This document shows positions 1-64,000 of a stretch of 64,000 nt of DNA, piece by piece (the stretch's first letter is position 1; every line of letters begins with the position of its first letter). The notes below the pieces were generated by a model, which saw nothing but the letters and a program-made list of their open reading frames with translations, did no database searches and was not told where the DNA came from. The translations under genes and the position numbers were made by a program. This DNA comes from Bacteroidota bacterium (GTDB lineage: Bacteria; Bacteroidota; Bacteroidia; Chitinophagales; Saprospiraceae): NCBI GenBank assembly GCA_029781865.1, contig JAKOVW010000053.1, forward strand, positions 1 through 64,000, given 5' to 3'.

Positions 1-143
1 CAATCCCATTTCTATACTAAAATGAAATTAGTTTCCTCATAAGACAAGGAATGACGTGTCTTTTTTTATTAGTGGGAATCCTAACATCATGAACTCATCC
101 GAAAAATCTTATCAATGCCGTTTTTTATACTAAAATGCAGTCA

Positions 144-283
144 GATTCCTCGCTACGCTCGGAATGACTTGTCATTTTTTTCGGGGGAGAGAGATAAGGT
201 AAGGAATCGCTATGGCGATTCCTTACCTGATCTCTCCTTTCTATTTAGTGGAATACTGTCATTCCGAGTGCCAGCGAGGAATC
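144..283. repeat. REP/BIME-like nested palindrome, copy A
   Basis: The outer arms are inverted copies of the REP-like core: one at 144-168 in gattcctcgct...cggaatgac orientation, the other at 258-283 in gtcattccgag...gaggaatc orientation. Inside lies a long hairpin at 186-237 with near-perfect arms of about 23 bp (186-210 and 215-237) and a 4-nt loop. The design resembles bacterial interspersed mosaic elements or MITEs. Whether it is mobile is not shown. Confidence 0.75.
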
Positions 284-429
284 TTGTCAATCCCATTTCT
301 ATACTAAAATGAAGTTAGTTTCCTCATAAGACAAGGAATGATTGTCTTTTTTTATTAGTGAGAATCCTAACATCATGAACTCATCCGGAGAATCTTATCA
401 ATGCTGTTTTTTATACTAAAATGCAGTCA

Positions 430-565
430 GATTCCTCGCTACGCTCGGAATGACGTGTCTTTTTTAGGGGATAGAGGTAAGGGAAGGAATCGTCTAGCGA
501 TTCCTTCCCTTACCCCTCATTTCTATTTATTGGAATACTGTCTTTCCGAGTGCCAGCGCAGAATC
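430..565. repeat. REP/BIME-like nested palindrome, copy B
   Basis: This second copy has the same organisation as 144-283. The outer core is at 430-454 and the inverted core at 540-565. The internal hairpin spans 474-518 (arms about 474-492 and 498-518, 5-nt loop, small bulge). The stem sequence differs from copy A, but pairing is retained on both sides. Confidence 0.75.
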
Positions 566-655
566 CTTAAATAAATACGCAGAAACTTTCAATAAATCGA
601 TTCCTTCATTCAATAATTTTAAATCCGTATTTGATACAACTCATTGACATCGATT

Positions 656-663
656 TAAATTTG
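656..663 (+). promoter_or_regulatory. Possible -7 promoter element of the GIY-YIG gene
   Basis: TAaaTTTG matches the Bacteroidota -7 consensus TAnnTTTG. It lies only 4 nt before the ATG at 668, so the transcript would be nearly leaderless if this element is used. No clear -33 TTG sits at the usual distance. Confidence 0.35.
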
Positions 664-667
664 ATTT

Positions 668-973
668 ATGAAAATACGCCTTTATTATACTTATATTTTA
701 TCAAATTTTAACCACAAAGTACTTTACATTGGTGTGACTAACGATCTCATCCGAAGGGTGACAGAACATAAGAATAAAGCTACAAAAGGGTTTACTTCTA
801 AATATAATGTGGATAAACTGGTTTATTATGAAATATTCGATTTTGTTGAGCTTGCTATTTCTCGCGAAAAGCAATTAAAGGCTTATTCAAGAATTAAAAA
901 GGATGCTTTGATCTCAGGGTTTAATTCAAATTGGATTGAGTTATATTCAAATGGATCGATATTACATCCCTGA
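668..973 (+). CDS. GIY-YIG domain nuclease-like protein (UPF0213/YhbQ type)
   Basis: This 101-residue protein is essentially one GIY-YIG domain. The first motif is degenerate (YTYIL, residues 7-11) and is followed by LYIG (19-22), the TNDLIRR segment with the expected catalytic Arg (R29/R30), an H34-containing helix, and the YYEIF...EREK-like segment that supplies the metal-binding Glu. Stand-alone proteins of this size are common in Bacteroidota; they are predicted DNA-processing enzymes of unproven cellular role. The gene stands alone and lies immediately downstream of the REP-like palindromes at 144-565, which makes a link with those repeats worth considering, though this is inference. The family call is firm; enzymatic activity is not established. 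Confidence 0.85.
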   Translation: MKIRLYYTYILSNFNHKVLYIGVTNDLIRRVTEHKNKATKGFTSKYNVDKLVYYEIFDFVELAISREKQLKAYSRIKKDALISGFNSNWIELYSNGSILHP

Positions 974-1092
974 GTTACAATGGAACTAAATTACATTAAA
1001 TCCCATTATTAAACTCCCGTACTTTACAACTGGGCAATTAGATAATGCAATCTGTTGTAGGTGTAAAATTCGGAATTGACATAAATTTTCCT

Positions 1093-1100
1093 TACTTTTG
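1093..1100 (+). promoter_or_regulatory. -7 promoter element (TAnnTTTG) of the YkuK-like gene
   Basis: TAcTTTTG lies 25 nt before the ATG at 1126. A ttgac sits upstream at 1076-1080, but the spacing of about 14 nt is shorter than usual for a -33 element. The position of this element favours the internal ATG at 1126 over the upstream in-frame ATG at 1045. Confidence 0.5.
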
Positions 1101-1125
1101 TTTAAGAGGCATAAATCAATTTCAA

Positions 1126-1596
1126 ATGAGCTGGAGACGATTAAATGGCGAACCCATTACAGAACCACTGGCGACAGCAGTCGAAAAGACCATTATCCGC
1201 GAGCAGGAAGCCGGTTACAAGTTAAAATTATGTATTGGCACTGATAGTCAGATGAGAGGCGATCACGTCGATTTTGCAACCGTCATTGTATTTTTAAGAG
1301 AAGGCCGGGGAGGATTTATGTTCATTCACCATAGCAGCAATCCGACTGAAATGAAATTAAAAGAACGGATGATTACCGAAGTCGCCAAATCCATTGATAT
1401 TGCCTATCAGCTTTGCGATATTCTGGAGAAGTATCATTTGGAACTGGAAGTTCATGCTGACATTAACACAGATCCTAATTTCAAGTCGAATACTGCATTA
1501 AAAGAAGCCATGGGTTATATTTTATCCATGGGATTTATTTTCAAAGCTAAACCGGATGCATTTGCATCATCCTACTGCGCAGATAAAGTGGTGTAA
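1126..1596 (+). CDS. YkuK-family (DUF458) RNase H-fold protein
   Basis: The frame is open from 1045, but homologous sequence begins at MSWRRLNGEPI. A TAnnTTTG promoter element lies at 1093-1100, so I place the start at 1126 (156 residues). The core has the RNase H-like pattern of the DUF458/YkuK family: a first beta strand with the acidic motif IGTDSQ, a hairpin ending in ATVIVFLREG, a long helix (KERMITEVAKSIDIAYQL), then a strand with LEVHADINTDPN that supplies further acidic residues. The biochemical role of the family is unknown; a nuclease-like fold is inferred from sequence. It is transcribed alone, towards the terminator at 1806-1831. Confidence 0.75.
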   Translation: MSWRRLNGEPITEPLATAVEKTIIREQEAGYKLKLCIGTDSQMRGDHVDFATVIVFLREGRGGFMFIHHSSNPTEMKLKERMITEVAKSIDIAYQLCDILEKYHLELEVHADINTDPNFKSNTALKEAMGYILSMGFIFKAKPDAFASSYCADKVV

Positions 1597-1707
1597 GATA
1601 GTAATTGAAATTTGATGATTGGAATACTCAATTGAATCGCTTTCAAGACCCGATCATCTTTACTATTTAAGGAATGCATAAGCGATCATTCTACCGGATT
1701 ATCTAAA

Positions 1708-1797
1708 AATCTGTGCAATCTACATAATCTGTGTAATCTGCGTAATCTGCGTAATCTGCGTAATCTGCGTAATCTGTGTAATCTGCGTAATCTGCGT
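1708..1797. repeat. 9-bp tandem repeat, 10 units (aatctgcgt)
   Basis: Ten consecutive 9-bp units are seen, mostly aatctgcgt with aatctgtgt, aatctgtgc and aatctacat variants, concentrated at the left end. The array lies in the 377-bp gap between convergent genes, just before the bidirectional terminator. No reading frame or promoter is apparent in it. Confidence 0.9.
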
Positions 1798-1805
1798 AAA
1801 AGAAA

Positions 1806-1831
1806 AGCCGGCCTCCCGAAGGAAACCGGCT
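1806..1831. terminator. Bidirectional hairpin terminator
   Basis: AGCCGG (1806-1811) pairs with CCGGCT (1826-1831). A T-run follows on the + side (1839-1843) and an A-rich tract precedes the stem, which becomes a T-run on the - strand. It sits between the convergent YkuK-like gene and the T9SS cargo gene and can serve both. Confidence 0.75.
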
Positions 1832-1973
1832 CATTCTGTTTTTGGGATTACATCTTATCTACTACTTTCTCTTTTGAACGGAAAGTGAATTTTGTTATAT
1901 ATCTTTTTTAAAGGTTGCTAATTGAAACTGTTTTCAACTCTTGCTATTTGAATTGCAATGCTAAATTAAATAT

Positions 1974-3188
1974 CTATTGTTTGATAAAATTTAATTTTTC
2001 CAGGGATTGATTGCCTGAATAGACTTCCAGAAAATACATGCCTTTAGCCATGCCGGAAACCTCCATCAGAAAATCTTTAGCAGACTTATCTGAAACAAAA
2101 TCCGATTTCAGAATTTGTTTTCCAAACAGGTCGTAGATGCTTATTTCTATATCTCCGTAATTTGAATCAGTTTCATTGTGTATGATAATAAAATCACTGG
2201 CAGGATTGGGTAGCAGAGAAAATTTCGAATTCGCTGCAATACCATTCTGCTGCCTGATTGAAATAATTTTAGAATAGACAAACGAACCATCTCGCTCGAT
2301 CATCTTGAGGCGATACAAGCTAAGCAGTGCAGGTTTACTATCGAGAAAACTATATTCATGAATTTCATTTCCTGCATTTCCTTTTACTGGTTCGATACGG
2401 CCTAAATTGAAAAACTGACTCTTATTGGCTTGTGCGGATTCGAGTTCAAAATGAGAGAACAGATCATCAGCTACGGCAATCCATTTCAATAGATTTCCTT
2501 GCTTGGTAGCTTCACCGGAAAATTCGAGAAGTTTGACCGGCAAAACGGTGCCGCAAATTACAATTGTGCCATTCCCGTTAGGGCCGTCATTTATCGAACG
2601 GAATAAATCTCCCGAGCAGGCAGAATTGGTCCAGGCTCCGGTTGTGCCATCACCGGTAACGGTTACTTTCGGTACAAATGCCGTTGGCTGCGAATTCGCA
2701 CAATCGACCTTTATGATAAAACAAAATGGATCTAAATCTGGGAAAGTGGCTTTCGGAGTACCCAGTCCATTATCGCCATAGTTATTCTTAGGATTATAAT
2801 CTCCTTCATCTACATAAAATCCGGGCCCCGGAAGGTTATGAACTTTAGCGGTAGTTGAATCAATAAAGGTCCAAAACCGATTTCCGTGCTGGGTGGGCTG
2901 AGAACCGGTAGGTCCCTCCATCACTATAGCCCCTTTGGGCAGATCATCCCAGCTTATAAAAATGCCATGCACCCAATTGGTGCTGAGTTCTGTAAATTTT
3001 TGGAGTGTAAAACAGTAATTTATGGTGATTTTACCTGTAGCCGGATCCGCATATGTCCCTGCCCCTCCATCAGAAGTAAAGCCGGAAAGGGTGATAATTC
3101 CGGATGCGCATTGGCCCAACAGTTTATTATCCTGTATAAGAAAAATATCCAGCAGAACCAGCAAAATCAGAAAGCGGGCAGATTGCAT
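1974..3188 (-). CDS. T9SS type A sorting domain-containing secreted protein
   Basis: This is a secreted protein of about 404 residues. The open frame extends two codons upstream to a TTG at 3194, but the ATG at 3188 gives a good signal peptide (MQSARFLILLVLLDIFLIQ). Residues 25-215 form a Cys-containing domain of unknown function; a phrase such as GIFISWDDLPKGAIVMEGP suggests a beta-sandwich. Residues 220-310 resemble the beta-rich linker LLEFSGEATKQGNLLKWI common in Bacteroidota exoproteins. The last 80 residues (LLPNPASDFIIIHN...YDLFGKQIL...GMYFLEVYSG) are a T9SS type A C-terminal domain, which targets the protein across the outer membrane. The substrate is unknown. Transcription appears monocistronic. 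Confidence 0.8.
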   Translation of the reverse strand: MQSARFLILLVLLDIFLIQDNKLLGQCASGIITLSGFTSDGGAGTYADPATGKITINYCFTLQKFTELSTNWVHGIFISWDDLPKGAIVMEGPTGSQPTQHGNRFWTFIDSTTAKVHNLPGPGFYVDEGDYNPKNNYGDNGLGTPKATFPDLDPFCFIIKVDCANSQPTAFVPKVTVTGDGTTGAWTNSACSGDLFRSINDGPNGNGTIVICGTVLPVKLLEFSGEATKQGNLLKWIAVADDLFSHFELESAQANKSQFFNLGRIEPVKGNAGNEIHEYSFLDSKPALLSLYRLKMIERDGSFVYSKIISIRQQNGIAANSKFSLLPNPASDFIIIHNETDSNYGDIEISIYDLFGKQILKSDFVSDKSAKDFLMEVSGMAKGMYFLEVYSGNQSLEKLNFIKQ

Positions 3189-3262
3189 AGGCAATTGAAC
3201 TTACTTCTGTTTATAAGCATCTCGTCAAGAGATCAAAAAATATGCCAAAGGCATTGTCACTA

Positions 3263-3270
3263 CAAATATA
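3263..3270 (-). promoter_or_regulatory. -7 promoter element (TATATTTG)
   Basis: On the - strand this reads TATATTTG, a full match to TAnnTTTG, about 75 nt upstream of the ATG at 3188. No convincing -33 TTG was found. Confidence 0.45.
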
Positions 3271-3485
3271 TGTAAAATAATCATAAGATGTTCATATTTG
3301 ATATTCTTCACTTTATATTAATAAATGGAAGCCATACCTGCCTGAATGATGGCTTGCTTAAACCGTCCTATTTCTAGTCCATGCTTTAAGCGATTGATCA
3401 ATAACGCCAATACCCAACTTGCCTTCCCCCTATTACCCTGCCTGCCTAAGTGCCTAATCCCTTAAACTGGCCTCATTTTTGATGG

Positions 3486-4013
3486 ATGTTATCAAATTTT
3501 TTGCTTGTTTTGAATCCTCCGTTTATCCAAATATTCGTCACAGGTGGCACTTTTGACAAAGAATACAATTTTGTCACGGGCCAGCTGTATTTCAAGGATA
3601 CACATCTGAATGAAATGATGGAGCGCGGGCGCTGCACGCTGAACATCGATATCAAGACACTAATGATGGTGGATAGCCTGGAGATGTCCGAAGAAGACCG
3701 TGAAATCATTATTCACAATTGCAGAAAAAGTAACTCTAATCATATTCTAATTACCCATGGTACAGACACCATGCACCTCACAGCAAAAGCATTGGCAGAA
3801 AGCAGTCTTAAGGATAAAACAATAGTTATTACCGGAGCCATGATTCCCTATGCCTTTGGCAATTCATCTGATGGGTTTTTCAACCTCGGCAGCGCTATGG
3901 CTTTTGTACAGACTTTGACATCTGGTGTGTATATCGCAATGAACGGGAGATATTTTGCCTGGAACAAAGTCAAAAAAAATACGGCCACGGGTTTTTTTGA
4001 ACCTGTTGAATGA
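3486..4013 (+). CDS. Asparaginase-like protein, N-terminal domain only
   Basis: This protein of up to 175 residues carries both hallmark motifs of the type I/II L-asparaginase N-terminal domain: TGGTFD with the nucleophilic Thr near residue 20, and THGTDTM near residues 90-96. Conserved ITGAMIPY and VYIAMNGR segments follow. Classical asparaginases are about 330 residues with a second domain; here the protein stops at FFEPVE. No remnant of the C-terminal domain follows the TGA, so this looks like the short single-domain family seen in Bacteroidota rather than a broken gene. The N-terminus is uncertain: the ATG at 3486 is the only ATG, but a TTG at 3510 lies closer to the conserved core. Asparaginase activity of such short forms is not assured. 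Confidence 0.75.
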   Translation: MLSNFLLVLNPPFIQIFVTGGTFDKEYNFVTGQLYFKDTHLNEMMERGRCTLNIDIKTLMMVDSLEMSEEDREIIIHNCRKSNSNHILITHGTDTMHLTAKALAESSLKDKTIVITGAMIPYAFGNSSDGFFNLGSAMAFVQTLTSGVYIAMNGRYFAWNKVKKNTATGFFEPVE

Positions 4014-4080
4014 GAACTTAAGTAACGCAACTGATTGGTCATGAATACCTTTAACACAAGCCATTTACCAGAATTTCATT

Positions 4081-4088
4081 TACATTTG
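4081..4088 (+). promoter_or_regulatory. -7 promoter element (TACATTTG) of the OmpA-family gene
   Basis: TAcaTTTG is a full match to the Bacteroidota -7 consensus, 19 nt before the ATG at 4108. This is the usual spacing for a short leader. Confidence 0.55.
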
Positions 4089-4107
4089 CATAATAAATCA
4101 AATTGAT

Positions 4108-5637
4108 ATGAAACATCTTTATGTTGCATTTATCATTTTAATGCTTTTTGTAAGAACTGAACTGAACGCCCAATACGGTGACTTCAAACAGGGTTTACTG
4201 ATACGCAAAACATTTTACGATTACAATACGATTCGCAATAAAGATGCTGCCGCAGTTATTGATTTTCAGAATGGATTTGAGATAGCATACCTGAGAAATT
4301 TATCCCAGAATATTTCCGTGATTCTCCCTTTCGGAGCCGGAATATTCAGGCAGAAAGACAATGATGCCCTGAAAACTGCATTTTACTCCGTTGGCTTGCA
4401 GGGTCAATTGCATCTGTTTAAAACCAACCGCTGGGCTAATCCTTTCTTCACTTCCGGAATCCAGGCAGTTTTTCCAAAAGGAAAGGATTTGGCACTCGAA
4501 TTACCCCTAGGACTGGGTATCCAGTTTATGGTTCATCCCCAGGTTTATCTGCACTGGCAGTCTGATTACAGATTGAGCATTTCCAATTGGGAAGATCATC
4601 TGCAACATCATCTAGGATTTGTATATCTCTTTGGCAACATTAAAAATAAAAAAGACACCACCGCTTCAGCCGTCAAACCGGATTCAGACAAAGACGGAAT
4701 CATCGATGAACTCGATTTATGCCCAAACACACCGGGTCTTGCCAAGTTTGCAGGATGCCCGGATACCGATGGTGATGGCGTGGAAGATGCAAAAGATAAA
4801 TGTCCTGAAATAAAAGGTAAAATTGAATTTAACGGTTGCCCGGATACGGATGAAGATGGCGTAGCAGATAATGAAGACCAATGTCCGAATATAAAGGGTA
4901 CCGCAGCAAACAAAGGTTGTCCGGATGCAGATACGGATGGTGATGGCGTAGCAGATAAAGACGATCGTTGCCCGGATAAATCAGGAACCAAAGAAATGAG
5001 CGGATGTCCTGATTCTGATGGTGATGGCATTTCTGATGCCGACGATAAATGTCCCAATGTGCCCGGTTTGAAATCGAATTCCGGTTGTCCAGAGCCTACT
5101 AAAAAAGATAGCGACAATGATGGAATTACCGACGACAAAGATGAATGTCCTTTTACTGCCGGATTGGCAACAATGAATGGTTGCCCGGATACGGATGGTG
5201 ACGGAGTGATGGATAAAATTGACAATTGCCCTACAGCTCCCGGACCAGCCAGCAATAAAGGTTGTCCCGTAATTGAAAAAGCAGACCGGGAAACACTTGA
5301 TTTTGCTATGCGTGCTGTCCAGTTTGACCTTGGCAGAGCTACTCTTAAAGCTGAATCATTCAACATTCTCGATAAAGTGGCTAAAATCATGAAAAAATAC
5401 CCGGATTATAACTTGTCTATAGGTGGACACACCGACAATACCGGTTCAGCTAAATTTAACCTTGACTTATCGGAAAGAAGGGCCAAAGTATGCTACGAAT
5501 ACTTGATTTCACAGGGAGTTCCCGTATCCAAATTGAGTTATGCAGGCTATGGTGCGAGCAAACCAATTTCCAGCAATTCCAATGAAACCGGTCGTTTCCT
5601 GAATCGCAGAGTTGAATTCAATTTAGTACCGAGATAA
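4108..5637 (+). CDS. OmpA family protein with thrombospondin type 3 repeats
   Basis: This 509-residue outer-membrane protein has four parts. Residues 1-22 are a signal peptide ending in LNAQ. Residues 23-180 are beta-rich and resemble an OmpA-type membrane barrel (YGDFKQGLLIRKTFYDY, GLGIQFMVHP). Residues 192-390 hold about seven calcium-binding TSP3 repeats of the form DTDGDGV.D..D.CP...G...GCP. Residues 397-509 are an OmpA-like peptidoglycan-binding domain with GGHTDNTG, NLDLSERRAKVC, GYGASKP and NRRVEF. The protein probably links the outer membrane to the cell wall, with the TSP3 rod as a Ca-dependent spacer. The long antisense frame over the TSP3 region comes from the repetitive codon pattern and is not a gene. 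Confidence 0.92.
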   Translation: MKHLYVAFIILMLFVRTELNAQYGDFKQGLLIRKTFYDYNTIRNKDAAAVIDFQNGFEIAYLRNLSQNISVILPFGAGIFRQKDNDALKTAFYSVGLQGQLHLFKTNRWANPFFTSGIQAVFPKGKDLALELPLGLGIQFMVHPQVYLHWQSDYRLSISNWEDHLQHHLGFVYLFGNIKNKKDTTASAVKPDSDKDGIIDELDLCPNTPGLAKFAGCPDTDGDGVEDAKDKCPEIKGKIEFNGCPDTDEDGVADNEDQCPNIKGTAANKGCPDADTDGDGVADKDDRCPDKSGTKEMSGCPDSDGDGISDADDKCPNVPGLKSNSGCPEPTKKDSDNDGITDDKDECPFTAGLATMNGCPDTDGDGVMDKIDNCPTAPGPASNKGCPVIEKADRETLDFAMRAVQFDLGRATLKAESFNILDKVAKIMKKYPDYNLSIGGHTDNTGSAKFNLDLSERRAKVCYEYLISQGVPVSKLSYAGYGASKPISSNSNETGRFLNRRVEFNLVPR

Positions 5638-5761
5638 GTTTACGCTTAAATGCGTTTTGGTGATAACCGCCGGCGAGTTGCACCGTTGGAACCCTATTAT
5701 TTCTATCGGATTTGGCCAGCTTAAGTATAGGCCGAAAACTAAGAACTGCCAACTTCCTTCT

Positions 5762-5769
5762 TATATTTG
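5762..5769 (+). promoter_or_regulatory. -7 promoter element (TATATTTG) of the efp-acc cluster
   Basis: TAtaTTTG lies 21 nt before the efp ATG at 5791. It is the only good promoter element in front of the closely packed efp-accB-accC group. Confidence 0.6.
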
Positions 5770-5790
5770 CGCCTGTTTTAAAAAAAGCTT

Positions 5791-6357
5791 ATGGTTACTA
5801 CTTCTGATATAAGAAACGGTTTATGTATAAATTATAATAACGATATTTACGTGGTTGTTGAATTTCAGCACGTTAAGCCGGGAAAAGGAAATGCCTTTGT
5901 AAGGACTAAACTCAAAAGTATGACTTCTGGTAAAGTCGTAGAAAACACGTTTGTAGCAGGTCATACTCTCGATGATGTGCGCGTAGAAAGGCGAAAAATG
6001 CAGTACCTTTATAAAGATGATTCCGGTTTTCATTTCATGAATTCAGAAACCTTCGACCAGGGGGTCATTGATGAAAAATTGATTGAAAATGGCGAATTTT
6101 TGAAAGATGGTATGGAAGTGGAGGTATTGTATCATGCAGAGAAAGAAATTCCATTGACCGTAGATCTGCCGCCACATGTAGTTATGGCGGTTACATTTAC
6201 AGAGCCGGGGGTGCGGGGTAATACGGCAACAAATGCCCAGAAAATGGCAACTTTGGAATCAGGAGCACAAATTAAAGTGCCTTTGTTTATAGAGGAAGGA
6301 GATCTGCTCAAAGTGGATACCAGAACCAAAGAATATCTCGAACGCGTAAAACAATAG
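5791..6357 (+). CDS. efp: Elongation factor P
   Basis: At 188 residues this is the full length of EF-P, the translation factor that relieves ribosome stalling at polyproline stretches. The N-terminal KOW-like domain contains [16 protein letters not shown]32 sits at the tip position modified in other EF-Ps. The central and C-terminal OB domains follow ([59 protein letters not shown]). The downstream accB starts 5 nt after the stop, so the three genes probably share a transcript, an arrangement of efp with acc genes that is common in bacteria. No modification enzyme gene is seen nearby. Confidence 0.97.
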
Positions 6358-6361
6358 AAAA

Positions 6362-6862
6362 ATGAACTTTAAGGAAATCCAGGAACTCATCCGCATAGTC
6401 AGTAAATCTGATTTGGCTGAATTCAAAATGAAGGAAGCTGATTTCGAAATTTCTATAAAAACGGGCAAATCCTTAGTCAGCCCACCGGTAGTTCCGACTA
6501 TTGTGCCACCTGTGATTCCGGCCATTATGCCACCTACTCCGATGATTTCAAAATCTTCGGGAGAAATGGAAGAACAGAGCGCTCCTAAAAAAGCGGAAGC
6601 AGCGGATACCGATTCAGGCAAAAAACTTCTCGAAATAAAATCACCAATGGTTGGAACCTTCTACAGGGCTCCCGGCCCTGACAAACCTCAGTTTGTAAAA
6701 ATAGGTGACAAAGTGGAAGCAGGCTCTACTGTGTGCATCATTGAAGCAATGAAACTATTCAACGAAATTGAGAGTGAGGTTAAAGGAACGATTGTGAAAG
6801 TTATGGTTGAAGACGCATCACCGGTTGAATACGACCAGGTTTTATTTTTAGTTGAACCTTAA
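6362..6862 (+). CDS. accB: Acetyl-CoA carboxylase biotin carboxyl carrier protein
   Basis: This 166-residue carrier protein begins with a helical segment ([20 protein letters not shown]). A Pro/Val/Met-rich flexible linker follows at about residues 40-80 ([18 protein letters not shown]). The C-terminal biotinyl domain (residues 89-166) contains [10 protein letters not shown], with K131 as the biotinylated lysine, and the characteristic [11 protein letters not shown]. It carries CO2 between biotin carboxylase and carboxyltransferase in malonyl-CoA synthesis. It is translationally close to efp (5-nt gap) and accC (13-nt gap). The carboxyltransferase genes accA and accD are not in this window. 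Confidence 0.96.
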
Positions 6863-6874
6863 TCCGATTTCTAC

Positions 6875-8221
6875 ATGTTTAATAAAATCCTGATTGCGAA
6901 TCGCGGTGAAATCGCATTGAGAATTATTCGTACAGCCCGTGAAATGGGCATAAAAACAGTAGCCATTTACTCCACTGCGGATCGCGAAAGTTTACATGTT
7001 CGATTTGCTGATGAAGCGGTTTGCATTGGCCCTCCGGCATCTTCTCAAAGCTACCTGAATATTCCGAAGATAATGGCTGCGGTAGAAATTACGAATGCAG
7101 ATGCCATACATCCGGGTTATGGGTTTTTAGCTGAGAATGCTGAATTTGCAGAAATCTGTCACCAATACGGTATCAAGTTTATTGGCCCCACTCCGGATCA
7201 GATCCGCAAAATGGGTGATAAAATCACTGCGAAAGAAACCATGATCAAGGCCGGCGTTCCCGTGGTACCCGGTTCAGGAGGTTTACTGAAAGACGTCGCT
7301 CACGGAAAAAGAACGGCTTCAGATATTGGCTACCCGGTGATACTCAAAGCAACTGCCGGCGGTGGTGGACGTGGTATGCGCATCGTATGGAAGGAATCCG
7401 AATTTGAATCGATGTGGGATATTGCCCGACAGGAAGCCAAGGCGGCTTTTGCCAATGACGGCATTTATGTAGAAAAATATATTGAAGAACCAAGACACAT
7501 AGAATTTCAGATTGTCGGAGATCAGCATGGAAAAGTAGCACACTTGTCGGAGCGCGACTGTTCAATTCAAAGAAGACATCAGAAACTGGTTGAAGAAAGT
7601 CCTTCTCCTTTCATGACTTCAGAGCTTCGGGAATTGATGGGTGAAGCTGCCATTAAAGCAGGAAAAGCAATTGATTACGAAGGATTAGGTACTATTGAAT
7701 TCCTGGTGGATAAATACAGGAATTTTTATTTCATGGAAATGAATACCCGAATTCAGGTTGAGCATCCGGTAACGGAAGAAGTGATCGACCATGATTTGGT
7801 GAAAGAACAAATCAAAGTTGCTGCCGGTATCCCGATTACCGGGAAAAATTATTTTCCGGTTATGCATGCCATTGAAGTGCGGATTAATGCAGAAGATCCA
7901 TACATGGACTTCCGCCCGAATCCGGGAAAAATCACTTCACTGCATACGTCAAAAGGACATGGAGTGCGCGTGGATACACATGTGTATTCCGGATATACCG
8001 TCCCGCCTTATTATGATTCTATGATTGCAAAATTAATTTGCAAAGCGCAAACCCGCGAAGACTGCATTACAAAAGTCGAACGCGCATTAGATGAATTCAT
8101 CATTGAAGGAATTAAAACAACGATCCCCTTTCATCAGCAACTTATGCGCAATGCCGATTTTCGTGCAGGAAATTTCCATACCGGCTTCCTGAATACCTTT
8201 AAACTTGAACCACAGAAATAA
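6875..8221 (+). CDS. accC: Acetyl-CoA carboxylase biotin carboxylase subunit
   Basis: At 448 residues the protein has the normal length for AccC. The N-terminal preATP-grasp domain opens with [19 protein letters not shown]. The ATP-grasp domain contains [12 protein letters not shown], the glycine-rich lid, and the metal-binding and catalytic segment [17 protein letters not shown]. The C-terminal biotin carboxylase domain contains EVRINAEDP and YDSMIAKLI. It carboxylates the biotin on AccB using ATP and bicarbonate. It is the last gene of the efp-accB-accC group, and the ABC exporter follows after 210 nt with its own probable promoter. Confidence 0.97.
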
Positions 8222-8396
8222 TCTCGTTACCGTAAACGCATAAAACGCAAAGAAGCGAGACTATCGCAAAGAGCGCCTAAATGAATACGACATAAGAATA
8301 GGTAAGTTTTACATCGGCGCTTCAATCCGGCTTCTTTTAGTTGCTTGCAATTATTCGTTTGATCCGGTTTTTGAAAATACGTCCGGGGCGAAAATA

Positions 8397-8424
8397 TTGA
8401 ATCAAGAAATCCAAACTATATTCG
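8397..8424 (+). promoter_or_regulatory. Probable promoter (TTG-N17-TATATTCG) of the ABC exporter gene
   Basis: A TTG at 8397-8399 and TATATTCG at 8417-8424 (one mismatch to TAnnTTTG) are separated by 17 nt, within the Bacteroidota range. They lie just ahead of the GTG start at 8432. Confidence 0.45.
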
Positions 8425-8431
8425 TCAATAC

Positions 8432-10252
8432 GTGAAAGAATTTTTAAAATTAATCAGACTTGTTGCCAATTACAAATACCGTGTACTGGCTCATTTCTTT
8501 TTTTATGTTCTTTCAACCTTATTTACCATCCTGAGCATACCAGCTATAATTCCACTTTTTGAAATGCTCTTTCAAAAAAAAATGCCGGTATTTGAATCTC
8601 CCGCAAGTATTCAGAACTTATCGGATGTGATCACTTACATCAAATTTGAATTTGCAAACTGGATCAACCAACATGATAAAGCTGTTGCTTTAATGTATAT
8701 CTGCGGCGGACTCGGATTGATTTTCTTTCTCAAAAATATATTCAGATATCTGGCGATTTATACCATGGCTCCGGTGCGGGTAGGTGTATCCGCTCAATTG
8801 AGAAATCAATTGTTTAATAAATGGATGGCTCTTCCGCTTTCTTATTTTTCAGAAGAACGCAAAGGTGATTTAATTTCCAGAATGACTACAGATGTTCAGG
8901 AAGTTGAAGTATCCATACTTTCGACTCTGGAAACACTGGTAAAGGATCCGTTGCTCATATTGGGCAGTGTGGCCATTATGATCTATACCAGTCCGGCATT
9001 GACCGCATTTGTATTCGTATTGATGTTATTTACGTCATTGGTAATCGGTGGCATTTCAAGGACACTCAAACGCCAATCCGGAGACGCACAAAGACTGATG
9101 GGAGATCTCATTTCAATTCAGGAAGAAAGTCTCGGTGGTCTTCGGGTCATAAAATCATTTGCGGCGGAACATTATGTAATCGGCCGATTCAATTATGTAT
9201 TGAATGCCTACCGCAATATGCTGATCCGCATCAACAGAAGAAGAGATTTATCTTCACCATTATCGGAATTTCTGGGGATAGCAGTGGTTTGTTGTTTACT
9301 ATGGTTTGGTGCTAAACTTGTATTCGAAAATCAAATGGTGGGATCTGTATTCATTGCGTTTCTCTATGCATTTTTCAATGTCATTGAACCATCTAAAGCT
9401 TTATCAACTGCATACTTTAATATTCAGAAAGGACTTGCTGCTTTAAACAGGATTCAACAGGTATTGGATGCTAAAGAACAGATTGCAGATCTTCCGCAAG
9501 CTATTCAAAAAACAAATTTCGATCATGAAATTCGTTTTGAAAAGGTCTCCTTTCGATATGCAAACCAGGATCAGGATGTATTACATGACATTAACCTGGT
9601 GATTCCAAAAGGAAAAACATTTGCCATCGTTGGTGTCTCCGGTTCTGGGAAGACAACACTCGTCGATTTATTAGCACGGTTTTATGATGTTACTGAAGGA
9701 AGAATTACCATTGACGGAGAAGATATCCGGAATATCCGTTTAAATGATCTCAGGAGCCTGATGGGTATGGTGAGTCAGGAAGCCATACTGTTTAATGATA
9801 GCATCCGGAATAATATCTTATTTGGAAAAGAGCAGATTTCCGATCAAAAAATTAAGGACAGCTTGATTGCTGCCCATGCAGATATCTTCGTGAGGGAGCA
9901 GGAAGAAGGACTAAATTATACTATTGGAGACCGGGGATTAAAACTTAGTGGCGGACAAAGACAACGCCTTACCATTGCCAGGGCCTTGCTGAGAGATCCA
10001 CAGATATTAATTCTGGATGAAGCGACTTCTTCACTGGACTCCAATTCTGAAAAAATCATTCAGGAAGCCATGACGGAAATACTTCAAAACAGAACCGCTC
10101 TGGTGATAGCACATCGGCTCTCGACCATCCAGAATGCTGATAGAATCATCGTGCTCAGGGAAGGTCAAATCATTGAGCAGGGTACTCATGAAGAATTGTT
10201 AAAAAAAGGCGGTGAATACAGCAGCTTTGTATCTTTACAATCTTTTCAGTAA
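8432..10252 (+). CDS. MsbA-like ABC exporter (fused permease and ATPase)
   Basis: This 606-residue half-transporter starts at a GTG. Residues 1-330 form the six-helix exporter transmembrane domain (for example FFFYVLSTLFTILSIPAIIPLF, and the coupling region SRMTTDVQEVEVSILSTLE). Residues 365-600 form the ATPase, with Walker A GVSGSGKTT, Q-loop GMVSQEAILFND, signature LSGGQRQRL, Walker B ILILDEATSSLD and switch AHRLST. Such proteins flip lipid A-core, lipids or hydrophobic compounds across the inner membrane as homodimers. The substrate cannot be read from the sequence; MsbA-type lipid flipping is the best guess. Confidence 0.92.
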   Translation: MKEFLKLIRLVANYKYRVLAHFFFYVLSTLFTILSIPAIIPLFEMLFQKKMPVFESPASIQNLSDVITYIKFEFANWINQHDKAVALMYICGGLGLIFFLKNIFRYLAIYTMAPVRVGVSAQLRNQLFNKWMALPLSYFSEERKGDLISRMTTDVQEVEVSILSTLETLVKDPLLILGSVAIMIYTSPALTAFVFVLMLFTSLVIGGISRTLKRQSGDAQRLMGDLISIQEESLGGLRVIKSFAAEHYVIGRFNYVLNAYRNMLIRINRRRDLSSPLSEFLGIAVVCCLLWFGAKLVFENQMVGSVFIAFLYAFFNVIEPSKALSTAYFNIQKGLAALNRIQQVLDAKEQIADLPQAIQKTNFDHEIRFEKVSFRYANQDQDVLHDINLVIPKGKTFAIVGVSGSGKTTLVDLLARFYDVTEGRITIDGEDIRNIRLNDLRSLMGMVSQEAILFNDSIRNNILFGKEQISDQKIKDSLIAAHADIFVREQEEGLNYTIGDRGLKLSGGQRQRLTIARALLRDPQILILDEATSSLDSNSEKIIQEAMTEILQNRTALVIAHRLSTIQNADRIIVLREGQIIEQGTHEELLKKGGEYSSFVSLQSFQ

Positions 10253-10256
10253 ACTA

Positions 10257-11387
10257 ATGAATTCTATGAAATTACTTTTAACCTTGATCAGCGCAGTACT
10301 GACTATTTCAATATCCGGGCAAACGATCTTATCCAATAAGCTATTGCCGGCCATTGGCGACTCTTTATATTATGCAGTGGACAGCAATGCAGTTGGAGTA
10401 ACAATTACTGCACCGGGAGTGAATCAAAATTGGGATTTTAGTCAGTTAAAGCCAATTGCTGCGAGTTCAGAAGTATATCGTCGGCCTTCAGAAGGAATTA
10501 ATTTCTCCAGTTTTCAATCAGCAGATGTATTGCTTCAGCAAGGATTGACTGAATACTATTACAAATTACTAACCAACAGACTTGATTTAATGGGTACCGG
10601 ATTGCGTTCAGGCTTTCCCATTCCGGGCATTAGTGGTGTGAATGTATATCCCAAACCTGTCATCGAACAAAAATATCCGGAACGCTATTTGGATAGCTTA
10701 AACTATAATACCAAAACCTCAATTGCATTCCCATCAAGTATTTTACCGGATACTATAATTAAAAGCTTACCTCTTGTTCCGGATTCCATACGGATAGTTT
10801 ACAATACAAAACTGAAAAAAGAATGCGATGCGTGGGGCAATGTTAAATTACCAGCTCACAGCTGGAATGTCTTGAGAGAAAAAAGAGTCACTATTAACCA
10901 GGTTACTCTTGAAGCAAAAGTGCCGTTTATTGGCTGGCTGGATGTGACCAATTTAATTTCCGGTAGCTTTCCTCAATTATTCGGAACATTCAGATCGTAT
11001 AGCTATGCATTTCTTTCGAATGAAACCAAAGGATTTATCGCTTTAGTAAATGTAGATAGCCTTAACAATGTACTAAGTGTACAATACAAACCAGACGACA
11101 AAATCATATTAAAGACAAATGATGCAAGTTCAAATAACGAAATCAGCATATTTCCCAATCCGGCTACTCATGTGATTTCCTTTTCATTAAAACAAATCAA
11201 CCCGGATTATTTTGTGGTCAGCTTATTGGATCTACAGGGTAAGTCTTATATGACCAAAACCATATTTATCAATGACAATAGCGAATCTCAACTGAATATC
11301 GACGAATTGCCTTCCGGATCATATTTTCTTCAGATCAGTGACCGCAAAAAACAAAAATTCAGGTCCATGGTGTTTGAAAAAATATAG
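10257..11387 (+). CDS. T9SS type A sorting domain-containing secreted protein
   Basis: The frame stays open upstream into the end of the ABC exporter gene, but the signal peptide (MKLLLTLISAVLTISISGQ) begins only after that gene's stop. The start is the ATG at 10257 or the ATG at 10266, giving 376 or 373 residues. The central region (residues 30-285) is beta-rich with no family I recognise; it includes SYAFLSNETKGFIALVNVDS, a phrase common in Bacteroidota surface proteins. The last 80 residues (FPNPATHVISFSL...LLDLQGKSY...LPSGSYFLQISDRK) are a type A T9SS sorting domain. The gap to the ABC gene is only a few bases, so co-transcription is likely, although a functional link is not obvious. Confidence 0.8.
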   Translation: MNSMKLLLTLISAVLTISISGQTILSNKLLPAIGDSLYYAVDSNAVGVTITAPGVNQNWDFSQLKPIAASSEVYRRPSEGINFSSFQSADVLLQQGLTEYYYKLLTNRLDLMGTGLRSGFPIPGISGVNVYPKPVIEQKYPERYLDSLNYNTKTSIAFPSSILPDTIIKSLPLVPDSIRIVYNTKLKKECDAWGNVKLPAHSWNVLREKRVTINQVTLEAKVPFIGWLDVTNLISGSFPQLFGTFRSYSYAFLSNETKGFIALVNVDSLNNVLSVQYKPDDKIILKTNDASSNNEISIFPNPATHVISFSLKQINPDYFVVSLLDLQGKSYMTKTIFINDNSESQLNIDELPSGSYFLQISDRKKQKFRSMVFEKI

Positions 11388-11856
11388 ATCATCTGATAAA
11401 AGGAAAACATTTTAGTCAATAACCGGAGTTTCTACTTAAACGCATACTGAGTGTTCTATAATAATTAAAGCTAGAAACTGCGCTTACCAAATAAGTAGAT
11501 TATTAATTTTTTATTAAAAATGGCTATCATTTTGTGATCTGACTTTCAAATTCATATTACTATTCTCTATTGGATTTGTTTCTTATAATTTCCAAATCAA
11601 TTAGATAAAATACTTTAGACTCCAGATTATGGAGAGCCTATGGATTAGAATTTATTTCAAAATAGCTGATTACAAGGAATGTATAAACTAATCAAATACT
11701 AACACGTAAATTTCAAAAATCACACTTACTAAGTGGTAGTTTATTTACACTGAATACCAGAAGAATCTAAATAAAATCAGGAATATTTCTTCAGAACTCC
11801 ACAAAAAATAATCTCACGGAACCAATCAGATACATTGCATCAATTTCGATTCTATC
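11388..11856. other. Intergenic stretch between convergent genes
   Basis: These 469 AT-rich bases lie between the convergent T9SS cargo and S46 peptidase genes. No convincing frame, RNA gene or GC-rich terminator is visible. The one structure noticed is a 13-bp palindrome, CACTTA-c-TAAGTG, at 11723-11735. Confidence 0.5.
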
Positions 11857-14037
11857 TTACTTTTTTGACTTCTTTTTCTTGGGATAAACCAATTGCATCT
11901 CTTTTACCAACCAGGGTGCGCCTGCAAATTTGTCGATGATAAATAAAATATACCGTGCATCCACCATGATATTTCTACAGATTGAAGGATCGTAGTTGAT
12001 ATCGCTCATAGTGCCTTCCCAAACGCGGTCGAAATTCAATCCAATCAAATTGCCTTGACCATCAATGGCTGGACTTCCAGAGTTACCTCCCGTAGTATGA
12101 TTTGAGCCTATAAACGCCAGTGGCATTTTTCCATCTTCTCCATAAATTCCGTAGTCTTTATTTTTGTAAAGCAATTGCAGTTTTTTAGGCACATCAAATT
12201 CATAATCACCCGGAATGTATTTTTCCATTACCCCGTCCAACGTAGTTTGAGCCAGATATTGCACACCATCCCGTGGATGATATCCTTCCACCTTTCCATA
12301 GGTTACCCGCAGCGTTGAGTTGGCATCCGGATAAAACTTTTTTTCAGGCATAACTTCCATTAAAGCAGCCATGTGTTTTCTTTTTAAATCTGCTATCTGG
12401 TCTTCCAGATCACCGCACATTTTTGTAATGTCGTTGGCGAGATAGTAATTCAATTCATCATAAAAAATCCAGAGTTTATCCGCTTTTACTTTATCCATCC
12501 AGGCTTTGTAATCCAGACTTAACATAGCTGCAAGACTGTCTTTGTTGGTCATGCTACTGGATGCATACAAGTCTTTGGTAAATGCCATATAATTGTTATT
12601 GTACTTTTTCAATTCGTCCTTAAGGTAATTAAAAACAAATGCCGGATTCATTTCCTTGTGAAATTGCTCCAGCAAGGCAGCAAATATTTCCTGATCGATC
12701 GCTGAATTGAAATTTTTAAAATAGCCTTCTATATTAATCAATGCATCGTTTTTCTTTGCATTGAAGGTTGCTTCACCCCTGCCCTCATAAGTATCCATTA
12801 ATCTTTTTTGCAACTGGTAAAAATTGACCAGGTCAATATTGCGGTTAAATGTTTCCGCATAAAATTCTCTTGATTTTGCAAATGGCTCCAATCTCCTGTA
12901 TAGAAAATCCAGATCCTGCACCAGGTTTTTATAATCACTATAGGCAGGATTGGCGTTCACCCTCTTTTTAAATTCTTCATCTGCTCTGTGTTTCTTTTCG
13001 AGTCCATTTGTCGTTTTCATACCCAGATTTTCGCCGATCCATTTTTTCCAGGCATTTGCAATTCCGGCATACTTTGCAGCATATTGAATTTTGGTACGTT
13101 CGTCTGCACGCATGTGCTTATCCAGAATTTTTAATGTTTTATCTCTTAAAGAAATCCGGACCGGATTCAGCACCTCAATTTGTTGACGGGAAGCTTCCTC
13201 CGTAAGATATTCTGTTGTTCTTCCGGGAAATCCGAATACCATGGTAAAATCACCTGTTTCAACTCCACTCATAGAAACCGGCAAAAAGTGTTTGGGAGTA
13301 TAGGGTTTATTATCTTTCGAATATTCAGCAGGCCTGTTGTCTTTATTCGCATAAATCCGGAATAAAGAAAAGTCACCGGTATGTCTCGGCCAGACCCAAT
13401 TGTCCGTATCTGAACCAAATTTACCAATGGATTCCGGCGGCGCACCTACGAACCGAACATCTTTAAATACTTCAATTATAAAAGCAAAGTACTGGTTTCC
13501 ATTATAAAAAGAACGGATCAATACATCCTGATCTTTTAATTTAGGCAATACCAGTTTTAATTTCTCGGTATTCTCGTCTACCTTATTTCGACGCTTATTC
13601 TCATCCCAACTTTTATCGACTCCCTGAAGTATTTTTGAAGTCACATCTTCCATACTCACAATTAATGTTGCGGTCAATCCCGGACAAGGAATTTCTTCAC
13701 TCCTTACTTGTGCCCAAAATCCATCTCTAAGGTAATTATGTTCCAATGTCGTGTTAGACTGTATGTATCCATAGCCACAATGATGATTGGTAAGCAGCAA
13801 ACTTTGATTCGAAATAATTTCAGATGTACATCCACCTCCGAATTGCACGATTGCATCTTTTAAAGAACCTTTGTTGATGTTGTAGATATCATCAGCACTT
13901 ATTTTCATTCCCATAGACTTCATCTCCTTTTCATTGAGTGACTTTAACAGAATAGGAAGCCACATGCCTTCACCACAGAAAACAATCCTGTAAGAAAATA
14001 AACTAACAATAATTACAATAATAGTCCTTAATTTCAT
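11857..14037 (-). CDS. S46 family dipeptidyl-peptidase, probably DPP11-like
   Basis: The frame is open to 14148, but the ATG at 14037 begins a clear signal peptide (MKLRTIIVIIVSLFSYRIVF) and a TAnnTTTG promoter element lies at 14075-14082. I therefore choose 726 residues. The fold is the chymotrypsin-like S46 peptidase with an inserted helical domain. The catalytic His lies in LLLTNHHCGYG (about residue 82) and the catalytic Ser in GGNSGSPAI (about residue 651). Just after it, NFDRVWEG places Arg where DPP11-type enzymes are reported to carry the residue that selects Asp/Glu at P1, whereas DPP7 types have Gly. The enzyme removes dipeptides from oligopeptides in the periplasm, supporting amino-acid nutrition. 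The final KKKKSKK tail is unusual. Confidence 0.9.
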   Translation of the reverse strand: MKLRTIIVIIVSLFSYRIVFCGEGMWLPILLKSLNEKEMKSMGMKISADDIYNINKGSLKDAIVQFGGGCTSEIISNQSLLLTNHHCGYGYIQSNTTLEHNYLRDGFWAQVRSEEIPCPGLTATLIVSMEDVTSKILQGVDKSWDENKRRNKVDENTEKLKLVLPKLKDQDVLIRSFYNGNQYFAFIIEVFKDVRFVGAPPESIGKFGSDTDNWVWPRHTGDFSLFRIYANKDNRPAEYSKDNKPYTPKHFLPVSMSGVETGDFTMVFGFPGRTTEYLTEEASRQQIEVLNPVRISLRDKTLKILDKHMRADERTKIQYAAKYAGIANAWKKWIGENLGMKTTNGLEKKHRADEEFKKRVNANPAYSDYKNLVQDLDFLYRRLEPFAKSREFYAETFNRNIDLVNFYQLQKRLMDTYEGRGEATFNAKKNDALINIEGYFKNFNSAIDQEIFAALLEQFHKEMNPAFVFNYLKDELKKYNNNYMAFTKDLYASSSMTNKDSLAAMLSLDYKAWMDKVKADKLWIFYDELNYYLANDITKMCGDLEDQIADLKRKHMAALMEVMPEKKFYPDANSTLRVTYGKVEGYHPRDGVQYLAQTTLDGVMEKYIPGDYEFDVPKKLQLLYKNKDYGIYGEDGKMPLAFIGSNHTTGGNSGSPAIDGQGNLIGLNFDRVWEGTMSDINYDPSICRNIMVDARYILFIIDKFAGAPWLVKEMQLVYPKKKKSKK

Positions 14038-14074
14038 GAGTTGATATTTAAATCGGGTAATACATAAATAAATG

Positions 14075-14082
14075 CAAAAATA
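14075..14082 (-). promoter_or_regulatory. -7 promoter element of the S46 peptidase gene
   Basis: On the - strand this reads TATTTTTG (TAnnTTTG), 38 nt upstream of the ATG at 14037. It lies inside the extension that would be coding if the upstream ATG at 14148 were used, which argues for the shorter protein. Confidence 0.55.
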
Positions 14083-14163
14083 ATAAAGCGGGACTAGTAT
14101 CCGCCATTTAATTTGGTACTGCTCTGGCGTTTGAAAAACCTGATTCATAAGAAAGACTCTCCC

Positions 14164-14904
14164 CTACCTCGGAGGTGAATAGATACTCAGATCCAACATT
14201 TTTTCCAGTCCTCCGATAATAATAACAGTTCCAATGAATAACAATGCCAGTGTAAAGAATCCGGCCAGGAATGATTTCCAGAATGGTTTACCAAAATAGC
14301 TATAATAAAAGTAAATCACGAATATAAACGGGAAAATCGCTCCAATGGCATCGCGAACCGGAGCGAATGGTTTCCAAATTCCTTCCAGTGCAATGGTGGG
14401 AATGCTAATCAACAAATTCATTCCGGTAATATAGCAGAGAATTACAGCGTGATGAACAAATCGGGGTTCTGTTTTACGATAAAACAAATAAGGAGATAAG
14501 GCCAATAAAGGAATTACCGCGATGTAGAAAAACGTGCCGTAATTAGCCAACCAAACCAATACCAATTTGCCATTTTCCGTCGTATCCTGATCGATATCTC
14601 CCAAGCCGACTTTCCAGTAATTACTGACAAAGAGATTTACACCACCCCAAAACATGATAAACTTAACCGGGTGAAAATACCTTCTGCGGTCTTCTTCAAT
14701 AAATGCTTTGGCGACAATACCGGGATTCAGAAAAAGGCATTTTAATGTTCGTACCATTTTCTGTTCCCAGTTTGTAACTACTTCGATTATGACTGAAAAC
14801 AGAGACTCCATCGAAATCTCCTTCTTGGAATATTTCGCTCCGCATTGTCCGCAAAATTTTGCTGTGACTACAGCTCCGCAATTTTTACAATACTGTACTT
14901 CCAT
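14164..14904 (-). CDS. DUF3667 domain-containing membrane protein
   Basis: This 246-residue protein opens with a zinc ribbon (C6, C9, C18 and C21: YCKNCG, FCGQCG). The DUF3667-type segment follows: WEQKMVRTLKCLFLNPGIVAKAFIEEDRRRYFHPVKFIMF. About four or five transmembrane helices come after (for example NYGTFFYIAVIPLLALSPYLF, and ILCYITGMNLLISIPTIAL). The family is widespread in Bacteroidota and has no assigned function. The gene lies between the S46 peptidase and the large propeller protein, all on the - strand, but gaps of about 80-125 nt make an operon uncertain. Confidence 0.85.
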   Translation of the reverse strand: MEVQYCKNCGAVVTAKFCGQCGAKYSKKEISMESLFSVIIEVVTNWEQKMVRTLKCLFLNPGIVAKAFIEEDRRRYFHPVKFIMFWGGVNLFVSNYWKVGLGDIDQDTTENGKLVLVWLANYGTFFYIAVIPLLALSPYLFYRKTEPRFVHHAVILCYITGMNLLISIPTIALEGIWKPFAPVRDAIGAIFPFIFVIYFYYSYFGKPFWKSFLAGFFTLALLFIGTVIIIGGLEKMLDLSIYSPPR

Positions 14905-14987
14905 TAAAATTCATTCAAATTATTTGAATCGAAAGTTACTCGATTCAAATCATTACTAAATAAATTCGATCTAAGACTATAAATGAA

Positions 14988-17900
14988 TTACAATTTGCTA
15001 AATCTAATCCGGTCGCTATACTTCTGGTCTGATACTTTAATAAAATATTCACCCTTGCTCAATTGATCTATGCGAATTTGTATAATTCGCTGGCTGATTT
15101 TCTTTACATATTTGAATTGTATTGCCTGACCATTGATATCAAACAACTGAACATCCATAAAAGGATCCGGATCTTCTTTAAATTTTAAATTGATAAAATC
15201 CTGAGCCGGATTCGGATAAAGCATAAAATCTGAATTCTCCGGATCCACTGAAGAAACAAACTCTTTTACTTCAATTCCTTTTCGGACATACATGCAATCA
15301 TTTGCATCTGTAATTTTAAAATCATACAATCCCGGAGGCAGATTAAATAAATTTCTTGAATTTCCTAATATGACCGCACCTCCATTTTGAGTCCATAAAA
15401 AAGAATACGGTGGCGTTGCGCCGGTAATTACAGGATCGATGTAACCGTCATTGCCGTTTGAGGGATTAATGGAATAGCTTACATTAAAATCCTCCGGTTG
15501 AAGGATCTTGAAGCTGTCGGTGGTTTCACATAAATTGGCATCACTTACTGTAAGTTGATAAATTCCTGCTTTTAATTGGTTGTTTTCACTACCCGCAGCC
15601 TGATTGGACCACATGAAAGTATAAGGAGATTTTCCTGCGATTACATGCACCTTAATGAATCCTGAAGAATCACCATAACAGATATTGTCTTTAATAATCC
15701 TTGAATCCAATACCGGATTGGAGAGAGCATTAGCTTCAAAGGACTCATAAAAATCGCAACCAGCTTCCAGATTTTTTAACACCAAATAATAAACTCCGGA
15801 CTGTTTTATATAACATGAATCACTAATAATATCAAGACCAGGACCTGTCCATCGATATTCAAAATGTGTATGATCGGTCAGGCTAGACTTTAGCAAAATA
15901 GAATCGTGATGACAATCAAATGCCGAGGGTTGCGGGTCGATGAATATATTTGGTTTAGACAGTACTTTCACGACAATGGTATCAAACTGAACACAACCGC
16001 TATCGGAAGTAAACTCGAGAACATACGTTCCATTTGCCAAACTATAGCTAGTATTATTTTTAAAATACAACACCGGATCATTTATCAAAATGGTATCCAA
16101 AAAAGGTCCGGTCCAATGATACATCCCGGATAAGCTATCCCGCGCTTTTAATTGAACAGATGCACCTTCACAAGTAATCAATGTATCCCGCTCGATGAAT
16201 TGATTCTTTTCAATTCTGGATACAATTTTTATTTCTGCATTGCTACATTCAGGCAAACCAATAGAGTAAAATCCTCTTCCATACGTCGCTACATATAACC
16301 TCCGCGTGGCCTGATGAATTTTAAGATCCGTAACAGAAGTATGAGGCAATCCATTCCCATAATATTGCCAGTTGACATTATCCGCATCAGAATAAAATAC
16401 GCCAAAATCAGTTCCTGCAAACAAGGTATTTGTAGGTTCATCATAGATAATACAGGAAACAGGTGTGTTTACAAAATTCCTGGTAATGTTGGTCCAGGTG
16501 TTTCCTTTATCTTTTGTAGTCATAACTTTTATTGCGCCATAACCACTGCGCGTGCACCAGATTCTGTTGGGATCCTTGGGATGAAATTCAAAACCGGTTA
16601 TATCCAGACCGGTAGCTAATGTCGATTGTTTCCAGGTTTTGCCATAATCTTTGGATATATACATGATATTGGCACGGGTTGCGACAATCAGATTGGTATC
16701 AGCAGGACTGATTTTCACATCGCGCAAATCATTGTCTTTGCTTCCTGTCAGATTGGTAGTAAGCTTTGTAAACGTATTACACCGATCATGACTGATGAAG
16801 ATTTCATTATAGCCAATAATAAATGTTGCAGGATTTTTTGGATTCAGTCCAAATGGGGTAACCCATTGTCCGGGCAACTCAGCTCCGATATTCTGAGTAA
16901 TATCATCGAAATTATAGAATCCATCCGTTGACCGGTACACTGCGTTTCCACCCCAGTATTCCGTATAGCCTATATCTTTATTAGAAGGATCAATAACCTG
17001 TGTCATTGCATCGCCGCCATTCGTATTTCCCCATGATCCATTTTCATGTCTTACCCAACCACCATTATCCTGACTGCCGCCAATAATCACCGGAGTTGAA
17101 TTTGTAGAAACAGCCAACTTATAAAATTGCGTCACAGTCAAACCATTCACCAGTTCATCCCATTGTCCGGTATTTTCATGAAGGCGGTATAATCCACCGT
17201 CACAACAGAAATAGAGTTCGCTTTTTTTAGTTGGATGGGCGGCAATAAAATGATGATCTGCATGAACTTCAGGGTAGGTACCACTATTCCACCAATTGGT
17301 AATTTGATTCCAGCTTCGACCTTCATCATTTGATTTATAAATTACCAGGTAACCACAATATAAGGTTCCCGGGTCATTTTGTGAAAAATACAAAACCGAG
17401 TTCTCCGGTGGATCAGAAATGTAATTAAAATTCTGACCCTGATCTTTGGATAGATAAAATTTCCGTCCTCCATCCACACTCATATTTACGCCCAGATAAT
17501 TCGGGTTTGCTTTCGTAACTGCAAAGCGAAGAAATACTTTTTGCAAGCCGAAATGAGTCACCTGCGCAAACGTATTGCCACCATCTACCGATTTGTAAAC
17601 ATTGCTTTCGCCCCAGTAATCATTGGATGCAGCGTATACTATGGTCGTATCTCCGGGTTTGTACTTAATATCTGAAAAGTTTTCCGTGCGGATTTTGGTC
17701 CAGGTATTTCCCCCATTCCAAGTTTTATAAAGTCCATCACTGGTCGCTGCAATCAATATAGAAGTATTCTTAGGATTCATTTCAAGTCCGTAAATGACTT
17801 TATTATCTGTAAGTTTCCAGTTCAGTCCGGTAGGATTCCAGTTTAATCCTCCATCGGTTGTTTTATATACGCCCATGCTATATTGCCACCAGCCATCTTT

Positions 17901-18506
17901 TTCACCAAGAGTAATGTACAATGTGTTGGGAGCGCGCGGATCAACAATAACAATTCCAACAGGCTGATAAGGCAAATTGTCTGCAATCGAAACATAGGTC
18001 TTTCCATTGTCCGTTGTTTTCCATAATCCTCCGTTGGGAGATGCCACATAGAATATATTGGAAAGGCTTGGATGAAAATCAACATGCGTCGCTCTTCCCA
18101 TGCCCCAATACCCGCCTGAATTTTTTACCGGGCCTTCATGCTTCCACATAACTGCGCTTCGGTTGTTTAATTTAGAATCCCTGATCACTTCATTATACAA
18201 AGACCATTGACGTTGCAGATCCGGAAATTTTCCATCTTCTGTCAACCTGTCTCTCCAATACCATTTCCATCGCTCGAATTTCAAACGCTCGTCATCCAGA
18301 TTTAATTTGTCTTTGCTTTTAGTCCGGAATTCGCCTTCCCGGTAATGCTCTTCTTCCAGTTTATTCTTGCGGATCATCTTCTCTGCCTTTGAGCAGATTT
18401 CCTTGAAATTATGTCCTTGCTCGATATAATCCTGTAACTTTTTTACCTGCGAATATGAGACCGATATAAACGCAAAAAAACAGATGCTGATGACTAGTTT
18501 TTTCAT
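14988..18506 (-). CDS. Large secreted BNR/VPS10-type beta-propeller protein with SprB repeat and T9SS domain
   Basis: This 1172-residue exoprotein begins with a signal peptide (1-20, ending SVSYSQ). A charged helical segment at about 21-115 contains WKWYWRDRL. From about 125 to 770 run many sialidase/sortilin-type BNR repeats: TTDNGKTY, TTDGGLNWN, TWNGGNTWT, SVDGGNTF, SKDQGQNF, SNDEGRSWN, SKDYGKTW, TKDKGNTW. These probably form one or two propellers. Ig/PKD-like domains span about 780-960. An SprB repeat lies at about 965-1085 (CYGDSSGFIKVHVIAGKSPYTFMWSN), followed by a T9SS type A domain at 1093-1172. Related proteins are often named glycosyl hydrolases because of the BNR repeats, but sialidase catalytic residues are not evident; a binding role is at least as likely. 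Confidence 0.87.
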   Translation of the reverse strand: MKKLVISICFFAFISVSYSQVKKLQDYIEQGHNFKEICSKAEKMIRKNKLEEEHYREGEFRTKSKDKLNLDDERLKFERWKWYWRDRLTEDGKFPDLQRQWSLYNEVIRDSKLNNRSAVMWKHEGPVKNSGGYWGMGRATHVDFHPSLSNIFYVASPNGGLWKTTDNGKTYVSIADNLPYQPVGIVIVDPRAPNTLYITLGEKDGWWQYSMGVYKTTDGGLNWNPTGLNWKLTDNKVIYGLEMNPKNTSILIAATSDGLYKTWNGGNTWTKIRTENFSDIKYKPGDTTIVYAASNDYWGESNVYKSVDGGNTFAQVTHFGLQKVFLRFAVTKANPNYLGVNMSVDGGRKFYLSKDQGQNFNYISDPPENSVLYFSQNDPGTLYCGYLVIYKSNDEGRSWNQITNWWNSGTYPEVHADHHFIAAHPTKKSELYFCCDGGLYRLHENTGQWDELVNGLTVTQFYKLAVSTNSTPVIIGGSQDNGGWVRHENGSWGNTNGGDAMTQVIDPSNKDIGYTEYWGGNAVYRSTDGFYNFDDITQNIGAELPGQWVTPFGLNPKNPATFIIGYNEIFISHDRCNTFTKLTTNLTGSKDNDLRDVKISPADTNLIVATRANIMYISKDYGKTWKQSTLATGLDITGFEFHPKDPNRIWCTRSGYGAIKVMTTKDKGNTWTNITRNFVNTPVSCIIYDEPTNTLFAGTDFGVFYSDADNVNWQYYGNGLPHTSVTDLKIHQATRRLYVATYGRGFYSIGLPECSNAEIKIVSRIEKNQFIERDTLITCEGASVQLKARDSLSGMYHWTGPFLDTILINDPVLYFKNNTSYSLANGTYVLEFTSDSGCVQFDTIVVKVLSKPNIFIDPQPSAFDCHHDSILLKSSLTDHTHFEYRWTGPGLDIISDSCYIKQSGVYYLVLKNLEAGCDFYESFEANALSNPVLDSRIIKDNICYGDSSGFIKVHVIAGKSPYTFMWSNQAAGSENNQLKAGIYQLTVSDANLCETTDSFKILQPEDFNVSYSINPSNGNDGYIDPVITGATPPYSFLWTQNGGAVILGNSRNLFNLPPGLYDFKITDANDCMYVRKGIEVKEFVSSVDPENSDFMLYPNPAQDFINLKFKEDPDPFMDVQLFDINGQAIQFKYVKKISQRIIQIRIDQLSKGEYFIKVSDQKYSDRIRFSKL

Positions 18507-18842
18507 AAATTAAATTGCTCTCAAAGATAAGGAAGTATTTCAAGCCAAAATAGCTTAAATGCTTTGTCAAATCCTTACTCCGCTGAATACGGCGGCAACT
18601 AAATCACCCGGTGAAACGACTAAAATACAGCTCTGCTAAGCGTTTAAAGGAATACACATAACAAAGGGCAGCACACTAAAACCAAACCAATTAAATTCCG
18701 GATAACACCTGTCTTCCGCCTTAGATCATAAAAAAAAACTGCAGTATTTTAATGCCTTTGGATTGAAAATAGTTAATTTTAATTCCCGATTCTCATACCG
18801 GTTTAATGCAACATCAAATTGCTTATTCTAGAACAGCATATT
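18507..18842. other. Divergent intergenic region
   Basis: These 336 bases separate the divergent propeller and barrel protein genes. They contain the - strand promoter element at 18522-18529. No match to TAnnTTTG was found in front of the + strand gene, and no RNA gene or repeat was seen. Confidence 0.5.
18522..18529 (-). promoter_or_regulatory. -7 promoter element (TATCTTTG) of the propeller protein gene
   Basis: On the - strand TAtcTTTG lies 16 nt upstream of the ATG at 18506. A TTG on the - strand at 18548-18546 is 16 nt further upstream and could serve as the -33 element. Confidence 0.6.
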
Positions 18843-19718
18843 ATGAATAAAATCCTGGCAACATTTTTCTTCTGTACATTATTGAGTATCTGCTCATCAC
18901 AATCCATAAACGATTTTTTAGATTCTTATGAAGGGGAGAATTCAATTCCGTATCTGCAACCTTTAGCGGATTTATTTACTGCTAATCTGCACTCCGGAAT
19001 AAGCGACTGGTCTAAAATCGACACGGGTTTTCATGTAAAACTCGGCATCGTAGCCATGAGTTCTTTTCCTTCCAGATCACAAAGAACATTTACGGGCAGA
19101 ACGGATAATGAATTTGACCCGGAGCAAACCGCAGTCGCTCCGACAATCATTGGCAGCGTAGAACCGGTAAGAGTGGAAGGCGTTAACGGAACTGCTTACG
19201 TATTTCCAGGTGGATATAACTTAAAAACCTTACCTATGGCCGCACCACAATTGAGTATTGGAAATATTTTTCACACAGAATTTTATATCCGTTACTTTGC
19301 TTTTGATCTGGAACATGATCTTGGGAGTGTTTCCTTATTCGGATTGGGCTTCCGCCACAGCCTGAATACTTATTTACCCAAATTGCCCTTTGATTTATCC
19401 GTTGGCTATTGCTATCACAATTTTAAAGATTCAACTTATATCAACAGCAAACTAAATCTGGCTGCTGCGTATATCGGTAAATCCGGTAAATGGTGGTCCT
19501 CGCAACTTATGTTGGGCTTCCAGCATTCAAGCACCAACATAAGATATACGTTTGACCAGGGTGATCAGGTAAAAAATATCAACATCACACTAAACAATAA
19601 AAATAAATTTATCGCCGAATTAAGCGCTGCTGCTAAACTCTGGATTCTTATCTTTCACGGCGCTATTTCCTATTCAGGACCTGTTACGATTTCTGCAGGG
19701 GCAGGGTTCTGGTTTTAA
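18843..19718 (+). CDS. Predicted outer-membrane beta-barrel protein (DUF6588-like)
   Basis: The frame opens at 18819, but the ATG at 18843 begins a normal signal peptide (MNKILATFFFCTLLSICSSQ), giving 291 residues. The N-terminal part mentions residues typical of this family (FLDSYEGENSIPYLQPLADLFTANLHSG). The remainder is a run of amphipathic strands (LGIVAMSSFP, FALDLEH-like FAFDLEHDLGSVSLFGLGF, LSVGYCYHNF, WWSSQLMLGFQHS). The C-terminus ends in aromatic FWF, as expected for a barrel. I believe it belongs with DUF6588 proteins, but this rests on recall of the pattern. Function is unknown. It is followed after 21 nt by a lipoprotein gene and probably shares its transcript. Confidence 0.65.
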   Translation: MNKILATFFFCTLLSICSSQSINDFLDSYEGENSIPYLQPLADLFTANLHSGISDWSKIDTGFHVKLGIVAMSSFPSRSQRTFTGRTDNEFDPEQTAVAPTIIGSVEPVRVEGVNGTAYVFPGGYNLKTLPMAAPQLSIGNIFHTEFYIRYFAFDLEHDLGSVSLFGLGFRHSLNTYLPKLPFDLSVGYCYHNFKDSTYINSKLNLAAAYIGKSGKWWSSQLMLGFQHSSTNIRYTFDQGDQVKNINITLNNKNKFIAELSAAAKLWILIFHGAISYSGPVTISAGAGFWF

Positions 19719-19739
19719 TCCTTCAATTATTTCACAATT

Positions 19740-20390
19740 ATGAAAACAAATTATTTTTTCTTTCTTCTGCTTTTCATTTTTTCATCTTGTTGTAATGGTG
19801 ATTTTTGGTCATTTGACCAATCTGATTTATGCAGAGATGAAATTTTCACAAAGACAGAAAAAATTAATCTTAAGTTTGACTACACCGTCAATACTAACAA
19901 AAAATTTATCATAGCCAATACAGTTACTGCGGACAAAATCCGAAAAGCATTAAAAGTACCGGAAGGTCAGAGTTTTACATTGAAATCCATCGATATAACT
20001 TCCGGGCATATCAATTATGGCAGACATCCCGACAATACAGCAGTTGCTTTAAATGTCAATTTCGCCATCGTTGGAAATACGTTTAATCAACTCCTTTTGC
20101 TCAAAAAGGATCTGCCATTACCCTTGATCGACATTCCGGAAATCCCGGGATTAAGCGACGCTGTCAAAATCAATGAATTTTTTGATACAGAAGGACTTAA
20201 AGGCTTACGGGATATATTAAGAGATTATGTTGTTCTGGCCAATAATGATGGAATTAGTTTTCTGCTTCTCGGTGAACCTACACTATCCCTTTTGGCTCAT
20301 TTCACATTGAATTTCAATATGAATGTTACTGTCGTATATGAAGTATGCCAGTTTGTTCCAATTGGCCAGGGCGAACGTGCTTGCAATTAA
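19740..20390 (+). CDS. Hypothetical lipoprotein
   Basis: This 216-residue protein has a hydrophobic signal sequence ending in FIFSSCCNGD, a plausible lipobox with lipidated Cys at residue 17 or 18. The mature part alternates strands and helices and contains a phrase typical of periplasmic beta-sandwich proteins (FTLKSIDITSGHINYGRHPDNTAVALNVNF), but I recognise no family. It follows the barrel gene at 18843-19718 by 21 nt; the pair may act together at the outer membrane, which is inference from spacing only. Confidence 0.65.
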   Translation: MKTNYFFFLLLFIFSSCCNGDFWSFDQSDLCRDEIFTKTEKINLKFDYTVNTNKKFIIANTVTADKIRKALKVPEGQSFTLKSIDITSGHINYGRHPDNTAVALNVNFAIVGNTFNQLLLLKKDLPLPLIDIPEIPGLSDAVKINEFFDTEGLKGLRDILRDYVVLANNDGISFLLLGEPTLSLLAHFTLNFNMNVTVVYEVCQFVPIGQGERACN

Positions 20391-20636
20391 TCGAAATGCA
20401 AAAAGACTTCAATTGAACAATTAATCAACTTTTTTACCATAATAGGAATTTCTGATTTTTTGATCTTACAATTTGATCTTTTTTTATTCATTGACAAGTA
20501 CTAAATTCAATATAAATGAAATCTATCCCAATTCCTTATAAAACGTTTATCATAATTTTCCGATTCGCTTTTTTAAAAATGATAAATATCAATAAATGAA
20601 TTGATTAGAATCATTTAATTGCGCTTCTTTCATTAG

Positions 20637-20644
20637 TTACTTTG
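20637..20644 (+). promoter_or_regulatory. Possible -7 element of the LolA-like/ABC operon
   Basis: TTACTTTG matches TAnnTTTG at all fixed positions except the second base, and lies 14 nt before the ATG at 20659. It is the best candidate in the 268-nt gap before the five-gene operon. Confidence 0.3.
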
Positions 20645-20658
20645 AACGAATCGTTTCT

Positions 20659-21432
20659 ATGCCCTATCATCAAATCCATTTAAAATTATTCAAATTGCAC
20701 ATTTGGGTGTCAATGGTTTTTTTATTTGTAAATACCATTCAAGCCCAGCAAGCAATTGATATCGTCCGTAAGGCTGACGAGCGATCCAGAGGAAAAACAT
20801 CGTTTGCCGAAATTACCATTCAAACAGTCCGGACCAACTGGACACGAGAAATGAGTATGAAATCATGGACTAAAGGAAACAAACTTGCTGTGATTCTGAT
20901 AATCGCTCCCAAAAAGGATCAGGGCATCGCATTTTTAAAAAATGGCAAAGAAGTTTGGAACTGGATTCCTGCCATAGAACGCAATATTAAATTGCCTCCA
21001 TCTATGATGAGTCAATCCTGGATGGGCACAGATTTTACTAATGATGACCTGGTGAAAGAAGCTTCCATAGTGGAAGATTATGACCATCATTTTTTGAATG
21101 ATCAGACTATTGAAGGAAGGGAATGTTATCAAATTGAAATGATTCCAAAACCAAATGCCGCAGTGGTTTGGGGCAAAGTGATCCTTTGGGTGGACAAAAA
21201 GGATTTTATGATGCTAAAAGCAAATTACTTTGACGAAGACAATCAATTGGTGAATACATTACAATGCAGTGACATCAAGCTTCTCGGTGGAAAATTATTT
21301 CCGGCAAGATTAGAAATGATTCCGGAAAACAAGAAAGGCCAGAAAACAATATTGCTCTATCATAACCTGAAATTTGACCAGCCCATTGATGATCAATTCT
21401 TCATGAATCAAAATTTACCAAAGCTAAAATGA
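20659..21432 (+). CDS. LolA-like outer membrane lipoprotein-sorting protein
   Basis: This 257-residue periplasmic protein has a signal peptide at about residues 1-31 (ending TIQAQQ). The LolA/LolB-type half-barrel follows: MSMKSWTKGNKLAVILIIAPKKDQGIAFLK, NGKEVWNWIPAIERNIKLPPSMM, SWMGTDFTNDDLV, and VILWVDKKDFMMLKANYFD. This is the group annotated as outer membrane lipoprotein-sorting protein, which differs from housekeeping LolA and usually occurs beside RND or MacB-type transporters. It probably shuttles a lipid or lipoprotein between the transporter and the outer membrane. Its stop overlaps the next start (ATGA), so translation is coupled with the permease. Confidence 0.85.
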   Translation: MPYHQIHLKLFKLHIWVSMVFLFVNTIQAQQAIDIVRKADERSRGKTSFAEITIQTVRTNWTREMSMKSWTKGNKLAVILIIAPKKDQGIAFLKNGKEVWNWIPAIERNIKLPPSMMSQSWMGTDFTNDDLVKEASIVEDYDHHFLNDQTIEGRECYQIEMIPKPNAAVVWGKVILWVDKKDFMMLKANYFDEDNQLVNTLQCSDIKLLGGKLFPARLEMIPENKKGQKTILLYHNLKFDQPIDDQFFMNQNLPKLK

Positions 21433-22643
21433 TTGCAAAGCTAAGTTGGCGCAATCTCTGGCGAAACAAAACAAGGAGTCTCATTACTGTGACTTCGATC
21501 AGTTTTGCTGTTTTACTCGCGGTGCTGATGCAATCTTTTCAAAAAGGGGTTTTTGACCATTTGGTCAAAAATGTGGTGAGCTTTTACACTGGCTATATAC
21601 AGGTTCATAAATCCGGATATTGGAAAGAAAAAATTCTGGACAACGGATTTCTGCTTAATGACTCATTTCAAAATAAAATAACCCGCTTGCCCGGAGTTAA
21701 AGGAATCGTACCGAGGTTGGAAAGTTTTATGCTGGTTTCCGGTGGTTCCTTTACAAAAGGATGTATGGTGGTAGGCACAGTACCGGCATTGGAAAATCAA
21801 TTAACCGGTCTACAAGAAAAAATAACAGCGGGAAAATACCTTGAGGCTAACGACAGATCTGTAATCATTGCTGAGGGACTTGCTGGTAAATTGAAATTAA
21901 AAACGGATGATACACTGATCATCCTAGGACAAGGTTATCAGGGAAGCATGGCAGCCGGTAAATATCCAATTAAAGGATTGATCCACTTTGGCTCACCTGA
22001 ATTGAATGATGGTTTTGTTTATATGCCTTTGCAACTTGCACAGGAATTATTGTCCGCAGAAAATTTACTGACCTCAATTGTTCTGGATATTTCTGATCCA
22101 CTTCAAATGGAATCCATTCAGAATAACATAATATCATTATCCGGAGAAGGTTACGAGACGATGAACTGGAAAGAACTGCTTCCCGAAATTTCAAATCACA
22201 TCAAAGCAGATGGAGCTTCATTATCCATTTTTACAGGGATACTTTATTTTATCATTGGCTTCGGAATTTTTGGAACCATTCTGATGATGAGTGTCGAACG
22301 CAAACAGGAGTTTGGAATGCTGATTGCCATCGGCATGAAGAAAGTGAAATTATCACTGATGTTAATTCAGGAAACCCTGCTGATTTCTTTGATCGGTGTA
22401 TTGATCGGCATTCTGTTAAGTCTTCCTTTGATTCTATATCTGCACCTGAACCCGATCCGGCTTGGCGGACAAATCGCCAAAGTATATGAACAGTTTGGAT
22501 TTGAACCTTATTTCCCAACTTCTATTGAACCTGGTATTTTTTTACAGCAATCCACATTTGTGCTGATTATAGCTGCTTTGCTGGGTTTGTATCCTTTGTG
22601 GTATATACATAAACTGAATCCGGTACAAGCCATGAAACGTTAA
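21429..22643 (+). CDS. FtsX/MacB-type ABC transporter permease (first)
   Basis: This 404-residue permease has the MacB/LolC topology. An N-terminal helix (SLITVTSISFAVLLAVLMQSF) is followed by a periplasmic domain at about residues 45-270, then three C-terminal helices (IFTGILYFIIGFGIFGTILMM; LIQETLLISLIGVLIGILLSLPLILYL; FVLIIAALLGLYPLWYI). The conserved cytoplasmic phrase RKQEFGMLIAIGMKK marks the FtsX domain. It overlaps the LolA-like gene by 4 nt and precedes a second permease of identical length by 12 nt. The two permeases probably form a heterodimer powered by the ATPase at 23877-24596. Confidence 0.88.
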   Translation: MIAKLSWRNLWRNKTRSLITVTSISFAVLLAVLMQSFQKGVFDHLVKNVVSFYTGYIQVHKSGYWKEKILDNGFLLNDSFQNKITRLPGVKGIVPRLESFMLVSGGSFTKGCMVVGTVPALENQLTGLQEKITAGKYLEANDRSVIIAEGLAGKLKLKTDDTLIILGQGYQGSMAAGKYPIKGLIHFGSPELNDGFVYMPLQLAQELLSAENLLTSIVLDISDPLQMESIQNNIISLSGEGYETMNWKELLPEISNHIKADGASLSIFTGILYFIIGFGIFGTILMMSVERKQEFGMLIAIGMKKVKLSLMLIQETLLISLIGVLIGILLSLPLILYLHLNPIRLGGQIAKVYEQFGFEPYFPTSIEPGIFLQQSTFVLIIAALLGLYPLWYIHKLNPVQAMKR

Positions 22644-22655
22644 TTTCAGAATCTA

Positions 22656-23870
22656 ATGATGTTGATAAAAATAGCCTGGCGAAATATTTGGAGAAGTAAA
22701 AAACGCAGTGCGATTATTATTGCTTCCATCATCATTGGTTTGTGGGCCGGTGTTTTCCTGATTGCCTTTTACAATGGTATGATTGAACAAAGAGTGCGCA
22801 CTGCAATTACGCAGGAAATTTCGCACATCCAAATACACCATACAGAATTCAATAAGGATTATGATCCGAAGTATACCATCCAAAATAGCGGAGCAATTTA
22901 TGATTCAATCAAAAATATACCGGATGTCAAGTCCCTTGCTGCACGAATGATATTCATGGGAATGATTTCATCCGCTTCAGGAAATAGCGGGATTAAATTA
23001 CTTGGCATTTATCCGGATCAAGAACAATCTGTAACCGGACTAAAAGATAAATTGATTCAGGGTAATTATTTTGATTCCGGCAGGACAAATCAAATGCTTA
23101 TTGGTGAACGGTTAATTAAGAAATTAAAATTAAACCTTGGGAGCAAAGCGATTTTGACTTTTCAGGACAAAGAAGGAAATCTTGCTTCTTCTGCATTTAA
23201 AATTAAAGGTGTTTACAAAACGTCCAATAGCCCGTATGATGAAAAATATGTTTTTGTAAGAGTTCATGATTTGGATTTACTGGCCGGATTACCCGGAGAG
23301 ATTCACGAGATTGCTATTTTGCTTCGCTCAAATAATTCGCTAAACGCAATTCAAACGAGTTTACAGCGCAAATTTCCTGATGTGCTTATTGAAAACTGGA
23401 TGCAAATAAGTCCTGAAATTGGATTGACCGTCTCTGTTTCAGATCAGATGGTTTTCATCTATCTGGGAATTATATTACTGGCACTTGCATTTGGAATCAT
23501 TAACACAATGATGATGTCCGTATTGGAAAGGACCCGCGAACTTGGTATGCTTATGGCCTTAGGCATGAATAAACTACGCGTATTTATCATGATTATCCTG
23601 GAAACATTGTTTTTAGTATTGGTCGGAAGTCCGGCAGGTATTGTATTAGGGTTGATCACCACTAAAATTACGCATAACACCGGTATTCAGTTTAAAGCTT
23701 ATAAAGAGGTATATGCCAATTTTGGATATAACGATATCATTTATCCGGAACTGGCCGTCAAACAATTTATCACTATAGTATTTCTGGTTTTAATAACAGC
23801 AATCATTTCAGGGATTTTTCCTGCACGGCGTGCCTTAAAACTAAAACCAGTGGAATCCATTCGCAAATAA
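22656..23870 (+). CDS. FtsX/MacB-type ABC transporter permease (second)
   Basis: This 404-residue paralogue of the preceding permease has the same plan: an N-terminal helix (SAIIIASIIIGLWAGVFLIAF), a periplasmic domain and three C-terminal helices. The FtsX segment is RTRELGMLMALGMNK. The periplasmic domains of the two permeases are clearly diverged, which fits a heterodimer with separate roles, as in LolCE. The C-terminus is the canonical IFPARRALKLKPVESIRK. The ATPase gene begins 6 nt after the stop. Confidence 0.88.
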   Translation: MMLIKIAWRNIWRSKKRSAIIIASIIIGLWAGVFLIAFYNGMIEQRVRTAITQEISHIQIHHTEFNKDYDPKYTIQNSGAIYDSIKNIPDVKSLAARMIFMGMISSASGNSGIKLLGIYPDQEQSVTGLKDKLIQGNYFDSGRTNQMLIGERLIKKLKLNLGSKAILTFQDKEGNLASSAFKIKGVYKTSNSPYDEKYVFVRVHDLDLLAGLPGEIHEIAILLRSNNSLNAIQTSLQRKFPDVLIENWMQISPEIGLTVSVSDQMVFIYLGIILLALAFGIINTMMMSVLERTRELGMLMALGMNKLRVFIMIILETLFLVLVGSPAGIVLGLITTKITHNTGIQFKAYKEVYANFGYNDIIYPELAVKQFITIVFLVLITAIISGIFPARRALKLKPVESIRK

Positions 23871-23876
23871 TCTGAT

Positions 23877-24596
23877 ATGAATCACACAGTCATTGATGCA
23901 CACAATCTGGTCAAAGTTTATGATGAAAAAACGATTCCATTATATGCTTTAAATGGAGTACATCTCCATATTGAATCCGGAGAATTTATCGCAATCAAGG
24001 GTCCTTCCGGCTCCGGCAAAACAACCTTACTCAATATGATCGGTGGTCTCGATGTACCTTCGACAGGAGAAGTCATTATCGATGGAACCAACATCAACAA
24101 CTTGAAAGGGAATGCACTGATTGATTTCAGATTGAATAATATCGGATTTGTTTTTCAATCCTACAATTTGATTCCGGTCTTAACAGCGCGGGAAAATATC
24201 GAATTCATCATGTTATTACAAAAAAGATCCTCTAAAGAAATAAATACCAGGGTAAATGAATTGCTCAAACAAATCGGATTGGAAGACAAAGCAGATAAGA
24301 GGCCGGGAGAATTGTCCGGCGGTCAGCAACAGCGGGTGGCGGTAGCGAGAGCATTGGCACCTAAACCAAAATTTATATTGGCCGACGAACCCACTGCAAA
24401 TCTCGATTCCGTTTCAGCAGGAAATCTTCTGGATATGATGCTTCAATTAAACATTCAGGAAAAAATGACCTTTGTATTTTCCACTCATGATCAGCGGGTC
24501 ATTGAACGCGCAAGAAGAGTAATAACTCTCGAAGATGGAAAAATTGTTCAAGATTCAGCTCCCAAAAAGATAACACATCCCATGTATGAAAATTAA
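23877..24596 (+). CDS. LolD/MacB-type ABC transporter ATP-binding protein
   Basis: This 239-residue ATPase has every canonical motif: Walker A GPSGSGKTT, Q-loop VFQSYNLIP, signature LSGGQQQRV, Walker B FILADEPTANLD and H-loop STHD. The LNMIGGLDVPSTGEV phrase is typical of the LolD/MacB/FtsE subfamily that drives mechanotransmission without moving substrate through the membrane. It lies third in a permease-permease-ATPase block and overlaps the downstream barrel gene by 11 nt, which indicates a single transcriptional unit. Confidence 0.93.
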   Translation: MNHTVIDAHNLVKVYDEKTIPLYALNGVHLHIESGEFIAIKGPSGSGKTTLLNMIGGLDVPSTGEVIIDGTNINNLKGNALIDFRLNNIGFVFQSYNLIPVLTARENIEFIMLLQKRSSKEINTRVNELLKQIGLEDKADKRPGELSGGQQQRVAVARALAPKPKFILADEPTANLDSVSAGNLLDMMLQLNIQEKMTFVFSTHDQRVIERARRVITLEDGKIVQDSAPKKITHPMYEN

Positions 24597-25755
24597 TTCA
24601 TTGCACCGGATTTCCATTCTTCTTTTACTCCTATCACAATGCACCTTATTTCAATCCTTCTATTCTCAAAATGCATTTCATTTTAATGGATATTTAAAAT
24701 CGCTGCAATCAATTACCATTCCGGGAAATGCGGACACCCTTAGTACGTCCAATCTGATTCATAATCGACTAAATCTGAAAATAGATATCAATACGGCATT
24801 GAGTTTCCGATTAGAAGTGAGAAACAGAATTTTTCTTGGAGATCAACTAAAACGCAATCCCGGTTTTGGTAACTCCATTGATCAGGATGATGATTACATC
24901 AATCTTTCCAAATTATGGATTAACAAGTCAACCCTGGTTATACATTCGATCATAGACCGAATGCAGATTCAATATTCCACCAATAACTGGGATATCAGGC
25001 TCGGGCGTCAAAGAATAAACTGGGGTATCCACAATTATTGGAATCCAAATGACTTGTTTAATACTTATAACTTCTTAGATTTTGATTTTGAAGAAAGGCC
25101 GGGATCTGATGCGATCCGCATTCAACATTTTTCTTCAGACGGGTCCGGACTTGAACTTGCATTCAAACCCGGCAAAAATTCAGATACGCATACTGCTGGT
25201 CTGTTGTATAAGTTTAATAAAAGCGCCTACGACTTCCAGCTACTCGGGGGTATCTATAAAACGGACCTGGTTCTCGGCGGTGGCTGGGCAGGTGGAATTT
25301 CCAATACCGGATGGAAAAGTGAATTCAGTTATTTTATTCCATTCAAAGACAAGCTAAACTCGAAACAGGTTTTTGTATTTACCAGCATGATTGATCAAAC
25401 GTTTGCAGGAGATTGGTATGTATCCCTGTCTGGTTTATATCAATCCAGAGAAGAAGACCTGAATTTCCTAACGAATTCCATCAACGGCACTCCATTGAGT
25501 GCAAAAAATTTATTTCCGTCTACATTTTCATTTCTTACATCCATATCAAAATCTTTCTCTGGCTTAACTACCATTAATGTTTCACTCTTATACGCAACCA
25601 ACAGAACTATTTTGATTGCATATCCTACAATCAGCTGGAACGCCGCAGATAATTTACAAATCGATCTAACCGGACAATCCTACTTTTCCAAAATTACCAG
25701 TGCCTATGGAAGTATTGCGCATGCCATTTATCTGCGGGCCCGGTGGAGTTTTTGA
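24586..25755 (+). CDS. Outer-membrane beta-barrel protein of the ABC operon
   Basis: This 389-residue protein has a signal peptide (residues about 1-28, with an internal Cys in SQCTLFQSFYSQ). A long series of amphipathic strands follows and ends in RARWSF, the aromatic C-terminus of barrels. The segment WDIRLGRQRINWGIHNYWNPNDLFN resembles the conserved turn of DUF1302-like outer-membrane porins, which are often encoded next to LolA-like proteins and transporters. The likely role is the outer-membrane partner or acceptor for the substrate handled by the upstream genes. Overlap with the ATPase gene (11 nt) supports joint function. The exact family is uncertain. Confidence 0.72.
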   Translation: MKINSLHRISILLLLLSQCTLFQSFYSQNAFHFNGYLKSLQSITIPGNADTLSTSNLIHNRLNLKIDINTALSFRLEVRNRIFLGDQLKRNPGFGNSIDQDDDYINLSKLWINKSTLVIHSIIDRMQIQYSTNNWDIRLGRQRINWGIHNYWNPNDLFNTYNFLDFDFEERPGSDAIRIQHFSSDGSGLELAFKPGKNSDTHTAGLLYKFNKSAYDFQLLGGIYKTDLVLGGGWAGGISNTGWKSEFSYFIPFKDKLNSKQVFVFTSMIDQTFAGDWYVSLSGLYQSREEDLNFLTNSINGTPLSAKNLFPSTFSFLTSISKSFSGLTTINVSLLYATNRTILIAYPTISWNAADNLQIDLTGQSYFSKITSAYGSIAHAIYLRARWSF

Positions 25756-25771
25756 ATGAAGAGAGAAAGAT

Positions 25772-25962
25772 TAGTTAGGAGTTAGCAGTGAGCAGTTAGT
25801 AGTTAGTAGTTAGCAGATATAAGATATCAGTTAGGAGCTAGGAACTAGGAACTAGGAGTTAGCGGTGAGCAGTTAACAGTTAGTAGATAGCAGATATGAG
25901 ATAGCAGTTAGGAGCTAGGAACTAGGAACTAGGAACTAGGAGTTAGCATTTAGCAGTTAGGA
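25772..25962. repeat. Heptanucleotide repeat tract (agttagc/agttagt/aggaact family)
   Basis: About 190 bp are built from 7-bp units: agttagc, agtgagc, agttagt, aggagct, aggaact and related variants, with short interruptions such as gatataagatatc. The tract lies in the 301-bp gap between convergent genes. The same heptamer family recurs at 32741-32839 and 63721-63782, and in inverse orientation at 63923-63964. Confidence 0.85.
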
Positions 25963-26056
25963 TCTGAATAAAATTCAGACGTCGTTTCTTATTTAGTTTT
26001 TGGATTATTAACTATTGACCTTTGAACGTGAACTTCAAATTTTCATCCTATCCATA

Positions 26057-26518
26057 CTACATTCTGAAAAATGGTCTTTCGACATTCCAGATACCGAATG
26101 GGATCATCAATAAGATAAGAATAAAAGCAACCGTAAACCAGATAAATGCGGTCTTATATTTAAGCTCATCTGTAGCTTGTCTTTTTGATTTGATACTTCC
26201 GATTTGTGCAATGGCAATGCCTATCACCATCCCCATGATATGTTCTACACTCCAAAATCGCATTTCTTTATCGTGCATAGATGCACCAAAATCAGAAAAA
26301 ATCTTATGCATCATCGGAGAAACACCGCAATACAAAATCAATCCCAGTAGCAACTGGGTATGTAATGATGCCATAAAATATGTGTTTAACTTTTTATTCA
26401 TGCCTTCGTACGGAAGTGAAGCCTTCCATCCTTTATAGTTTCCAAATATAACCAGTATGCCCAGCAACAAAACAATCCATCGCAACCAGGAATGAAGCGT
26501 CAATACGATTTCGTACAT
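26057..26518 (-). CDS. Small multi-spanning membrane protein (cytochrome b-like)
   Basis: This 153-residue protein has four predicted helices: RWIVLLLGILVIFGNYKGW, LHTQLLLGLILYCGVSP, VEHIMGMVIGIAIAQIGSI and TAFIWFTVAFILILLMIPFGIW. Histidines near helix ends (H9 in TLHSWLRW, LHTQ, EHIMGM) would suit heme ligation. Bacteroidota proteins with this pattern are often labelled cytochrome B, but the function is unproven. It is divergent from the MBL/rhodanese gene, and the 257-nt gap between them could hold both promoters. Confidence 0.7.
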   Translation of the reverse strand: MYEIVLTLHSWLRWIVLLLGILVIFGNYKGWKASLPYEGMNKKLNTYFMASLHTQLLLGLILYCGVSPMMHKIFSDFGASMHDKEMRFWSVEHIMGMVIGIAIAQIGSIKSKRQATDELKYKTAFIWFTVAFILILLMIPFGIWNVERPFFRM

Positions 26519-26743
26519 AAGAAGTGAATTAAAATTGAAAAATAAATATTAAAAAATGTTCAATTAGGAATGAAGCCCGTTGCTTTCAAAATCCCCGGTG
26601 GTAAAGATAATCATTTAGTCGTTTTTTTGAACAGCCGGTCCATTTATTTGTTGGATGGAAAGTTATAAACCAATTGTACCCTGTATATGACTTTTCCGTC
26701 GATTTATTTCCATAGATTGGGTCCGGTAAATGAGCTAAACCCC

Positions 26744-26751
26744 TAACTTTG
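26744..26751 (+). promoter_or_regulatory. -7 promoter element (TAACTTTG) of the MBL/rhodanese gene
   Basis: TAacTTTG lies 24 nt before the ATG at 26776. A TTG at 26717-26719 is 24 nt upstream, slightly wider than the usual -33 spacing. Confidence 0.6.
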
Positions 26752-26775
26752 CATTCAATTTGAAAATTTAAGAAC

Positions 26776-28200
26776 ATGAACGTCGAACAAATCTACACCA
26801 ATTGCCTGGCGCACGGCGCTTACTATCTGGAAAGCAATGGAGAGGCTGCAGTCATTGATCCGTTAAGGGAAGTTCAACCATATATTGATCTGGCCGCCAA
26901 AAGGAATGCCAAAATCAAATACATTTTTGAAACACATTTTCATGCGGATTTTGTATCCGGTCATCAAGACCTGGCCAAGAAGACCGGTGCAACAATAGTT
27001 TATGGTCCAACTAAAATGAAAACCGGATTTCAGGCTATGATAGCTGAAGATGGCACTGTGTTTCCGCTCGGCCATGCAAAAATTAAACTTATCCATACAC
27101 CGGGCCATACGCTGGAAAGCAGCTGCTTTCTTCTCATTGACGAAAAAGGTAAAGAAACGGCATTGTTCACCGGAGATACCCTGTTCATTGGAGATGTTGG
27201 ACGGCCCGATTTAGCGCAGCACGTCATTGCAGATCTTACGGAAGAAAAGCTGGCAGCTCATCTGTATGATTCCCTGCGAAATAAAATACTGCCATTGTCA
27301 GATGATCTGATAGTCTACCCTGCTCATGGAGCCGGAAGTGCCTGTGGAAAAAATCTAAGCAAAGAGACTTCAGATACCCTGGGCAATCAAAAGAAGACCA
27401 ATTACGCCCTTCGGGAAGGTTTGAGTAAGGAAGATTTTATCAAAGAATTATTGACCGGTCTTACACCTCCTCCCGGCTATTTTCCAAAAAACGTTTTGAT
27501 GAATATCAATGGTTATGACTCCATTGACACTGTAATGGAAAGAGGTGTGAAAGGTCTTAGTGTAAAAGAATTTGAAACATTAACTCACAATAACGACATA
27601 CTCGTATTAGATACGAGAAGAGCCTTAGACTTTGCCCGGGGCTTTATTCCCGGTTCAATTAACATTGGTTTAGTCGGAAATTTTGCCGTTTGGTGCGGAA
27701 CACTGATACCCGATATAAAACAAAAAATTATACTGATAACTGATCCCGGCAAAGAAAGTGAAGTCGTTTCGAGACTGGCCAGAGTTGGATATGATTATGC
27801 TATAGGTTATCTCGAAGGAGGTATTGATTCCTGGAAAAATGCAGGACTATCCATAGATACACTTCCAACTATTAGCGTTGAACAATTTGCCGAAGAAATC
27901 AAAAAGCATCCGGAAAGACCTATCCTCGATGTCAGAAAAAAAAGTGAATATGATGCTGAGCATATTGCCAATGCCATCAATGCGCCCCTGGATTATATTA
28001 ACAAAAGCATGGAGCTCATCGATAAAAACAAAACGTATTATGTACACTGCGGCGGAGGCTATCGCTCCATGGTGTTTAACTCTATTTTAAAAACGAAAGG
28101 TTACCATAATTTGATTGATGTACAAGGTGGTTTCGGAGCTATTAAAAAATCGGAGAAGTTTAACGTCACCGAATATGTTTGCCCCTCCACGATGTTATAA
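26776..28200 (+). CDS. MBL-fold hydrolase fused to two rhodanese domains (persulfide dioxygenase-like)
   Basis: This 474-residue protein has a metallo-beta-lactamase domain at residues 1-245 with the motifs HFHADFVSGH, TPGHTLESS, FTGDTLFIGDVGRPDL and VYPAHGAGSACG. This is the ETHE1/persulfide dioxygenase-like arrangement. Two rhodanese domains follow. The first (about 260-365) lacks a catalytic Cys at its expected loop (ITDPGKESEV). The second (about 370-474) has VHCGGGYRS with an intact Cys. The protein probably oxidises or transfers sulfane sulfur, handling glutathione-like or protein persulfides during sulfide detoxification. No other sulfide-oxidation gene lies next to it. Confidence 0.9.
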   Translation: MNVEQIYTNCLAHGAYYLESNGEAAVIDPLREVQPYIDLAAKRNAKIKYIFETHFHADFVSGHQDLAKKTGATIVYGPTKMKTGFQAMIAEDGTVFPLGHAKIKLIHTPGHTLESSCFLLIDEKGKETALFTGDTLFIGDVGRPDLAQHVIADLTEEKLAAHLYDSLRNKILPLSDDLIVYPAHGAGSACGKNLSKETSDTLGNQKKTNYALREGLSKEDFIKELLTGLTPPPGYFPKNVLMNINGYDSIDTVMERGVKGLSVKEFETLTHNNDILVLDTRRALDFARGFIPGSINIGLVGNFAVWCGTLIPDIKQKIILITDPGKESEVVSRLARVGYDYAIGYLEGGIDSWKNAGLSIDTLPTISVEQFAEEIKKHPERPILDVRKKSEYDAEHIANAINAPLDYINKSMELIDKNKTYYVHCGGGYRSMVFNSILKTKGYHNLIDVQGGFGAIKKSEKFNVTEYVCPSTML

Positions 28201-28303
28201 ACCGAATCGGTTCTTCGTTACCGCGAACAACTACGCATAAAATAGATGTCAACTGATGATTCCATAGATATGGTACATTTATCATCTCATTTATAAGATT
28301 AAG

Positions 28304-29194
28304 ATGACCTACACCGAACTCATTGCACATTCATACACGTCTTACTATAATTACCTTATTCATGAAATACTAAATCCATCATGGCATAATTATTTTTATT
28401 GGTTGATTGGGATTTCTTTATTTGCATTTGCACTGGAACAGATTTTTCCATGGAGAAAAAATCAACCACGCATCCGCGAAGACTTTTGGTTGGATGGATT
28501 TTACATGTTCTTCAATTTTTTTATTTTCAGTTTGATTTTATACAATGCATTTTCGGATGTGTTTGTAAAATTGTTTAGTGATTTTCTGGCGATTTTCGGC
28601 ATTAAAAATCTGGTGGCTATTGAAATCAGTCATTGGCCATTATGGATAAAGTTACTGACCATGTTTGTACTCCGGGATTTTATTCAATGGAATGTGCATC
28701 GCATGTTACATCGAATACCATTCCTCTGGGAATTTCATAAAGTACATCATTCCGTTCAACAAATGGGGTTTGCAGCTCATCTACGGTATCATTTTATGGA
28801 AACCATAGTCTACCGCCTTGTCGAGTATTTACCCTTGGCGATGCTCGGTTTTGGTCTGACCGATTTTTTTATCGTACATATTTTTGCATTGACGATTGGC
28901 CATTTGAATCATTCCAATATTTATTTGCCCTTGGGCCCGCTGCGCTTTATATTCAATAATCCACAGATGCACATTTGGCATCATGCTGAATTATTGCCAA
29001 AAGGTTCTTATGGTGTGAACTATGGAATCAGTTTGAGTCTATGGGATTACTTATTTGGAACTGTTTACATGCCATTCGATGGTAGAGATGAGAAACTGGG
29101 ATTTAAAGATGTTGAACATTTCCCGGATCATTTTTTGCAACAGGAATTAAGTCCCATTAAAGCAGGATTTAAAAAACTGTTGGGATTACATTAA
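28304..29194 (+). CDS. Sterol desaturase / fatty acid hydroxylase family protein
   Basis: This 296-residue integral membrane protein contains the histidine boxes of the di-iron family: HRMLH, FHKVHHS, GHLNHSN and HIWHHAE. They are set among hydrophobic helices (HNYFYWLIGISLFAFALEQIF, FYMFFNFFIFSLILY, LKLLTMFVL-like ILLTMFVLRDFIQW). Such enzymes insert oxygen into lipid acyl chains or sterol-like substrates, using two irons bound by the His cluster. The substrate is unknown; sphingolipid or carotenoid-type targets are possible in Bacteroidota. It stands alone between the MBL protein and acs. Confidence 0.88.
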   Translation: MTYTELIAHSYTSYYNYLIHEILNPSWHNYFYWLIGISLFAFALEQIFPWRKNQPRIREDFWLDGFYMFFNFFIFSLILYNAFSDVFVKLFSDFLAIFGIKNLVAIEISHWPLWIKLLTMFVLRDFIQWNVHRMLHRIPFLWEFHKVHHSVQQMGFAAHLRYHFMETIVYRLVEYLPLAMLGFGLTDFFIVHIFALTIGHLNHSNIYLPLGPLRFIFNNPQMHIWHHAELLPKGSYGVNYGISLSLWDYLFGTVYMPFDGRDEKLGFKDVEHFPDHFLQQELSPIKAGFKKLLGLH

Positions 29195-29312
29195 TCCTTT
29201 CCTGAATTACGGAATACAGACTGTCCGTATAAATCTAACTTTATTGAAAAAGTAATTTAATATTTTGAACCGAAATTCTCAGGCCAGACGCATCAAATTC
29301 TGTTCATTCGGT

Positions 29313-29320
29313 TAAATTTG
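29313..29320 (+). promoter_or_regulatory. -7 promoter element (TAAATTTG) of acs
   Basis: TAaaTTTG is a full consensus match, but only 8 nt separate it from the ATG at 29329. The acs mRNA would therefore be almost leaderless if this element is used. Confidence 0.45.
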
Positions 29321-29328
29321 TTCCCAAT

Positions 29329-31242
29329 ATGCATTATCCCTATCAAATTAAATCGCTGGAAGATTACCGCAACATATATGAACGAAGCGTTCAGGATCCG
29401 GAATTATTTTGGTCAGATATCGCCGATCATTTTACCTGGCGAAAAAAATGGAATCGGGTTCTTCAATGGGAATTCCATACACCGAAAGTGGAATGGTTTA
29501 TTGGAGGAAAATTGAATATCACGGAGAATTGCATTGACAGGCATTTAATACATCACGCTGATGCACCGGCCATTATCTGGGAACCAAACGATCCGAATGA
29601 AAAATTCCGCAAAATCAGTTACCGGGAACTGCATAGAGAGGTTTGTATGGTTGCAGCTGTTTTGCGAAAACTTGGAGTTAAAAAAGGAGATCGCGTTTGC
29701 ATTTACATGGGTATGATTCCTGAATTAACTATTGCAGCACTTGCCTGCGCAAGAATCGGAGCCATACACAGCATCGTATTTGGTGGATTTAGCGCTGAAA
29801 GTATTTCCGACAGAATTCAGGACGCACATGCTGAGTTTGTCATATGCTGTGACGGTGCTTACAGAGGCAGTAAAATCATTGATCTGAAAGCCATTGTGGA
29901 TGACGCTTTGACATCCTGTTCATTCGTTAAAAAAGTATTGGTCTATCAGCGAACCAAAACGGAAGTCACAATGCATACCGGACGCGATGTCTGGTGGCAT
30001 GAAATTAGGAATGAAACGGATTCGGTCACTGCGCTGCAAATTCCAGCTGAAGAAATGGACTCAGAGGATCCCTTGTTTATATTGTACACCTCAGGCTCTA
30101 CAGGTAAACCCAAGGGTGTCGTACATACTTGTGCAGGTTATATGGTTTATACTCATTACAGCTTCGTAAACGTATTCCAATATACTATAGACGATGTCCA
30201 TTTTTGCACTGCTGATATCGGGTGGATTACCGGTCATAGTTATATCATCTATGGCCCTTTGTCCGCCGGAGCTACGAGCTTAATGTTTGAAGGTATTCCC
30301 ACCTGGCCCGATGCAGGACGATTTTGGTCTATTGTCGACAAACATCAGGTCAATATTTTATATACCGCGCCTACTGCTATTCGAAGTTTAATGACATTTG
30401 GATTGGTTCCATTCCAAAATAAAAATCTGAGTAGTCTTAAGGTATTGGGCAGTGTTGGAGAACCCATTAATGAAGAGGCTTGGCATTGGTATCATGAACA
30501 TGCGGGGAAAAATAAATGTCCTATAGTGGACACCTGGTGGCAAACAGAAACCGGAGGTATCCTGATCTCCAATCTGGCCGGAGTGACCCCGGAAAAACCA
30601 ACTTTCGCGACGCTCCCGTTACCAGGTATTCAGGCATTGTTAATGGATGAAGATGGACATGTCATTACTGAAAATAATAAAATCGGCTATTTATGCATGA
30701 AGTTTCCTTGGCCCGGAATTATGAGAACTACTTATGGCAATCATGAACTATGCCGGAGAACCTATTTCGAAAAATTTACAGATCTATACTTCACAGGTGA
30801 TGGAGCTTTTCGGGATGAAAATGGATTTTACAGAATCACCGGAAGAGTCGATGATGTTTTGAAGATCAGTGGTCACCGGATTGGTACAGCTGAGGTGGAA
30901 AACGTAATCAATATGCATCCGGATATTGTAGAAAGCGCAGTAGTTGGTTACCATCACGAAATAAAAGGTCAGGCCATTTACGCTTTTGTTGTAAACAATG
31001 GACATAAGCGCATAGAAAATGAATTGCGCAATGAAATCAACCATAATCTTTCAGAACACATCGGTCCCATCGTCAAAGCAGATAAAATTCAATTTGTTAG
31101 CGGATTACCTAAAACCAGAAGCGGAAAGATCATGAGAAGAATCCTGCGTAAAATTGCAGAAGGTGAACTTGAGAATTTAGGAGACACTACTACCCTTCTT
31201 GACCCGGCTATAGTGGAAGAAATCATCAAAGGAAGACAATAA
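29329..31242 (+). CDS. acs: Acetyl-CoA synthetase (acetate-CoA ligase)
   Basis: At 637 residues the protein has the normal length for Acs, which activates acetate to acetyl-CoA through acetyl-AMP. Diagnostic motifs are the P-loop YTSGSTGKPKGVVHT, the acetate-pocket region DIGWITGHSYIIYGPL, VDTWWQTETGG, the hinge YFTGDGAFRDENGFYRITGRVDDVLKISGHRIGTAEVE (given here as one feature, shortened: TGDGAF and GRVDDVLKISGHR), and the C-terminal PKTRSGKIMRR. The Lys of SGK is the residue acetylated for control in other bacteria. The gene is monocistronic with its own promoter element. It supplies acetyl-CoA for biosynthesis, consistent with the nearby acc genes. Confidence 0.96.
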   Translation: MHYPYQIKSLEDYRNIYERSVQDPELFWSDIADHFTWRKKWNRVLQWEFHTPKVEWFIGGKLNITENCIDRHLIHHADAPAIIWEPNDPNEKFRKISYRELHREVCMVAAVLRKLGVKKGDRVCIYMGMIPELTIAALACARIGAIHSIVFGGFSAESISDRIQDAHAEFVICCDGAYRGSKIIDLKAIVDDALTSCSFVKKVLVYQRTKTEVTMHTGRDVWWHEIRNETDSVTALQIPAEEMDSEDPLFILYTSGSTGKPKGVVHTCAGYMVYTHYSFVNVFQYTIDDVHFCTADIGWITGHSYIIYGPLSAGATSLMFEGIPTWPDAGRFWSIVDKHQVNILYTAPTAIRSLMTFGLVPFQNKNLSSLKVLGSVGEPINEEAWHWYHEHAGKNKCPIVDTWWQTETGGILISNLAGVTPEKPTFATLPLPGIQALLMDEDGHVITENNKIGYLCMKFPWPGIMRTTYGNHELCRRTYFEKFTDLYFTGDGAFRDENGFYRITGRVDDVLKISGHRIGTAEVENVINMHPDIVESAVVGYHHEIKGQAIYAFVVNNGHKRIENELRNEINHNLSEHIGPIVKADKIQFVSGLPKTRSGKIMRRILRKIAEGELENLGDTTTLLDPAIVEEIIKGRQ

Positions 31243-31338
31243 ATAGAATTTTATCCCATTCATTAAAACCAAATACGCCTTACAAAGTTTATTATCAAAG
31301 CTCACCCTGATAAGCTATTCATTTAAAAAATTGATTTT

Positions 31339-32715
31339 GTGCATAAAAACCTGACGATTGCTATTCTGTTCCTTCTGATTTCCTTGAATTTTCAATGTTC
31401 TAAAAAAATGCATCCTACTGAAAACCCGGAAAATTTAGCCAATCCGCCTCTCCTTCCAGCCTCGAATCTCAACCTGACCGTTCATATTTCCAGGTCCGAA
31501 TTAAACAACACCTTAAATTACCTGGTCAATACACTGTTCAACGAAGGGTTTAATGTCGACGAAGGATATCAGATACATACGGCTGTCTCCGGCCTAGTTG
31601 ATATGCAAACCCTAAACAATCAGATTATAACTACACTACCTTTGGAAGTTGAAATTGCTCCCGATGGTTTTTTCAAGAATAACAAAGTGAAAGGTATTAT
31701 TTCCGTCCAATTGACTACCCAACTTGAAATTTTTCAAAATCAATTATTAAATAAAACAGATCTGACCTCATACCAATGGATAACAAAACCCAAGATTAAT
31801 ATTCTGGGTTTAAATATTCCGATTGAGCCCATTGCAAATATCATCATCAAAAAATATAAATCTTCAATTTGCGAAACTATTGATACCTCTATTCGCAAAA
31901 ATTTTGATTTAAATGCGATTAAAAAAACGGCGCAACAATTCTTTGTCAAACCGCTTTATTCAACACCTGATAATATTATTCACGTATATGCAAGTCCACT
32001 GGAAATGGCTTTAGGACCAATGGCCATGACCCCATCAGATCTCCGTATACCCGTTATTTTTTATTTCGAATCTGTAATTGCTGAATCGAAACCCCAGGAT
32101 TTGTTCAACGATTTAAGTTTTTCGATCCGCCCATTTTTTGATACTTCTTCCACATTTATGGTCCAATCCCGTTTGCCACTTCCATATATTGAACAAATAT
32201 TAAGGGAGCAAATTGAAAATCAAAAATACGGAAGCGGATTGACCAGTATCACGGTACATAAAATGGGAATGACTGGCATCCAGAAAAAACTATCCATACA
32301 ATTGGAAGTTACCGGTGCTTATAATGGCAATATGGAACTGAGTTTTGATCCAATTTACAACAAAGACAAAAAGAAAATTCAATTGGAAAATTTCAAACTC
32401 AAAACACCGGGTGGCGGCAACATAAAAAATATTATTTTTTCCTTGATGAAAGGATTTGCCGAAAATAAGTTACAAAAAATCATAGAAGAACAAATTAATG
32501 CAAACCTGGACGATTATTTGACGAACATCCAAAAAGTCCTATCTGGTACTGAAGTGAGTACCGGTATTTTCCTGAATGGCCAATTGCTGGAATATGAAAT
32601 AAAAGACATCCGGTTTTTCAATAACCGCATGTACTTCAATATTGCTTCCAAATTAATCATGCATGCCGATGTAAGACATATTGATAATTCAAAGTTAATT
32701 TTCAATAAACTTTAG
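31339..32715 (+). CDS. DUF4403 family lipoprotein
   Basis: This 458-residue protein starts at GTG. The signal sequence ends in SLNFQCSKK, a lipobox with Cys near residue 20. The rest matches the DUF4403 pattern known from Bacteroidota: long paired beta regions with LNLTVHISRSELNNTLNYLVN near the start, YQWITKPKINILGLNIPIEPI in the middle, and a second half that mirrors the first (GTEVSTGIFLNGQLLEYEIKDIRFFNNRMYFN). This layout suggests a tubular lipid-binding fold, but that is inference. The gene is separate from acs by about 100 nt and ends at the repeat-rich region. Confidence 0.82.
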   Translation: MHKNLTIAILFLLISLNFQCSKKMHPTENPENLANPPLLPASNLNLTVHISRSELNNTLNYLVNTLFNEGFNVDEGYQIHTAVSGLVDMQTLNNQIITTLPLEVEIAPDGFFKNNKVKGIISVQLTTQLEIFQNQLLNKTDLTSYQWITKPKINILGLNIPIEPIANIIIKKYKSSICETIDTSIRKNFDLNAIKKTAQQFFVKPLYSTPDNIIHVYASPLEMALGPMAMTPSDLRIPVIFYFESVIAESKPQDLFNDLSFSIRPFFDTSSTFMVQSRLPLPYIEQILREQIENQKYGSGLTSITVHKMGMTGIQKKLSIQLEVTGAYNGNMELSFDPIYNKDKKKIQLENFKLKTPGGGNIKNIIFSLMKGFAENKLQKIIEEQINANLDDYLTNIQKVLSGTEVSTGIFLNGQLLEYEIKDIRFFNNRMYFNIASKLIMHADVRHIDNSKLIFNKL

Positions 32716-32740
32716 CCGGCGGAATAAAACGGAGGAAGGA

Positions 32741-32839
32741 GAGTTAGGAGTCGGCAGTTAGCAGTGGGCAGTTAGCAGTGGGCAGTTAGCAGTGGGCAGT
32801 TAGCAGTTAGCAGTTAGGAGTTAGGAGTTAGGAGTTAGT
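32741..32839. repeat. Heptanucleotide repeat tract (agttagc/agtgggc/aggagtt)
   Basis: About 99 bp consist of 7-bp units: agttagc alternating with agtgggc, then agttagg and similar. It belongs to the same family as the tract at 25772-25962 and lies directly downstream of the DUF4403 gene. Confidence 0.88.
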
Positions 32840-32889
32840 AAAATTAGGATTACCAATTTATCAGTCTTCCCCTTTGTATTATTTGAGTG

Positions 32890-33390
32890 TTGTCATTCCG
32901 AGCATTAGCGAGGAATCTTTTTATCCTGCACTTTTATTGTTGTCATTCCGAGTATTAGCGAGGAATCCTTTTATCCTGAACTTTTATTGTTGTCATTCCG
33001 AGCATTAGCGAGGAATCTTTTTATCCTGCACTTCTATTGGTTGTCATTCCGAGCATTAACGAGGAATCCTTTTATCCTGAACTTTTATTGTTGTCATTCC
33101 GAGCATTAGCGAGGAATCTTTTTATCCTGCACTTTTATTGTCGTCATTCCGAGCATTAGCGAGGAATCTTTTTATCCTGCACTTTTATTGTTGTCATTCC
33201 GGCATTAGCGAGGAATCTTTTTATCCTGCACTTCTATTGGTTGTCATTCCGAGCATTAGCGAGGAATCTTTTTATCCTGCACTTTTATTGTTGTCATTCC
33301 GAGCATTAGCGAGGAATCTTTTTATCCTGCACTTTTATTGTTGTCATTCCGAGCATTAGCGAGGAATCTTTTTATCCTGCACTTTTATCC
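32890..33390. repeat. Tandem array of ten ~50-bp repeats with REP-like core
   Basis: Ten head-to-tail copies of about 50 bp each contain tgtcattccgagcattagcg followed by aggaatctttttatcctgca and a T-rich joint. Differences between copies are few (agtattagcg, cattaacg, ccggcattag, cctgaac, ctattgg). The core is the same cattccgag...gaggaatc element seen as inverted pairs at 144-565. The frame across it (FRALARNL and similar) is repeat translation and not a gene. Confidence 0.92.
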
Positions 33391-33400
33391 CTAATAAAAA

Positions 33401-33430
33401 AATAGCCTATGCTGGTTTGCATAGGCTATT
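33401..33430 (-). terminator. Hairpin terminator of the 1473-residue surface protein gene
   Basis: AATAGCCTATGC (33401-33412) and GCATAGGCTATT (33419-33430) are perfect 12-bp arms around a 6-nt loop. On the - strand the stem is followed by a T-run (complement of the A-run at 33395-33402), 26 nt beyond the stop codon. Confidence 0.85.
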
Positions 33431-33456
33431 ACCCAAATATGAAAATGAGAACTTAG

Positions 33457-36400
33457 TTATTCTGTGACCAGCATTTTTCTGGAAACGGTGTTGGATTGAA
33501 AATCAATCTGATAATAGTATACTCCTGAATGATTCAGTTGATCTTTATTCAGCATATACTCATTATATCCTTTATTCATTAATTTTCTATCGCGGAAATA
33601 TACTTTACCGGTAATATCATAAACTGTAATTCCAACTTCTCCTTCTGCTGGCAATAACATGCCTATAGCCGTTTCACGGTTCCATGGATTAGGTTCATTT
33701 TGCAATACTACAAATTCAGAAGAACTGCTTCCTTTAAAATTAAGTATGAGCTGACCTTCATTCCCTGACTCTTTGACGACAGATACTGTTGGTGTGATGG
33801 TCGAATTTACAATCAGTGCTTCTGAAATCCGTACGTTTTGTTTTGCTTTAAATCTCAGCCTAAGAATCCAATCCGCATCCTTCATATTGCCATTCCAGCT
33901 GAAAGTCAATTTACCTTCCTGAGCATGTAACAAGGAATAATTATCATCTCTGATTTTCAAGGCATCGTTACCTTGAACTCCTTCCAACTCCAGTTGATTC
34001 AGATCCCACTGCAACGTAAACTGCATACCTTCATATTCTGAACCATTGGCAACCCGAAGTACCAATTCCTGAGATTCATCTCTTGCCAGTTTTTGTTCAT
34101 CTACCTGCAATTCCATGGTATTCCTGCTGCGGCTTATATTTGAATTAAAGCCTTTTGTTGCAGCGGAAATATTTACATCTCCTGTTTTTACAGCTATGAA
34201 GTTCAAATTCATATTGCCATTCAGATGGTTTATTTCAAAGAACTCCGGATAATTTTCATCCAATGCCGTATTGACGCTATTAAATTGATAGGATTGATCA
34301 ACAAATCTCCAACTGGTGTTTCCGGGCACTTCGGTAATTACGCCGAGAATTAATCTTCTCAAATCAGAAACATCCTTTGCGGTAATGGTATGACTCCGGT
34401 TCACATCGGCTGCAATCATTTTATATGGTGAAACGAATGGCTCAATTCCTAGAATATGTCTCTGAATTTTAACAATATCAGCTGTGGTCACTCCATTCAA
34501 CCATCCCTCATTTTTCTCCGGCTTAATGACCATGTTATTTCCATTAGGTACTTGTTGGAACGCATACTTACCATTTTCATCAGTAAGTATTCCACCGACA
34601 GCTACATTTTGTACTCCATCACTTTTTTCCGTTGCAATCAATCCCGTTACATTTGAATTCTGAGTGGTTTGAGGACAGAAGCCTGTATTATCCTGAACAT
34701 CTATAAACGTTCTGCAGAATGACGTATTTCCATTGACATCGGTTACCCATAATTCTACTGTTCTCGTACCAATGCTATCACAATTGTAAACGCGGAAATT
34801 ATTCCGAACATCAGCTGAAAAACTCAGGCGTACCGGATATCCGCAATTATGATACGAACCTGCATCAAAATCCTTAGCCCAAACAGTATCGATAGCCGTT
34901 TCCGGAATTCCATCTCCATCCATATCCATTGGTGTCAAATTGGTTGATAAACCATTCAAACAATATGCAACCGGTGATTTACAATTTCTAAGGTCCAGTG
35001 TGAAATGTTTTTTAGCCGTATTGCCACAGCGATCTTCAACCTCCCAATAAACGATGTGTCTTCCAAGAGGCCATGTACCCTGCGCTACATTTTCACCGAT
35101 TCCTGCTCTCACCACATCAATCGTTCCATCACTATCCAAATCAATTTTATACGTATACAACATTTGATTAGCCGGAGTGCAATCATCTGAAGCACTTACA
35201 GAAAAACTAACCGTCATTGGTCTGCAATTAATATCATAACTACAAACAATGGTATCCTGTGTGATTCTCGTAATTATCGGATCCACATTGTTTCTGACCT
35301 TAATATATTGTACATGTGACCAGATAATAACATTATCATATTTATCTCTTTGGCACCAATCCAGGATTTTCCATGTTCTCAAAATTTTAAAACAAGGATC
35401 ACCGGGAATCGTTGGTGCAAAAATCTGATCATCATAACTATAACCAATCAAACTGCATTCATCATCATTCACGATCGGTTTGCTGTATGGAAAACTCAAA
35501 CGCTCCGGAATGAGCGCATCCGGATCACAAATTCCAAGTGTGTCCAAATCAAGTGGCCATATAATTGAGTCTCCATTCAAAGGATGCGTATTCACTACAG
35601 TAATTATCTGCGTGCAGATGTCACTTTGATTCCCTTGTCTGTCTTCCGCTCTGAAAGTCCTGACAATATATCCGATACCACACTGGTTGATGTGACTGGT
35701 ATCTATAGTTTCAATCATAGTTGGAGGACAATTGTCAGATGCAATTCCATCGAATGGATGTCCACCAATGATATGATAATATCTTGGATCGATCACAATG
35801 GTATCCCGGTCTGCTGTATCGGTTACAATTTTGCCGAAAACTTCAAGGTGATTATAATCAATGTCAAAGCGGCAATCTACTGTGATGTCAGGCAAGCAAA
35901 CAATTAAAGGTCTGTCTTTATCCTGCACTTCAACATTGACCATACATATTGCTTCATTACCACTGCGGTCTACTGCCTTGAATGCAACCATAATCATGTG
36001 CCCAACATCTTCACAACAGAATCCAACTTCAGGGCCCCAATCATCAGCACCTGTTCCGCCACAAAAATCGGTATCCATCCGGCGAACTTCGAAATGATCC
36101 AATGCACATTCATCAAAACTTCCGTCATCAAAAACATCAGCAGGAACCCAATTATATCCGGAGTGATTTAAAGCGACAACTGTATTCCGGTCACAAACTG
36201 CAACCGGTTCTGTTTCATCCCTCACATGAACAATCATCCAGTATTCCGTCAAATTATAACAACCGTCATACACTCTGTAAAATATAGTATCCTCTCCCAC
36301 CGGTATTTCAGCATAGCCTCCATTTTTGTTTTCCAGCACACCACCCGGATAGATTATATCTACTCTTAAATTGTTGTGGCAATAATCAAAAGCCTGGATA

Positions 36401-37878
36401 CCGGGAAGTAATACGGTGGCTGTACAATTTCTTCTTCCTGTAGTAGCATCGAATCCATACGGTGCATGAGTAATCACAGGTCCGTATGTATCTCGAATGA
36501 TAATGATTTGAACTACGGACTGCACAATTTCTGTATTACACCACCATTCTCTTACTGTCCAGTTCCGCATAATTTTATGTACACAATTAATCTCTCCAAG
36601 ATCGATGTCTTCGTACTGAATTAATAAATTGCAATCTAATAAAATATTCAAAGGCCAGATTCCCAGATGTTGATCATTGGAAAGCGTTGTCCATGGATAT
36701 CCCGTTTCCAATGGACTGGGATGTCCATTCTCATCGAGCAAATAAGGATAGTTGCATTCAAGAAAAACCGTCTTTTCCGGTAAACCGATATCATTTGCTG
36801 ATATTCTTTTTACATAAATTGTTTGCGTACATTGATCGGTATTCCCATTACTATCCGTAATTAATAAATCCCGGTGAACCGCTTTGAGGTAGACCTCATT
36901 GCAATCATAGTAATCTACTGTTTCATTTGTCGTTTTTACTGTATAGGGACTACAATCTGATCCACTCCATGCCGATGGAAAATCGATATTAAACAAATAG
37001 CAATCCGTAACATAATCCCGGCAAATAATAGTTGGGGACAATTTATCTTCTACTTTAATATCACTCCAGCAAGAATTGCCAGTTACTGTATTGAGTACAG
37101 TAGCCACGATATGTTGATTCAGGTAATGCGAATCAATTGGATTGGGTACCGGTACATTATAATTTGTCAGATTGACCACGAAGTCACAATAACAATAATT
37201 ATCTCCTGTCAGCAACATTTGAGGTGTTATAGTCGCCTGACAATTTGCATCCAGAGAAACATTGATATTCTTACAAGATAAAGCAATATTCGGGTCACAT
37301 TGATCAAGATTAATTCCAAACTCTCCTACTGCAAATCCGAATGCATTGGGATCTACTGTGATTGTAATTGAAGTTAAATTGCAGGCACCGGTTGTATAAA
37401 ATGCAAATCCGGTTGCGCCGCTGACGCCATTCACCATAATGGGCCCCGAGGAGGTTCCATCGTTTGCATCTGCCTGAACAGAAAATGTGGAAAATACATT
37501 TGGCTCTACATAGCAATAAAATGCATTTGTTTTAAATGGAAGTGTAATGGTTATTTGAGATCCATTCATAAAATAGACATCACCTGTATAACCATTAGAC
37601 CAGGTTTGCCATCCGTTTCCAATCCGGTAATGACTTGTAAGGCTTGAAAAATCAAGGGTTTTATTACAATATGAAGGTGCGAAAACCTGATTTTCCAGAT
37701 TAAACAGAGTTCTGTTATCAGGCGAAAAAGGAGTCATAGAGTAACCGCCAATTGTTGGCGGAGGAGCATTCGTACCCAGAGTTCCGTCAAAAACAATTCC
37801 TGCATATGAAGAATTAAATCCAGAGCTTAGAATTAGAAATACGAATACAGAGAAACACAGCGAAGTAGTAATTTTCAT
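33457..37878 (-). CDS. Giant T9SS surface protein 1: HYR-like array, dockerin-like, cohesin-like
   Basis: This 1473-residue protein has a signal peptide (1-26). Residues 27-195 form an N-terminal domain unlike its neighbours', with alternating Gly/Asn-rich strands. From about 195 to 1073 run repeated Cys-rich HYR/Ig-like modules (NVSLDANCQATITPQM, VEDKLSPTIICRD, AVCDRNTVVALNHSG, FCCEDVGHMIMVAFKAVD, VDCRFDIDYNHLEVFG). Residues 1074-1253 contain a dockerin-like pair of helices (TTADIVKIQRHILG, and DVNRSHTITAKDVSDLRRLI with its Ca-loop-like start). Residues 1254-1388 are a cohesin-like beta domain (GMQFTLQWDLNQLELEGV, GKLTFSWNG). Residues 1389-1473 are the T9SS type A sorting domain (NEPNPWNRETAIGM, VYDITGKVYF). 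It is most likely a cell-surface or matrix protein, the downstream partner of a tandem duplication with the next gene. Confidence 0.88.
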   Translation of the reverse strand: MKITTSLCFSVFVFLILSSGFNSSYAGIVFDGTLGTNAPPPTIGGYSMTPFSPDNRTLFNLENQVFAPSYCNKTLDFSSLTSHYRIGNGWQTWSNGYTGDVYFMNGSQITITLPFKTNAFYCYVEPNVFSTFSVQADANDGTSSGPIMVNGVSGATGFAFYTTGACNLTSITITVDPNAFGFAVGEFGINLDQCDPNIALSCKNINVSLDANCQATITPQMLLTGDNYCYCDFVVNLTNYNVPVPNPIDSHYLNQHIVATVLNTVTGNSCWSDIKVEDKLSPTIICRDYVTDCYLFNIDFPSAWSGSDCSPYTVKTTNETVDYYDCNEVYLKAVHRDLLITDSNGNTDQCTQTIYVKRISANDIGLPEKTVFLECNYPYLLDENGHPSPLETGYPWTTLSNDQHLGIWPLNILLDCNLLIQYEDIDLGEINCVHKIMRNWTVREWWCNTEIVQSVVQIIIIRDTYGPVITHAPYGFDATTGRRNCTATVLLPGIQAFDYCHNNLRVDIIYPGGVLENKNGGYAEIPVGEDTIFYRVYDGCYNLTEYWMIVHVRDETEPVAVCDRNTVVALNHSGYNWVPADVFDDGSFDECALDHFEVRRMDTDFCGGTGADDWGPEVGFCCEDVGHMIMVAFKAVDRSGNEAICMVNVEVQDKDRPLIVCLPDITVDCRFDIDYNHLEVFGKIVTDTADRDTIVIDPRYYHIIGGHPFDGIASDNCPPTMIETIDTSHINQCGIGYIVRTFRAEDRQGNQSDICTQIITVVNTHPLNGDSIIWPLDLDTLGICDPDALIPERLSFPYSKPIVNDDECSLIGYSYDDQIFAPTIPGDPCFKILRTWKILDWCQRDKYDNVIIWSHVQYIKVRNNVDPIITRITQDTIVCSYDINCRPMTVSFSVSASDDCTPANQMLYTYKIDLDSDGTIDVVRAGIGENVAQGTWPLGRHIVYWEVEDRCGNTAKKHFTLDLRNCKSPVAYCLNGLSTNLTPMDMDGDGIPETAIDTVWAKDFDAGSYHNCGYPVRLSFSADVRNNFRVYNCDSIGTRTVELWVTDVNGNTSFCRTFIDVQDNTGFCPQTTQNSNVTGLIATEKSDGVQNVAVGGILTDENGKYAFQQVPNGNNMVIKPEKNEGWLNGVTTADIVKIQRHILGIEPFVSPYKMIAADVNRSHTITAKDVSDLRRLILGVITEVPGNTSWRFVDQSYQFNSVNTALDENYPEFFEINHLNGNMNLNFIAVKTGDVNISAATKGFNSNISRSRNTMELQVDEQKLARDESQELVLRVANGSEYEGMQFTLQWDLNQLELEGVQGNDALKIRDDNYSLLHAQEGKLTFSWNGNMKDADWILRLRFKAKQNVRISEALIVNSTITPTVSVVKESGNEGQLILNFKGSSSSEFVVLQNEPNPWNRETAIGMLLPAEGEVGITVYDITGKVYFRDRKLMNKGYNEYMLNKDQLNHSGVYYYQIDFQSNTVSRKMLVTE

Positions 37879-37901
37879 GTTTAATGAATTTATAGTATGA
37901 G

Positions 37902-37918
37902 AATACCTCGCTAAATCC
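37902..37918 (-). promoter_or_regulatory. Shared leader motif, copy 1
   Basis: On the - strand this reads ggatttagcgaggtatt, 24-40 nt upstream of the start at 37878. Related sequences stand at the same distance before the next two giant genes (43455-43471 and 56578-56596). It may be an operator, an initial transcribed region or a translation-control leader. Confidence 0.4.
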
Positions 37919-37958
37919 GAAACGGACTAAAGAAACATGTATTGGGTGAAAGCCAGTG

Positions 37959-37966
37959 CAAACTTA
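37959..37966 (-). promoter_or_regulatory. -7 promoter element (TAAGTTTG) of surface protein gene 1
   Basis: On the - strand TAagTTTG lies 81 nt upstream of the ATG at 37878, giving a leader of about 75 nt that would include the motif at 37902-37918. Confidence 0.45.
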
Positions 37967-38016
37967 ATACTATTTTGAATATATTATAATTTTTTATATG
38001 TTTTTTTTTGAATGAC

Positions 38017-38045
38017 ACAGCCCTCACCGTTCTGGTGAAGGCTGT
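38017..38045 (-). terminator. Hairpin downstream of surface protein gene 2
   Basis: ACAGCCcTCACC and GGTGAaGGCTGT form 12-bp arms with a single mismatch and a 5-nt loop, 31 nt beyond the stop at 38077. On the - strand it is followed by an A-run rather than a T-run, so it may act as a weak terminator or as an mRNA 3'-end stabiliser. Confidence 0.6.
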
Positions 38046-38076
38046 ACCGATGGTCGTAATTTTCCCGTTTGCTTTC

Positions 38077-41000
38077 TTATTTTGAAATAATCATTTTACG
38101 GGTTATTGTATTTGTCAGATAATCAACCTGATAGTAATATACTCCTGAATGGGGTAATTGAGATTGACCTAGGACATACTCATTATAGCCTTTGGCCATT
38201 TCTCTTTTATCCCTCATGTATATTTTTCCGGTAACATCATAAATGGTAATATTCACTTCACCGGCATCCGGAAGTAACATACCAATAGTAGTTTCGTGAT
38301 TCCATGGATTTGGTTCGTTTTGCAGAACTGTAAATTCCCTGGCAATGATTCCCTTGAAATTCAGACTCACCTGACCTTCCTCCTGGTTATTTTTTACAAC
38401 AGATAGCGCCGGAGTAACGGATGAATTAAGGGTTAAGGCTTCTGAGAGTTTAGCAGGCTTCTTTGCCCTGAATTTCATTTTCAAAATCCAATCGCCATTG
38501 CTCATCTCACCATTCCAGCTAAAACTCATCTTTCCCTCTGCAGTCCTTGCAACAGAATAGTTGTCCTCCCGGATTTTTAATTCTTCGTTACCCTGAATTC
38601 CGACCAATTCTATTTGATTCAGATCCCATTGTAAAGTAAACTGCATCCCGTCATAAGCGGCGCCATTTGCAACATGGATATCCATTTCAGCAATTTCATC
38701 ATTTACAAACGAATGTTCATCCATCTGCAATTCGAGTATATTTCTGCTGCGGCTCATATTTGAATTAAATCCCTTGGTGGCAGCAGAACCATTTACGTCA
38801 CCAGTTTTGATTGCAAAGAAATCCAGATTCATATTGCCATTCAACGGATTGATTTCATAAGATTCCGGAAAGTTTTGAGACAGAGCAGTGTTGATGTCAT
38901 TAAATGAATACAGCTGGTGAACAAATCTCCAACTGGTATTTCCGGGAATTTCAGAAGTTATACCGAGAATCAATCTCCGCAAATCGGACACATCCTTTGC
39001 CGTGATAGTCCGACTCTTATTGACATCTGCCGCAATCATTATGTAAGCAGAGTTTAATGGTTCAATGCCCAATATGTGTCTTTGAATTTTTACAATGTCC
39101 GCAGTCGTTACACCATTGAGCCAACCATCTGTCTTCGTCGGCTTGACCGTAATTACATGACCATTCGGAATCTGCAAAAATGAATATTTGCCATCACCGC
39201 TTGTTCTGACACCATTCAATCCGGAATTCATCAGATCAACTGTGACATTTTCGACGCGATCACTTTTCTCTGTTTCAATCACACCTTCCACATTTGAATT
39301 TTTAATATTGGATGGACAGAAACCCGTGTTATCCTGTACGTCAATGAATGTGCGGCAAAAAGAAGTATTGCCATTGATATCTGTTACCCATAATTCAACT
39401 GTTCTCGTGCCAATGCTATCACAATTATAAACTCTGAAGTTATTTCTGACATCTGCTGAAAAACTCAACTGAACCGGATAGCCGCAATTGTGGTAAGAAC
39501 CCGCATCAAAATCCTTGGCCCAAACAGTGTCTATTGCCGTTTCCGGAATACCATCTCCATCCATATCCATTGGAGTCAGATTGGTAGAAAGCCCATTCAA
39601 ACAATACGCAACAGGCGATTTGCAATTTCTCAAATCCATGACAAACTCTGCAATGGCTGTATTGCCGCATCTGTCTTCTACTTCCCAATGTACAATGTGT
39701 CGTCCAAGCGGCCATGTTCCTTCTGCAACATTCCCTCCAATAGCGGCCCTCACAATATCTATTGTACCATCGCTATCGAAATCGATTCTATAAGTATACA
39801 ACATTTGATCAGCCGGCGTACAATCATCATTTGCTTCGATTGAAAAACGGACGGGTATAGGTCTGCAATTGATATCATAACTACAAACCATAGTATCCGA
39901 AGTCACCCGAATGATAATTGGATCAACCAGATTTTTCACTTTGATAATCTGATCATGTGACCAGATAATAATATTTCCATCATAATCTCTTTGGCACCAG
40001 TCGATGATCTTCCAGGTTCGGATGATTTTAAAACAAGGGTCACCGGGAAGTGTAGGACTAAGCACCAAATCAGAGTAACTTGTTCCAATCAGACTACACT
40101 CATCATCATTAAATGTTGGGAAATTATATGGTGTATTTAAATGTTCAGGTATTAGCTCACGCGGATCGCAGATACCTGCTGTATCCAAATCCAAAGGCCA
40201 GGTAATATCATTGATATCGAATGTATCATGGTTCACTACTGTAATATACTGATAACAATAATCACTCATATTACCTTGCTGATCGCTGGCTCTGAAAATT
40301 CTGACCAGATACCCGATGCCACATTGATTGATATTACTTGCATCAAAGGAATCCAATATGGTTGGAGGACAATTGTCTTGCGCGATTCCATCAATCGGAT
40401 GCCCCTCTATAACATGATAATACTTAGGATCTATGATAATTTTTTCACGGTCTGCGGTATCCGTAACCATTTTACCGAATACTTCGAGATGATTATAGTC
40501 AATATCAAAACGGCAGTCAACCGTTATATTAGGCAAACAGGTTATTAATGGTCTGTCTTTATCCTGTACTTCAACATTAACCATACAGACTGCTTCATTA
40601 CCACTTGCATCTACAACTTTAAGTGCCACCATAACCATTTTGCCTACATCATCACAACAGAATCCAACTTCAGGACCCCAGTCATCCTCACCTCTGCTTC
40701 CGCAAAAATCGGAATCCATTCTGCGTACTTCAAAATGATCCAATGCACATTCATCAAAACTTCCGTCATCAAAAACTTCTGCAGGTACCCAATTATAACC
40801 GGAATGATTTAATGCAACTACAGTATTGCGGTCACAAACTGCTACCGGCTCTGTCGCATCTCTTACATTGATAATGATATAATATTCCGTTAAATTGAAG
40901 CAACCATCATATAACCTGTAATAGACTGTATCAATTCCTCCCGGTAAAGTTGCATAACCTCCATTCTGATCAATCAAAATACCACCCGGATAACTAATGT

Positions 41001-43434
41001 CCACGCGAACAGGATTATGACAATAATCATAAGCTTCAATAGAAGGCAATAAGACTCTTGCTTCGCAATCCCGCGGGCCGGTTGTCGCATCGAATCCATA
41101 TGGAGCATGGGTGATTATCGGGCCCATATTATCGCGAATGATGAGCAACTGCAATTCAGATCTCACATTTTCCTTACCGCACCACCATTCCCTGACCTTC
41201 CAGTTTCTCATTATTTTGCGGACACAATTGATTTCACCTAAATCAATATCTTCATACTCTATAAGTATATTGCAATCCAGTAAAATATTCAAAGGCCAAA
41301 CTTTTATGGTTGAACCATCGTGTAATGTTATAGCAGGCGTTCCCGTAGAAAGCGGACTGGGATGACCATTTTCATCCAGAATAAAAGGATTGGTACACTG
41401 ATAAGTAATCTGCCCCACTGGTAATATAAAATCTTCTAATTTAAAACGCTCGACAAGAATGGTATCCGTACATTGATCTGTATTGCCTGTTGCATCTGTA
41501 ATCAAAATATCTCTGTAGACTGCCTTCAGAAAATTGTCATCACAATAAAAATGTTCTACCCGTTCTCCAATCGTATTTACTTTATACTGGCTGCAATCAG
41601 ATCCCTGGTAATTCAAAGGAAAATTGAAATTAAATGAATAGCAATCTGTCGTATCTGCCCGACAAATAATTTTTGGTGCCAGTTTATCCTCAATGAATAA
41701 ATCACTCCAGCAAGAATTACCTGAAAGTGTATCAATTGCGGTAGCTGTGATGTGCTTCCACAGATAATGGGAATCTACCGGATTTGGTATAGGCTGACCA
41801 TAATGACTCAACTCTACTTTCATTGTTGCTGTACATGCGCCAACAACCAGCATTTCAGGCGTAATCGTAGCCTGACAATTTTGATCTAATGAAATATTGA
41901 GATTTTTACAAGCAAGGCTGGCAACAGGAGCTCCCAATATTGTTGCATCAAATGAGCAACTATCGGTATTACCGAAACAATCTCTTGCCTCAAAAGCAAA
42001 GTGATACGTTCCCGGTTTTAAAGGCTCATTAATATTTAATGTATCTACTTCAAAGACCTGAACCGGAGCAGGTGTATATTTAAAATTATATATTGTAAAA
42101 GTATCCTCACTCATATAATTGTTGGATCTGACATAGAAGCATAACGGATGGACTCCGTCCACTTCAATTAATACAGAACCACCTGCGTTATCATAGGCTA
42201 CAGTCAAAATACTGTCTTTACCATTGAATATAATCCCGGCTTCATCCCTGTTAAAACTACTGAAGCGTTCGACAAATGCAGACCAATCAAAACTAATTGT
42301 ACCCGGACATCTGGGTTTCACACAAACTTTGATGATCGATGTATCATTTCTCAGCTTTGCCGGCGTACCATTATTTGTTCCGATGAGTATTAATGAATCT
42401 CTTGCAGGATTTACATAAGCCAACCCATCCGTCCCGATAATGCTGTCTCCCATAAACATCTCAGCAGCCTCAGATAATTGTGTTCCAAGTATAAATGGAT
42501 TCATGTCTTCAATGAAACCCATCACCGGACCGCAAGTAGAAACGACCGGTATAGCCCAATTGATAATTGTATCACAAACAGCAGCACTCGGTAATTGAAT
42601 AGTAAGATCTTCTGTGCATTGTACAATTAAATCTACCGGATCCGGCGGCAGCACATGCACCATAAAATCGCAATAGGCCGTATTTCCTCCGCAATCTGTT
42701 GCCGTATATTCTACCAGGTAATCACCCTGTGGCACTATGTCTCCCGGAGCGGGTCCCTTGGTCTGTACGACATCAATTGGATCAGGCACAAAGATCAGAT
42801 CTCTTACCGTAAAACTATCCACACCATCTGTATTGTCCGATAATACATCTATACAAAAACGGTCTCCAGCCAGAATCTGAGTTGCGAGTAATATTCCGGA
42901 TGCAACAGAATCAGTTCCATTGGTTAAATCCAATTTGACATTGGCTCCATGAATGGCATGCGTTATAGTCAACCTCGCACGGTCGTCAATAAAATTATCT
43001 CCATTATTCATTTTAGCACGCCAGTTAAAACTTAGCTTTCCATTACAGGTAGAGTAAAAACACACATAAAATCTGTTCCTCCCATTACCAGGTGTTCCAT
43101 TGGTAGTTCCAACAACGGTGAATGAATCGGAACCGTACTTGATAAATTGTCCGTTATTTCCATCGCCCGGGCCGGTATGAAATGTAAAAAAATCTACAGA
43201 TGAAATGGCGTTTACCGTATCGCAATCATCACCGATGACGTTAGGTACAGTCCAATTGAGCACAGCTCCGCATTCACCCTCTGGAATAGTAAAACTCATG
43301 TCATAAGGACAATTATTCAATGCAGGTGGATTGGAATCCGGATCACAGATTCCCTGCGCATTCATAGTATATGGAAGTAAATAAATCAGGACAACCCATA
43401 ACAGGCTCCATCTTAGCGAAGTAATTGTCATCAT
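38077..43434 (-). CDS. Giant T9SS surface protein 2: HYR-like array, dockerin-like, cohesin-like
   Basis: This 1785-residue protein starts at MMTI (either Met possible) with a signal peptide ending TMNAQ. Residues 28-505 are two HYR-like modules, each with an inserted beta domain (FTVVGTTNGTPGNGRNRFYV; LILIGTNNGTPAKLRNDTSI), which are absent from protein 1. From about residue 507 on, the protein is collinear with protein 1 from residue 195: the Cys-rich HYR-like array, dockerin-like segment (TTADIVKIQRHILG, DVNKSRTITAKDVSDLRRLI), cohesin-like domain at about 1566-1700, and T9SS type A domain at about 1701-1785. In the stretch containing DAGSYHNCGYPV, only about two residues in 100 differ between the two proteins while many third codon positions do, which points to purifying selection after duplication. 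Function is inferred as surface adhesion or matrix. Confidence 0.88.
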   Translation of the reverse strand: MMTITSLRWSLLWVVLIYLLPYTMNAQGICDPDSNPPALNNCPYDMSFTIPEGECGAVLNWTVPNVIGDDCDTVNAISSVDFFTFHTGPGDGNNGQFIKYGSDSFTVVGTTNGTPGNGRNRFYVCFYSTCNGKLSFNWRAKMNNGDNFIDDRARLTITHAIHGANVKLDLTNGTDSVASGILLATQILAGDRFCIDVLSDNTDGVDSFTVRDLIFVPDPIDVVQTKGPAPGDIVPQGDYLVEYTATDCGGNTAYCDFMVHVLPPDPVDLIVQCTEDLTIQLPSAAVCDTIINWAIPVVSTCGPVMGFIEDMNPFILGTQLSEAAEMFMGDSIIGTDGLAYVNPARDSLILIGTNNGTPAKLRNDTSIIKVCVKPRCPGTISFDWSAFVERFSSFNRDEAGIIFNGKDSILTVAYDNAGGSVLIEVDGVHPLCFYVRSNNYMSEDTFTIYNFKYTPAPVQVFEVDTLNINEPLKPGTYHFAFEARDCFGNTDSCSFDATILGAPVASLACKNLNISLDQNCQATITPEMLVVGACTATMKVELSHYGQPIPNPVDSHYLWKHITATAIDTLSGNSCWSDLFIEDKLAPKIICRADTTDCYSFNFNFPLNYQGSDCSQYKVNTIGERVEHFYCDDNFLKAVYRDILITDATGNTDQCTDTILVERFKLEDFILPVGQITYQCTNPFILDENGHPSPLSTGTPAITLHDGSTIKVWPLNILLDCNILIEYEDIDLGEINCVRKIMRNWKVREWWCGKENVRSELQLLIIRDNMGPIITHAPYGFDATTGPRDCEARVLLPSIEAYDYCHNPVRVDISYPGGILIDQNGGYATLPGGIDTVYYRLYDGCFNLTEYYIIINVRDATEPVAVCDRNTVVALNHSGYNWVPAEVFDDGSFDECALDHFEVRRMDSDFCGSRGEDDWGPEVGFCCDDVGKMVMVALKVVDASGNEAVCMVNVEVQDKDRPLITCLPNITVDCRFDIDYNHLEVFGKMVTDTADREKIIIDPKYYHVIEGHPIDGIAQDNCPPTILDSFDASNINQCGIGYLVRIFRASDQQGNMSDYCYQYITVVNHDTFDINDITWPLDLDTAGICDPRELIPEHLNTPYNFPTFNDDECSLIGTSYSDLVLSPTLPGDPCFKIIRTWKIIDWCQRDYDGNIIIWSHDQIIKVKNLVDPIIIRVTSDTMVCSYDINCRPIPVRFSIEANDDCTPADQMLYTYRIDFDSDGTIDIVRAAIGGNVAEGTWPLGRHIVHWEVEDRCGNTAIAEFVMDLRNCKSPVAYCLNGLSTNLTPMDMDGDGIPETAIDTVWAKDFDAGSYHNCGYPVQLSFSADVRNNFRVYNCDSIGTRTVELWVTDINGNTSFCRTFIDVQDNTGFCPSNIKNSNVEGVIETEKSDRVENVTVDLMNSGLNGVRTSGDGKYSFLQIPNGHVITVKPTKTDGWLNGVTTADIVKIQRHILGIEPLNSAYIMIAADVNKSRTITAKDVSDLRRLILGITSEIPGNTSWRFVHQLYSFNDINTALSQNFPESYEINPLNGNMNLDFFAIKTGDVNGSAATKGFNSNMSRSRNILELQMDEHSFVNDEIAEMDIHVANGAAYDGMQFTLQWDLNQIELVGIQGNEELKIREDNYSVARTAEGKMSFSWNGEMSNGDWILKMKFRAKKPAKLSEALTLNSSVTPALSVVKNNQEEGQVSLNFKGIIAREFTVLQNEPNPWNHETTIGMLLPDAGEVNITIYDVTGKIYMRDKREMAKGYNEYVLGQSQLPHSGVYYYQVDYLTNTITRKMIISK

Positions 43435-43454
43435 AAAATATACATTTTAAATAA

Positions 43455-43471
43455 AATTCTCCGCTAAAGCC
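43455..43471 (-). promoter_or_regulatory. Shared leader motif, copy 2
   Basis: On the - strand this reads ggctttagcggagaatt, 21-37 nt upstream of the start at 43434. It aligns with the motif before genes 1 and 3. A CACTTTTG just upstream (43483-43476, - strand) is a 7 of 8 match to TAnnTTTG. Confidence 0.4.
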
Positions 43472-43641
43472 GCTTGCAAAAGTGTTATAAATAGGTTTTG
43501 GGAAACTATCTAATAAACTCTAAAATCGATTCTTATTCTCAGGTCCGGGTTTCATAGGCATCTTAATTTTAATCGACCAGGATCCTCAAAATTCAAAAAA
43601 CAACATTCATCACATTCTCCTTTCTTTCAGATTTTGAAAAA

Positions 43642-43667
43642 CAGCTCCCGTATCTCTACAGGAGCTG
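43642..43667 (-). terminator. Hairpin terminator of surface protein gene 3
   Basis: CAGCTCC (43642-43648) and GGAGCTG (43661-43667) are perfect arms. On the - strand the stem is followed by a short T-run, the complement of 43637-43641. It lies 40 nt past the stop at 43707. Confidence 0.72.
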
Positions 43668-43706
43668 AAAAACGAAACCGATTACTACACACTATATCTT
43701 TAGACC

Positions 43707-46700
43707 TTAGTCAATTAATATCATTCTCCTGAATAAACTATTCTTATCCGTGGTCAACTGGTAATAATAAATTCCACTTCGATCCAACTGGCTCTTAGAG
43801 ATTTCAAATTCATGATAACCTTTAGTATAGAATTTTTTATTCTCATACACTACTTTACCATTCATATTGATTATACGCATTGTAATCTCTGCATTTTCCG
43901 CAGTCTGGAATGGTATGATGGATGTATGGTTAAATGGATTCGGAATGTTCTGATACAAACTCAATCCTTCCTGCTCGGAAAACTGATCCACAAAGTCCAA
44001 TTTTATACTAGCCACATCTCCATTTCTATAATACGCTTCAGAATCAAATCCATCTTTGCTCATTTCCAATACTTCAGAAAGTTCAGCAGTTTTAATCATG
44101 CGTATTTTTAATTTCACTTTCCATTGATTGCCATCGGCAGTAGATTTGATATAGGATAACCGGATGGTATTTTTATCCGGAACCAGATAAAACATATCTT
44201 CTTTTATCCGGCTGTCTTCATCTATTACAACCCCAAGCAGCGTTGCTCTGGATGGATCCACATGTAAACCAAATTGCATTCCGTCCAATTCACTGAACTG
44301 TGAAAGATCCAATTCCACCTCGTATATCTGTTCTTTCGAAAATACCTGGTTTCTTGACACAAGCAATATTGAACCAGCATTTCTTGACTCAGATTTATTG
44401 GAGAATTGTGTTGCATCATTAGAATCATCAACATCACCCATTTTAATTCCGGTGAAATCAAGGTAATAATTTTTCTGTATAGCCGGGATGGTATAATATT
44501 CCGGCCAATTTTCATTCAATGGATCCTGCTTATCTGCAAATTGATAATTGGACAAAATGAATTTCCAGGATGGCGATTTTGCAAAATGATCCGTTTTACC
44601 CAATATTAGTTTCCGGATATCCACAATATCTGCCGCGGTCACTTTTCTGTTGTTGTTGACATCTGCTGCAATAAATTTCAATGGATCTGTAAATGGTGCA
44701 ATACCCAGTATATGTCTTTGGATATGAATAATATCTGCTGTCGAAACGCCATTTACCGGATTGATATCGTGTTGTGGTTTGACCACATATCTGCCTCCGT
44801 TAGGCATTTCCGGAAAACGATAGGAGCCATCCCTGTTGGTGACCACCATTCCGGACAAGCCTTCATTCAGCATAACTTCAACACCGGGCATATTTGTCCT
44901 TTTCCTGCTGCTGACCAATCCCTTTACGATAGATGTAAATGTAGGACCACAAATCGTATCCTGATCTACAGCCTGTAGGAATGTGCTGCATGAGTCAATA
45001 TTTCCGGCGATATCCTTAAAATATACTTTTATAGAAGTCGTGTATTCAAAATTGCGGATCGAATCACAACAAATCACTCTCAAGGTATCATTAAAGTTAT
45101 TGAGATTGAATGAAGCCATGATTAATGTTGAATCCGTACAATTATCTTTCTTTTTGGCTATAAAATCATTTGCATTAAACGAAGCACAACCATTATCCTT
45201 AATTTTCTTTACCACCTTGATACATGTGAATTCCGGAGCAATAGTATCAATAATTGTAATCTTGATGGTTTTAACCGTTTCATTACAACAATAATCGACT
45301 GCTTTAAAGGTTACAAATGTTACTCCCGGCGGATAAAATCCAGAAGCATCTTCAAAATCATTTGCACCGTAAGGCGAATCATTGGTAATGATAATCGTTG
45401 CGGAATCACAATTATCCACAAAAGCTTTCATCACTACGAAATTATTACAAGTAGAATCATTTGAAACCTGAGTGGTATCATGTACTCCCAAAATATTTGG
45501 CGGAATAGTATCCGTCCTCCAAATAGATTGCGTAAACATAAAAGTCTGACCACTGCAACTATCGAAAACAGTCCACTTCCTGTCAATTACACAGTTTCCG
45601 CTTTGCTTACATTCATTTGAATCAGAGAATGTAACAGCCAGTTTAGCACAGGTAAATCCCCTATAGTCAAATTCTGGCGAGCCGGTTCCTGTCGTATCAT
45701 TAACATCATCACATTCAAACGTCGAAATCGGAGAATCCGGCCAGTGAATATCACTCTCCTGTATAGGATCCGGATTAATGATTGTGATTAATTGCGTACA
45801 GGAATCACTGTTTCCGGATGCATCCTTAGCTACAAATTTACGCATGATAGTACCTATACCACAAACATCCTGGTTGCGTATATCCGTTTCCTTATACGTA
45901 ACTCCCGCACAATTATCTGTTACGATGGGCAAACCAAACTTACTCAATGTGTCTGTGTTGGTACTACACAATAACAATGTATCATGAGGACAAACAATTT
46001 TTGGAGGTATGCTTTCCAACACAGTGACTTTTACGGTACAAGTTGCTGTATGATTACAACTGTCTTTAGCAGTAAATACCACGAATGTCATACCTACCGG
46101 AAATACAGAAGGTGCATTATTGGTAAAGGTTACAAATGTATTGCAGCTGTTATTGAGTTTCGGATTATTCAACTGTAATGCTTTACCACAAGTATTCGGA
46201 TCTGCATCAACAATAGTGTCATTTGGACAGGTAATTGATGGAGGATCCTGATTTTTTGTAATAATGTATTGATTGAATTTCGGATGCTGACTCAGACTAC
46301 ATGAATTATTTGCAGTCCAGGTGCGCTTGATGGTTTTGCATTCACCACCTCCTACTATTGTATCCGTAAAACTAAAGGTCACAAAACCACAATAGTCTTT
46401 TTTCAGTGTAGGCTGACCAGAGAATTTTGGATCTAATGTAGGAATACAGGTTACCGACGTAAATGTATCTTTTGGCCAGGTAATGTCCGCCGGATTTAAA
46501 TCCACATCTCTGGTTATCTTCTGAACATGGAAGATCGTTGTATCATATTTTGGCTTACAAATAAATCGTGCACTCCAGTTCCTTTCTACGATATAACAAA
46601 CTTCACCATTGGTACTTCCTAGCGTATCATCTTTAAAGGTGAATTTAATACTATCACATGCAGTACAATTGGCTTTCGGAAATCCATTTAATGAATCCGG

Positions 46701-49700
46701 CAGGAATGGTTTCTTACAATCTGTTATGGTTAAATCAGATGGAAATGTAACTCTTGGTCCTTTAGGATTGGTTACTTTTAATGCCTGCACAAAAGTAAAT
46801 TGCTGTTTATTCTGACCTGATGTACAATCATTTGATGCCACCCAGGTTCTGTGAATTACCTTACATGTATCGTTCGAAAGTATCGTTTGATCGGTGAAAT
46901 GGAAACTAACGTATCCGCAATAGTCCTTCATTAATTTAGGAATATTATCAATTAAACCCGTATCAACAGAACCGGCACAATTGGTAACTACAACAGAATC
47001 ACTTGGCCATTTAATGTCGTTAGGATTCAGGTTAATTCTGATTGTTATAACCTGCGTTCCTTTGAAAGTACCACTGACTTCCGGCGGGCAATTATAAGTT
47101 GATGTCCATTTTCTATACACTACATAACAGGTATTCGGTATATTGAGTACCAATGAATCTGTGAAGGTATGAGTAAACGAATTACACGGACAGTTCAACT
47201 TTGGAAATCCATTGAGTGAATCCGGCAACAGTGGCTTTTTACAATCTGTAACAGTAATATCATCCGGAAAGTCAACCTGCGGACCATTCGGCTTAGTTAC
47301 TTTCAATGTTTGTACAAAAGTAAATTGCTGTTTGTTCGGTGCAGTACTGCAATCATTTGCAACCACCCAGGTACGATGAATTAGTTTACACGTATCATTT
47401 TGAGAAATGATCTGATCACTAAAATGTATACTTACGAAGCCGCAGAAATCTTTCTTCAATTTCGGAATACCTCCAATCAACAAAGTATCTACTGAACCTC
47501 TGCAATTGTCCACATGAATTGAATCTGAAGGCCACTCAATATCACTCAAAGTCAGATTAACACGCATTGTAATGATCTGGGTTCCTTTAAATGTGCCGCT
47601 TACATCTGGAGGACAGTTGAATGTCGAAGTCCATTTTCTGTAAATAACTTTACAGGTATTTGGAATGTTATTGACAACAGAATCCTTAAAACTATGCGTA
47701 AACTTATCACACAAACAATTGGTTTTTGGATATCCATTTAATGAATCCGGAGCCAATATCTTTTTGCAATCTGTTACTGTAATATCTCCCGGTACTATAT
47801 AGCGAACTCCGGCTGCTTCCAACACTTTCAAAACCTGTCTGAATGAATAACTCTGCGATGGTGCACACTTACTGGCAACCGTCCAGGTACGTTCATAGAA
47901 TATACAGGTTTGTTCTCTTCTGATTTCCTTATCAGAATACATCAACATAATATTACCGCCATTCACACAGAATCTTGGCACTTCACCAATAATAGAGGTA
48001 TCTATCGATCCGGAACAATTATCTACAATTACAGAATCGGAAGGCCATTGAATATCGGAATTCTGAAGATCTGTGGTCACGGTAATGATCTGCGTTCTGT
48101 CAAATGTTTTGTCGGGCTCACCGGCACATATGAATTTCACCGTCCATGTACGGTATACAACAAAACAAGTGTTTGGTATATTTTTTACGATACTATCCTT
48201 ATGAAAAATTCCATTAGGAGTGCAGTTGGTACAATTCCCAACGGTGGGTTCAGAATGAATGACAACAGGATCTGTATTTTGTGAACAATCTGTAATGGTA
48301 AGATTCGGTGGGAATTTTACACAATTACATAAATCTACGTTATTATTATCCTGTACATCAATAAATGTATTACAGCAATCCTGTGTTCCATTGCTGGCAG
48401 TAACACATAATGTCACCATGCGTCGACCAATACTATCGCAATCGTAAGTTACGGATTTGACCGATGTATCTCTGCCTAAAGAAAAGGTTAGCGGATAACC
48501 GCAAGGATGATAACTTCCCCGGTCAAAATCAGTTGCCCAGATAGTCACCAGTTCTGCATCGACGCTACCATTGCCGTTTAGATCCATTGGCACTAAGGAT
48601 ACTGCCAATCCTGCAATACAATAAGCGGTAGGTGCTTTTTTATTTACAATTTCAAACGTGCGTTCACAAACTGTTTTGTTGCCACACTTATCTTCGCATA
48701 CATATTTGATGGTATGCTTGCCAAGAGGATAGAATCCGCTGGCATCGATTTTCGGACCTACTCCATACCTGCTGATGTCTTCTATATGATCTGAGTTGAG
48801 ATCGATATGATACTCCCATGCCATTTCATTTACAGGCGTGCAATCATCCGTATACGTGGCCACGAGATAAGCATTACCCCCATTGCAAGTCGTATCGATG
48901 ATATTAAACACGGTATCTCTGCATCCTGAAGTAAACTTAGGTGCGACGGTATTGTGAATTTTTAAAATTTGCTGATGTGTCCAGACAGCCTGATCTACTG
49001 GGATAAAAGGACCAACAACATTATATCTGCACCAATTAATTACTTTCCATGTCCTGATTATTTTATAGCAGGCATCACTACCGTTAATAAAATGGAAAAT
49101 ATTGTCTTCATACGAAACACCTACAAGGTCACAGAAATCCTCATGTAAAATCGGATATCCAAAAGTATCCCGTAATGTTTCAGGCAATAAACCATTAGCA
49201 TCGCAGGTCGTTGTGTCAAAATCATATGGCCAGATAATATCCTTCTCCGCAAACGGATGAGAATTAATCACCGTAATCCGTTGCACACAAACATCTTCTC
49301 CAAATGAATTACCCGCAATAAATATCCTGTCAATATACCCTTCTCTACATTGATTAATTTGAGGATCTACTACCTCTCTGAAATCAACATTGCAATTATC
49401 GGATACGATGGGTTTTCCGAATTCAGATAAGTCATTCAAATTATAATGGTAATCGCATTCAATCGTAACATCATGCGGGCAGGAAATATGAGGAATGGTT
49501 TTGTCCTGAACCTCAACTCGCACCATACAGGTATTTTCATTTCCATGCGCATCAACTACTTTAAACATGACCATAATTTCCTTACCAATATCCTGGCAAC
49601 AAAACTGCACGGAATCATGGAAGAACTGATCTGTATATCCACAGGGCACATTTGGAGATGTCATTCTTCTCACTTGCATGTATTTCAAATGACAGTCATC

Positions 49701-52700
49701 ATAACTTCCGTCATCAAATACATTGGCAGCCACCCATGCTTCACCAAACCGATCCAATGTAACTACGGTTTGCTGATCACAAATAGCGACTGGAGGAGTC
49801 CGATCATAAACATTTACTTCAAACGAACATTCCGAATGATTATAACACAGATCATAGGCCGTAAACGTCAAGGTATTATTATCAACTGGAAGAGTCACAT
49901 ACTGACCTCTGAAATCATGAATGAAACCTCCCGGGTAAGAAAGATCCACCCGTAAAACTTGTCCGCAACTATCAAACACTTTTGGCATTGGAATCCAAAC
50001 ATTTGCATTGCAAGTGAATGAATTGGTCGTTGCAGTTATATCATAAGGACAGGTAATCGTTGGTGCTGTCGTATCTACTATTTCGATTAATTGCGGATAG
50101 GTGCGCTGCTCAAAATAATTGCAAAACCAGATGGTAAATTTCCAGTTCCTCAATATTTTCTTTACACAATCCTTTCCATTCGGAAACTCGATATCCTCAT
50201 AACTGGCGGTATAATCACAATATTTATTGTCTGTATTCGGCCAGGCCAAAGCACCCCGATACGTTGGAATACCCGTTACAGAAGGCAGCGGATGACCAAT
50301 TGAATCAGTTGCAAAACGGGAACAAATCAGCGGATTTAATTTCTCTCTGGTCAATGAATCCGGGAATACAATAGAATCCAGCTGAATCCGCTTCAAATAA
50401 ATATTCATCTGACAAGGCAGAGAAATATTACCTGATTTATCTTTTACAGTATATGTCCTCGTTACAATTTTTGAATACAATAAATCACAGGGCGTATTTA
50501 CAATGATCTCATCATTCAATATCCGCGTTGGATTAGGATCGCAATTATCGCTAATAAACGGGATGATGTATGATTTCATCAAAGTACAATCGATCGTATC
50601 GTTTACACACTTGATTTTTGGTTTGACTTTATCCTCTACTGTAATGTTCACCCAGCAGGAATTACCACTGCAAACATTAATCACGGTAGCGGTTAATTCC
50701 TTTCCTACATGTTCATAGTACAATTTATTATTGGGTACGAGGGAACCATCCTTGTTTTTAATCATCACCGCATATGAAGTATAATCATAAGGCCCTCCAA
50801 TCAATACCATCTGAGGAGTCACTGTGGCTTCACAATTTTTATCCAATGAAACCTGAAGCGATCCGATACAGCTTACTGGTCCGGAAGATGAACCTATGGT
50901 TACCGGAAGTTCTATTGGATTATAACAGGCTCCGGGAAGATCAACATCAATCGTTAACGTATAAGTTGATCCGACATTTCCGGTCCAGATTACATCCACT
51001 GCATTGCTTGAAGGATTCGTCAAAATTGTCCCTCCACCACTTAACGTCCAGGAATAACTTGCATTTGGTACTTTCTTAACTTCATATCTTACTGTTTGTC
51101 CGGAACAAACATTGTTTTGCGCTTTTAACAGTACAGGATCTTCATAGAAACATTTGTTTACACCCGAATTTAATTTTACTCCATTTTGGTTAGACAGGAT
51201 AATTGAATATCCAATTCCTTCTACATGAATTCCCTGAATAAAGTAAACACTGGTTCCATCGCCCAATGGACTTTCATATAAAGTGAAACCACCTGGTCCA
51301 GTGACAAATGGTGTCGGAGCAGCAGGAGGCGCAGCACTTGAAGGATCATACAATCCATCGACATCGAAAATGAACCACCTATCTCCTGATACAGATCTGA
51401 ACGATAGCTCATCTAAAAACTGACCATTTGATGAATTTGTAGCATTATCCAGACACTGACATGCTATACTTCTTTCCAAATCCACGATGATAATTCCAGC
51501 CGGATCTTCATCATCTTCATCATCTATTCCGGCTAAATCAAAATTTGCCGAACTTCCATCTGAATTCTCAAATACAACTCCACCTGCATCATTCAAAAAA
51601 TCTGTATCCGGTGATGAATCCTCATCGGCGATGAGATCCTTATTCAAGGCATGTGAAATTTCAGCCCTGTTTACGATCACACCAGCAACCTGCGCGGGAT
51701 CGACACGGGTCTTAATATAAAATTTCAAGGTATCTCTTGGCTTCAATCCACCCTGTGGTAATCTGCCGTTTACTTCATTCATCAAATGATAAGCCGTTGT
51801 AATACCATTGGAACTACTACCCATGACCCAATCAGGATCTTCTAATAGTAGACCTTCCGGTAAATAATCTACGACCTCTATTTCTGTGGCTGTAACCAGA
51901 CCCTGATTTACAATCATTATTTCAAAATTCAACAGTTCATCCCTGGTTACGATTAGATGATCTATATCTTTAATCAATGCAAGGTCGAAATTTTTAGGAC
52001 TGGACTCAGCGCCATCATGATCGTCCTCATCGATATCGCCATGATCATTAATCTCATTATCCGTGACAGAACCCGGAGTTCCTCCTTTGTCATTTGTATT
52101 TAAACTATCAAAAGTGGAATCAAAATCTTTAGCATCATTTCCAACATTATCATGTGCTTTGGAAATCTCTGCGTAATTCGGAATGGTTTCCGCTGTAGAT
52201 ATATCACCAATGATAACATGAATTAGCGTTGAATAAGATGTGCCCGGAGCCAATGTAATTCCAGGGTGAAAATTAACCTGGTTAACCTGAACCAAAGACC
52301 AACCCGGATTAATTGCAGCACTGAACACATATCTTGAATCCAGGTAATCGGTAATTTCAATATCCTTTGCAATTACATTACCCTGATTAAAAATTTCAAT
52401 TTTAAAATCTATGGTGTCTCCTTTCCAGTAAGACGATTTCTTTACAGACAAGGTCTTTCTCAATGCAAGATCGAAAACCGGAATTCCGGCAGGATCTGCA
52501 TCGTCTTCATCTACTGCAGGATCTAAGCTGATTGCATTGTCTGTAATTGAATTCACCACTCCACCGGCGTCATTGGAAGGATTTTTATCCGGCGTGCTAT
52601 CAAAATCATAAGCAGAAATATCTGCATTATTCGTGTCATACACTTTGGAAATTTCTGCAACATTGATCAAACTTGCAGCAAGAACATCGCTTGTATTTTG

Positions 52701-55700
52701 AAGCGTAATATCAACTGAACTACTTGATCCTGGTAAAATAGAACCATTTAAGGTAATGGATGCTTTACCATTAGATAAAACCCATCCCTGAATAACAGCA
52801 CTTTGAGCCAGTGTAAAACCAGCCGGCAAATAATCAGTCACTTCCACATTTCCAACGGTTGTATTCCCCTGATTAAATACCTGAATATTAAAACTGCAGG
52901 TTCCTTTGTATTTCAGAGAACCCGGCGAAGTATATTTTTTTATCAGTGCAAGATCCATTATGGTTAAGGCCGCCGGATCTGCATCGTCTTCATCTATTAT
53001 TCCATTACCTGTAAATATGTTATCCGTGCTGGTATTTACCACACCACCCGGATCATTGTCGATGATATAGTCCGGATTCGAATCAAAATCACGGGTTGAA
53101 AGATCGCGGAGATTTGTATCAAATGCCTGTGTGATTTCCGCTCTATTCAACAAATTGTTGATTGTTGCCTCCGGCTTTACTCTGGCCAGGAAATCTATAG
53201 TTGCGCATTGATTCGGAGCTATTACTGACGAAATGGTATTTCTGTAAACGCCACCCAGTAAAAACCAACCATGATTGTCAAACGGACTGATTGTCAAACC
53301 TTCCGGTAAATATTCTACTACACCTGTATTTTGGGCAGGAATATTTCCCTGATTACAAACTGTTATATGAAACAATACATCCTGATTTTTCTTAACCGGA
53401 TTAACCTGATCCGTAGTCAAAATTAAAGCAAGATCAAAAATATCTATCGAAGCCGGATCCTGATCATCTTCATCAATGGTGCCATCATCGTTAATTACGT
53501 TATCCGTTGCAGTGTATAACTGACCTCCTTTATCATTGGTAGGATTGTTGTCCGGAGTACTATCAAAATCTTTTAACAGATTATTGTTAACATCCCAGAA
53601 TGCAGTTATTTCAGCAACATCAATCAAATTTGTAAGATTCTGACTTTTCAAAATTAACCGAATGGGAATTTTTTTAGAACTACCCGGCTGAATGGCATCC
53701 GTTATTTTTATGGTTGCATTATTGCCATTCAAGGTCCAGGCCGGATTTAATGATGGCTCAAATTTGAAACCTGCTGGAATATAATTCACCAGACTAAAAC
53801 TTCCGGCTGTTACATTACCCTGATTAAATACTTCCATTTCAAATGTAACTGTTTCATTCAGCTTTATAGGAAGCGTATTCACCGTTTTATTAATTAATGC
53901 AAGGTCTGCAATAGGAAGTGACTCGCGATCGTGATCATCTTCATCTATAGCATTGTTATCTATAATATTATCTGTAATACTATTGGGCACACCTCCTTTA
54001 TCATTGTCTTCAATTTCATCCGGAGTTGAATCTACATCTGTAATCAAAGCTCCAGTTTCATTTCTCATTTCAGAAATTTCCGCAGTATTGATAATTGCGT
54101 TCGCCTTTGCATTTTGATTTAATCGCAATTTGATGGTGATGGTTACATTTTGTCCGGCATTCAAAACAGCATTTTGAATAAACCTGGCCTTGTTTCCGCT
54201 AAGTATCCAGCCTGGATTCTGATTCGCCTCAAATGTAAAATAGTCGTGAACATAATCCGTAACTGTAAACTGATTCACTGCCTCAACACCCTGGTTATAA
54301 ATAGTAATATTAAATGTAACAAGATCACCACTTTTTACACTCCCTGTTCCAACTACTTTCTTGATCAAAGCAAGATCATATTTCTTAACTGACGGAGGTG
54401 GAGGTGGAGGTGGCGGAATATCGATTACTTTTTCTTTGACAAATCCAATATCAAAACTGTAATTGTTTTGACCGGTGCCACCGGTCTGAATTTCTATATA
54501 TGGATATCCCTTGAACTGGCTGCAATTGCTGCTGGTATAAATTACTGCGTTGTTATCGCTCAGTTCAATTCCCTGCAAAGCATGCTTTGAAGTAATTTTG
54601 AATGTATCCTTACTGATAATCATTCTACCGGATGCCTGATTGAATGCAGGATCATTGACCAAAAGATAATATGTTTCGAATGGTTGCAATTCATCTTTCT
54701 GACCATCCTGATTTAAATCAACATTGGTAGAATTAAAAATATAATGCCCAGTTGCATCTGTTAAGGTTGTCCCTATCAAATTGCATTTACTATCAAATAA
54801 AGATATTTTAATATTGGTTAATGCTTTTTCATCCGGATCCTGGATTCCGTTTTCATTTTCATCCAACCATACATAATCTCCGATTTCAATCGGCAAAGGA
54901 GGACATGCAATCGCCAGGTCGCCCAATCCAGATGATTTACCATAAGCAGAATTATCGCGATTGTATAATTGTATTGCTGATTTCTTTTTGCCATTTAAGG
55001 TGCTGTATTTATGCATTCCTCCGGCGAATGATTCATAGATCGGATCGAATACGGTAGAAATAACCTCCTGTGTACCATTCAAAACGGCAACACTTCCTAA
55101 CGAATTTTCAGGGTGCAATCCCGGACCAATGGTCCAGAAATCATCACCGAAAAACTCTCCATGACCTGGTCCTTCATAATGCGAAGTTCCGCTTCCGATT
55201 CTGGATCCAGCGACACCGCCATTTTCCAGTTTCCAAATTCCATTATCTTTCCACAACATTAATATATCACCACTTTGTCCGGTCAGCGGATAAACATTAT
55301 CACAATAGGTGTGGCCTGTTCTGTCTGCGATACCAAGAACCATGTAGTTATCATCAGCAAAAGCGATATTGGTCAACCATTGAGAAATTGGTCTTTCATT
55401 TTGAGGATGTGCAAGCCAGAATTCTTTCGCAAAAGAAGTTGAAAATATAATATTGAATGTTCTGGTCAACAGATCATATTCATAAATATGAAAATAAAAA
55501 TCATCCTTGTTTTTAGTCGTTTCTGCAGTGCAGGTAACTCCTATATAGAGATGATTGTTATGATACTCAACGGCACCCACTACGTAGTCGCCGGAATTGC
55601 AACCCGGATCCGGAATTTTTATCTCCATCACATTGGCTGCAGTCGGCTGATTGGTTGGTATAATAACCAGTGACTTGTTGTATAAATTGGTAACATATAA

Positions 55701-56549
55701 ATACTGATCGTCATCGGAAATATCCATATCTCCTAAACCAGCCTTACCGACAAAATCAGAATATCTGCAATCCAAAGGATCAATTCCACTTAGATCACCG
55801 GCTTGTATTCCTGCATTTTTTAAATCTATGAATACATTGGTGGCGCCTAATTTAGGATTTGAAACATAGATGCCAGTAGTGCCCGCACTACCCAATCCCG
55901 TTCCGGATTTGACAAAAGCAGATGAATACAAAAGCTGTTTGGATTGATTCCATGCAACGCCCCAAACAGAACCGGTTTGATTCTGCATGGCTATCTTAGA
56001 CATCGGACTTGTTGAGTTAAACAAAAATGGTAATTGCACCAATGTTGGTGCAGTTGGAGAACCTCCGGATTTTACAAAACATGTAGTATACACATTGGCA
56101 GTATTCGGATTACATGCACTTGATTTATCCTGTATGCCGAATTTGATATCGCAGGAAGGTGTAGTGATAAACTTAATATCATTTGCACCTTTGCTGGCAT
56201 ACTCATAGCCTGAAGGTTTTTGCAATTCCAGTTTATAGGTTTTTAAATTTGTAAGTCCTGATACCTGGAAATTACCATTTGCATCCGTAGTTGCCTGGGC
56301 AACCAGTTGATTATTTACGGTAAATACTTTTATGATGGCCTGGGACTTTGTTCCATCACCGGCATCTGAAATTCCATTCAGATTGAGATCAATGTAAACG
56401 GTTCCCTTGATTTCTCCCGGGACCGCATTGCATTGTGCATGAATAAATGGAGAGCTGCTTCCGGTTAAAAGAAAAGCCAGACTTATTTTTCTAATAAGTT
56501 GATTAGTAGAAAAATGATTTGTAATGTGTGTTAGTATTTGATTTCTCAT
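43707..56549 (-). CDS. Giant T9SS surface protein 3 (~4280 residues): SdrD-B, DUF11, HYR-like, dockerin-like, cohesin-like
   Basis: The frame is open to 56606, but the ATG at 56549 precedes a signal peptide ending PFIHAQ, giving about 4280 residues. The approximate order is: SdrD-B-like domain (40-116, VYIDLNLNGISDAGDG); a region describing a possible propeller (150-543); a second SdrD-B domain (551-709, YVWLDENENGIQDPDE); an eight-proline hinge (711-718); six DUF11 repeats of about 155 residues (720-1686), each ending in an acidic DEDD-type joint; a PKD-like domain (1806-1890); Cys-rich HYR-like modules (1893-2756); tandem modules of about 174 residues (2760-3433); more HYR domains (3440-3863); dockerin-like helices (3930-3986); a cohesin-like domain (about 4060-4186); and a T9SS type A domain (about 4191-4280). 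It is probably a very long surface fibre or adhesin. Confidence 0.87.
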   Translation of the reverse strand: MRNQILTHITNHFSTNQLIRKISLAFLLTGSSSPFIHAQCNAVPGEIKGTVYIDLNLNGISDAGDGTKSQAIIKVFTVNNQLVAQATTDANGNFQVSGLTNLKTYKLELQKPSGYEYASKGANDIKFITTPSCDIKFGIQDKSSACNPNTANVYTTCFVKSGGSPTAPTLVQLPFLFNSTSPMSKIAMQNQTGSVWGVAWNQSKQLLYSSAFVKSGTGLGSAGTTGIYVSNPKLGATNVFIDLKNAGIQAGDLSGIDPLDCRYSDFVGKAGLGDMDISDDDQYLYVTNLYNKSLVIIPTNQPTAANVMEIKIPDPGCNSGDYVVGAVEYHNNHLYIGVTCTAETTKNKDDFYFHIYEYDLLTRTFNIIFSTSFAKEFWLAHPQNERPISQWLTNIAFADDNYMVLGIADRTGHTYCDNVYPLTGQSGDILMLWKDNGIWKLENGGVAGSRIGSGTSHYEGPGHGEFFGDDFWTIGPGLHPENSLGSVAVLNGTQEVISTVFDPIYESFAGGMHKYSTLNGKKKSAIQLYNRDNSAYGKSSGLGDLAIACPPLPIEIGDYVWLDENENGIQDPDEKALTNIKISLFDSKCNLIGTTLTDATGHYIFNSTNVDLNQDGQKDELQPFETYYLLVNDPAFNQASGRMIISKDTFKITSKHALQGIELSDNNAVIYTSSNCSQFKGYPYIEIQTGGTGQNNYSFDIGFVKEKVIDIPPPPPPPPSVKKYDLALIKKVVGTGSVKSGDLVTFNITIYNQGVEAVNQFTVTDYVHDYFTFEANQNPGWILSGNKARFIQNAVLNAGQNVTITIKLRLNQNAKANAIINTAEISEMRNETGALITDVDSTPDEIEDNDKGGVPNSITDNIIDNNAIDEDDHDRESLPIADLALINKTVNTLPIKLNETVTFEMEVFNQGNVTAGSFSLVNYIPAGFKFEPSLNPAWTLNGNNATIKITDAIQPGSSKKIPIRLILKSQNLTNLIDVAEITAFWDVNNNLLKDFDSTPDNNPTNDKGGQLYTATDNVINDDGTIDEDDQDPASIDIFDLALILTTDQVNPVKKNQDVLFHITVCNQGNIPAQNTGVVEYLPEGLTISPFDNHGWFLLGGVYRNTISSVIAPNQCATIDFLARVKPEATINNLLNRAEITQAFDTNLRDLSTRDFDSNPDYIIDNDPGGVVNTSTDNIFTGNGIIDEDDADPAALTIMDLALIKKYTSPGSLKYKGTCSFNIQVFNQGNTTVGNVEVTDYLPAGFTLAQSAVIQGWVLSNGKASITLNGSILPGSSSSVDITLQNTSDVLAASLINVAEISKVYDTNNADISAYDFDSTPDKNPSNDAGGVVNSITDNAISLDPAVDEDDADPAGIPVFDLALRKTLSVKKSSYWKGDTIDFKIEIFNQGNVIAKDIEITDYLDSRYVFSAAINPGWSLVQVNQVNFHPGITLAPGTSYSTLIHVIIGDISTAETIPNYAEISKAHDNVGNDAKDFDSTFDSLNTNDKGGTPGSVTDNEINDHGDIDEDDHDGAESSPKNFDLALIKDIDHLIVTRDELLNFEIMIVNQGLVTATEIEVVDYLPEGLLLEDPDWVMGSSSNGITTAYHLMNEVNGRLPQGGLKPRDTLKFYIKTRVDPAQVAGVIVNRAEISHALNKDLIADEDSSPDTDFLNDAGGVVFENSDGSSANFDLAGIDDEDDEDPAGIIIVDLERSIACQCLDNATNSSNGQFLDELSFRSVSGDRWFIFDVDGLYDPSSAAPPAAPTPFVTGPGGFTLYESPLGDGTSVYFIQGIHVEGIGYSIILSNQNGVKLNSGVNKCFYEDPVLLKAQNNVCSGQTVRYEVKKVPNASYSWTLSGGGTILTNPSSNAVDVIWTGNVGSTYTLTIDVDLPGACYNPIELPVTIGSSSGPVSCIGSLQVSLDKNCEATVTPQMVLIGGPYDYTSYAVMIKNKDGSLVPNNKLYYEHVGKELTATVINVCSGNSCWVNITVEDKVKPKIKCVNDTIDCTLMKSYIIPFISDNCDPNPTRILNDEIIVNTPCDLLYSKIVTRTYTVKDKSGNISLPCQMNIYLKRIQLDSIVFPDSLTREKLNPLICSRFATDSIGHPLPSVTGIPTYRGALAWPNTDNKYCDYTASYEDIEFPNGKDCVKKILRNWKFTIWFCNYFEQRTYPQLIEIVDTTAPTITCPYDITATTNSFTCNANVWIPMPKVFDSCGQVLRVDLSYPGGFIHDFRGQYVTLPVDNNTLTFTAYDLCYNHSECSFEVNVYDRTPPVAICDQQTVVTLDRFGEAWVAANVFDDGSYDDCHLKYMQVRRMTSPNVPCGYTDQFFHDSVQFCCQDIGKEIMVMFKVVDAHGNENTCMVRVEVQDKTIPHISCPHDVTIECDYHYNLNDLSEFGKPIVSDNCNVDFREVVDPQINQCREGYIDRIFIAGNSFGEDVCVQRITVINSHPFAEKDIIWPYDFDTTTCDANGLLPETLRDTFGYPILHEDFCDLVGVSYEDNIFHFINGSDACYKIIRTWKVINWCRYNVVGPFIPVDQAVWTHQQILKIHNTVAPKFTSGCRDTVFNIIDTTCNGGNAYLVATYTDDCTPVNEMAWEYHIDLNSDHIEDISRYGVGPKIDASGFYPLGKHTIKYVCEDKCGNKTVCERTFEIVNKKAPTAYCIAGLAVSLVPMDLNGNGSVDAELVTIWATDFDRGSYHPCGYPLTFSLGRDTSVKSVTYDCDSIGRRMVTLCVTASNGTQDCCNTFIDVQDNNNVDLCNCVKFPPNLTITDCSQNTDPVVIHSEPTVGNCTNCTPNGIFHKDSIVKNIPNTCFVVYRTWTVKFICAGEPDKTFDRTQIITVTTDLQNSDIQWPSDSVIVDNCSGSIDTSIIGEVPRFCVNGGNIMLMYSDKEIRREQTCIFYERTWTVASKCAPSQSYSFRQVLKVLEAAGVRYIVPGDITVTDCKKILAPDSLNGYPKTNCLCDKFTHSFKDSVVNNIPNTCKVIYRKWTSTFNCPPDVSGTFKGTQIITMRVNLTLSDIEWPSDSIHVDNCRGSVDTLLIGGIPKLKKDFCGFVSIHFSDQIISQNDTCKLIHRTWVVANDCSTAPNKQQFTFVQTLKVTKPNGPQVDFPDDITVTDCKKPLLPDSLNGFPKLNCPCNSFTHTFTDSLVLNIPNTCYVVYRKWTSTYNCPPEVSGTFKGTQVITIRINLNPNDIKWPSDSVVVTNCAGSVDTGLIDNIPKLMKDYCGYVSFHFTDQTILSNDTCKVIHRTWVASNDCTSGQNKQQFTFVQALKVTNPKGPRVTFPSDLTITDCKKPFLPDSLNGFPKANCTACDSIKFTFKDDTLGSTNGEVCYIVERNWSARFICKPKYDTTIFHVQKITRDVDLNPADITWPKDTFTSVTCIPTLDPKFSGQPTLKKDYCGFVTFSFTDTIVGGGECKTIKRTWTANNSCSLSQHPKFNQYIITKNQDPPSITCPNDTIVDADPNTCGKALQLNNPKLNNSCNTFVTFTNNAPSVFPVGMTFVVFTAKDSCNHTATCTVKVTVLESIPPKIVCPHDTLLLCSTNTDTLSKFGLPIVTDNCAGVTYKETDIRNQDVCGIGTIMRKFVAKDASGNSDSCTQLITIINPDPIQESDIHWPDSPISTFECDDVNDTTGTGSPEFDYRGFTCAKLAVTFSDSNECKQSGNCVIDRKWTVFDSCSGQTFMFTQSIWRTDTIPPNILGVHDTTQVSNDSTCNNFVVMKAFVDNCDSATIIITNDSPYGANDFEDASGFYPPGVTFVTFKAVDYCCNETVKTIKITIIDTIAPEFTCIKVVKKIKDNGCASFNANDFIAKKKDNCTDSTLIMASFNLNNFNDTLRVICCDSIRNFEYTTSIKVYFKDIAGNIDSCSTFLQAVDQDTICGPTFTSIVKGLVSSRKRTNMPGVEVMLNEGLSGMVVTNRDGSYRFPEMPNGGRYVVKPQHDINPVNGVSTADIIHIQRHILGIAPFTDPLKFIAADVNNNRKVTAADIVDIRKLILGKTDHFAKSPSWKFILSNYQFADKQDPLNENWPEYYTIPAIQKNYYLDFTGIKMGDVDDSNDATQFSNKSESRNAGSILLVSRNQVFSKEQIYEVELDLSQFSELDGMQFGLHVDPSRATLLGVVIDEDSRIKEDMFYLVPDKNTIRLSYIKSTADGNQWKVKLKIRMIKTAELSEVLEMSKDGFDSEAYYRNGDVASIKLDFVDQFSEQEGLSLYQNIPNPFNHTSIIPFQTAENAEITMRIINMNGKVVYENKKFYTKGYHEFEISKSQLDRSGIYYYQLTTDKNSLFRRMILID
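46250..48320 (-). repeat. Tandem in-gene modules of ~523 bp (174 residues)
   Basis: Within giant gene 3, the phrase ITDCKKPFLPDSLNGFPK and its variants recur with a regular spacing near 46700, 47225, 47748 and 48270. Each module also carries VVYRKWTSTYNCPP-like, WPSDS and HRTWVASNDC-like segments. At least three full periods are present, with strong amino-acid similarity, indicating internal duplication. Confidence 0.8.
51480..54390 (-). repeat. Six DUF11 repeat units (~465 bp each)
   Basis: Within giant gene 3, the motif FDLALIK and variants recurs six times (near 54370, 53905, 53429, 52948, 52470 and 51980). Each unit contains an FNQGN-type strand and ends in a DSTPD...NDKGG...DEDD acidic joint, which may bind calcium. 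The units are diverged at DNA level. Confidence 0.85.
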
Positions 56550-56577
56550 TTCAAGAAACAATAGGTTAATCGTTGAA

Positions 56578-56596
56578 AATTCGTCGCTGCTAAACC
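56578..56596 (-). promoter_or_regulatory. Shared leader motif, copy 3
   Basis: On the - strand this reads ggtttagcagcgacgaatt, 29-47 nt upstream of the ATG at 56549. It resembles the motifs before genes 1 and 2 with a small insertion. A TGAATTTG (56611-56604, - strand), 7 of 8 to TAnnTTTG, lies just upstream of it. Confidence 0.4.
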
Positions 56597-56692
56597 TGAA
56601 TATCAAATTCAGATCTCACAACGGCTAATAACCCGTTGATTTCTAAAGAGATGGAGACGGATGGGATAGGAATATTATATATATCTCCGGTG

Positions 56693-56700
56693 CAAATATA
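56693..56700 (-). promoter_or_regulatory. -7 promoter element (TATATTTG) upstream of giant gene 3
   Basis: This is a full match to TAnnTTTG on the - strand, about 144 nt before the ATG at 56549. A long leader would result. The 7 of 8 match at 56611-56604 is an alternative. Confidence 0.4.
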
Positions 56701-57160
56701 TAACTTGTTACATAATAACCAAAAAAATATTAAAATAAAAATAATATGAATAAACTATTCGCATAAAGGATTCTTGAACTTTAGTTTATAAATACTGAAG
56801 AATTATATAGAATTAATTAATATAAATGGCTATGATTCAGAACTTTGTAAAATAAAATCAAATAAGAAGCTGTGTAAATCTAAACATGATAATGCCTCTT
56901 TATTTATATTATCAAAGACCATGGTAAAACAATTGCTGAGCCTCCCATTACATCTAAAATTATATAGATAAAGGCTTTTTTGAAAGCGAATGGCACAAAA
57001 TCAAGTTAAGGCTACTTATAGATTCAATCCAGTATAATTGTACCCATAGAACTATTTTTCCTCCAGATTATACGAAGCTTAAAGGTTCCTGAATGAGTTC
57101 AAACGGGAAGCACTTTCATCTGAATGCGCTTTTGTTGCATTTCAAAAAATCTGTGGAATA

Positions 57161-57192
57161 AAAAAACCGGCCTTTTGCAAAGCCGGCTTTTA
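57161..57192 (-). terminator. Hairpin terminator of surface protein gene 4
   Basis: On the - strand AAAAGCCGGC pairs with GGCCGGTTTT around a short loop, followed by a T-run (complement of 57161-57166). It is located 25 nt past the stop at 57217. Confidence 0.8.
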
Positions 57193-57216
57193 AGAGACAT
57201 TATTTAACCTATAAAC

Positions 57217-60200
57217 CTATTCGATCACGAACATTCTTTCTGATGCGGACCCAAACGGTGTTGTTAATACATAGTACATCAATCCATTCATTCTAAAATC
57301 TTTCTTCGTCATTTTTAGTTCATTCCTGCCTTTCTGACAAGTATACTCCCTGGTAAATAACCGCTTACCGGTTAAGTCATAGATCTGAAGACTTACATTG
57401 GCCGTTCCAGGTAAATCAAAACGAATCGTTGATTCTTCTGAAAATGGATTAGGTTGAGCAGGATAAGTTATTAATCCAGATAATGCTTTCTCATTTTCCT
57501 GCTCACTGCGTATTAATAATGCATGCGCTTGTTCATTTAAATAAACTTCACTAGCAAAACCAGTCAAAGTGTGTAGTAATGAGTTTTTGTTTAGTGTCGA
57601 TTTATTTCCATTCAAAACAATGCTAAACATCGTTTCTCCGGCTTTGATCAATTTTGAATGGGTCAGCGCCGTTGCAATCTTAATCTGTTTATCTGTAAGT
57701 AGATATTCATCAGAGGAGAGATCAAGACTTGCAGGTTTAATTTCTTTAATGCTCCACTGATCATTATCCAAAAGGAGTCCAAGTTGAAAACCATCAAGGT
57801 TCATATCTTCAGCAGACAGTATTTCCACTTCCAATTCATTTCCGGCTTCTCTGTTACCAATTTTATATACCCATGGTATGGAATTATTGGTCCTCGAAAT
57901 CGAACCATTTCCAAAATGCACATCCGCTGATAAATCCACATCCCCCGTTTTGATACCAATAAAATGAGCCTGACTCAGTTTGTCCTGTAACTGATCTTTA
58001 TTAATTACTGTTAAAGCATCCCAGGGTTGGGTTGGATTTGCAAATTGATAATCTGCTTTCACAAATTTCCAGATTGGAGTGTTGTTGGGAAATTGCACGA
58101 TGGCACCAAGTATAGCCTTTCTCAGATCAGATACATCCTTTACGGTCACACTGTTAGATCCATTGACATCGGCTGCCAATATTTTGTATGGCGAAACCAA
58201 ACTCTTGATTCCCAATATATGTCTTTGAATTAAGACGATATCCAATGTACTTACCCCATTTGTAATGTTGTCTGTTTTCTCCGGTTTAATATAGAAATCG
58301 TTTGCAACAACATTATGAAACGCATAGTTGCCCTGATTGTCCGTTACCGTTTGATCCAGACTATTTCCTGAAGGATCATTCAGATTAACGTTGGTACCCG
58401 GAAGAGCATCCTGATTTTCGCGATGTATTCCTCCCGAAATATTCAGTCCAGGATTTGTTCCCGGACAAACGTGATTGTTGTCCTGAATGCGTACTGTAGT
58501 TTCACAATAATCCTGATTGCCATATTCATCGGTAACATACATGCGCACAGTTTTGGTTACCGTTTGTTGTCTGTTTAAACTATCGCAGTTGTATACCCGG
58601 AATGCATCGTTGACATCCGGAGAGAATGAAAATTTCAAATCTTTAGCTGAAGTACAATTATCATAACTTCCAAGATTCAGGTCTTTTGCCCAGACTGTAA
58701 CATTTCCTGATGTTGGCATGACTACTGTGACCACTCCATTATGACAATAAGGCGTTGGCTTTTTACAATCTTTCAATGTAAAAATCTGATCACAGGTAGA
58801 AATATTTCCACATTGATCTGTCAGTATCCACCTTAATCTGTGCACACCTACCGGCAATACTCCGGCAGCAACATTTCCACTTATTACAGGTCCGAAACTA
58901 CCATCATTGTTTTCATCAATGCGGTAAGACCAGATTAAATTCTGTGGCTCGGTGCAATCATCAAATCCGGATCCCTGCAAATTATAGCTTGCCATACACT
59001 GTCCGGTATTTACATTGTAAAATGAACTCTGGTCACATATCTCAACGTCCGTGCAGGATTGAATTACCGGTGGTTCAGAATTTTTAACGGCAATGACTTG
59101 AGTATATTCCCAATATCCCTGATTGGTATTGCGATCATACTGACACCAATCTATTACATACCACTTTCTTAATATTTTAAAACAAGTACTATCTAAAACG
59201 GTCAACTTTGTATCCGTATAATTAGCTGCAATCTGCGCACAATTAACATTAAAATAAAGTGGATAACCTGTTTGGTCCGGATGTGTAGAAACATTATTGC
59301 AGGAATAAATTTCCAGATATGGCGGCCAGTAAATATCAGTAACACTAAACGGGTGTGTATTCACCACAGTTATCGTTTGAACAGCAATACTCGATAGTCC
59401 TTGTTTGTCAACCGCTGTAAATATCCGTTGAATAGTTCCTGAGTTACATTTAATTCCTTTTACAAAGGTCTCTGTATATGTGACTTCACAATTGTCATAC
59501 GCATAGCCATCAATACCGGCAACGTAATTTTTATTTGCATAAAACGGATCTTTAATGATGATTTTTTTGCGTTCAGCTTCACTCAATCTTATTTTACCGA
59601 ATACACTCAAATCAGTGTAGTCGATCGGAAAATCACAGGCTACGGTAATATCTGTAGGAGGAATGATTACTGGCGGTTCTTTATCCTGTACTGTTGCTTC
59701 TATCATACATGTATTCCGGTTACCATAATAATCTACCACTTCCAAAGCAACCATGACCACTTCGCCTACATCAGCGCAACAAAAACGCACATACGGTCCG
59801 AATACATTGGTTCCATTATTACACGGATCATCCATTCTTCGTACCAGGAAAGAATCTATTCCACAGTTATCAATAGAATGATCATCGAAGGTTTCCGCAA
59901 ATACTTTGGCCGTACCGTCTGCACCCAGGGTCACTACTGTTTTTTGATCACAGATTGGAATCGGTGCAAGATTATCTACTACGCCAACTTCCAGAGTACA
60001 TTCTGAAACATTATCACAGGCGTCTGTAAGTTCGTATACAATCCATATCCTTCCTTCCGGAGCACCTCTCAGATAAAAACATTTCTGATTGAAATCATAA
60101 ACGATATAATCTTTTCCTTTTACATTGGGATTTCCGGTTATCGGATCCTGTGTCATAGAAAATACATCGTAGGTCCAGGTATTGCAATCCTGCACTGATT

Positions 60201-61221
60201 CAGGTGGCGGCAGTTTACCGTCACTTGCGCAGGAATAAAGTTGCATACCAATCGTCAGATCTTTAGGACAAGTAAATATTGGTGCCTGATCATCGGCTAC
60301 TTTTATACTTTGATTGTATTCGGTCAAACGCCCGGTACACCAGTTTAAAATAATCCAGCGTCTGATAATTTTAAACGTATTTCCGCATGTCGCTATCTTT
60401 AAATCGGTATAACTGGCGGTTAGTGTAGAGCATCCGTTTGGTACAGGCCATCCGGTAAAGTCCGGTGATGGATTTCCATTGGGAAGCCTCGGAAAATTCA
60501 TATCACATGTTAAATGAGGCAAGTCAAAATTATCATAGTGATGTGGATACACCAGGTCAACTTCAGTTGGTCTGAGTATGCAAATAGTTTCTGAACAATG
60601 CGATGTATTTCCCACTTCATCCTTTGCGGTCCAGCTTCTTACAATTTTCTTAAAGCATACACTGTCGCAATTATAATTAAATAATTCATCGGTATAAGTC
60701 AGCTTCACAGTAGAACATGCATCCCAACCGGTTACCTCGTAAGTGTTGGGTCCAACATTATCTACTTTCACAGAATATGAGTCACTAATTGGAAATTCCA
60801 GATCGTAAGGATCAATGCTGGTTCCACAACGTATCGTGAAATTGTGACATTCCATTTGTGGTGGAAACTTATCCTCTATTAAAATTTTACCCCAGCATGA
60901 ATTGCCACTGGGAAGATGCCAGATTTTATAACTGTACACCTTATTAATATCGGAATTATCAAAAATGAGATCCGGCTGTTCATTTCCATTGGAATAATAC
61001 ACTTTGATGCGATAGTCATACGGACTACCGACCAAATCTTCCAACACCATGCGCGGTGCAATGGTAGCATAACATAAAGTGTCCAATGATATATGGACCA
61101 GATCATTGCAAGCCATAGGAGGGGTCATCATCTCCTTACTGTTTTTTGCGGCGACTTCAAAAGTCACCATGCTTGCGGCACAGTAAATCAACCATCTCAA
61201 AGTGATAAAATAGCGGTTCAT
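57217..61221 (-). CDS. Giant T9SS surface protein 4: HYR-like array, dockerin-like, cohesin-like
   Basis: This 1334-residue protein has a signal peptide of about 25 residues (MNRYFITLRWLIYCAAS). From about residue 35 it runs directly into the HYR-like array shared with the other three (LDTLCYATIAPRMVLEDL, GNSCWGKILIEDKFPP, CDQKTVVTLGADG, FCCADVGEVVMVALEVVD, VACDFPIDYTDLSVFGK). A dockerin-like segment lies at about 990-1045 (STLDIVLIQRHILG, DVNGSNSVTVKDVSDLRK). Its loop is the closest of the four to a real dockerin Ca loop. A cohesin-like domain follows (about 1128-1227, LDGFQLGLLLDNDQW), then a T9SS type A domain (about 1251-1334). It lacks extra N-terminal domains and may represent the minimal version of the family. 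It does not share the leader motif of genes 1-3. Confidence 0.87.
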   Translation of the reverse strand: MNRYFITLRWLIYCAASMVTFEVAAKNSKEMMTPPMACNDLVHISLDTLCYATIAPRMVLEDLVGSPYDYRIKVYYSNGNEQPDLIFDNSDINKVYSYKIWHLPSGNSCWGKILIEDKFPPQMECHNFTIRCGTSIDPYDLEFPISDSYSVKVDNVGPNTYEVTGWDACSTVKLTYTDELFNYNCDSVCFKKIVRSWTAKDEVGNTSHCSETICILRPTEVDLVYPHHYDNFDLPHLTCDMNFPRLPNGNPSPDFTGWPVPNGCSTLTASYTDLKIATCGNTFKIIRRWIILNWCTGRLTEYNQSIKVADDQAPIFTCPKDLTIGMQLYSCASDGKLPPPESVQDCNTWTYDVFSMTQDPITGNPNVKGKDYIVYDFNQKCFYLRGAPEGRIWIVYELTDACDNVSECTLEVGVVDNLAPIPICDQKTVVTLGADGTAKVFAETFDDHSIDNCGIDSFLVRRMDDPCNNGTNVFGPYVRFCCADVGEVVMVALEVVDYYGNRNTCMIEATVQDKEPPVIIPPTDITVACDFPIDYTDLSVFGKIRLSEAERKKIIIKDPFYANKNYVAGIDGYAYDNCEVTYTETFVKGIKCNSGTIQRIFTAVDKQGLSSIAVQTITVVNTHPFSVTDIYWPPYLEIYSCNNVSTHPDQTGYPLYFNVNCAQIAANYTDTKLTVLDSTCFKILRKWYVIDWCQYDRNTNQGYWEYTQVIAVKNSEPPVIQSCTDVEICDQSSFYNVNTGQCMASYNLQGSGFDDCTEPQNLIWSYRIDENNDGSFGPVISGNVAAGVLPVGVHRLRWILTDQCGNISTCDQIFTLKDCKKPTPYCHNGVVTVVMPTSGNVTVWAKDLNLGSYDNCTSAKDLKFSFSPDVNDAFRVYNCDSLNRQQTVTKTVRMYVTDEYGNQDYCETTVRIQDNNHVCPGTNPGLNISGGIHRENQDALPGTNVNLNDPSGNSLDQTVTDNQGNYAFHNVVANDFYIKPEKTDNITNGVSTLDIVLIQRHILGIKSLVSPYKILAADVNGSNSVTVKDVSDLRKAILGAIVQFPNNTPIWKFVKADYQFANPTQPWDALTVINKDQLQDKLSQAHFIGIKTGDVDLSADVHFGNGSISRTNNSIPWVYKIGNREAGNELEVEILSAEDMNLDGFQLGLLLDNDQWSIKEIKPASLDLSSDEYLLTDKQIKIATALTHSKLIKAGETMFSIVLNGNKSTLNKNSLLHTLTGFASEVYLNEQAHALLIRSEQENEKALSGLITYPAQPNPFSEESTIRFDLPGTANVSLQIYDLTGKRLFTREYTCQKGRNELKMTKKDFRMNGLMYYVLTTPFGSASERMFVIE

Positions 61222-61589
61222 GGATAAATAGTTTAGGTTCTGAGTAAATGCGTGTATGCTCGGTCAATCTTCCAATACACTCAAATTATATACCAATTAT
61301 TTATAATTTATACTTTTTTATAATGTGAAAAGTAAAAAAATTGGGTATATCTTATTGTATATCAGCATAATACGTGAACAAACAAGAATAATATAGAAAA
61401 TTCATAATATTATAAAAATTTATAATATGTGTTCATTTTCCAAAGAAATCCGAAATTGATATTCAATCGGCCGGAAACCGCCTGAGAGGCGGGCAAATGA
61501 ATAATGGGTTCTTCTCCTATAATGGATTTGGAGGAAACCTACCCTAGCCTGAGCTTCAGATTCTCCTTTTTTTGTAAATAATCCCGGTT
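61222..61589. other. Intergenic region with palindromes
   Basis: These 368 bases lie between the start of surface gene 4 and the end of the kinase gene, both on the - strand. The left part is very AT-rich and includes a 22-bp inverted repeat at 61407-61428 (10-bp arms). The right part (61478-61573) can form several stems and ends in a T7 run on the + strand. No coding frame was seen. Confidence 0.5.
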
Positions 61590-62198
61590 TTAGCGCCCGA
61601 GGTAAGACCGGATGTAACTGGTCAGCAGATCCACCCCCCCGTCGAAATTCCGGTTATTATTAATAATGATATCCAGGTCATCCAGGTAAGGGCTGATGTA
61701 TTTTTCATATGCCGGGGCAACATGATGTTGATAGCGGTATAAGACATCTTCTGCAGGATAATTGCGCTCTGTACTGTCCCTCTTTATTCTTCGGATCATT
61801 TTTAAATTTTCCTTTGCATGAATCAAAATCGAAAGACTCAATAATTCCCTGGTATCTTCATGATGAAGAATAAATAATCCTTCAACCAGATAGATTTTGG
61901 ACGGTTCGACATAAATCGTGCGCGGTGTCTTTAGGCTGTTATTAAACGTATATTCTTTTCGCTCAATGGCAATTCCTTTTTTTAATTTATGAAGATCGGC
62001 AATGAATGCCTCATGATCTATAGCATCCGGAACATCAAAATTGATCATTCCATTGCTATCCACCTTCTGATTTTCTTTAGGTAAATAATAGTTGTCTTCT
62101 GAAATCAATCCTAATTCATCTTCATTAAAATGCAATTTTACTGCATTGATAAATGCAGTCTTCCCTGCCCCACTTCCACCACTTATCCCAATGAACAT
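61590..62198 (-). CDS. Uridine kinase-like P-loop kinase
   Basis: At 202 residues this matches the length of bacterial uridine kinases. The Walker A GISGGSGAGKTA is at residues 3-14. SEDNYYLP corresponds to the D-Y-Y nucleoside-binding segment, NFDVPDAIDHEAF to the uridine kinase NFDHPDAFD motif, and YLVEGLFIL to the Walker B-like strand. RRIKRDSTERNYPAEDVLYRY is the lid. Several motifs are variant, so the exact nucleoside is uncertain; phosphorylation of uridine or cytidine is the best inference. The gene is divergent from a CNT nucleoside transporter at 62389-63696, which supports a salvage role. Confidence 0.82.
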   Translation of the reverse strand: MFIGISGGSGAGKTAFINAVKLHFNEDELGLISEDNYYLPKENQKVDSNGMINFDVPDAIDHEAFIADLHKLKKGIAIERKEYTFNNSLKTPRTIYVEPSKIYLVEGLFILHHEDTRELLSLSILIHAKENLKMIRRIKRDSTERNYPAEDVLYRYQHHVAPAYEKYISPYLDDLDIIINNNRNFDGGVDLLTSYIRSYLGR

Positions 62199-62388
62199 AT
62201 ATCCTGTTTTATGATAGTTATAAACGTTTCAGGCTACAGCTGATTAACCATTGACTTGTGATAAAATCCCATAATCTTTTTGATCAATAAAGTAATCGAA
62301 TACTCTAAGTTCGATGATAATCGCCAGTACATGTTTTAATATACAAATTTGATTCTTTTTTTCTAATTTTCAACTTTTATAAATAACC

Positions 62389-63696
62389 ATGAATTTAATG
62401 GAGATCGGAAGAGGGATTGCAGGTTTGCTTGTATTGCTATTTATCTGTTATCTTTTAAGTGTAAACAAGAAGCAAATCAACTGGCGCTTAGTAATGACAG
62501 GAATGTTTTTACAAATCATGTTTGCTTTAGGAGTGATGAAAGTGAACGTGATCCATATATTGTTTGAATGGATCTCAGACTACTTTGTTAGTTTACTTCG
62601 GATTTTTCATAAAGGCAGCGAATTTTTATTTGGAAGTTTAGCTGATGTCAATCAACCCTGGGCATTTGTATTTGCCGTTCAGGTACTCCCGACGATCATT
62701 GTATTTTCCGCGCTGTCTGCATTACTATACTATCTGGGAATCCTGCAAAAGATTTGTTACTTTTTTGCCTGGTTACTTTCTAAGTCAATGAAATTATCCG
62801 GTGCAGAAAGCTTATCCACCGCGGCTAATATTTTTTTAGGTCAAACAGAAGCTCCGATCATGGTCAGACCTTATCTGGCAGCGATGAACAAATCGGAGAT
62901 ACTATGCATCATGGTAGGTGGAATGGCCAACACAGCAGGATCTGTGCTGGGTGCTTATGTTAAAATGCTGGGTGGTTCAGATCCAAATACTCAATCTTTT
63001 TTTGCATTGCACATGCTGACTCAATCTATTATTTCAGCACCGGCTGCTATTGTAGTTTCCAAATTGATGTTCCCAAATGCCGACGAACAAAGTCTTGACC
63101 GTGAAATTAAAATTCCAAAAGAAAGCCTGGGCAATAATGTACTGGACGCTATCTCCATAGGCACTTCAGATGGCGTAAAGTTAGCCGTTAATGTTGGAGC
63201 CATGCTTATTGTCTTTACAGCCATGGTCTATTTGGCTGATGCCACATTATTTAAAATCGGATCCTGGACTCAACTCAACAATGTAATCTACGAAATAACC
63301 GAACATCGCTATGATGGTTTGAGTTTGCGCTTGATCTTCGGATATCTGTTTGCACCTCTGGCCTGGATTATCGGCACTCCAATTCAGGATATTCTAAATG
63401 TCGGCCAACTACTTGGCGAAAAAACTATGATCAATGAGTTTTATGCCTACGGTACACTTTCGAAAATGATTTCAACTAATATGATTATTCCTTTTTCAAA
63501 ATCAGCGCTCATTGCGACTTATGCATTATCCGGATTTGCAAATTTCGCCAGCATTGGAATACAAATTGGAGGTATCAGCGCTATGGCTCCCAATCAACGC
63601 GCCAACTTAAGTGTATTGGGAATTAAAGCCTTAATTGGCGGAACGATCGCCTGTCTGATGACAGCTTGTGTTGCAGGGATGATTTATAATAATTGA
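62389..63696 (+). CDS. Concentrative nucleoside transporter (CNT/NupC family)
   Basis: This 435-residue inner-membrane symporter has the NupC/CNT hallmarks. The amino end (MEIGRGIAGLLVLLFICYLL) is followed by repeated helices. The signature LGQTEAPIMVRPYL contributes to nucleoside and cation binding. Later come GGMANTAGSVLGAYV, FFALHMLTQSIISAPAAIVVSK and FSKSALIATYALSGFANFASIGIQIGG. It imports nucleosides with H+ or Na+. The start is the ATG at 62389 or 62398. It is divergently placed from the uridine kinase-like gene, which would phosphorylate the imported nucleoside. Confidence 0.92.
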   Translation: MNLMEIGRGIAGLLVLLFICYLLSVNKKQINWRLVMTGMFLQIMFALGVMKVNVIHILFEWISDYFVSLLRIFHKGSEFLFGSLADVNQPWAFVFAVQVLPTIIVFSALSALLYYLGILQKICYFFAWLLSKSMKLSGAESLSTAANIFLGQTEAPIMVRPYLAAMNKSEILCIMVGGMANTAGSVLGAYVKMLGGSDPNTQSFFALHMLTQSIISAPAAIVVSKLMFPNADEQSLDREIKIPKESLGNNVLDAISIGTSDGVKLAVNVGAMLIVFTAMVYLADATLFKIGSWTQLNNVIYEITEHRYDGLSLRLIFGYLFAPLAWIIGTPIQDILNVGQLLGEKTMINEFYAYGTLSKMISTNMIIPFSKSALIATYALSGFANFASIGIQIGGISAMAPNQRANLSVLGIKALIGGTIACLMTACVAGMIYNN

Positions 63697-63720
63697 AAAT
63701 AAAAAGAAGGGAGGAGGGAG

Positions 63721-63782
63721 GAACTAGGAGCTAGGAGCTAGGAGCTAGGAGTTAGGAGTGAGGAGTTAGGAGTGCGGAGTTA
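63721..63782. repeat. Heptanucleotide repeat tract (aggagct/aggagtt)
   Basis: About 62 bp of 7-bp units: aggagct, aggagtt, aggagtg and similar. It is related to the tracts at 25772-25962 and 32741-32839 and lies after the stop of the nucleoside transporter gene. Confidence 0.82.
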
Positions 63783-63852
63783 ATGGTTAATGAGTAAGAG
63801 TAAAAATTAGAAGTGCAAACAGATTTGTTGCCGTAATTTTAGTGTTTTTTAT

Positions 63853-63964
63853 AAACTGCAAACTGCAAACTGCAAACTGCAAACTGCAAACTGCAAACTG
63901 CAAACTGCAAACTGCAAACTGCTAACTGCTAACTGCTAACTGCTAACTGCTAACTGCTAACTGC
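63853..63964. repeat. Perfect heptamer array: aaactgc x10 then taactgc x6
   Basis: Ten perfect copies of aaactgc (63853-63922) pass without a break into six perfect copies of taactgc (63923-63964). The latter is the inverse complement of the agttagc/gcagtta unit used at the other loci. Such perfect copies imply recent expansion. Confidence 0.95.
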
Positions 63965-64000
63965 TAACTAAATGATTACAGATCCAATAATCCATCCGGA

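Follow-up and report, generated by a model that had tools for sequence, protein, structure and literature searches.

Four neighbouring genes on the minus strand of the window, a 64,000-nucleotide stretch of a Saprospiraceae genome, encode giant proteins which all end in the same cassette of about 410 residues. Its parts are, in this order, a CnaB-like domain, a dockerin, a WxF...KxGDVN segment, a cohesin and a T9SS sorting tail (Table 1). The cassette recurs across the genome, and a conserved poly-cohesin gene, together with a PorP/SprF gene, lies next to a cassette gene. Our tentative interpretation, which we would still stop short of calling probable, is that the four genes belong to a large family whose products are surface proteins, secreted by the T9SS and sharing an assembly cassette. 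The cassette would be part of a putative cellulosome-like system, in which the dockerin is held by the cohesin of its own chain and capture by a scaffold is possible.

Table 1. Positions in the window of the four giant proteins and of their cassette parts
Feature	Position	Strand	Length (aa)	Content or support
Protein 1 (P0001)	33457..37878	-	1473	signal-like N-terminus (by eye), Cys-rich partly HYR-like region, C-terminal cassette
CnaB-like domain	34516..34653	-		profile, 4e-7; 7-residue gap relative to protein 2
Dockerin	34330..34521	-		profile, 6e-30
WxF...KxGDVN segment	34156..34326	-		profile, 1.8e-19
Cohesin	33733..34134	-		profile, 2e-30
T9SS type A sorting domain	33466..33723	-		family profile and TIGR04183
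Protein 2 (P0002)	38077..43434	-	1785	C-terminal cassette
CnaB-like domain	39136..39294	-		family profile
Dockerin	38950..39141	-		profile, 4e-29
WxF...KxGDVN segment	38776..38946	-		family profile
Cohesin	38350..38754	-		profile, 2e-32; Foldseek
T9SS type A sorting domain	38086..38340	-		family profile and TIGR04183
Protein 3 (P0003)	43707..56606	-	4299 (from TTG)	SdrD_B, six DUF11 stretches, HYR, long Cys-rich region, cassette
CnaB-like domain	44772..44927	-		family profile
Dockerin	44589..44777	-		profile, 4e-26
WxF...KxGDVN segment	44418..44585	-		family profile
Cohesin	43992..44387	-		profile, 2e-16; AF2 and Foldseek
T9SS type A sorting domain	43716..43973	-		family profile and TIGR04183
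Protein 4 (P0004)	57217..61221	-	1334	C-terminal cassette
CnaB-like domain	58279..58443	-		family profile
Dockerin	58102..58284	-		profile, 1e-26
WxF...KxGDVN segment	57922..58092	-		family profile
Cohesin, most diverged of the four	57535..57879	-		4e-7; 1.2e-27 with a profile including the protein 4 cohesin
T9SS type A sorting domain	57229..57471	-		family profile; under NCBIfam cut-off

The cassette was identified with part profiles from 76 loci of a public collection, free of window sequence (domain E-values at Z = 100,000). Related loci were drawn from the best 80 of 527 confirmed stretches, giving 78 loci. L056 and L075, likely copies of L055 (identical title, identity, span and E-value), were excluded from A3 and A6, and profiles A4 and A5 comprise 29 of the 80 rows. 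All five parts were found in order in each of the four proteins, with the dockerin at 6e-30 to 4e-26, the tail at 5e-30 to 6e-19, and the cohesin weakest in protein 4. This confirms a preliminary description of the DNA, in which four minus-strand genes end in dockerin-like, cohesin-like and T9SS domains; for proteins 2 and 3, AF2 and Foldseek add to the confirmation. In 76 of 76 related loci, selected as full-length matches, the cassette is the extreme C-terminus, with 0–9 residues after the match. Among solved structures, A5 matched the ScaB dockerin (1.2e-9) and A4 the cohesins 3l8q (3.3e-8) and NagJ (0.003). A4 also matched the designed Ig-like proteins 8bl6 and 8bl3 (~1e-5), which outscored most cohesins.

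Pfam searches by themselves give weak matches in the four proteins. In whole-protein searches, all four carry Dockerin_1 at 14.9–21.8 bits, under the curated cut-off of 22.9. In a six-frame search of the genome, protein 4 (26.5), protein 3 (25.7) and, with neighbours, protein 1 (23) pass it, and protein 2 is absent from the matches listed. In the whole-protein search, proteins 1 and 2 match Pfam Cohesin under its curated cut-off, and proteins 3 and 4 are unlisted even at E up to 1. The genome has 16 Pfam Cohesin (PF00963) places, all outside the four proteins; 15 of these pass the cut-off, of which 13 lie in dockerin ORFs. TIGR04183, for T9SS type A sorting, is over its cut-off in proteins 1–3 and under it in protein 4, and the family profile detects the tail in all four. 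We reject the reading that weak Pfam scores mean the absence of a cohesin, given the family profile and, for two proteins, the fold.

Upstream of the cassette, the preliminary description had seen a long Cys-rich, HYR-like array in all four proteins. The richness in cysteine stands (3.0–3.5% of the four proteins, with 0–1 cysteines within the last 410 residues), whereas Pfam HYR is above its cut-off in proteins 1–3 only, and as single stretches only in proteins 2 and 3. In protein 3, the first ATG is residue 20 (position 56549), and a plausible signal peptide, judged by eye, starts from there. Relatives of proteins 3 and 4 keep their order and strand, at most ~3.2 kb apart, in six of the eight other genomes of the genus; in the remaining two they are on separate contigs.

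The AF2 cassette models had a pLDDT of 94 (protein 2) and 93 (protein 3). Of the top 50 Foldseek matches in the PDB, 29 (protein 2) and 45 (protein 3) were cohesin-bearing chains as judged by title, with single-cohesin chains matched at a TMt of ~0.45–0.64. The top match of protein 2 was the NagJ cohesin of Clostridium perfringens (2w1n), and the four best of protein 3 were the pilin BcpA. By profile in the four proteins, and by predicted fold in the two modelled ones, the beta domain is cohesin-like, as had been proposed. In the protein 2 model the dockerin helices span cassette residues 69–79, 88–94 and 104–114.

The models also bear on the placement of the two domains. For residues 1–324 of the protein 3 cassette, comprising dockerin unit and cohesin, AF2 returned a pTM of 0.90, while the linker block had a pLDDT of 65. 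Arithmetic with assumed errors gives a pTM of 0.54–0.67 for a between-unit placement error of 10–20 Å, and of 0.87–0.92 for 2.5 Å. Deduced from pTM alone, this implies that the dockerin unit is placed confidently against its own cohesin in cis. The pTM of protein 2 (0.78) is compatible with a loose tail on a rigid pair, but also with a uniform error of ~5 Å between all parts. The domain reading of the preliminary description withstands its own two refuting conditions, the beta domain being cohesin-like and a confident dockerin–cohesin placement being predicted in protein 3. With both units set within one chain, this prediction points to contact in cis more than to head-to-tail assembly; a domain swap between chains is conceivable.

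In 80 aligned cassettes, dockerin loop 2 is complete except for three cells, with D95 and D106 each present in 80/80. Loop 1 is degenerate, as previously recognized: position 5 offers a possible Ca ligand in 8/80 cassettes and none in 72/80. Likewise, 24 of the 27 Pfam dockerin matches in the genome start at profile position 10 or beyond. The two complete Ca2+ loops of dockerin type I (PF00404) are not both present, and given the loss of the loop 1 ligand, the domain is dockerin-like rather than a textbook type I. Also invariant in 80/80 cassettes are K168, G170, D171 and Q223. The last of these aligns with the D of NCDF in cohesin 4ums, a dockerin-contact site.

The cassette is a genome-wide trait, not particular to the four-gene array. 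By family profile, the genome has 33 places with a dockerin and 29 with a cohesin, and in 27 of the 33 dockerin cases the same ORF also contains a cohesin place. Pfam found 27 dockerin places, 25 of them above cut-off, three of these only together with neighbours. Since the array holds 4 of the 33 dockerin places, we reject the view that it is a self-contained unit. A Pfam scan (E 1 to 0.001) of 32 of the 33 dockerin ORFs, all but one of 5130 aa and some cut by contig or stretch ends, detected no polysaccharide-degrading enzyme or cellulose-binding family. Among 120 genomes of the family, at E ≤ 1e-10, 106 had both profiles, three the cohesin alone, none the dockerin alone and 11 neither; we set this co-occurrence aside as independent proof, because A7 also matches single cassette cohesins.

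A separate protein carries three cohesins together with SprB-repeat and CHU_C, without a dockerin; its second cohesin is weak in the source genome (E 0.52). It is full length in all nine genomes of the genus and in genome G010. In 9/9 genus genomes its gene lies directly 3' of a cassette gene and is followed by PorP/SprF, which serves the outer-membrane attachment of a partner protein. In G010, the visible 4.4 kb upstream of the poly-cohesin gene contain no dockerin gene. Outside the genus, a dockerin gene of the same orientation is found ≤5 kb upstream at 23 of 40 loci, which is no random rate, since the loci were hand-picked, one per genome, among the better A7 matches (150 listed), and plus-strand matches near a contig start (e.g. 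G082, G033, G111, G118, G091, G039) and further genomes were passed over. A cassette cohesin was also detected for 20 of these 23; at the other 17 of the 40 loci no upstream dockerin gene was seen, three of them having <1.2 kb visible.

On a tree of 249 cohesins (FastTree, 115 of 245 inner branches open; pieces outside 90–170 residues or with E > 0.001 dropped), poly-cohesins fall mostly apart from cassette cohesins, the latter needing two changes. Given this separation, the poly-cohesins may have a different partner or no partner at all. A multi-cohesin scaffoldin-like gene in the same organism, a mark of cellulosomes, is present in the form of the three-cohesin gene. Its product appears the better scaffold candidate than protein 3; the latter, proposed earlier as a very long scaffold, has a single cassette like the other members, and that role is unsupported.

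Cohesin–dockerin pairs are known chiefly as joints of enzyme complexes. Here, they recur on giant surface proteins, one cassette each, with 33 dockerin places in a single genome. The system shares with the clostridial cellulosome (CipA, ScaB and kin) the cohesin fold, the dockerin sequence, a multi-cohesin scaffold-like protein, and a beta domain directly before the dockerin, which resembles the X-dockerin pairs of cellulosomes. It differs by its T9SS sorting tail, by clients which are mostly HYR-like giants and not glycoside hydrolases, by joining dockerin and cohesin in one cassette on most dockerin ORFs, and by the lack of listed cellulose-binding families in the ORFs scanned. The non-cellulosomal NagJ cohesin, the top fold match of protein 2 and among the better sequence matches, sits on an enzyme and pairs with a dockerin on another protein. 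The preliminary description had stressed that the two domains usually lie on different proteins; the contrast is too strong, as CipA itself has a dockerin and cohesins in one chain.

Further chains with both domains are known. In Bacteroides (Pseudobacteroides) cellulosolvens, ScaO and ScaP have one cohesin and one dockerin per chain, but with peptidase and PPC modules and within a true cellulosome (PMC5590126). ANME archaeal proteins, also of non-cellulosomal use, combine one dockerin with up to five cohesins per chain, and no fixed one-to-one cassette is described in the accessible text (PMC9012536). Dockerin proteins together with a tandem-cohesin scaffoldin-like protein form the cellulosome-like complex of Ca. 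Stygibacter (Cloacimonadota), with cell attachment inferred via a conserved C-terminal domain; its dockerins are on hydrolases and its scaffoldin has CBM2/CBM3, and the accessible text describes no cis cassette (PMC8542988). Bacteroidetes genomes are said to be without cellulosomal parts (PMC5831590). From the same family as our genome, MAG096 of Posidonia banquettes has cohesin-related genes, read as a sign of cellulose degradation, with no cassette, T9SS link or gene order described in the accessible text (PMC8547425). No description of the cassette or locus was found among the matches listed from the open-access literature searched.

In the interpretation we favour, the dockerin would fold with Ca2+ after export and pack onto the cohesin of its own chain. 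The closed stalk so formed would be stiff and would set the sorting tail off from the long Cys-rich part on the outside. The poly-cohesin protein would be anchored at the outer membrane together with PorP/SprF and could bind dockerins in trans, tethering some giants on a cell-bound scaffold, like enzymes on a cellulosome. For the most part, the cargo would have structural or adhesive rather than enzymatic roles. Capture by the scaffold would face competition from a tight cis pair. Rather unlikely, in our judgement, is that the pair acts in its own chain only, as a Ca-stiffened clasp, the poly-cohesin protein being a separate adhesin with other partners. The constant part order and near-constant spacing in the 80 cassettes (149–174 residues from D171 to PNP), the frequent sharing of an ORF, the high pTM of protein 3 and the two changes on the cohesin tree would all fit such a clasp. 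However, it leaves unexplained why the poly-cohesin gene adjoins a cassette gene throughout the genus and often lies near a dockerin gene elsewhere, and in two of the genome's dockerin genes (C80) the sorting tail follows dockerin and segment almost immediately. A more elaborate version of capture, which we regard as unlikely, is that the whole family displays mostly non-enzymatic giants via a T9SS-secreted cohesin–dockerin system, in which nearly every client's own cohesin is a built-in cap. The dockerin, closed in cis, would then be handed to the membrane-tethered scaffold, making a switchable Ca-dependent coat. The first Ca site of the dockerin would be composite: the GDVN segment, ~100 residues downstream, would complete it with a D-x-N-x-[SDNT] half-loop, a permuted loop suggested by conservation alone. 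If the pairing is true, it would offer cis-capped protein joints of natural origin, and a testable rule for the cell-surface arrangement of many T9SS giants.

The fibre, sheath or matrix proposed in the preliminary description, in which the dockerin of one giant binds the cohesin of the next, head-to-tail or laterally, with protein 3 as a long member, seems very unlikely. Cross-pairing is conceivable, as each chain has both halves and the dockerins in the window are similar (53–81% to that of protein 2), and a domain-swapped form of the predicted contact would yield a fibre. Yet AF2 implies cis placement, which the short linker of 12–17 residues between dockerin unit and cohesin also favours, and since the four proteins do not stand out from the 29 dockerin places elsewhere in the genome, nothing speaks particularly for a fibre made of these four with protein 3 as its scaffold. 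We give as little credence to the idea that the two folds do not bind at all and are kept as structural spacers ahead of the sorting tail. The degenerate loop 1 and the far lower conservation of the cohesin part (1.95 versus ~3.2 bits per column in the dockerin part) would agree with this, as would the reported cohesin-like domains in adhesion proteins without cellulosomes (PMC6030884). Against it speak the almost complete Ca loop 2, the invariant Q223, the high pTM across a loose linker and the conserved neighbour gene.

The evidence favours a cassette packed in cis, combined with a separate surface scaffold. The preliminary description had proposed that the four giant surface proteins of the window form a fibre with protein 3 as scaffold, and this stays one among several readings. 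Its domain reading, a dockerin and a cohesin in each chain, was right, as indicated by family profiles in all four proteins and by the predicted fold for proteins 2 and 3.

The host genome (G000) has 4.52 Mb in 93 contigs, and the window lies on contig C31. Proteins 1 to 4 (1473, 1785, 4299 and 1334 aa) are encoded by neighbouring ORFs on the minus strand, with flanking genes of ordinary appearance when read by eye. Two further minus-strand ORFs of the window, 14988-18506 (1172 aa) and 1974-3194 (406 aa), have signal-like starts by eye. In the whole-protein Pfam comparison, the dockerins and cohesins of all four proteins stayed under the curated cut-offs. Three of the four dockerins passed the Pfam cut-off in a six-frame genome search, and profiles derived from 76 public-collection loci detected every cassette part in proteins 1 to 4, the cohesin of protein 4 being the most diverged. 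Paralogues in G000 exceed the Pfam cut-offs for both dockerin and cohesin. Against solved structures, the family dockerin profile matched the ScaB dockerin at 1.2e-9, and the cohesin profile matched cohesins from 3e-8 (3l8q) to 0.003 (NagJ), with two designed Ig-like proteins ranking between these at about 1e-5.

Parts of the shared C-terminal cassette of about 410 residues, numbered as in protein 2
Part	Residues	Remark
CnaB-like domain	1-58	
Dockerin	57-120	
WxF / KxGDVN (GDVN) segment	121-178	followed by a short linker
Cohesin	186-320	
Sorting tail	322-410	

AF2, given an 80-row alignment, modelled the cassette of protein 2 with a pLDDT of 94 and a pTM of 0.78, and that of protein 3, without the tail, with 93 and 0.90. 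By title, cohesin-bearing chains made up 29 (protein 2) and 45 (protein 3) of the top 50 Foldseek matches in the PDB; most of the other matches are to antibodies, CD4, pilins or adhesins, and the pilin BcpA takes the first four places for protein 3. The linker block between the GDVN segment and the cohesin (181-190) has a pLDDT of 65, yet both units together reach a pTM of 0.90, which implies that the model places the dockerin unit and the cohesin confidently within one chain. Expected pTM values, computed from the standard formula with assumed placement errors, were 0.54-0.67 for independently placed units (10-20 Å) and 0.87-0.92 for tight placement (2.5 Å). The 0.78 of protein 2 agrees with the 0.74-0.79 computed for a rigid pair whose tail is loose, and would also fit a uniform error of about 5 Å. 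The predicted placement would be explained most simply by direct contact between the two units, and a swapped dockerin-cohesin contact between chains would give the same appearance.

Residue conservation was counted over 80 aligned cassettes. The second calcium loop of the dockerin is nearly complete (D95 80/80, N/D97 78/80, S/D/N99 80/80, T/S/N/D103 79/80, D106 80/80). The first is kept at positions 1 (71/80), 3 (67/80), 9 and 12 (both 80/80), but position 5 offers a potential ligand in just 8/80. The GDVN segment carries D171 (80/80), N/D173 (70/80) and S/D/N/T175 (80/80), a spacing which we take to be that of the ligands in the first half of a calcium loop. From these sequence patterns comes the suggestion of a composite first calcium site, to which the GDVN segment and loop 1 may both contribute. 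K168, G170 and D171 are invariant, and R187, within the low-confidence linker, is kept in 78 of the 80.

The scaffold candidate, a poly-cohesin protein, is encoded on contig C51 downstream of a cassette gene. This 1053-aa product has three cohesins (domain E-values 1.8e-15, 0.52 and 8.6e-6), SprB repeats and a CHU_C tail, and is followed by a PorP/SprF gene (6.6e-52). The first cohesin passes the Pfam cut-off (48.4 bits); the second, weak in G000, has E-values of 3.5e-4 to 0.021 in the other eight genomes of the genus. The protein is full length in all nine genomes of the genus (the eight besides G000 share 40-55% identity with it), and so is the order cassette gene, poly-cohesin gene, PorP relative kept in all nine. 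In G010, from another genus, the protein is full length at 33% identity and accompanied by a PorP relative, with no cassette gene seen within 4.4 kb upstream.

Outside the genus, 40 genomes hand-picked among the better hits of the cohesin profile (A7) have poly-cohesin ORFs with 2 to at least 10 cohesins. A same-strand dockerin gene lies within 5 kb upstream in 23 of the 40. Of those 23 loci, 20 yielded a cassette cohesin and three did not. No upstream dockerin gene was seen in 17 of the 40, three of them with less than 1.2 kb visible. By rough arithmetic (about 13 dockerin genes per 5 Mb), well under one such neighbour is expected by chance in 40, an estimate that would rise with clustering of surface genes. 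A PorP relative is found in 26, and a small cohesin-plus-tail gene (260-279 aa) in 10 of the 40 stretches. Loci such as L175 (G080) are a second locus kind: here, and in L176, L178, L189, L198 and L199, a cohesin-plus-tail gene of 264-274 aa adjoins an ORF whose cohesins number from 6 to at least 10. In L175, L189 and L198, a dockerin gene lies upstream.

A FastTree phylogeny was built from 249 cohesin pieces, of which 187 were poly, 52 cassette and 10 solo. On this tree the cassette kind requires 2 changes versus a shuffled mean of 47.6, and the poly kind 5 versus 55.4. Therefore, cassette and scaffold cohesins are largely distinct, as are type I and type II cohesins in cellulosomes.

Across G000, the profiles (E <= 0.001) located 33 dockerin and 29 cohesin places. 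Twenty-seven of the cohesin places share an ORF with a dockerin place and the other two lie in one dockerin-free ORF; Pfam adds a further cohesin place (C75:103124) in another ORF without dockerin. This ORF, at L136 (C75:98500-105000), is 1256 aa long and matches Pfam Cohesin just above cut-off (24.4 bits). Its later part also matches the poly-cohesin protein over that protein's SprB repeats; it is possibly a second cohesin-bearing surface protein. Cassette genes form more clusters in G000, with four on C79 and three on C74.

The system resembles a cellulosome in part, yet on the features tested it does not qualify as one. In the Pfam scan, which covered 32 of the 33 dockerin ORFs, no polysaccharide-degrading or cellulose-binding families were listed. 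Recurrent domains are of the HYR and Ig-like types, DUF11 and SdrD_B occur in the window, SprB is found in one ORF, and several ORFs have no recognised domain besides the cassette. In the literature examined, the closest precedents come from Ca. Stygibacter, where a scaffoldin-like protein with tandem cohesins and a CTD anchor accompanies dockerin hydrolases (PMC8542988), and from a Saprospiraceae MAG whose cohesin-related genes were taken as a sign of cellulose use (PMC8547425).

In G000, a 2007-aa cassette protein (L117, C43:94900-101300) has ice-binding-like, C-type lectin and HYR domains; the cassette it carries (L013) shares 72% identity with the one in protein 2. At L131 (C79:85600-89500, ORF 904-2634), a 577-aa protein combines an AhpC/TSA redoxin with a dockerin and T9SS tail, and has a weak cohesin match (5e-4) after the dockerin. 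Two adjoining genes at L132 (C80:76800-82400, ORFs 438-2669 and 3010-5067) encode a dockerin and GDVN segment, then a sorting tail; they have no room for a cohesin, because only 20-45 residues separate the last two. Judged by this layout, their products are candidate scaffold clients that would lack a cis cap. At L128 (C75:29500-39000), four dockerin genes of only 324-588 aa stand in a row, where the 446-aa gene encodes hardly more than a signal-like stretch and the cassette, and the 324-aa gene ends directly past the GDVN segment.

Profile searches stayed within the order; only the pattern scan for related loci reached wider. The dockerin profile was positive in 17 of 30 genomes, comprising all nine of the genus, eight of ten from the rest of the family and none of 11 from other families of the order. 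The cohesin profile was positive in 18 of the 30, one with a single place in another family. Among 120 family genomes (E <= 1e-10), 106 had hits to both profiles, three to the cohesin profile only and 11 to neither, a co-occurrence qualified by A7 also matching cassette cohesins. As a control, the Pfam dockerin and cohesin models were positive in two and one of 14 well-known genomes, respectively. Among the best 80 of 527 related stretches, the closest cassettes come mostly from records titled Saprospiraceae, and some from records titled Bacteroidetes/Bacteroidota, Chitinophagales, Sphingobacteriales, Lewinellaceae or Aureispira, which makes a Saprospiraceae host the most likely one. Two cassette loci of the same 80 (L069, L073) bear the record title Thermoanaerobaculia MAG.385, a lineage remote from Bacteroidota, and may represent either mis-binned contigs or transfer.
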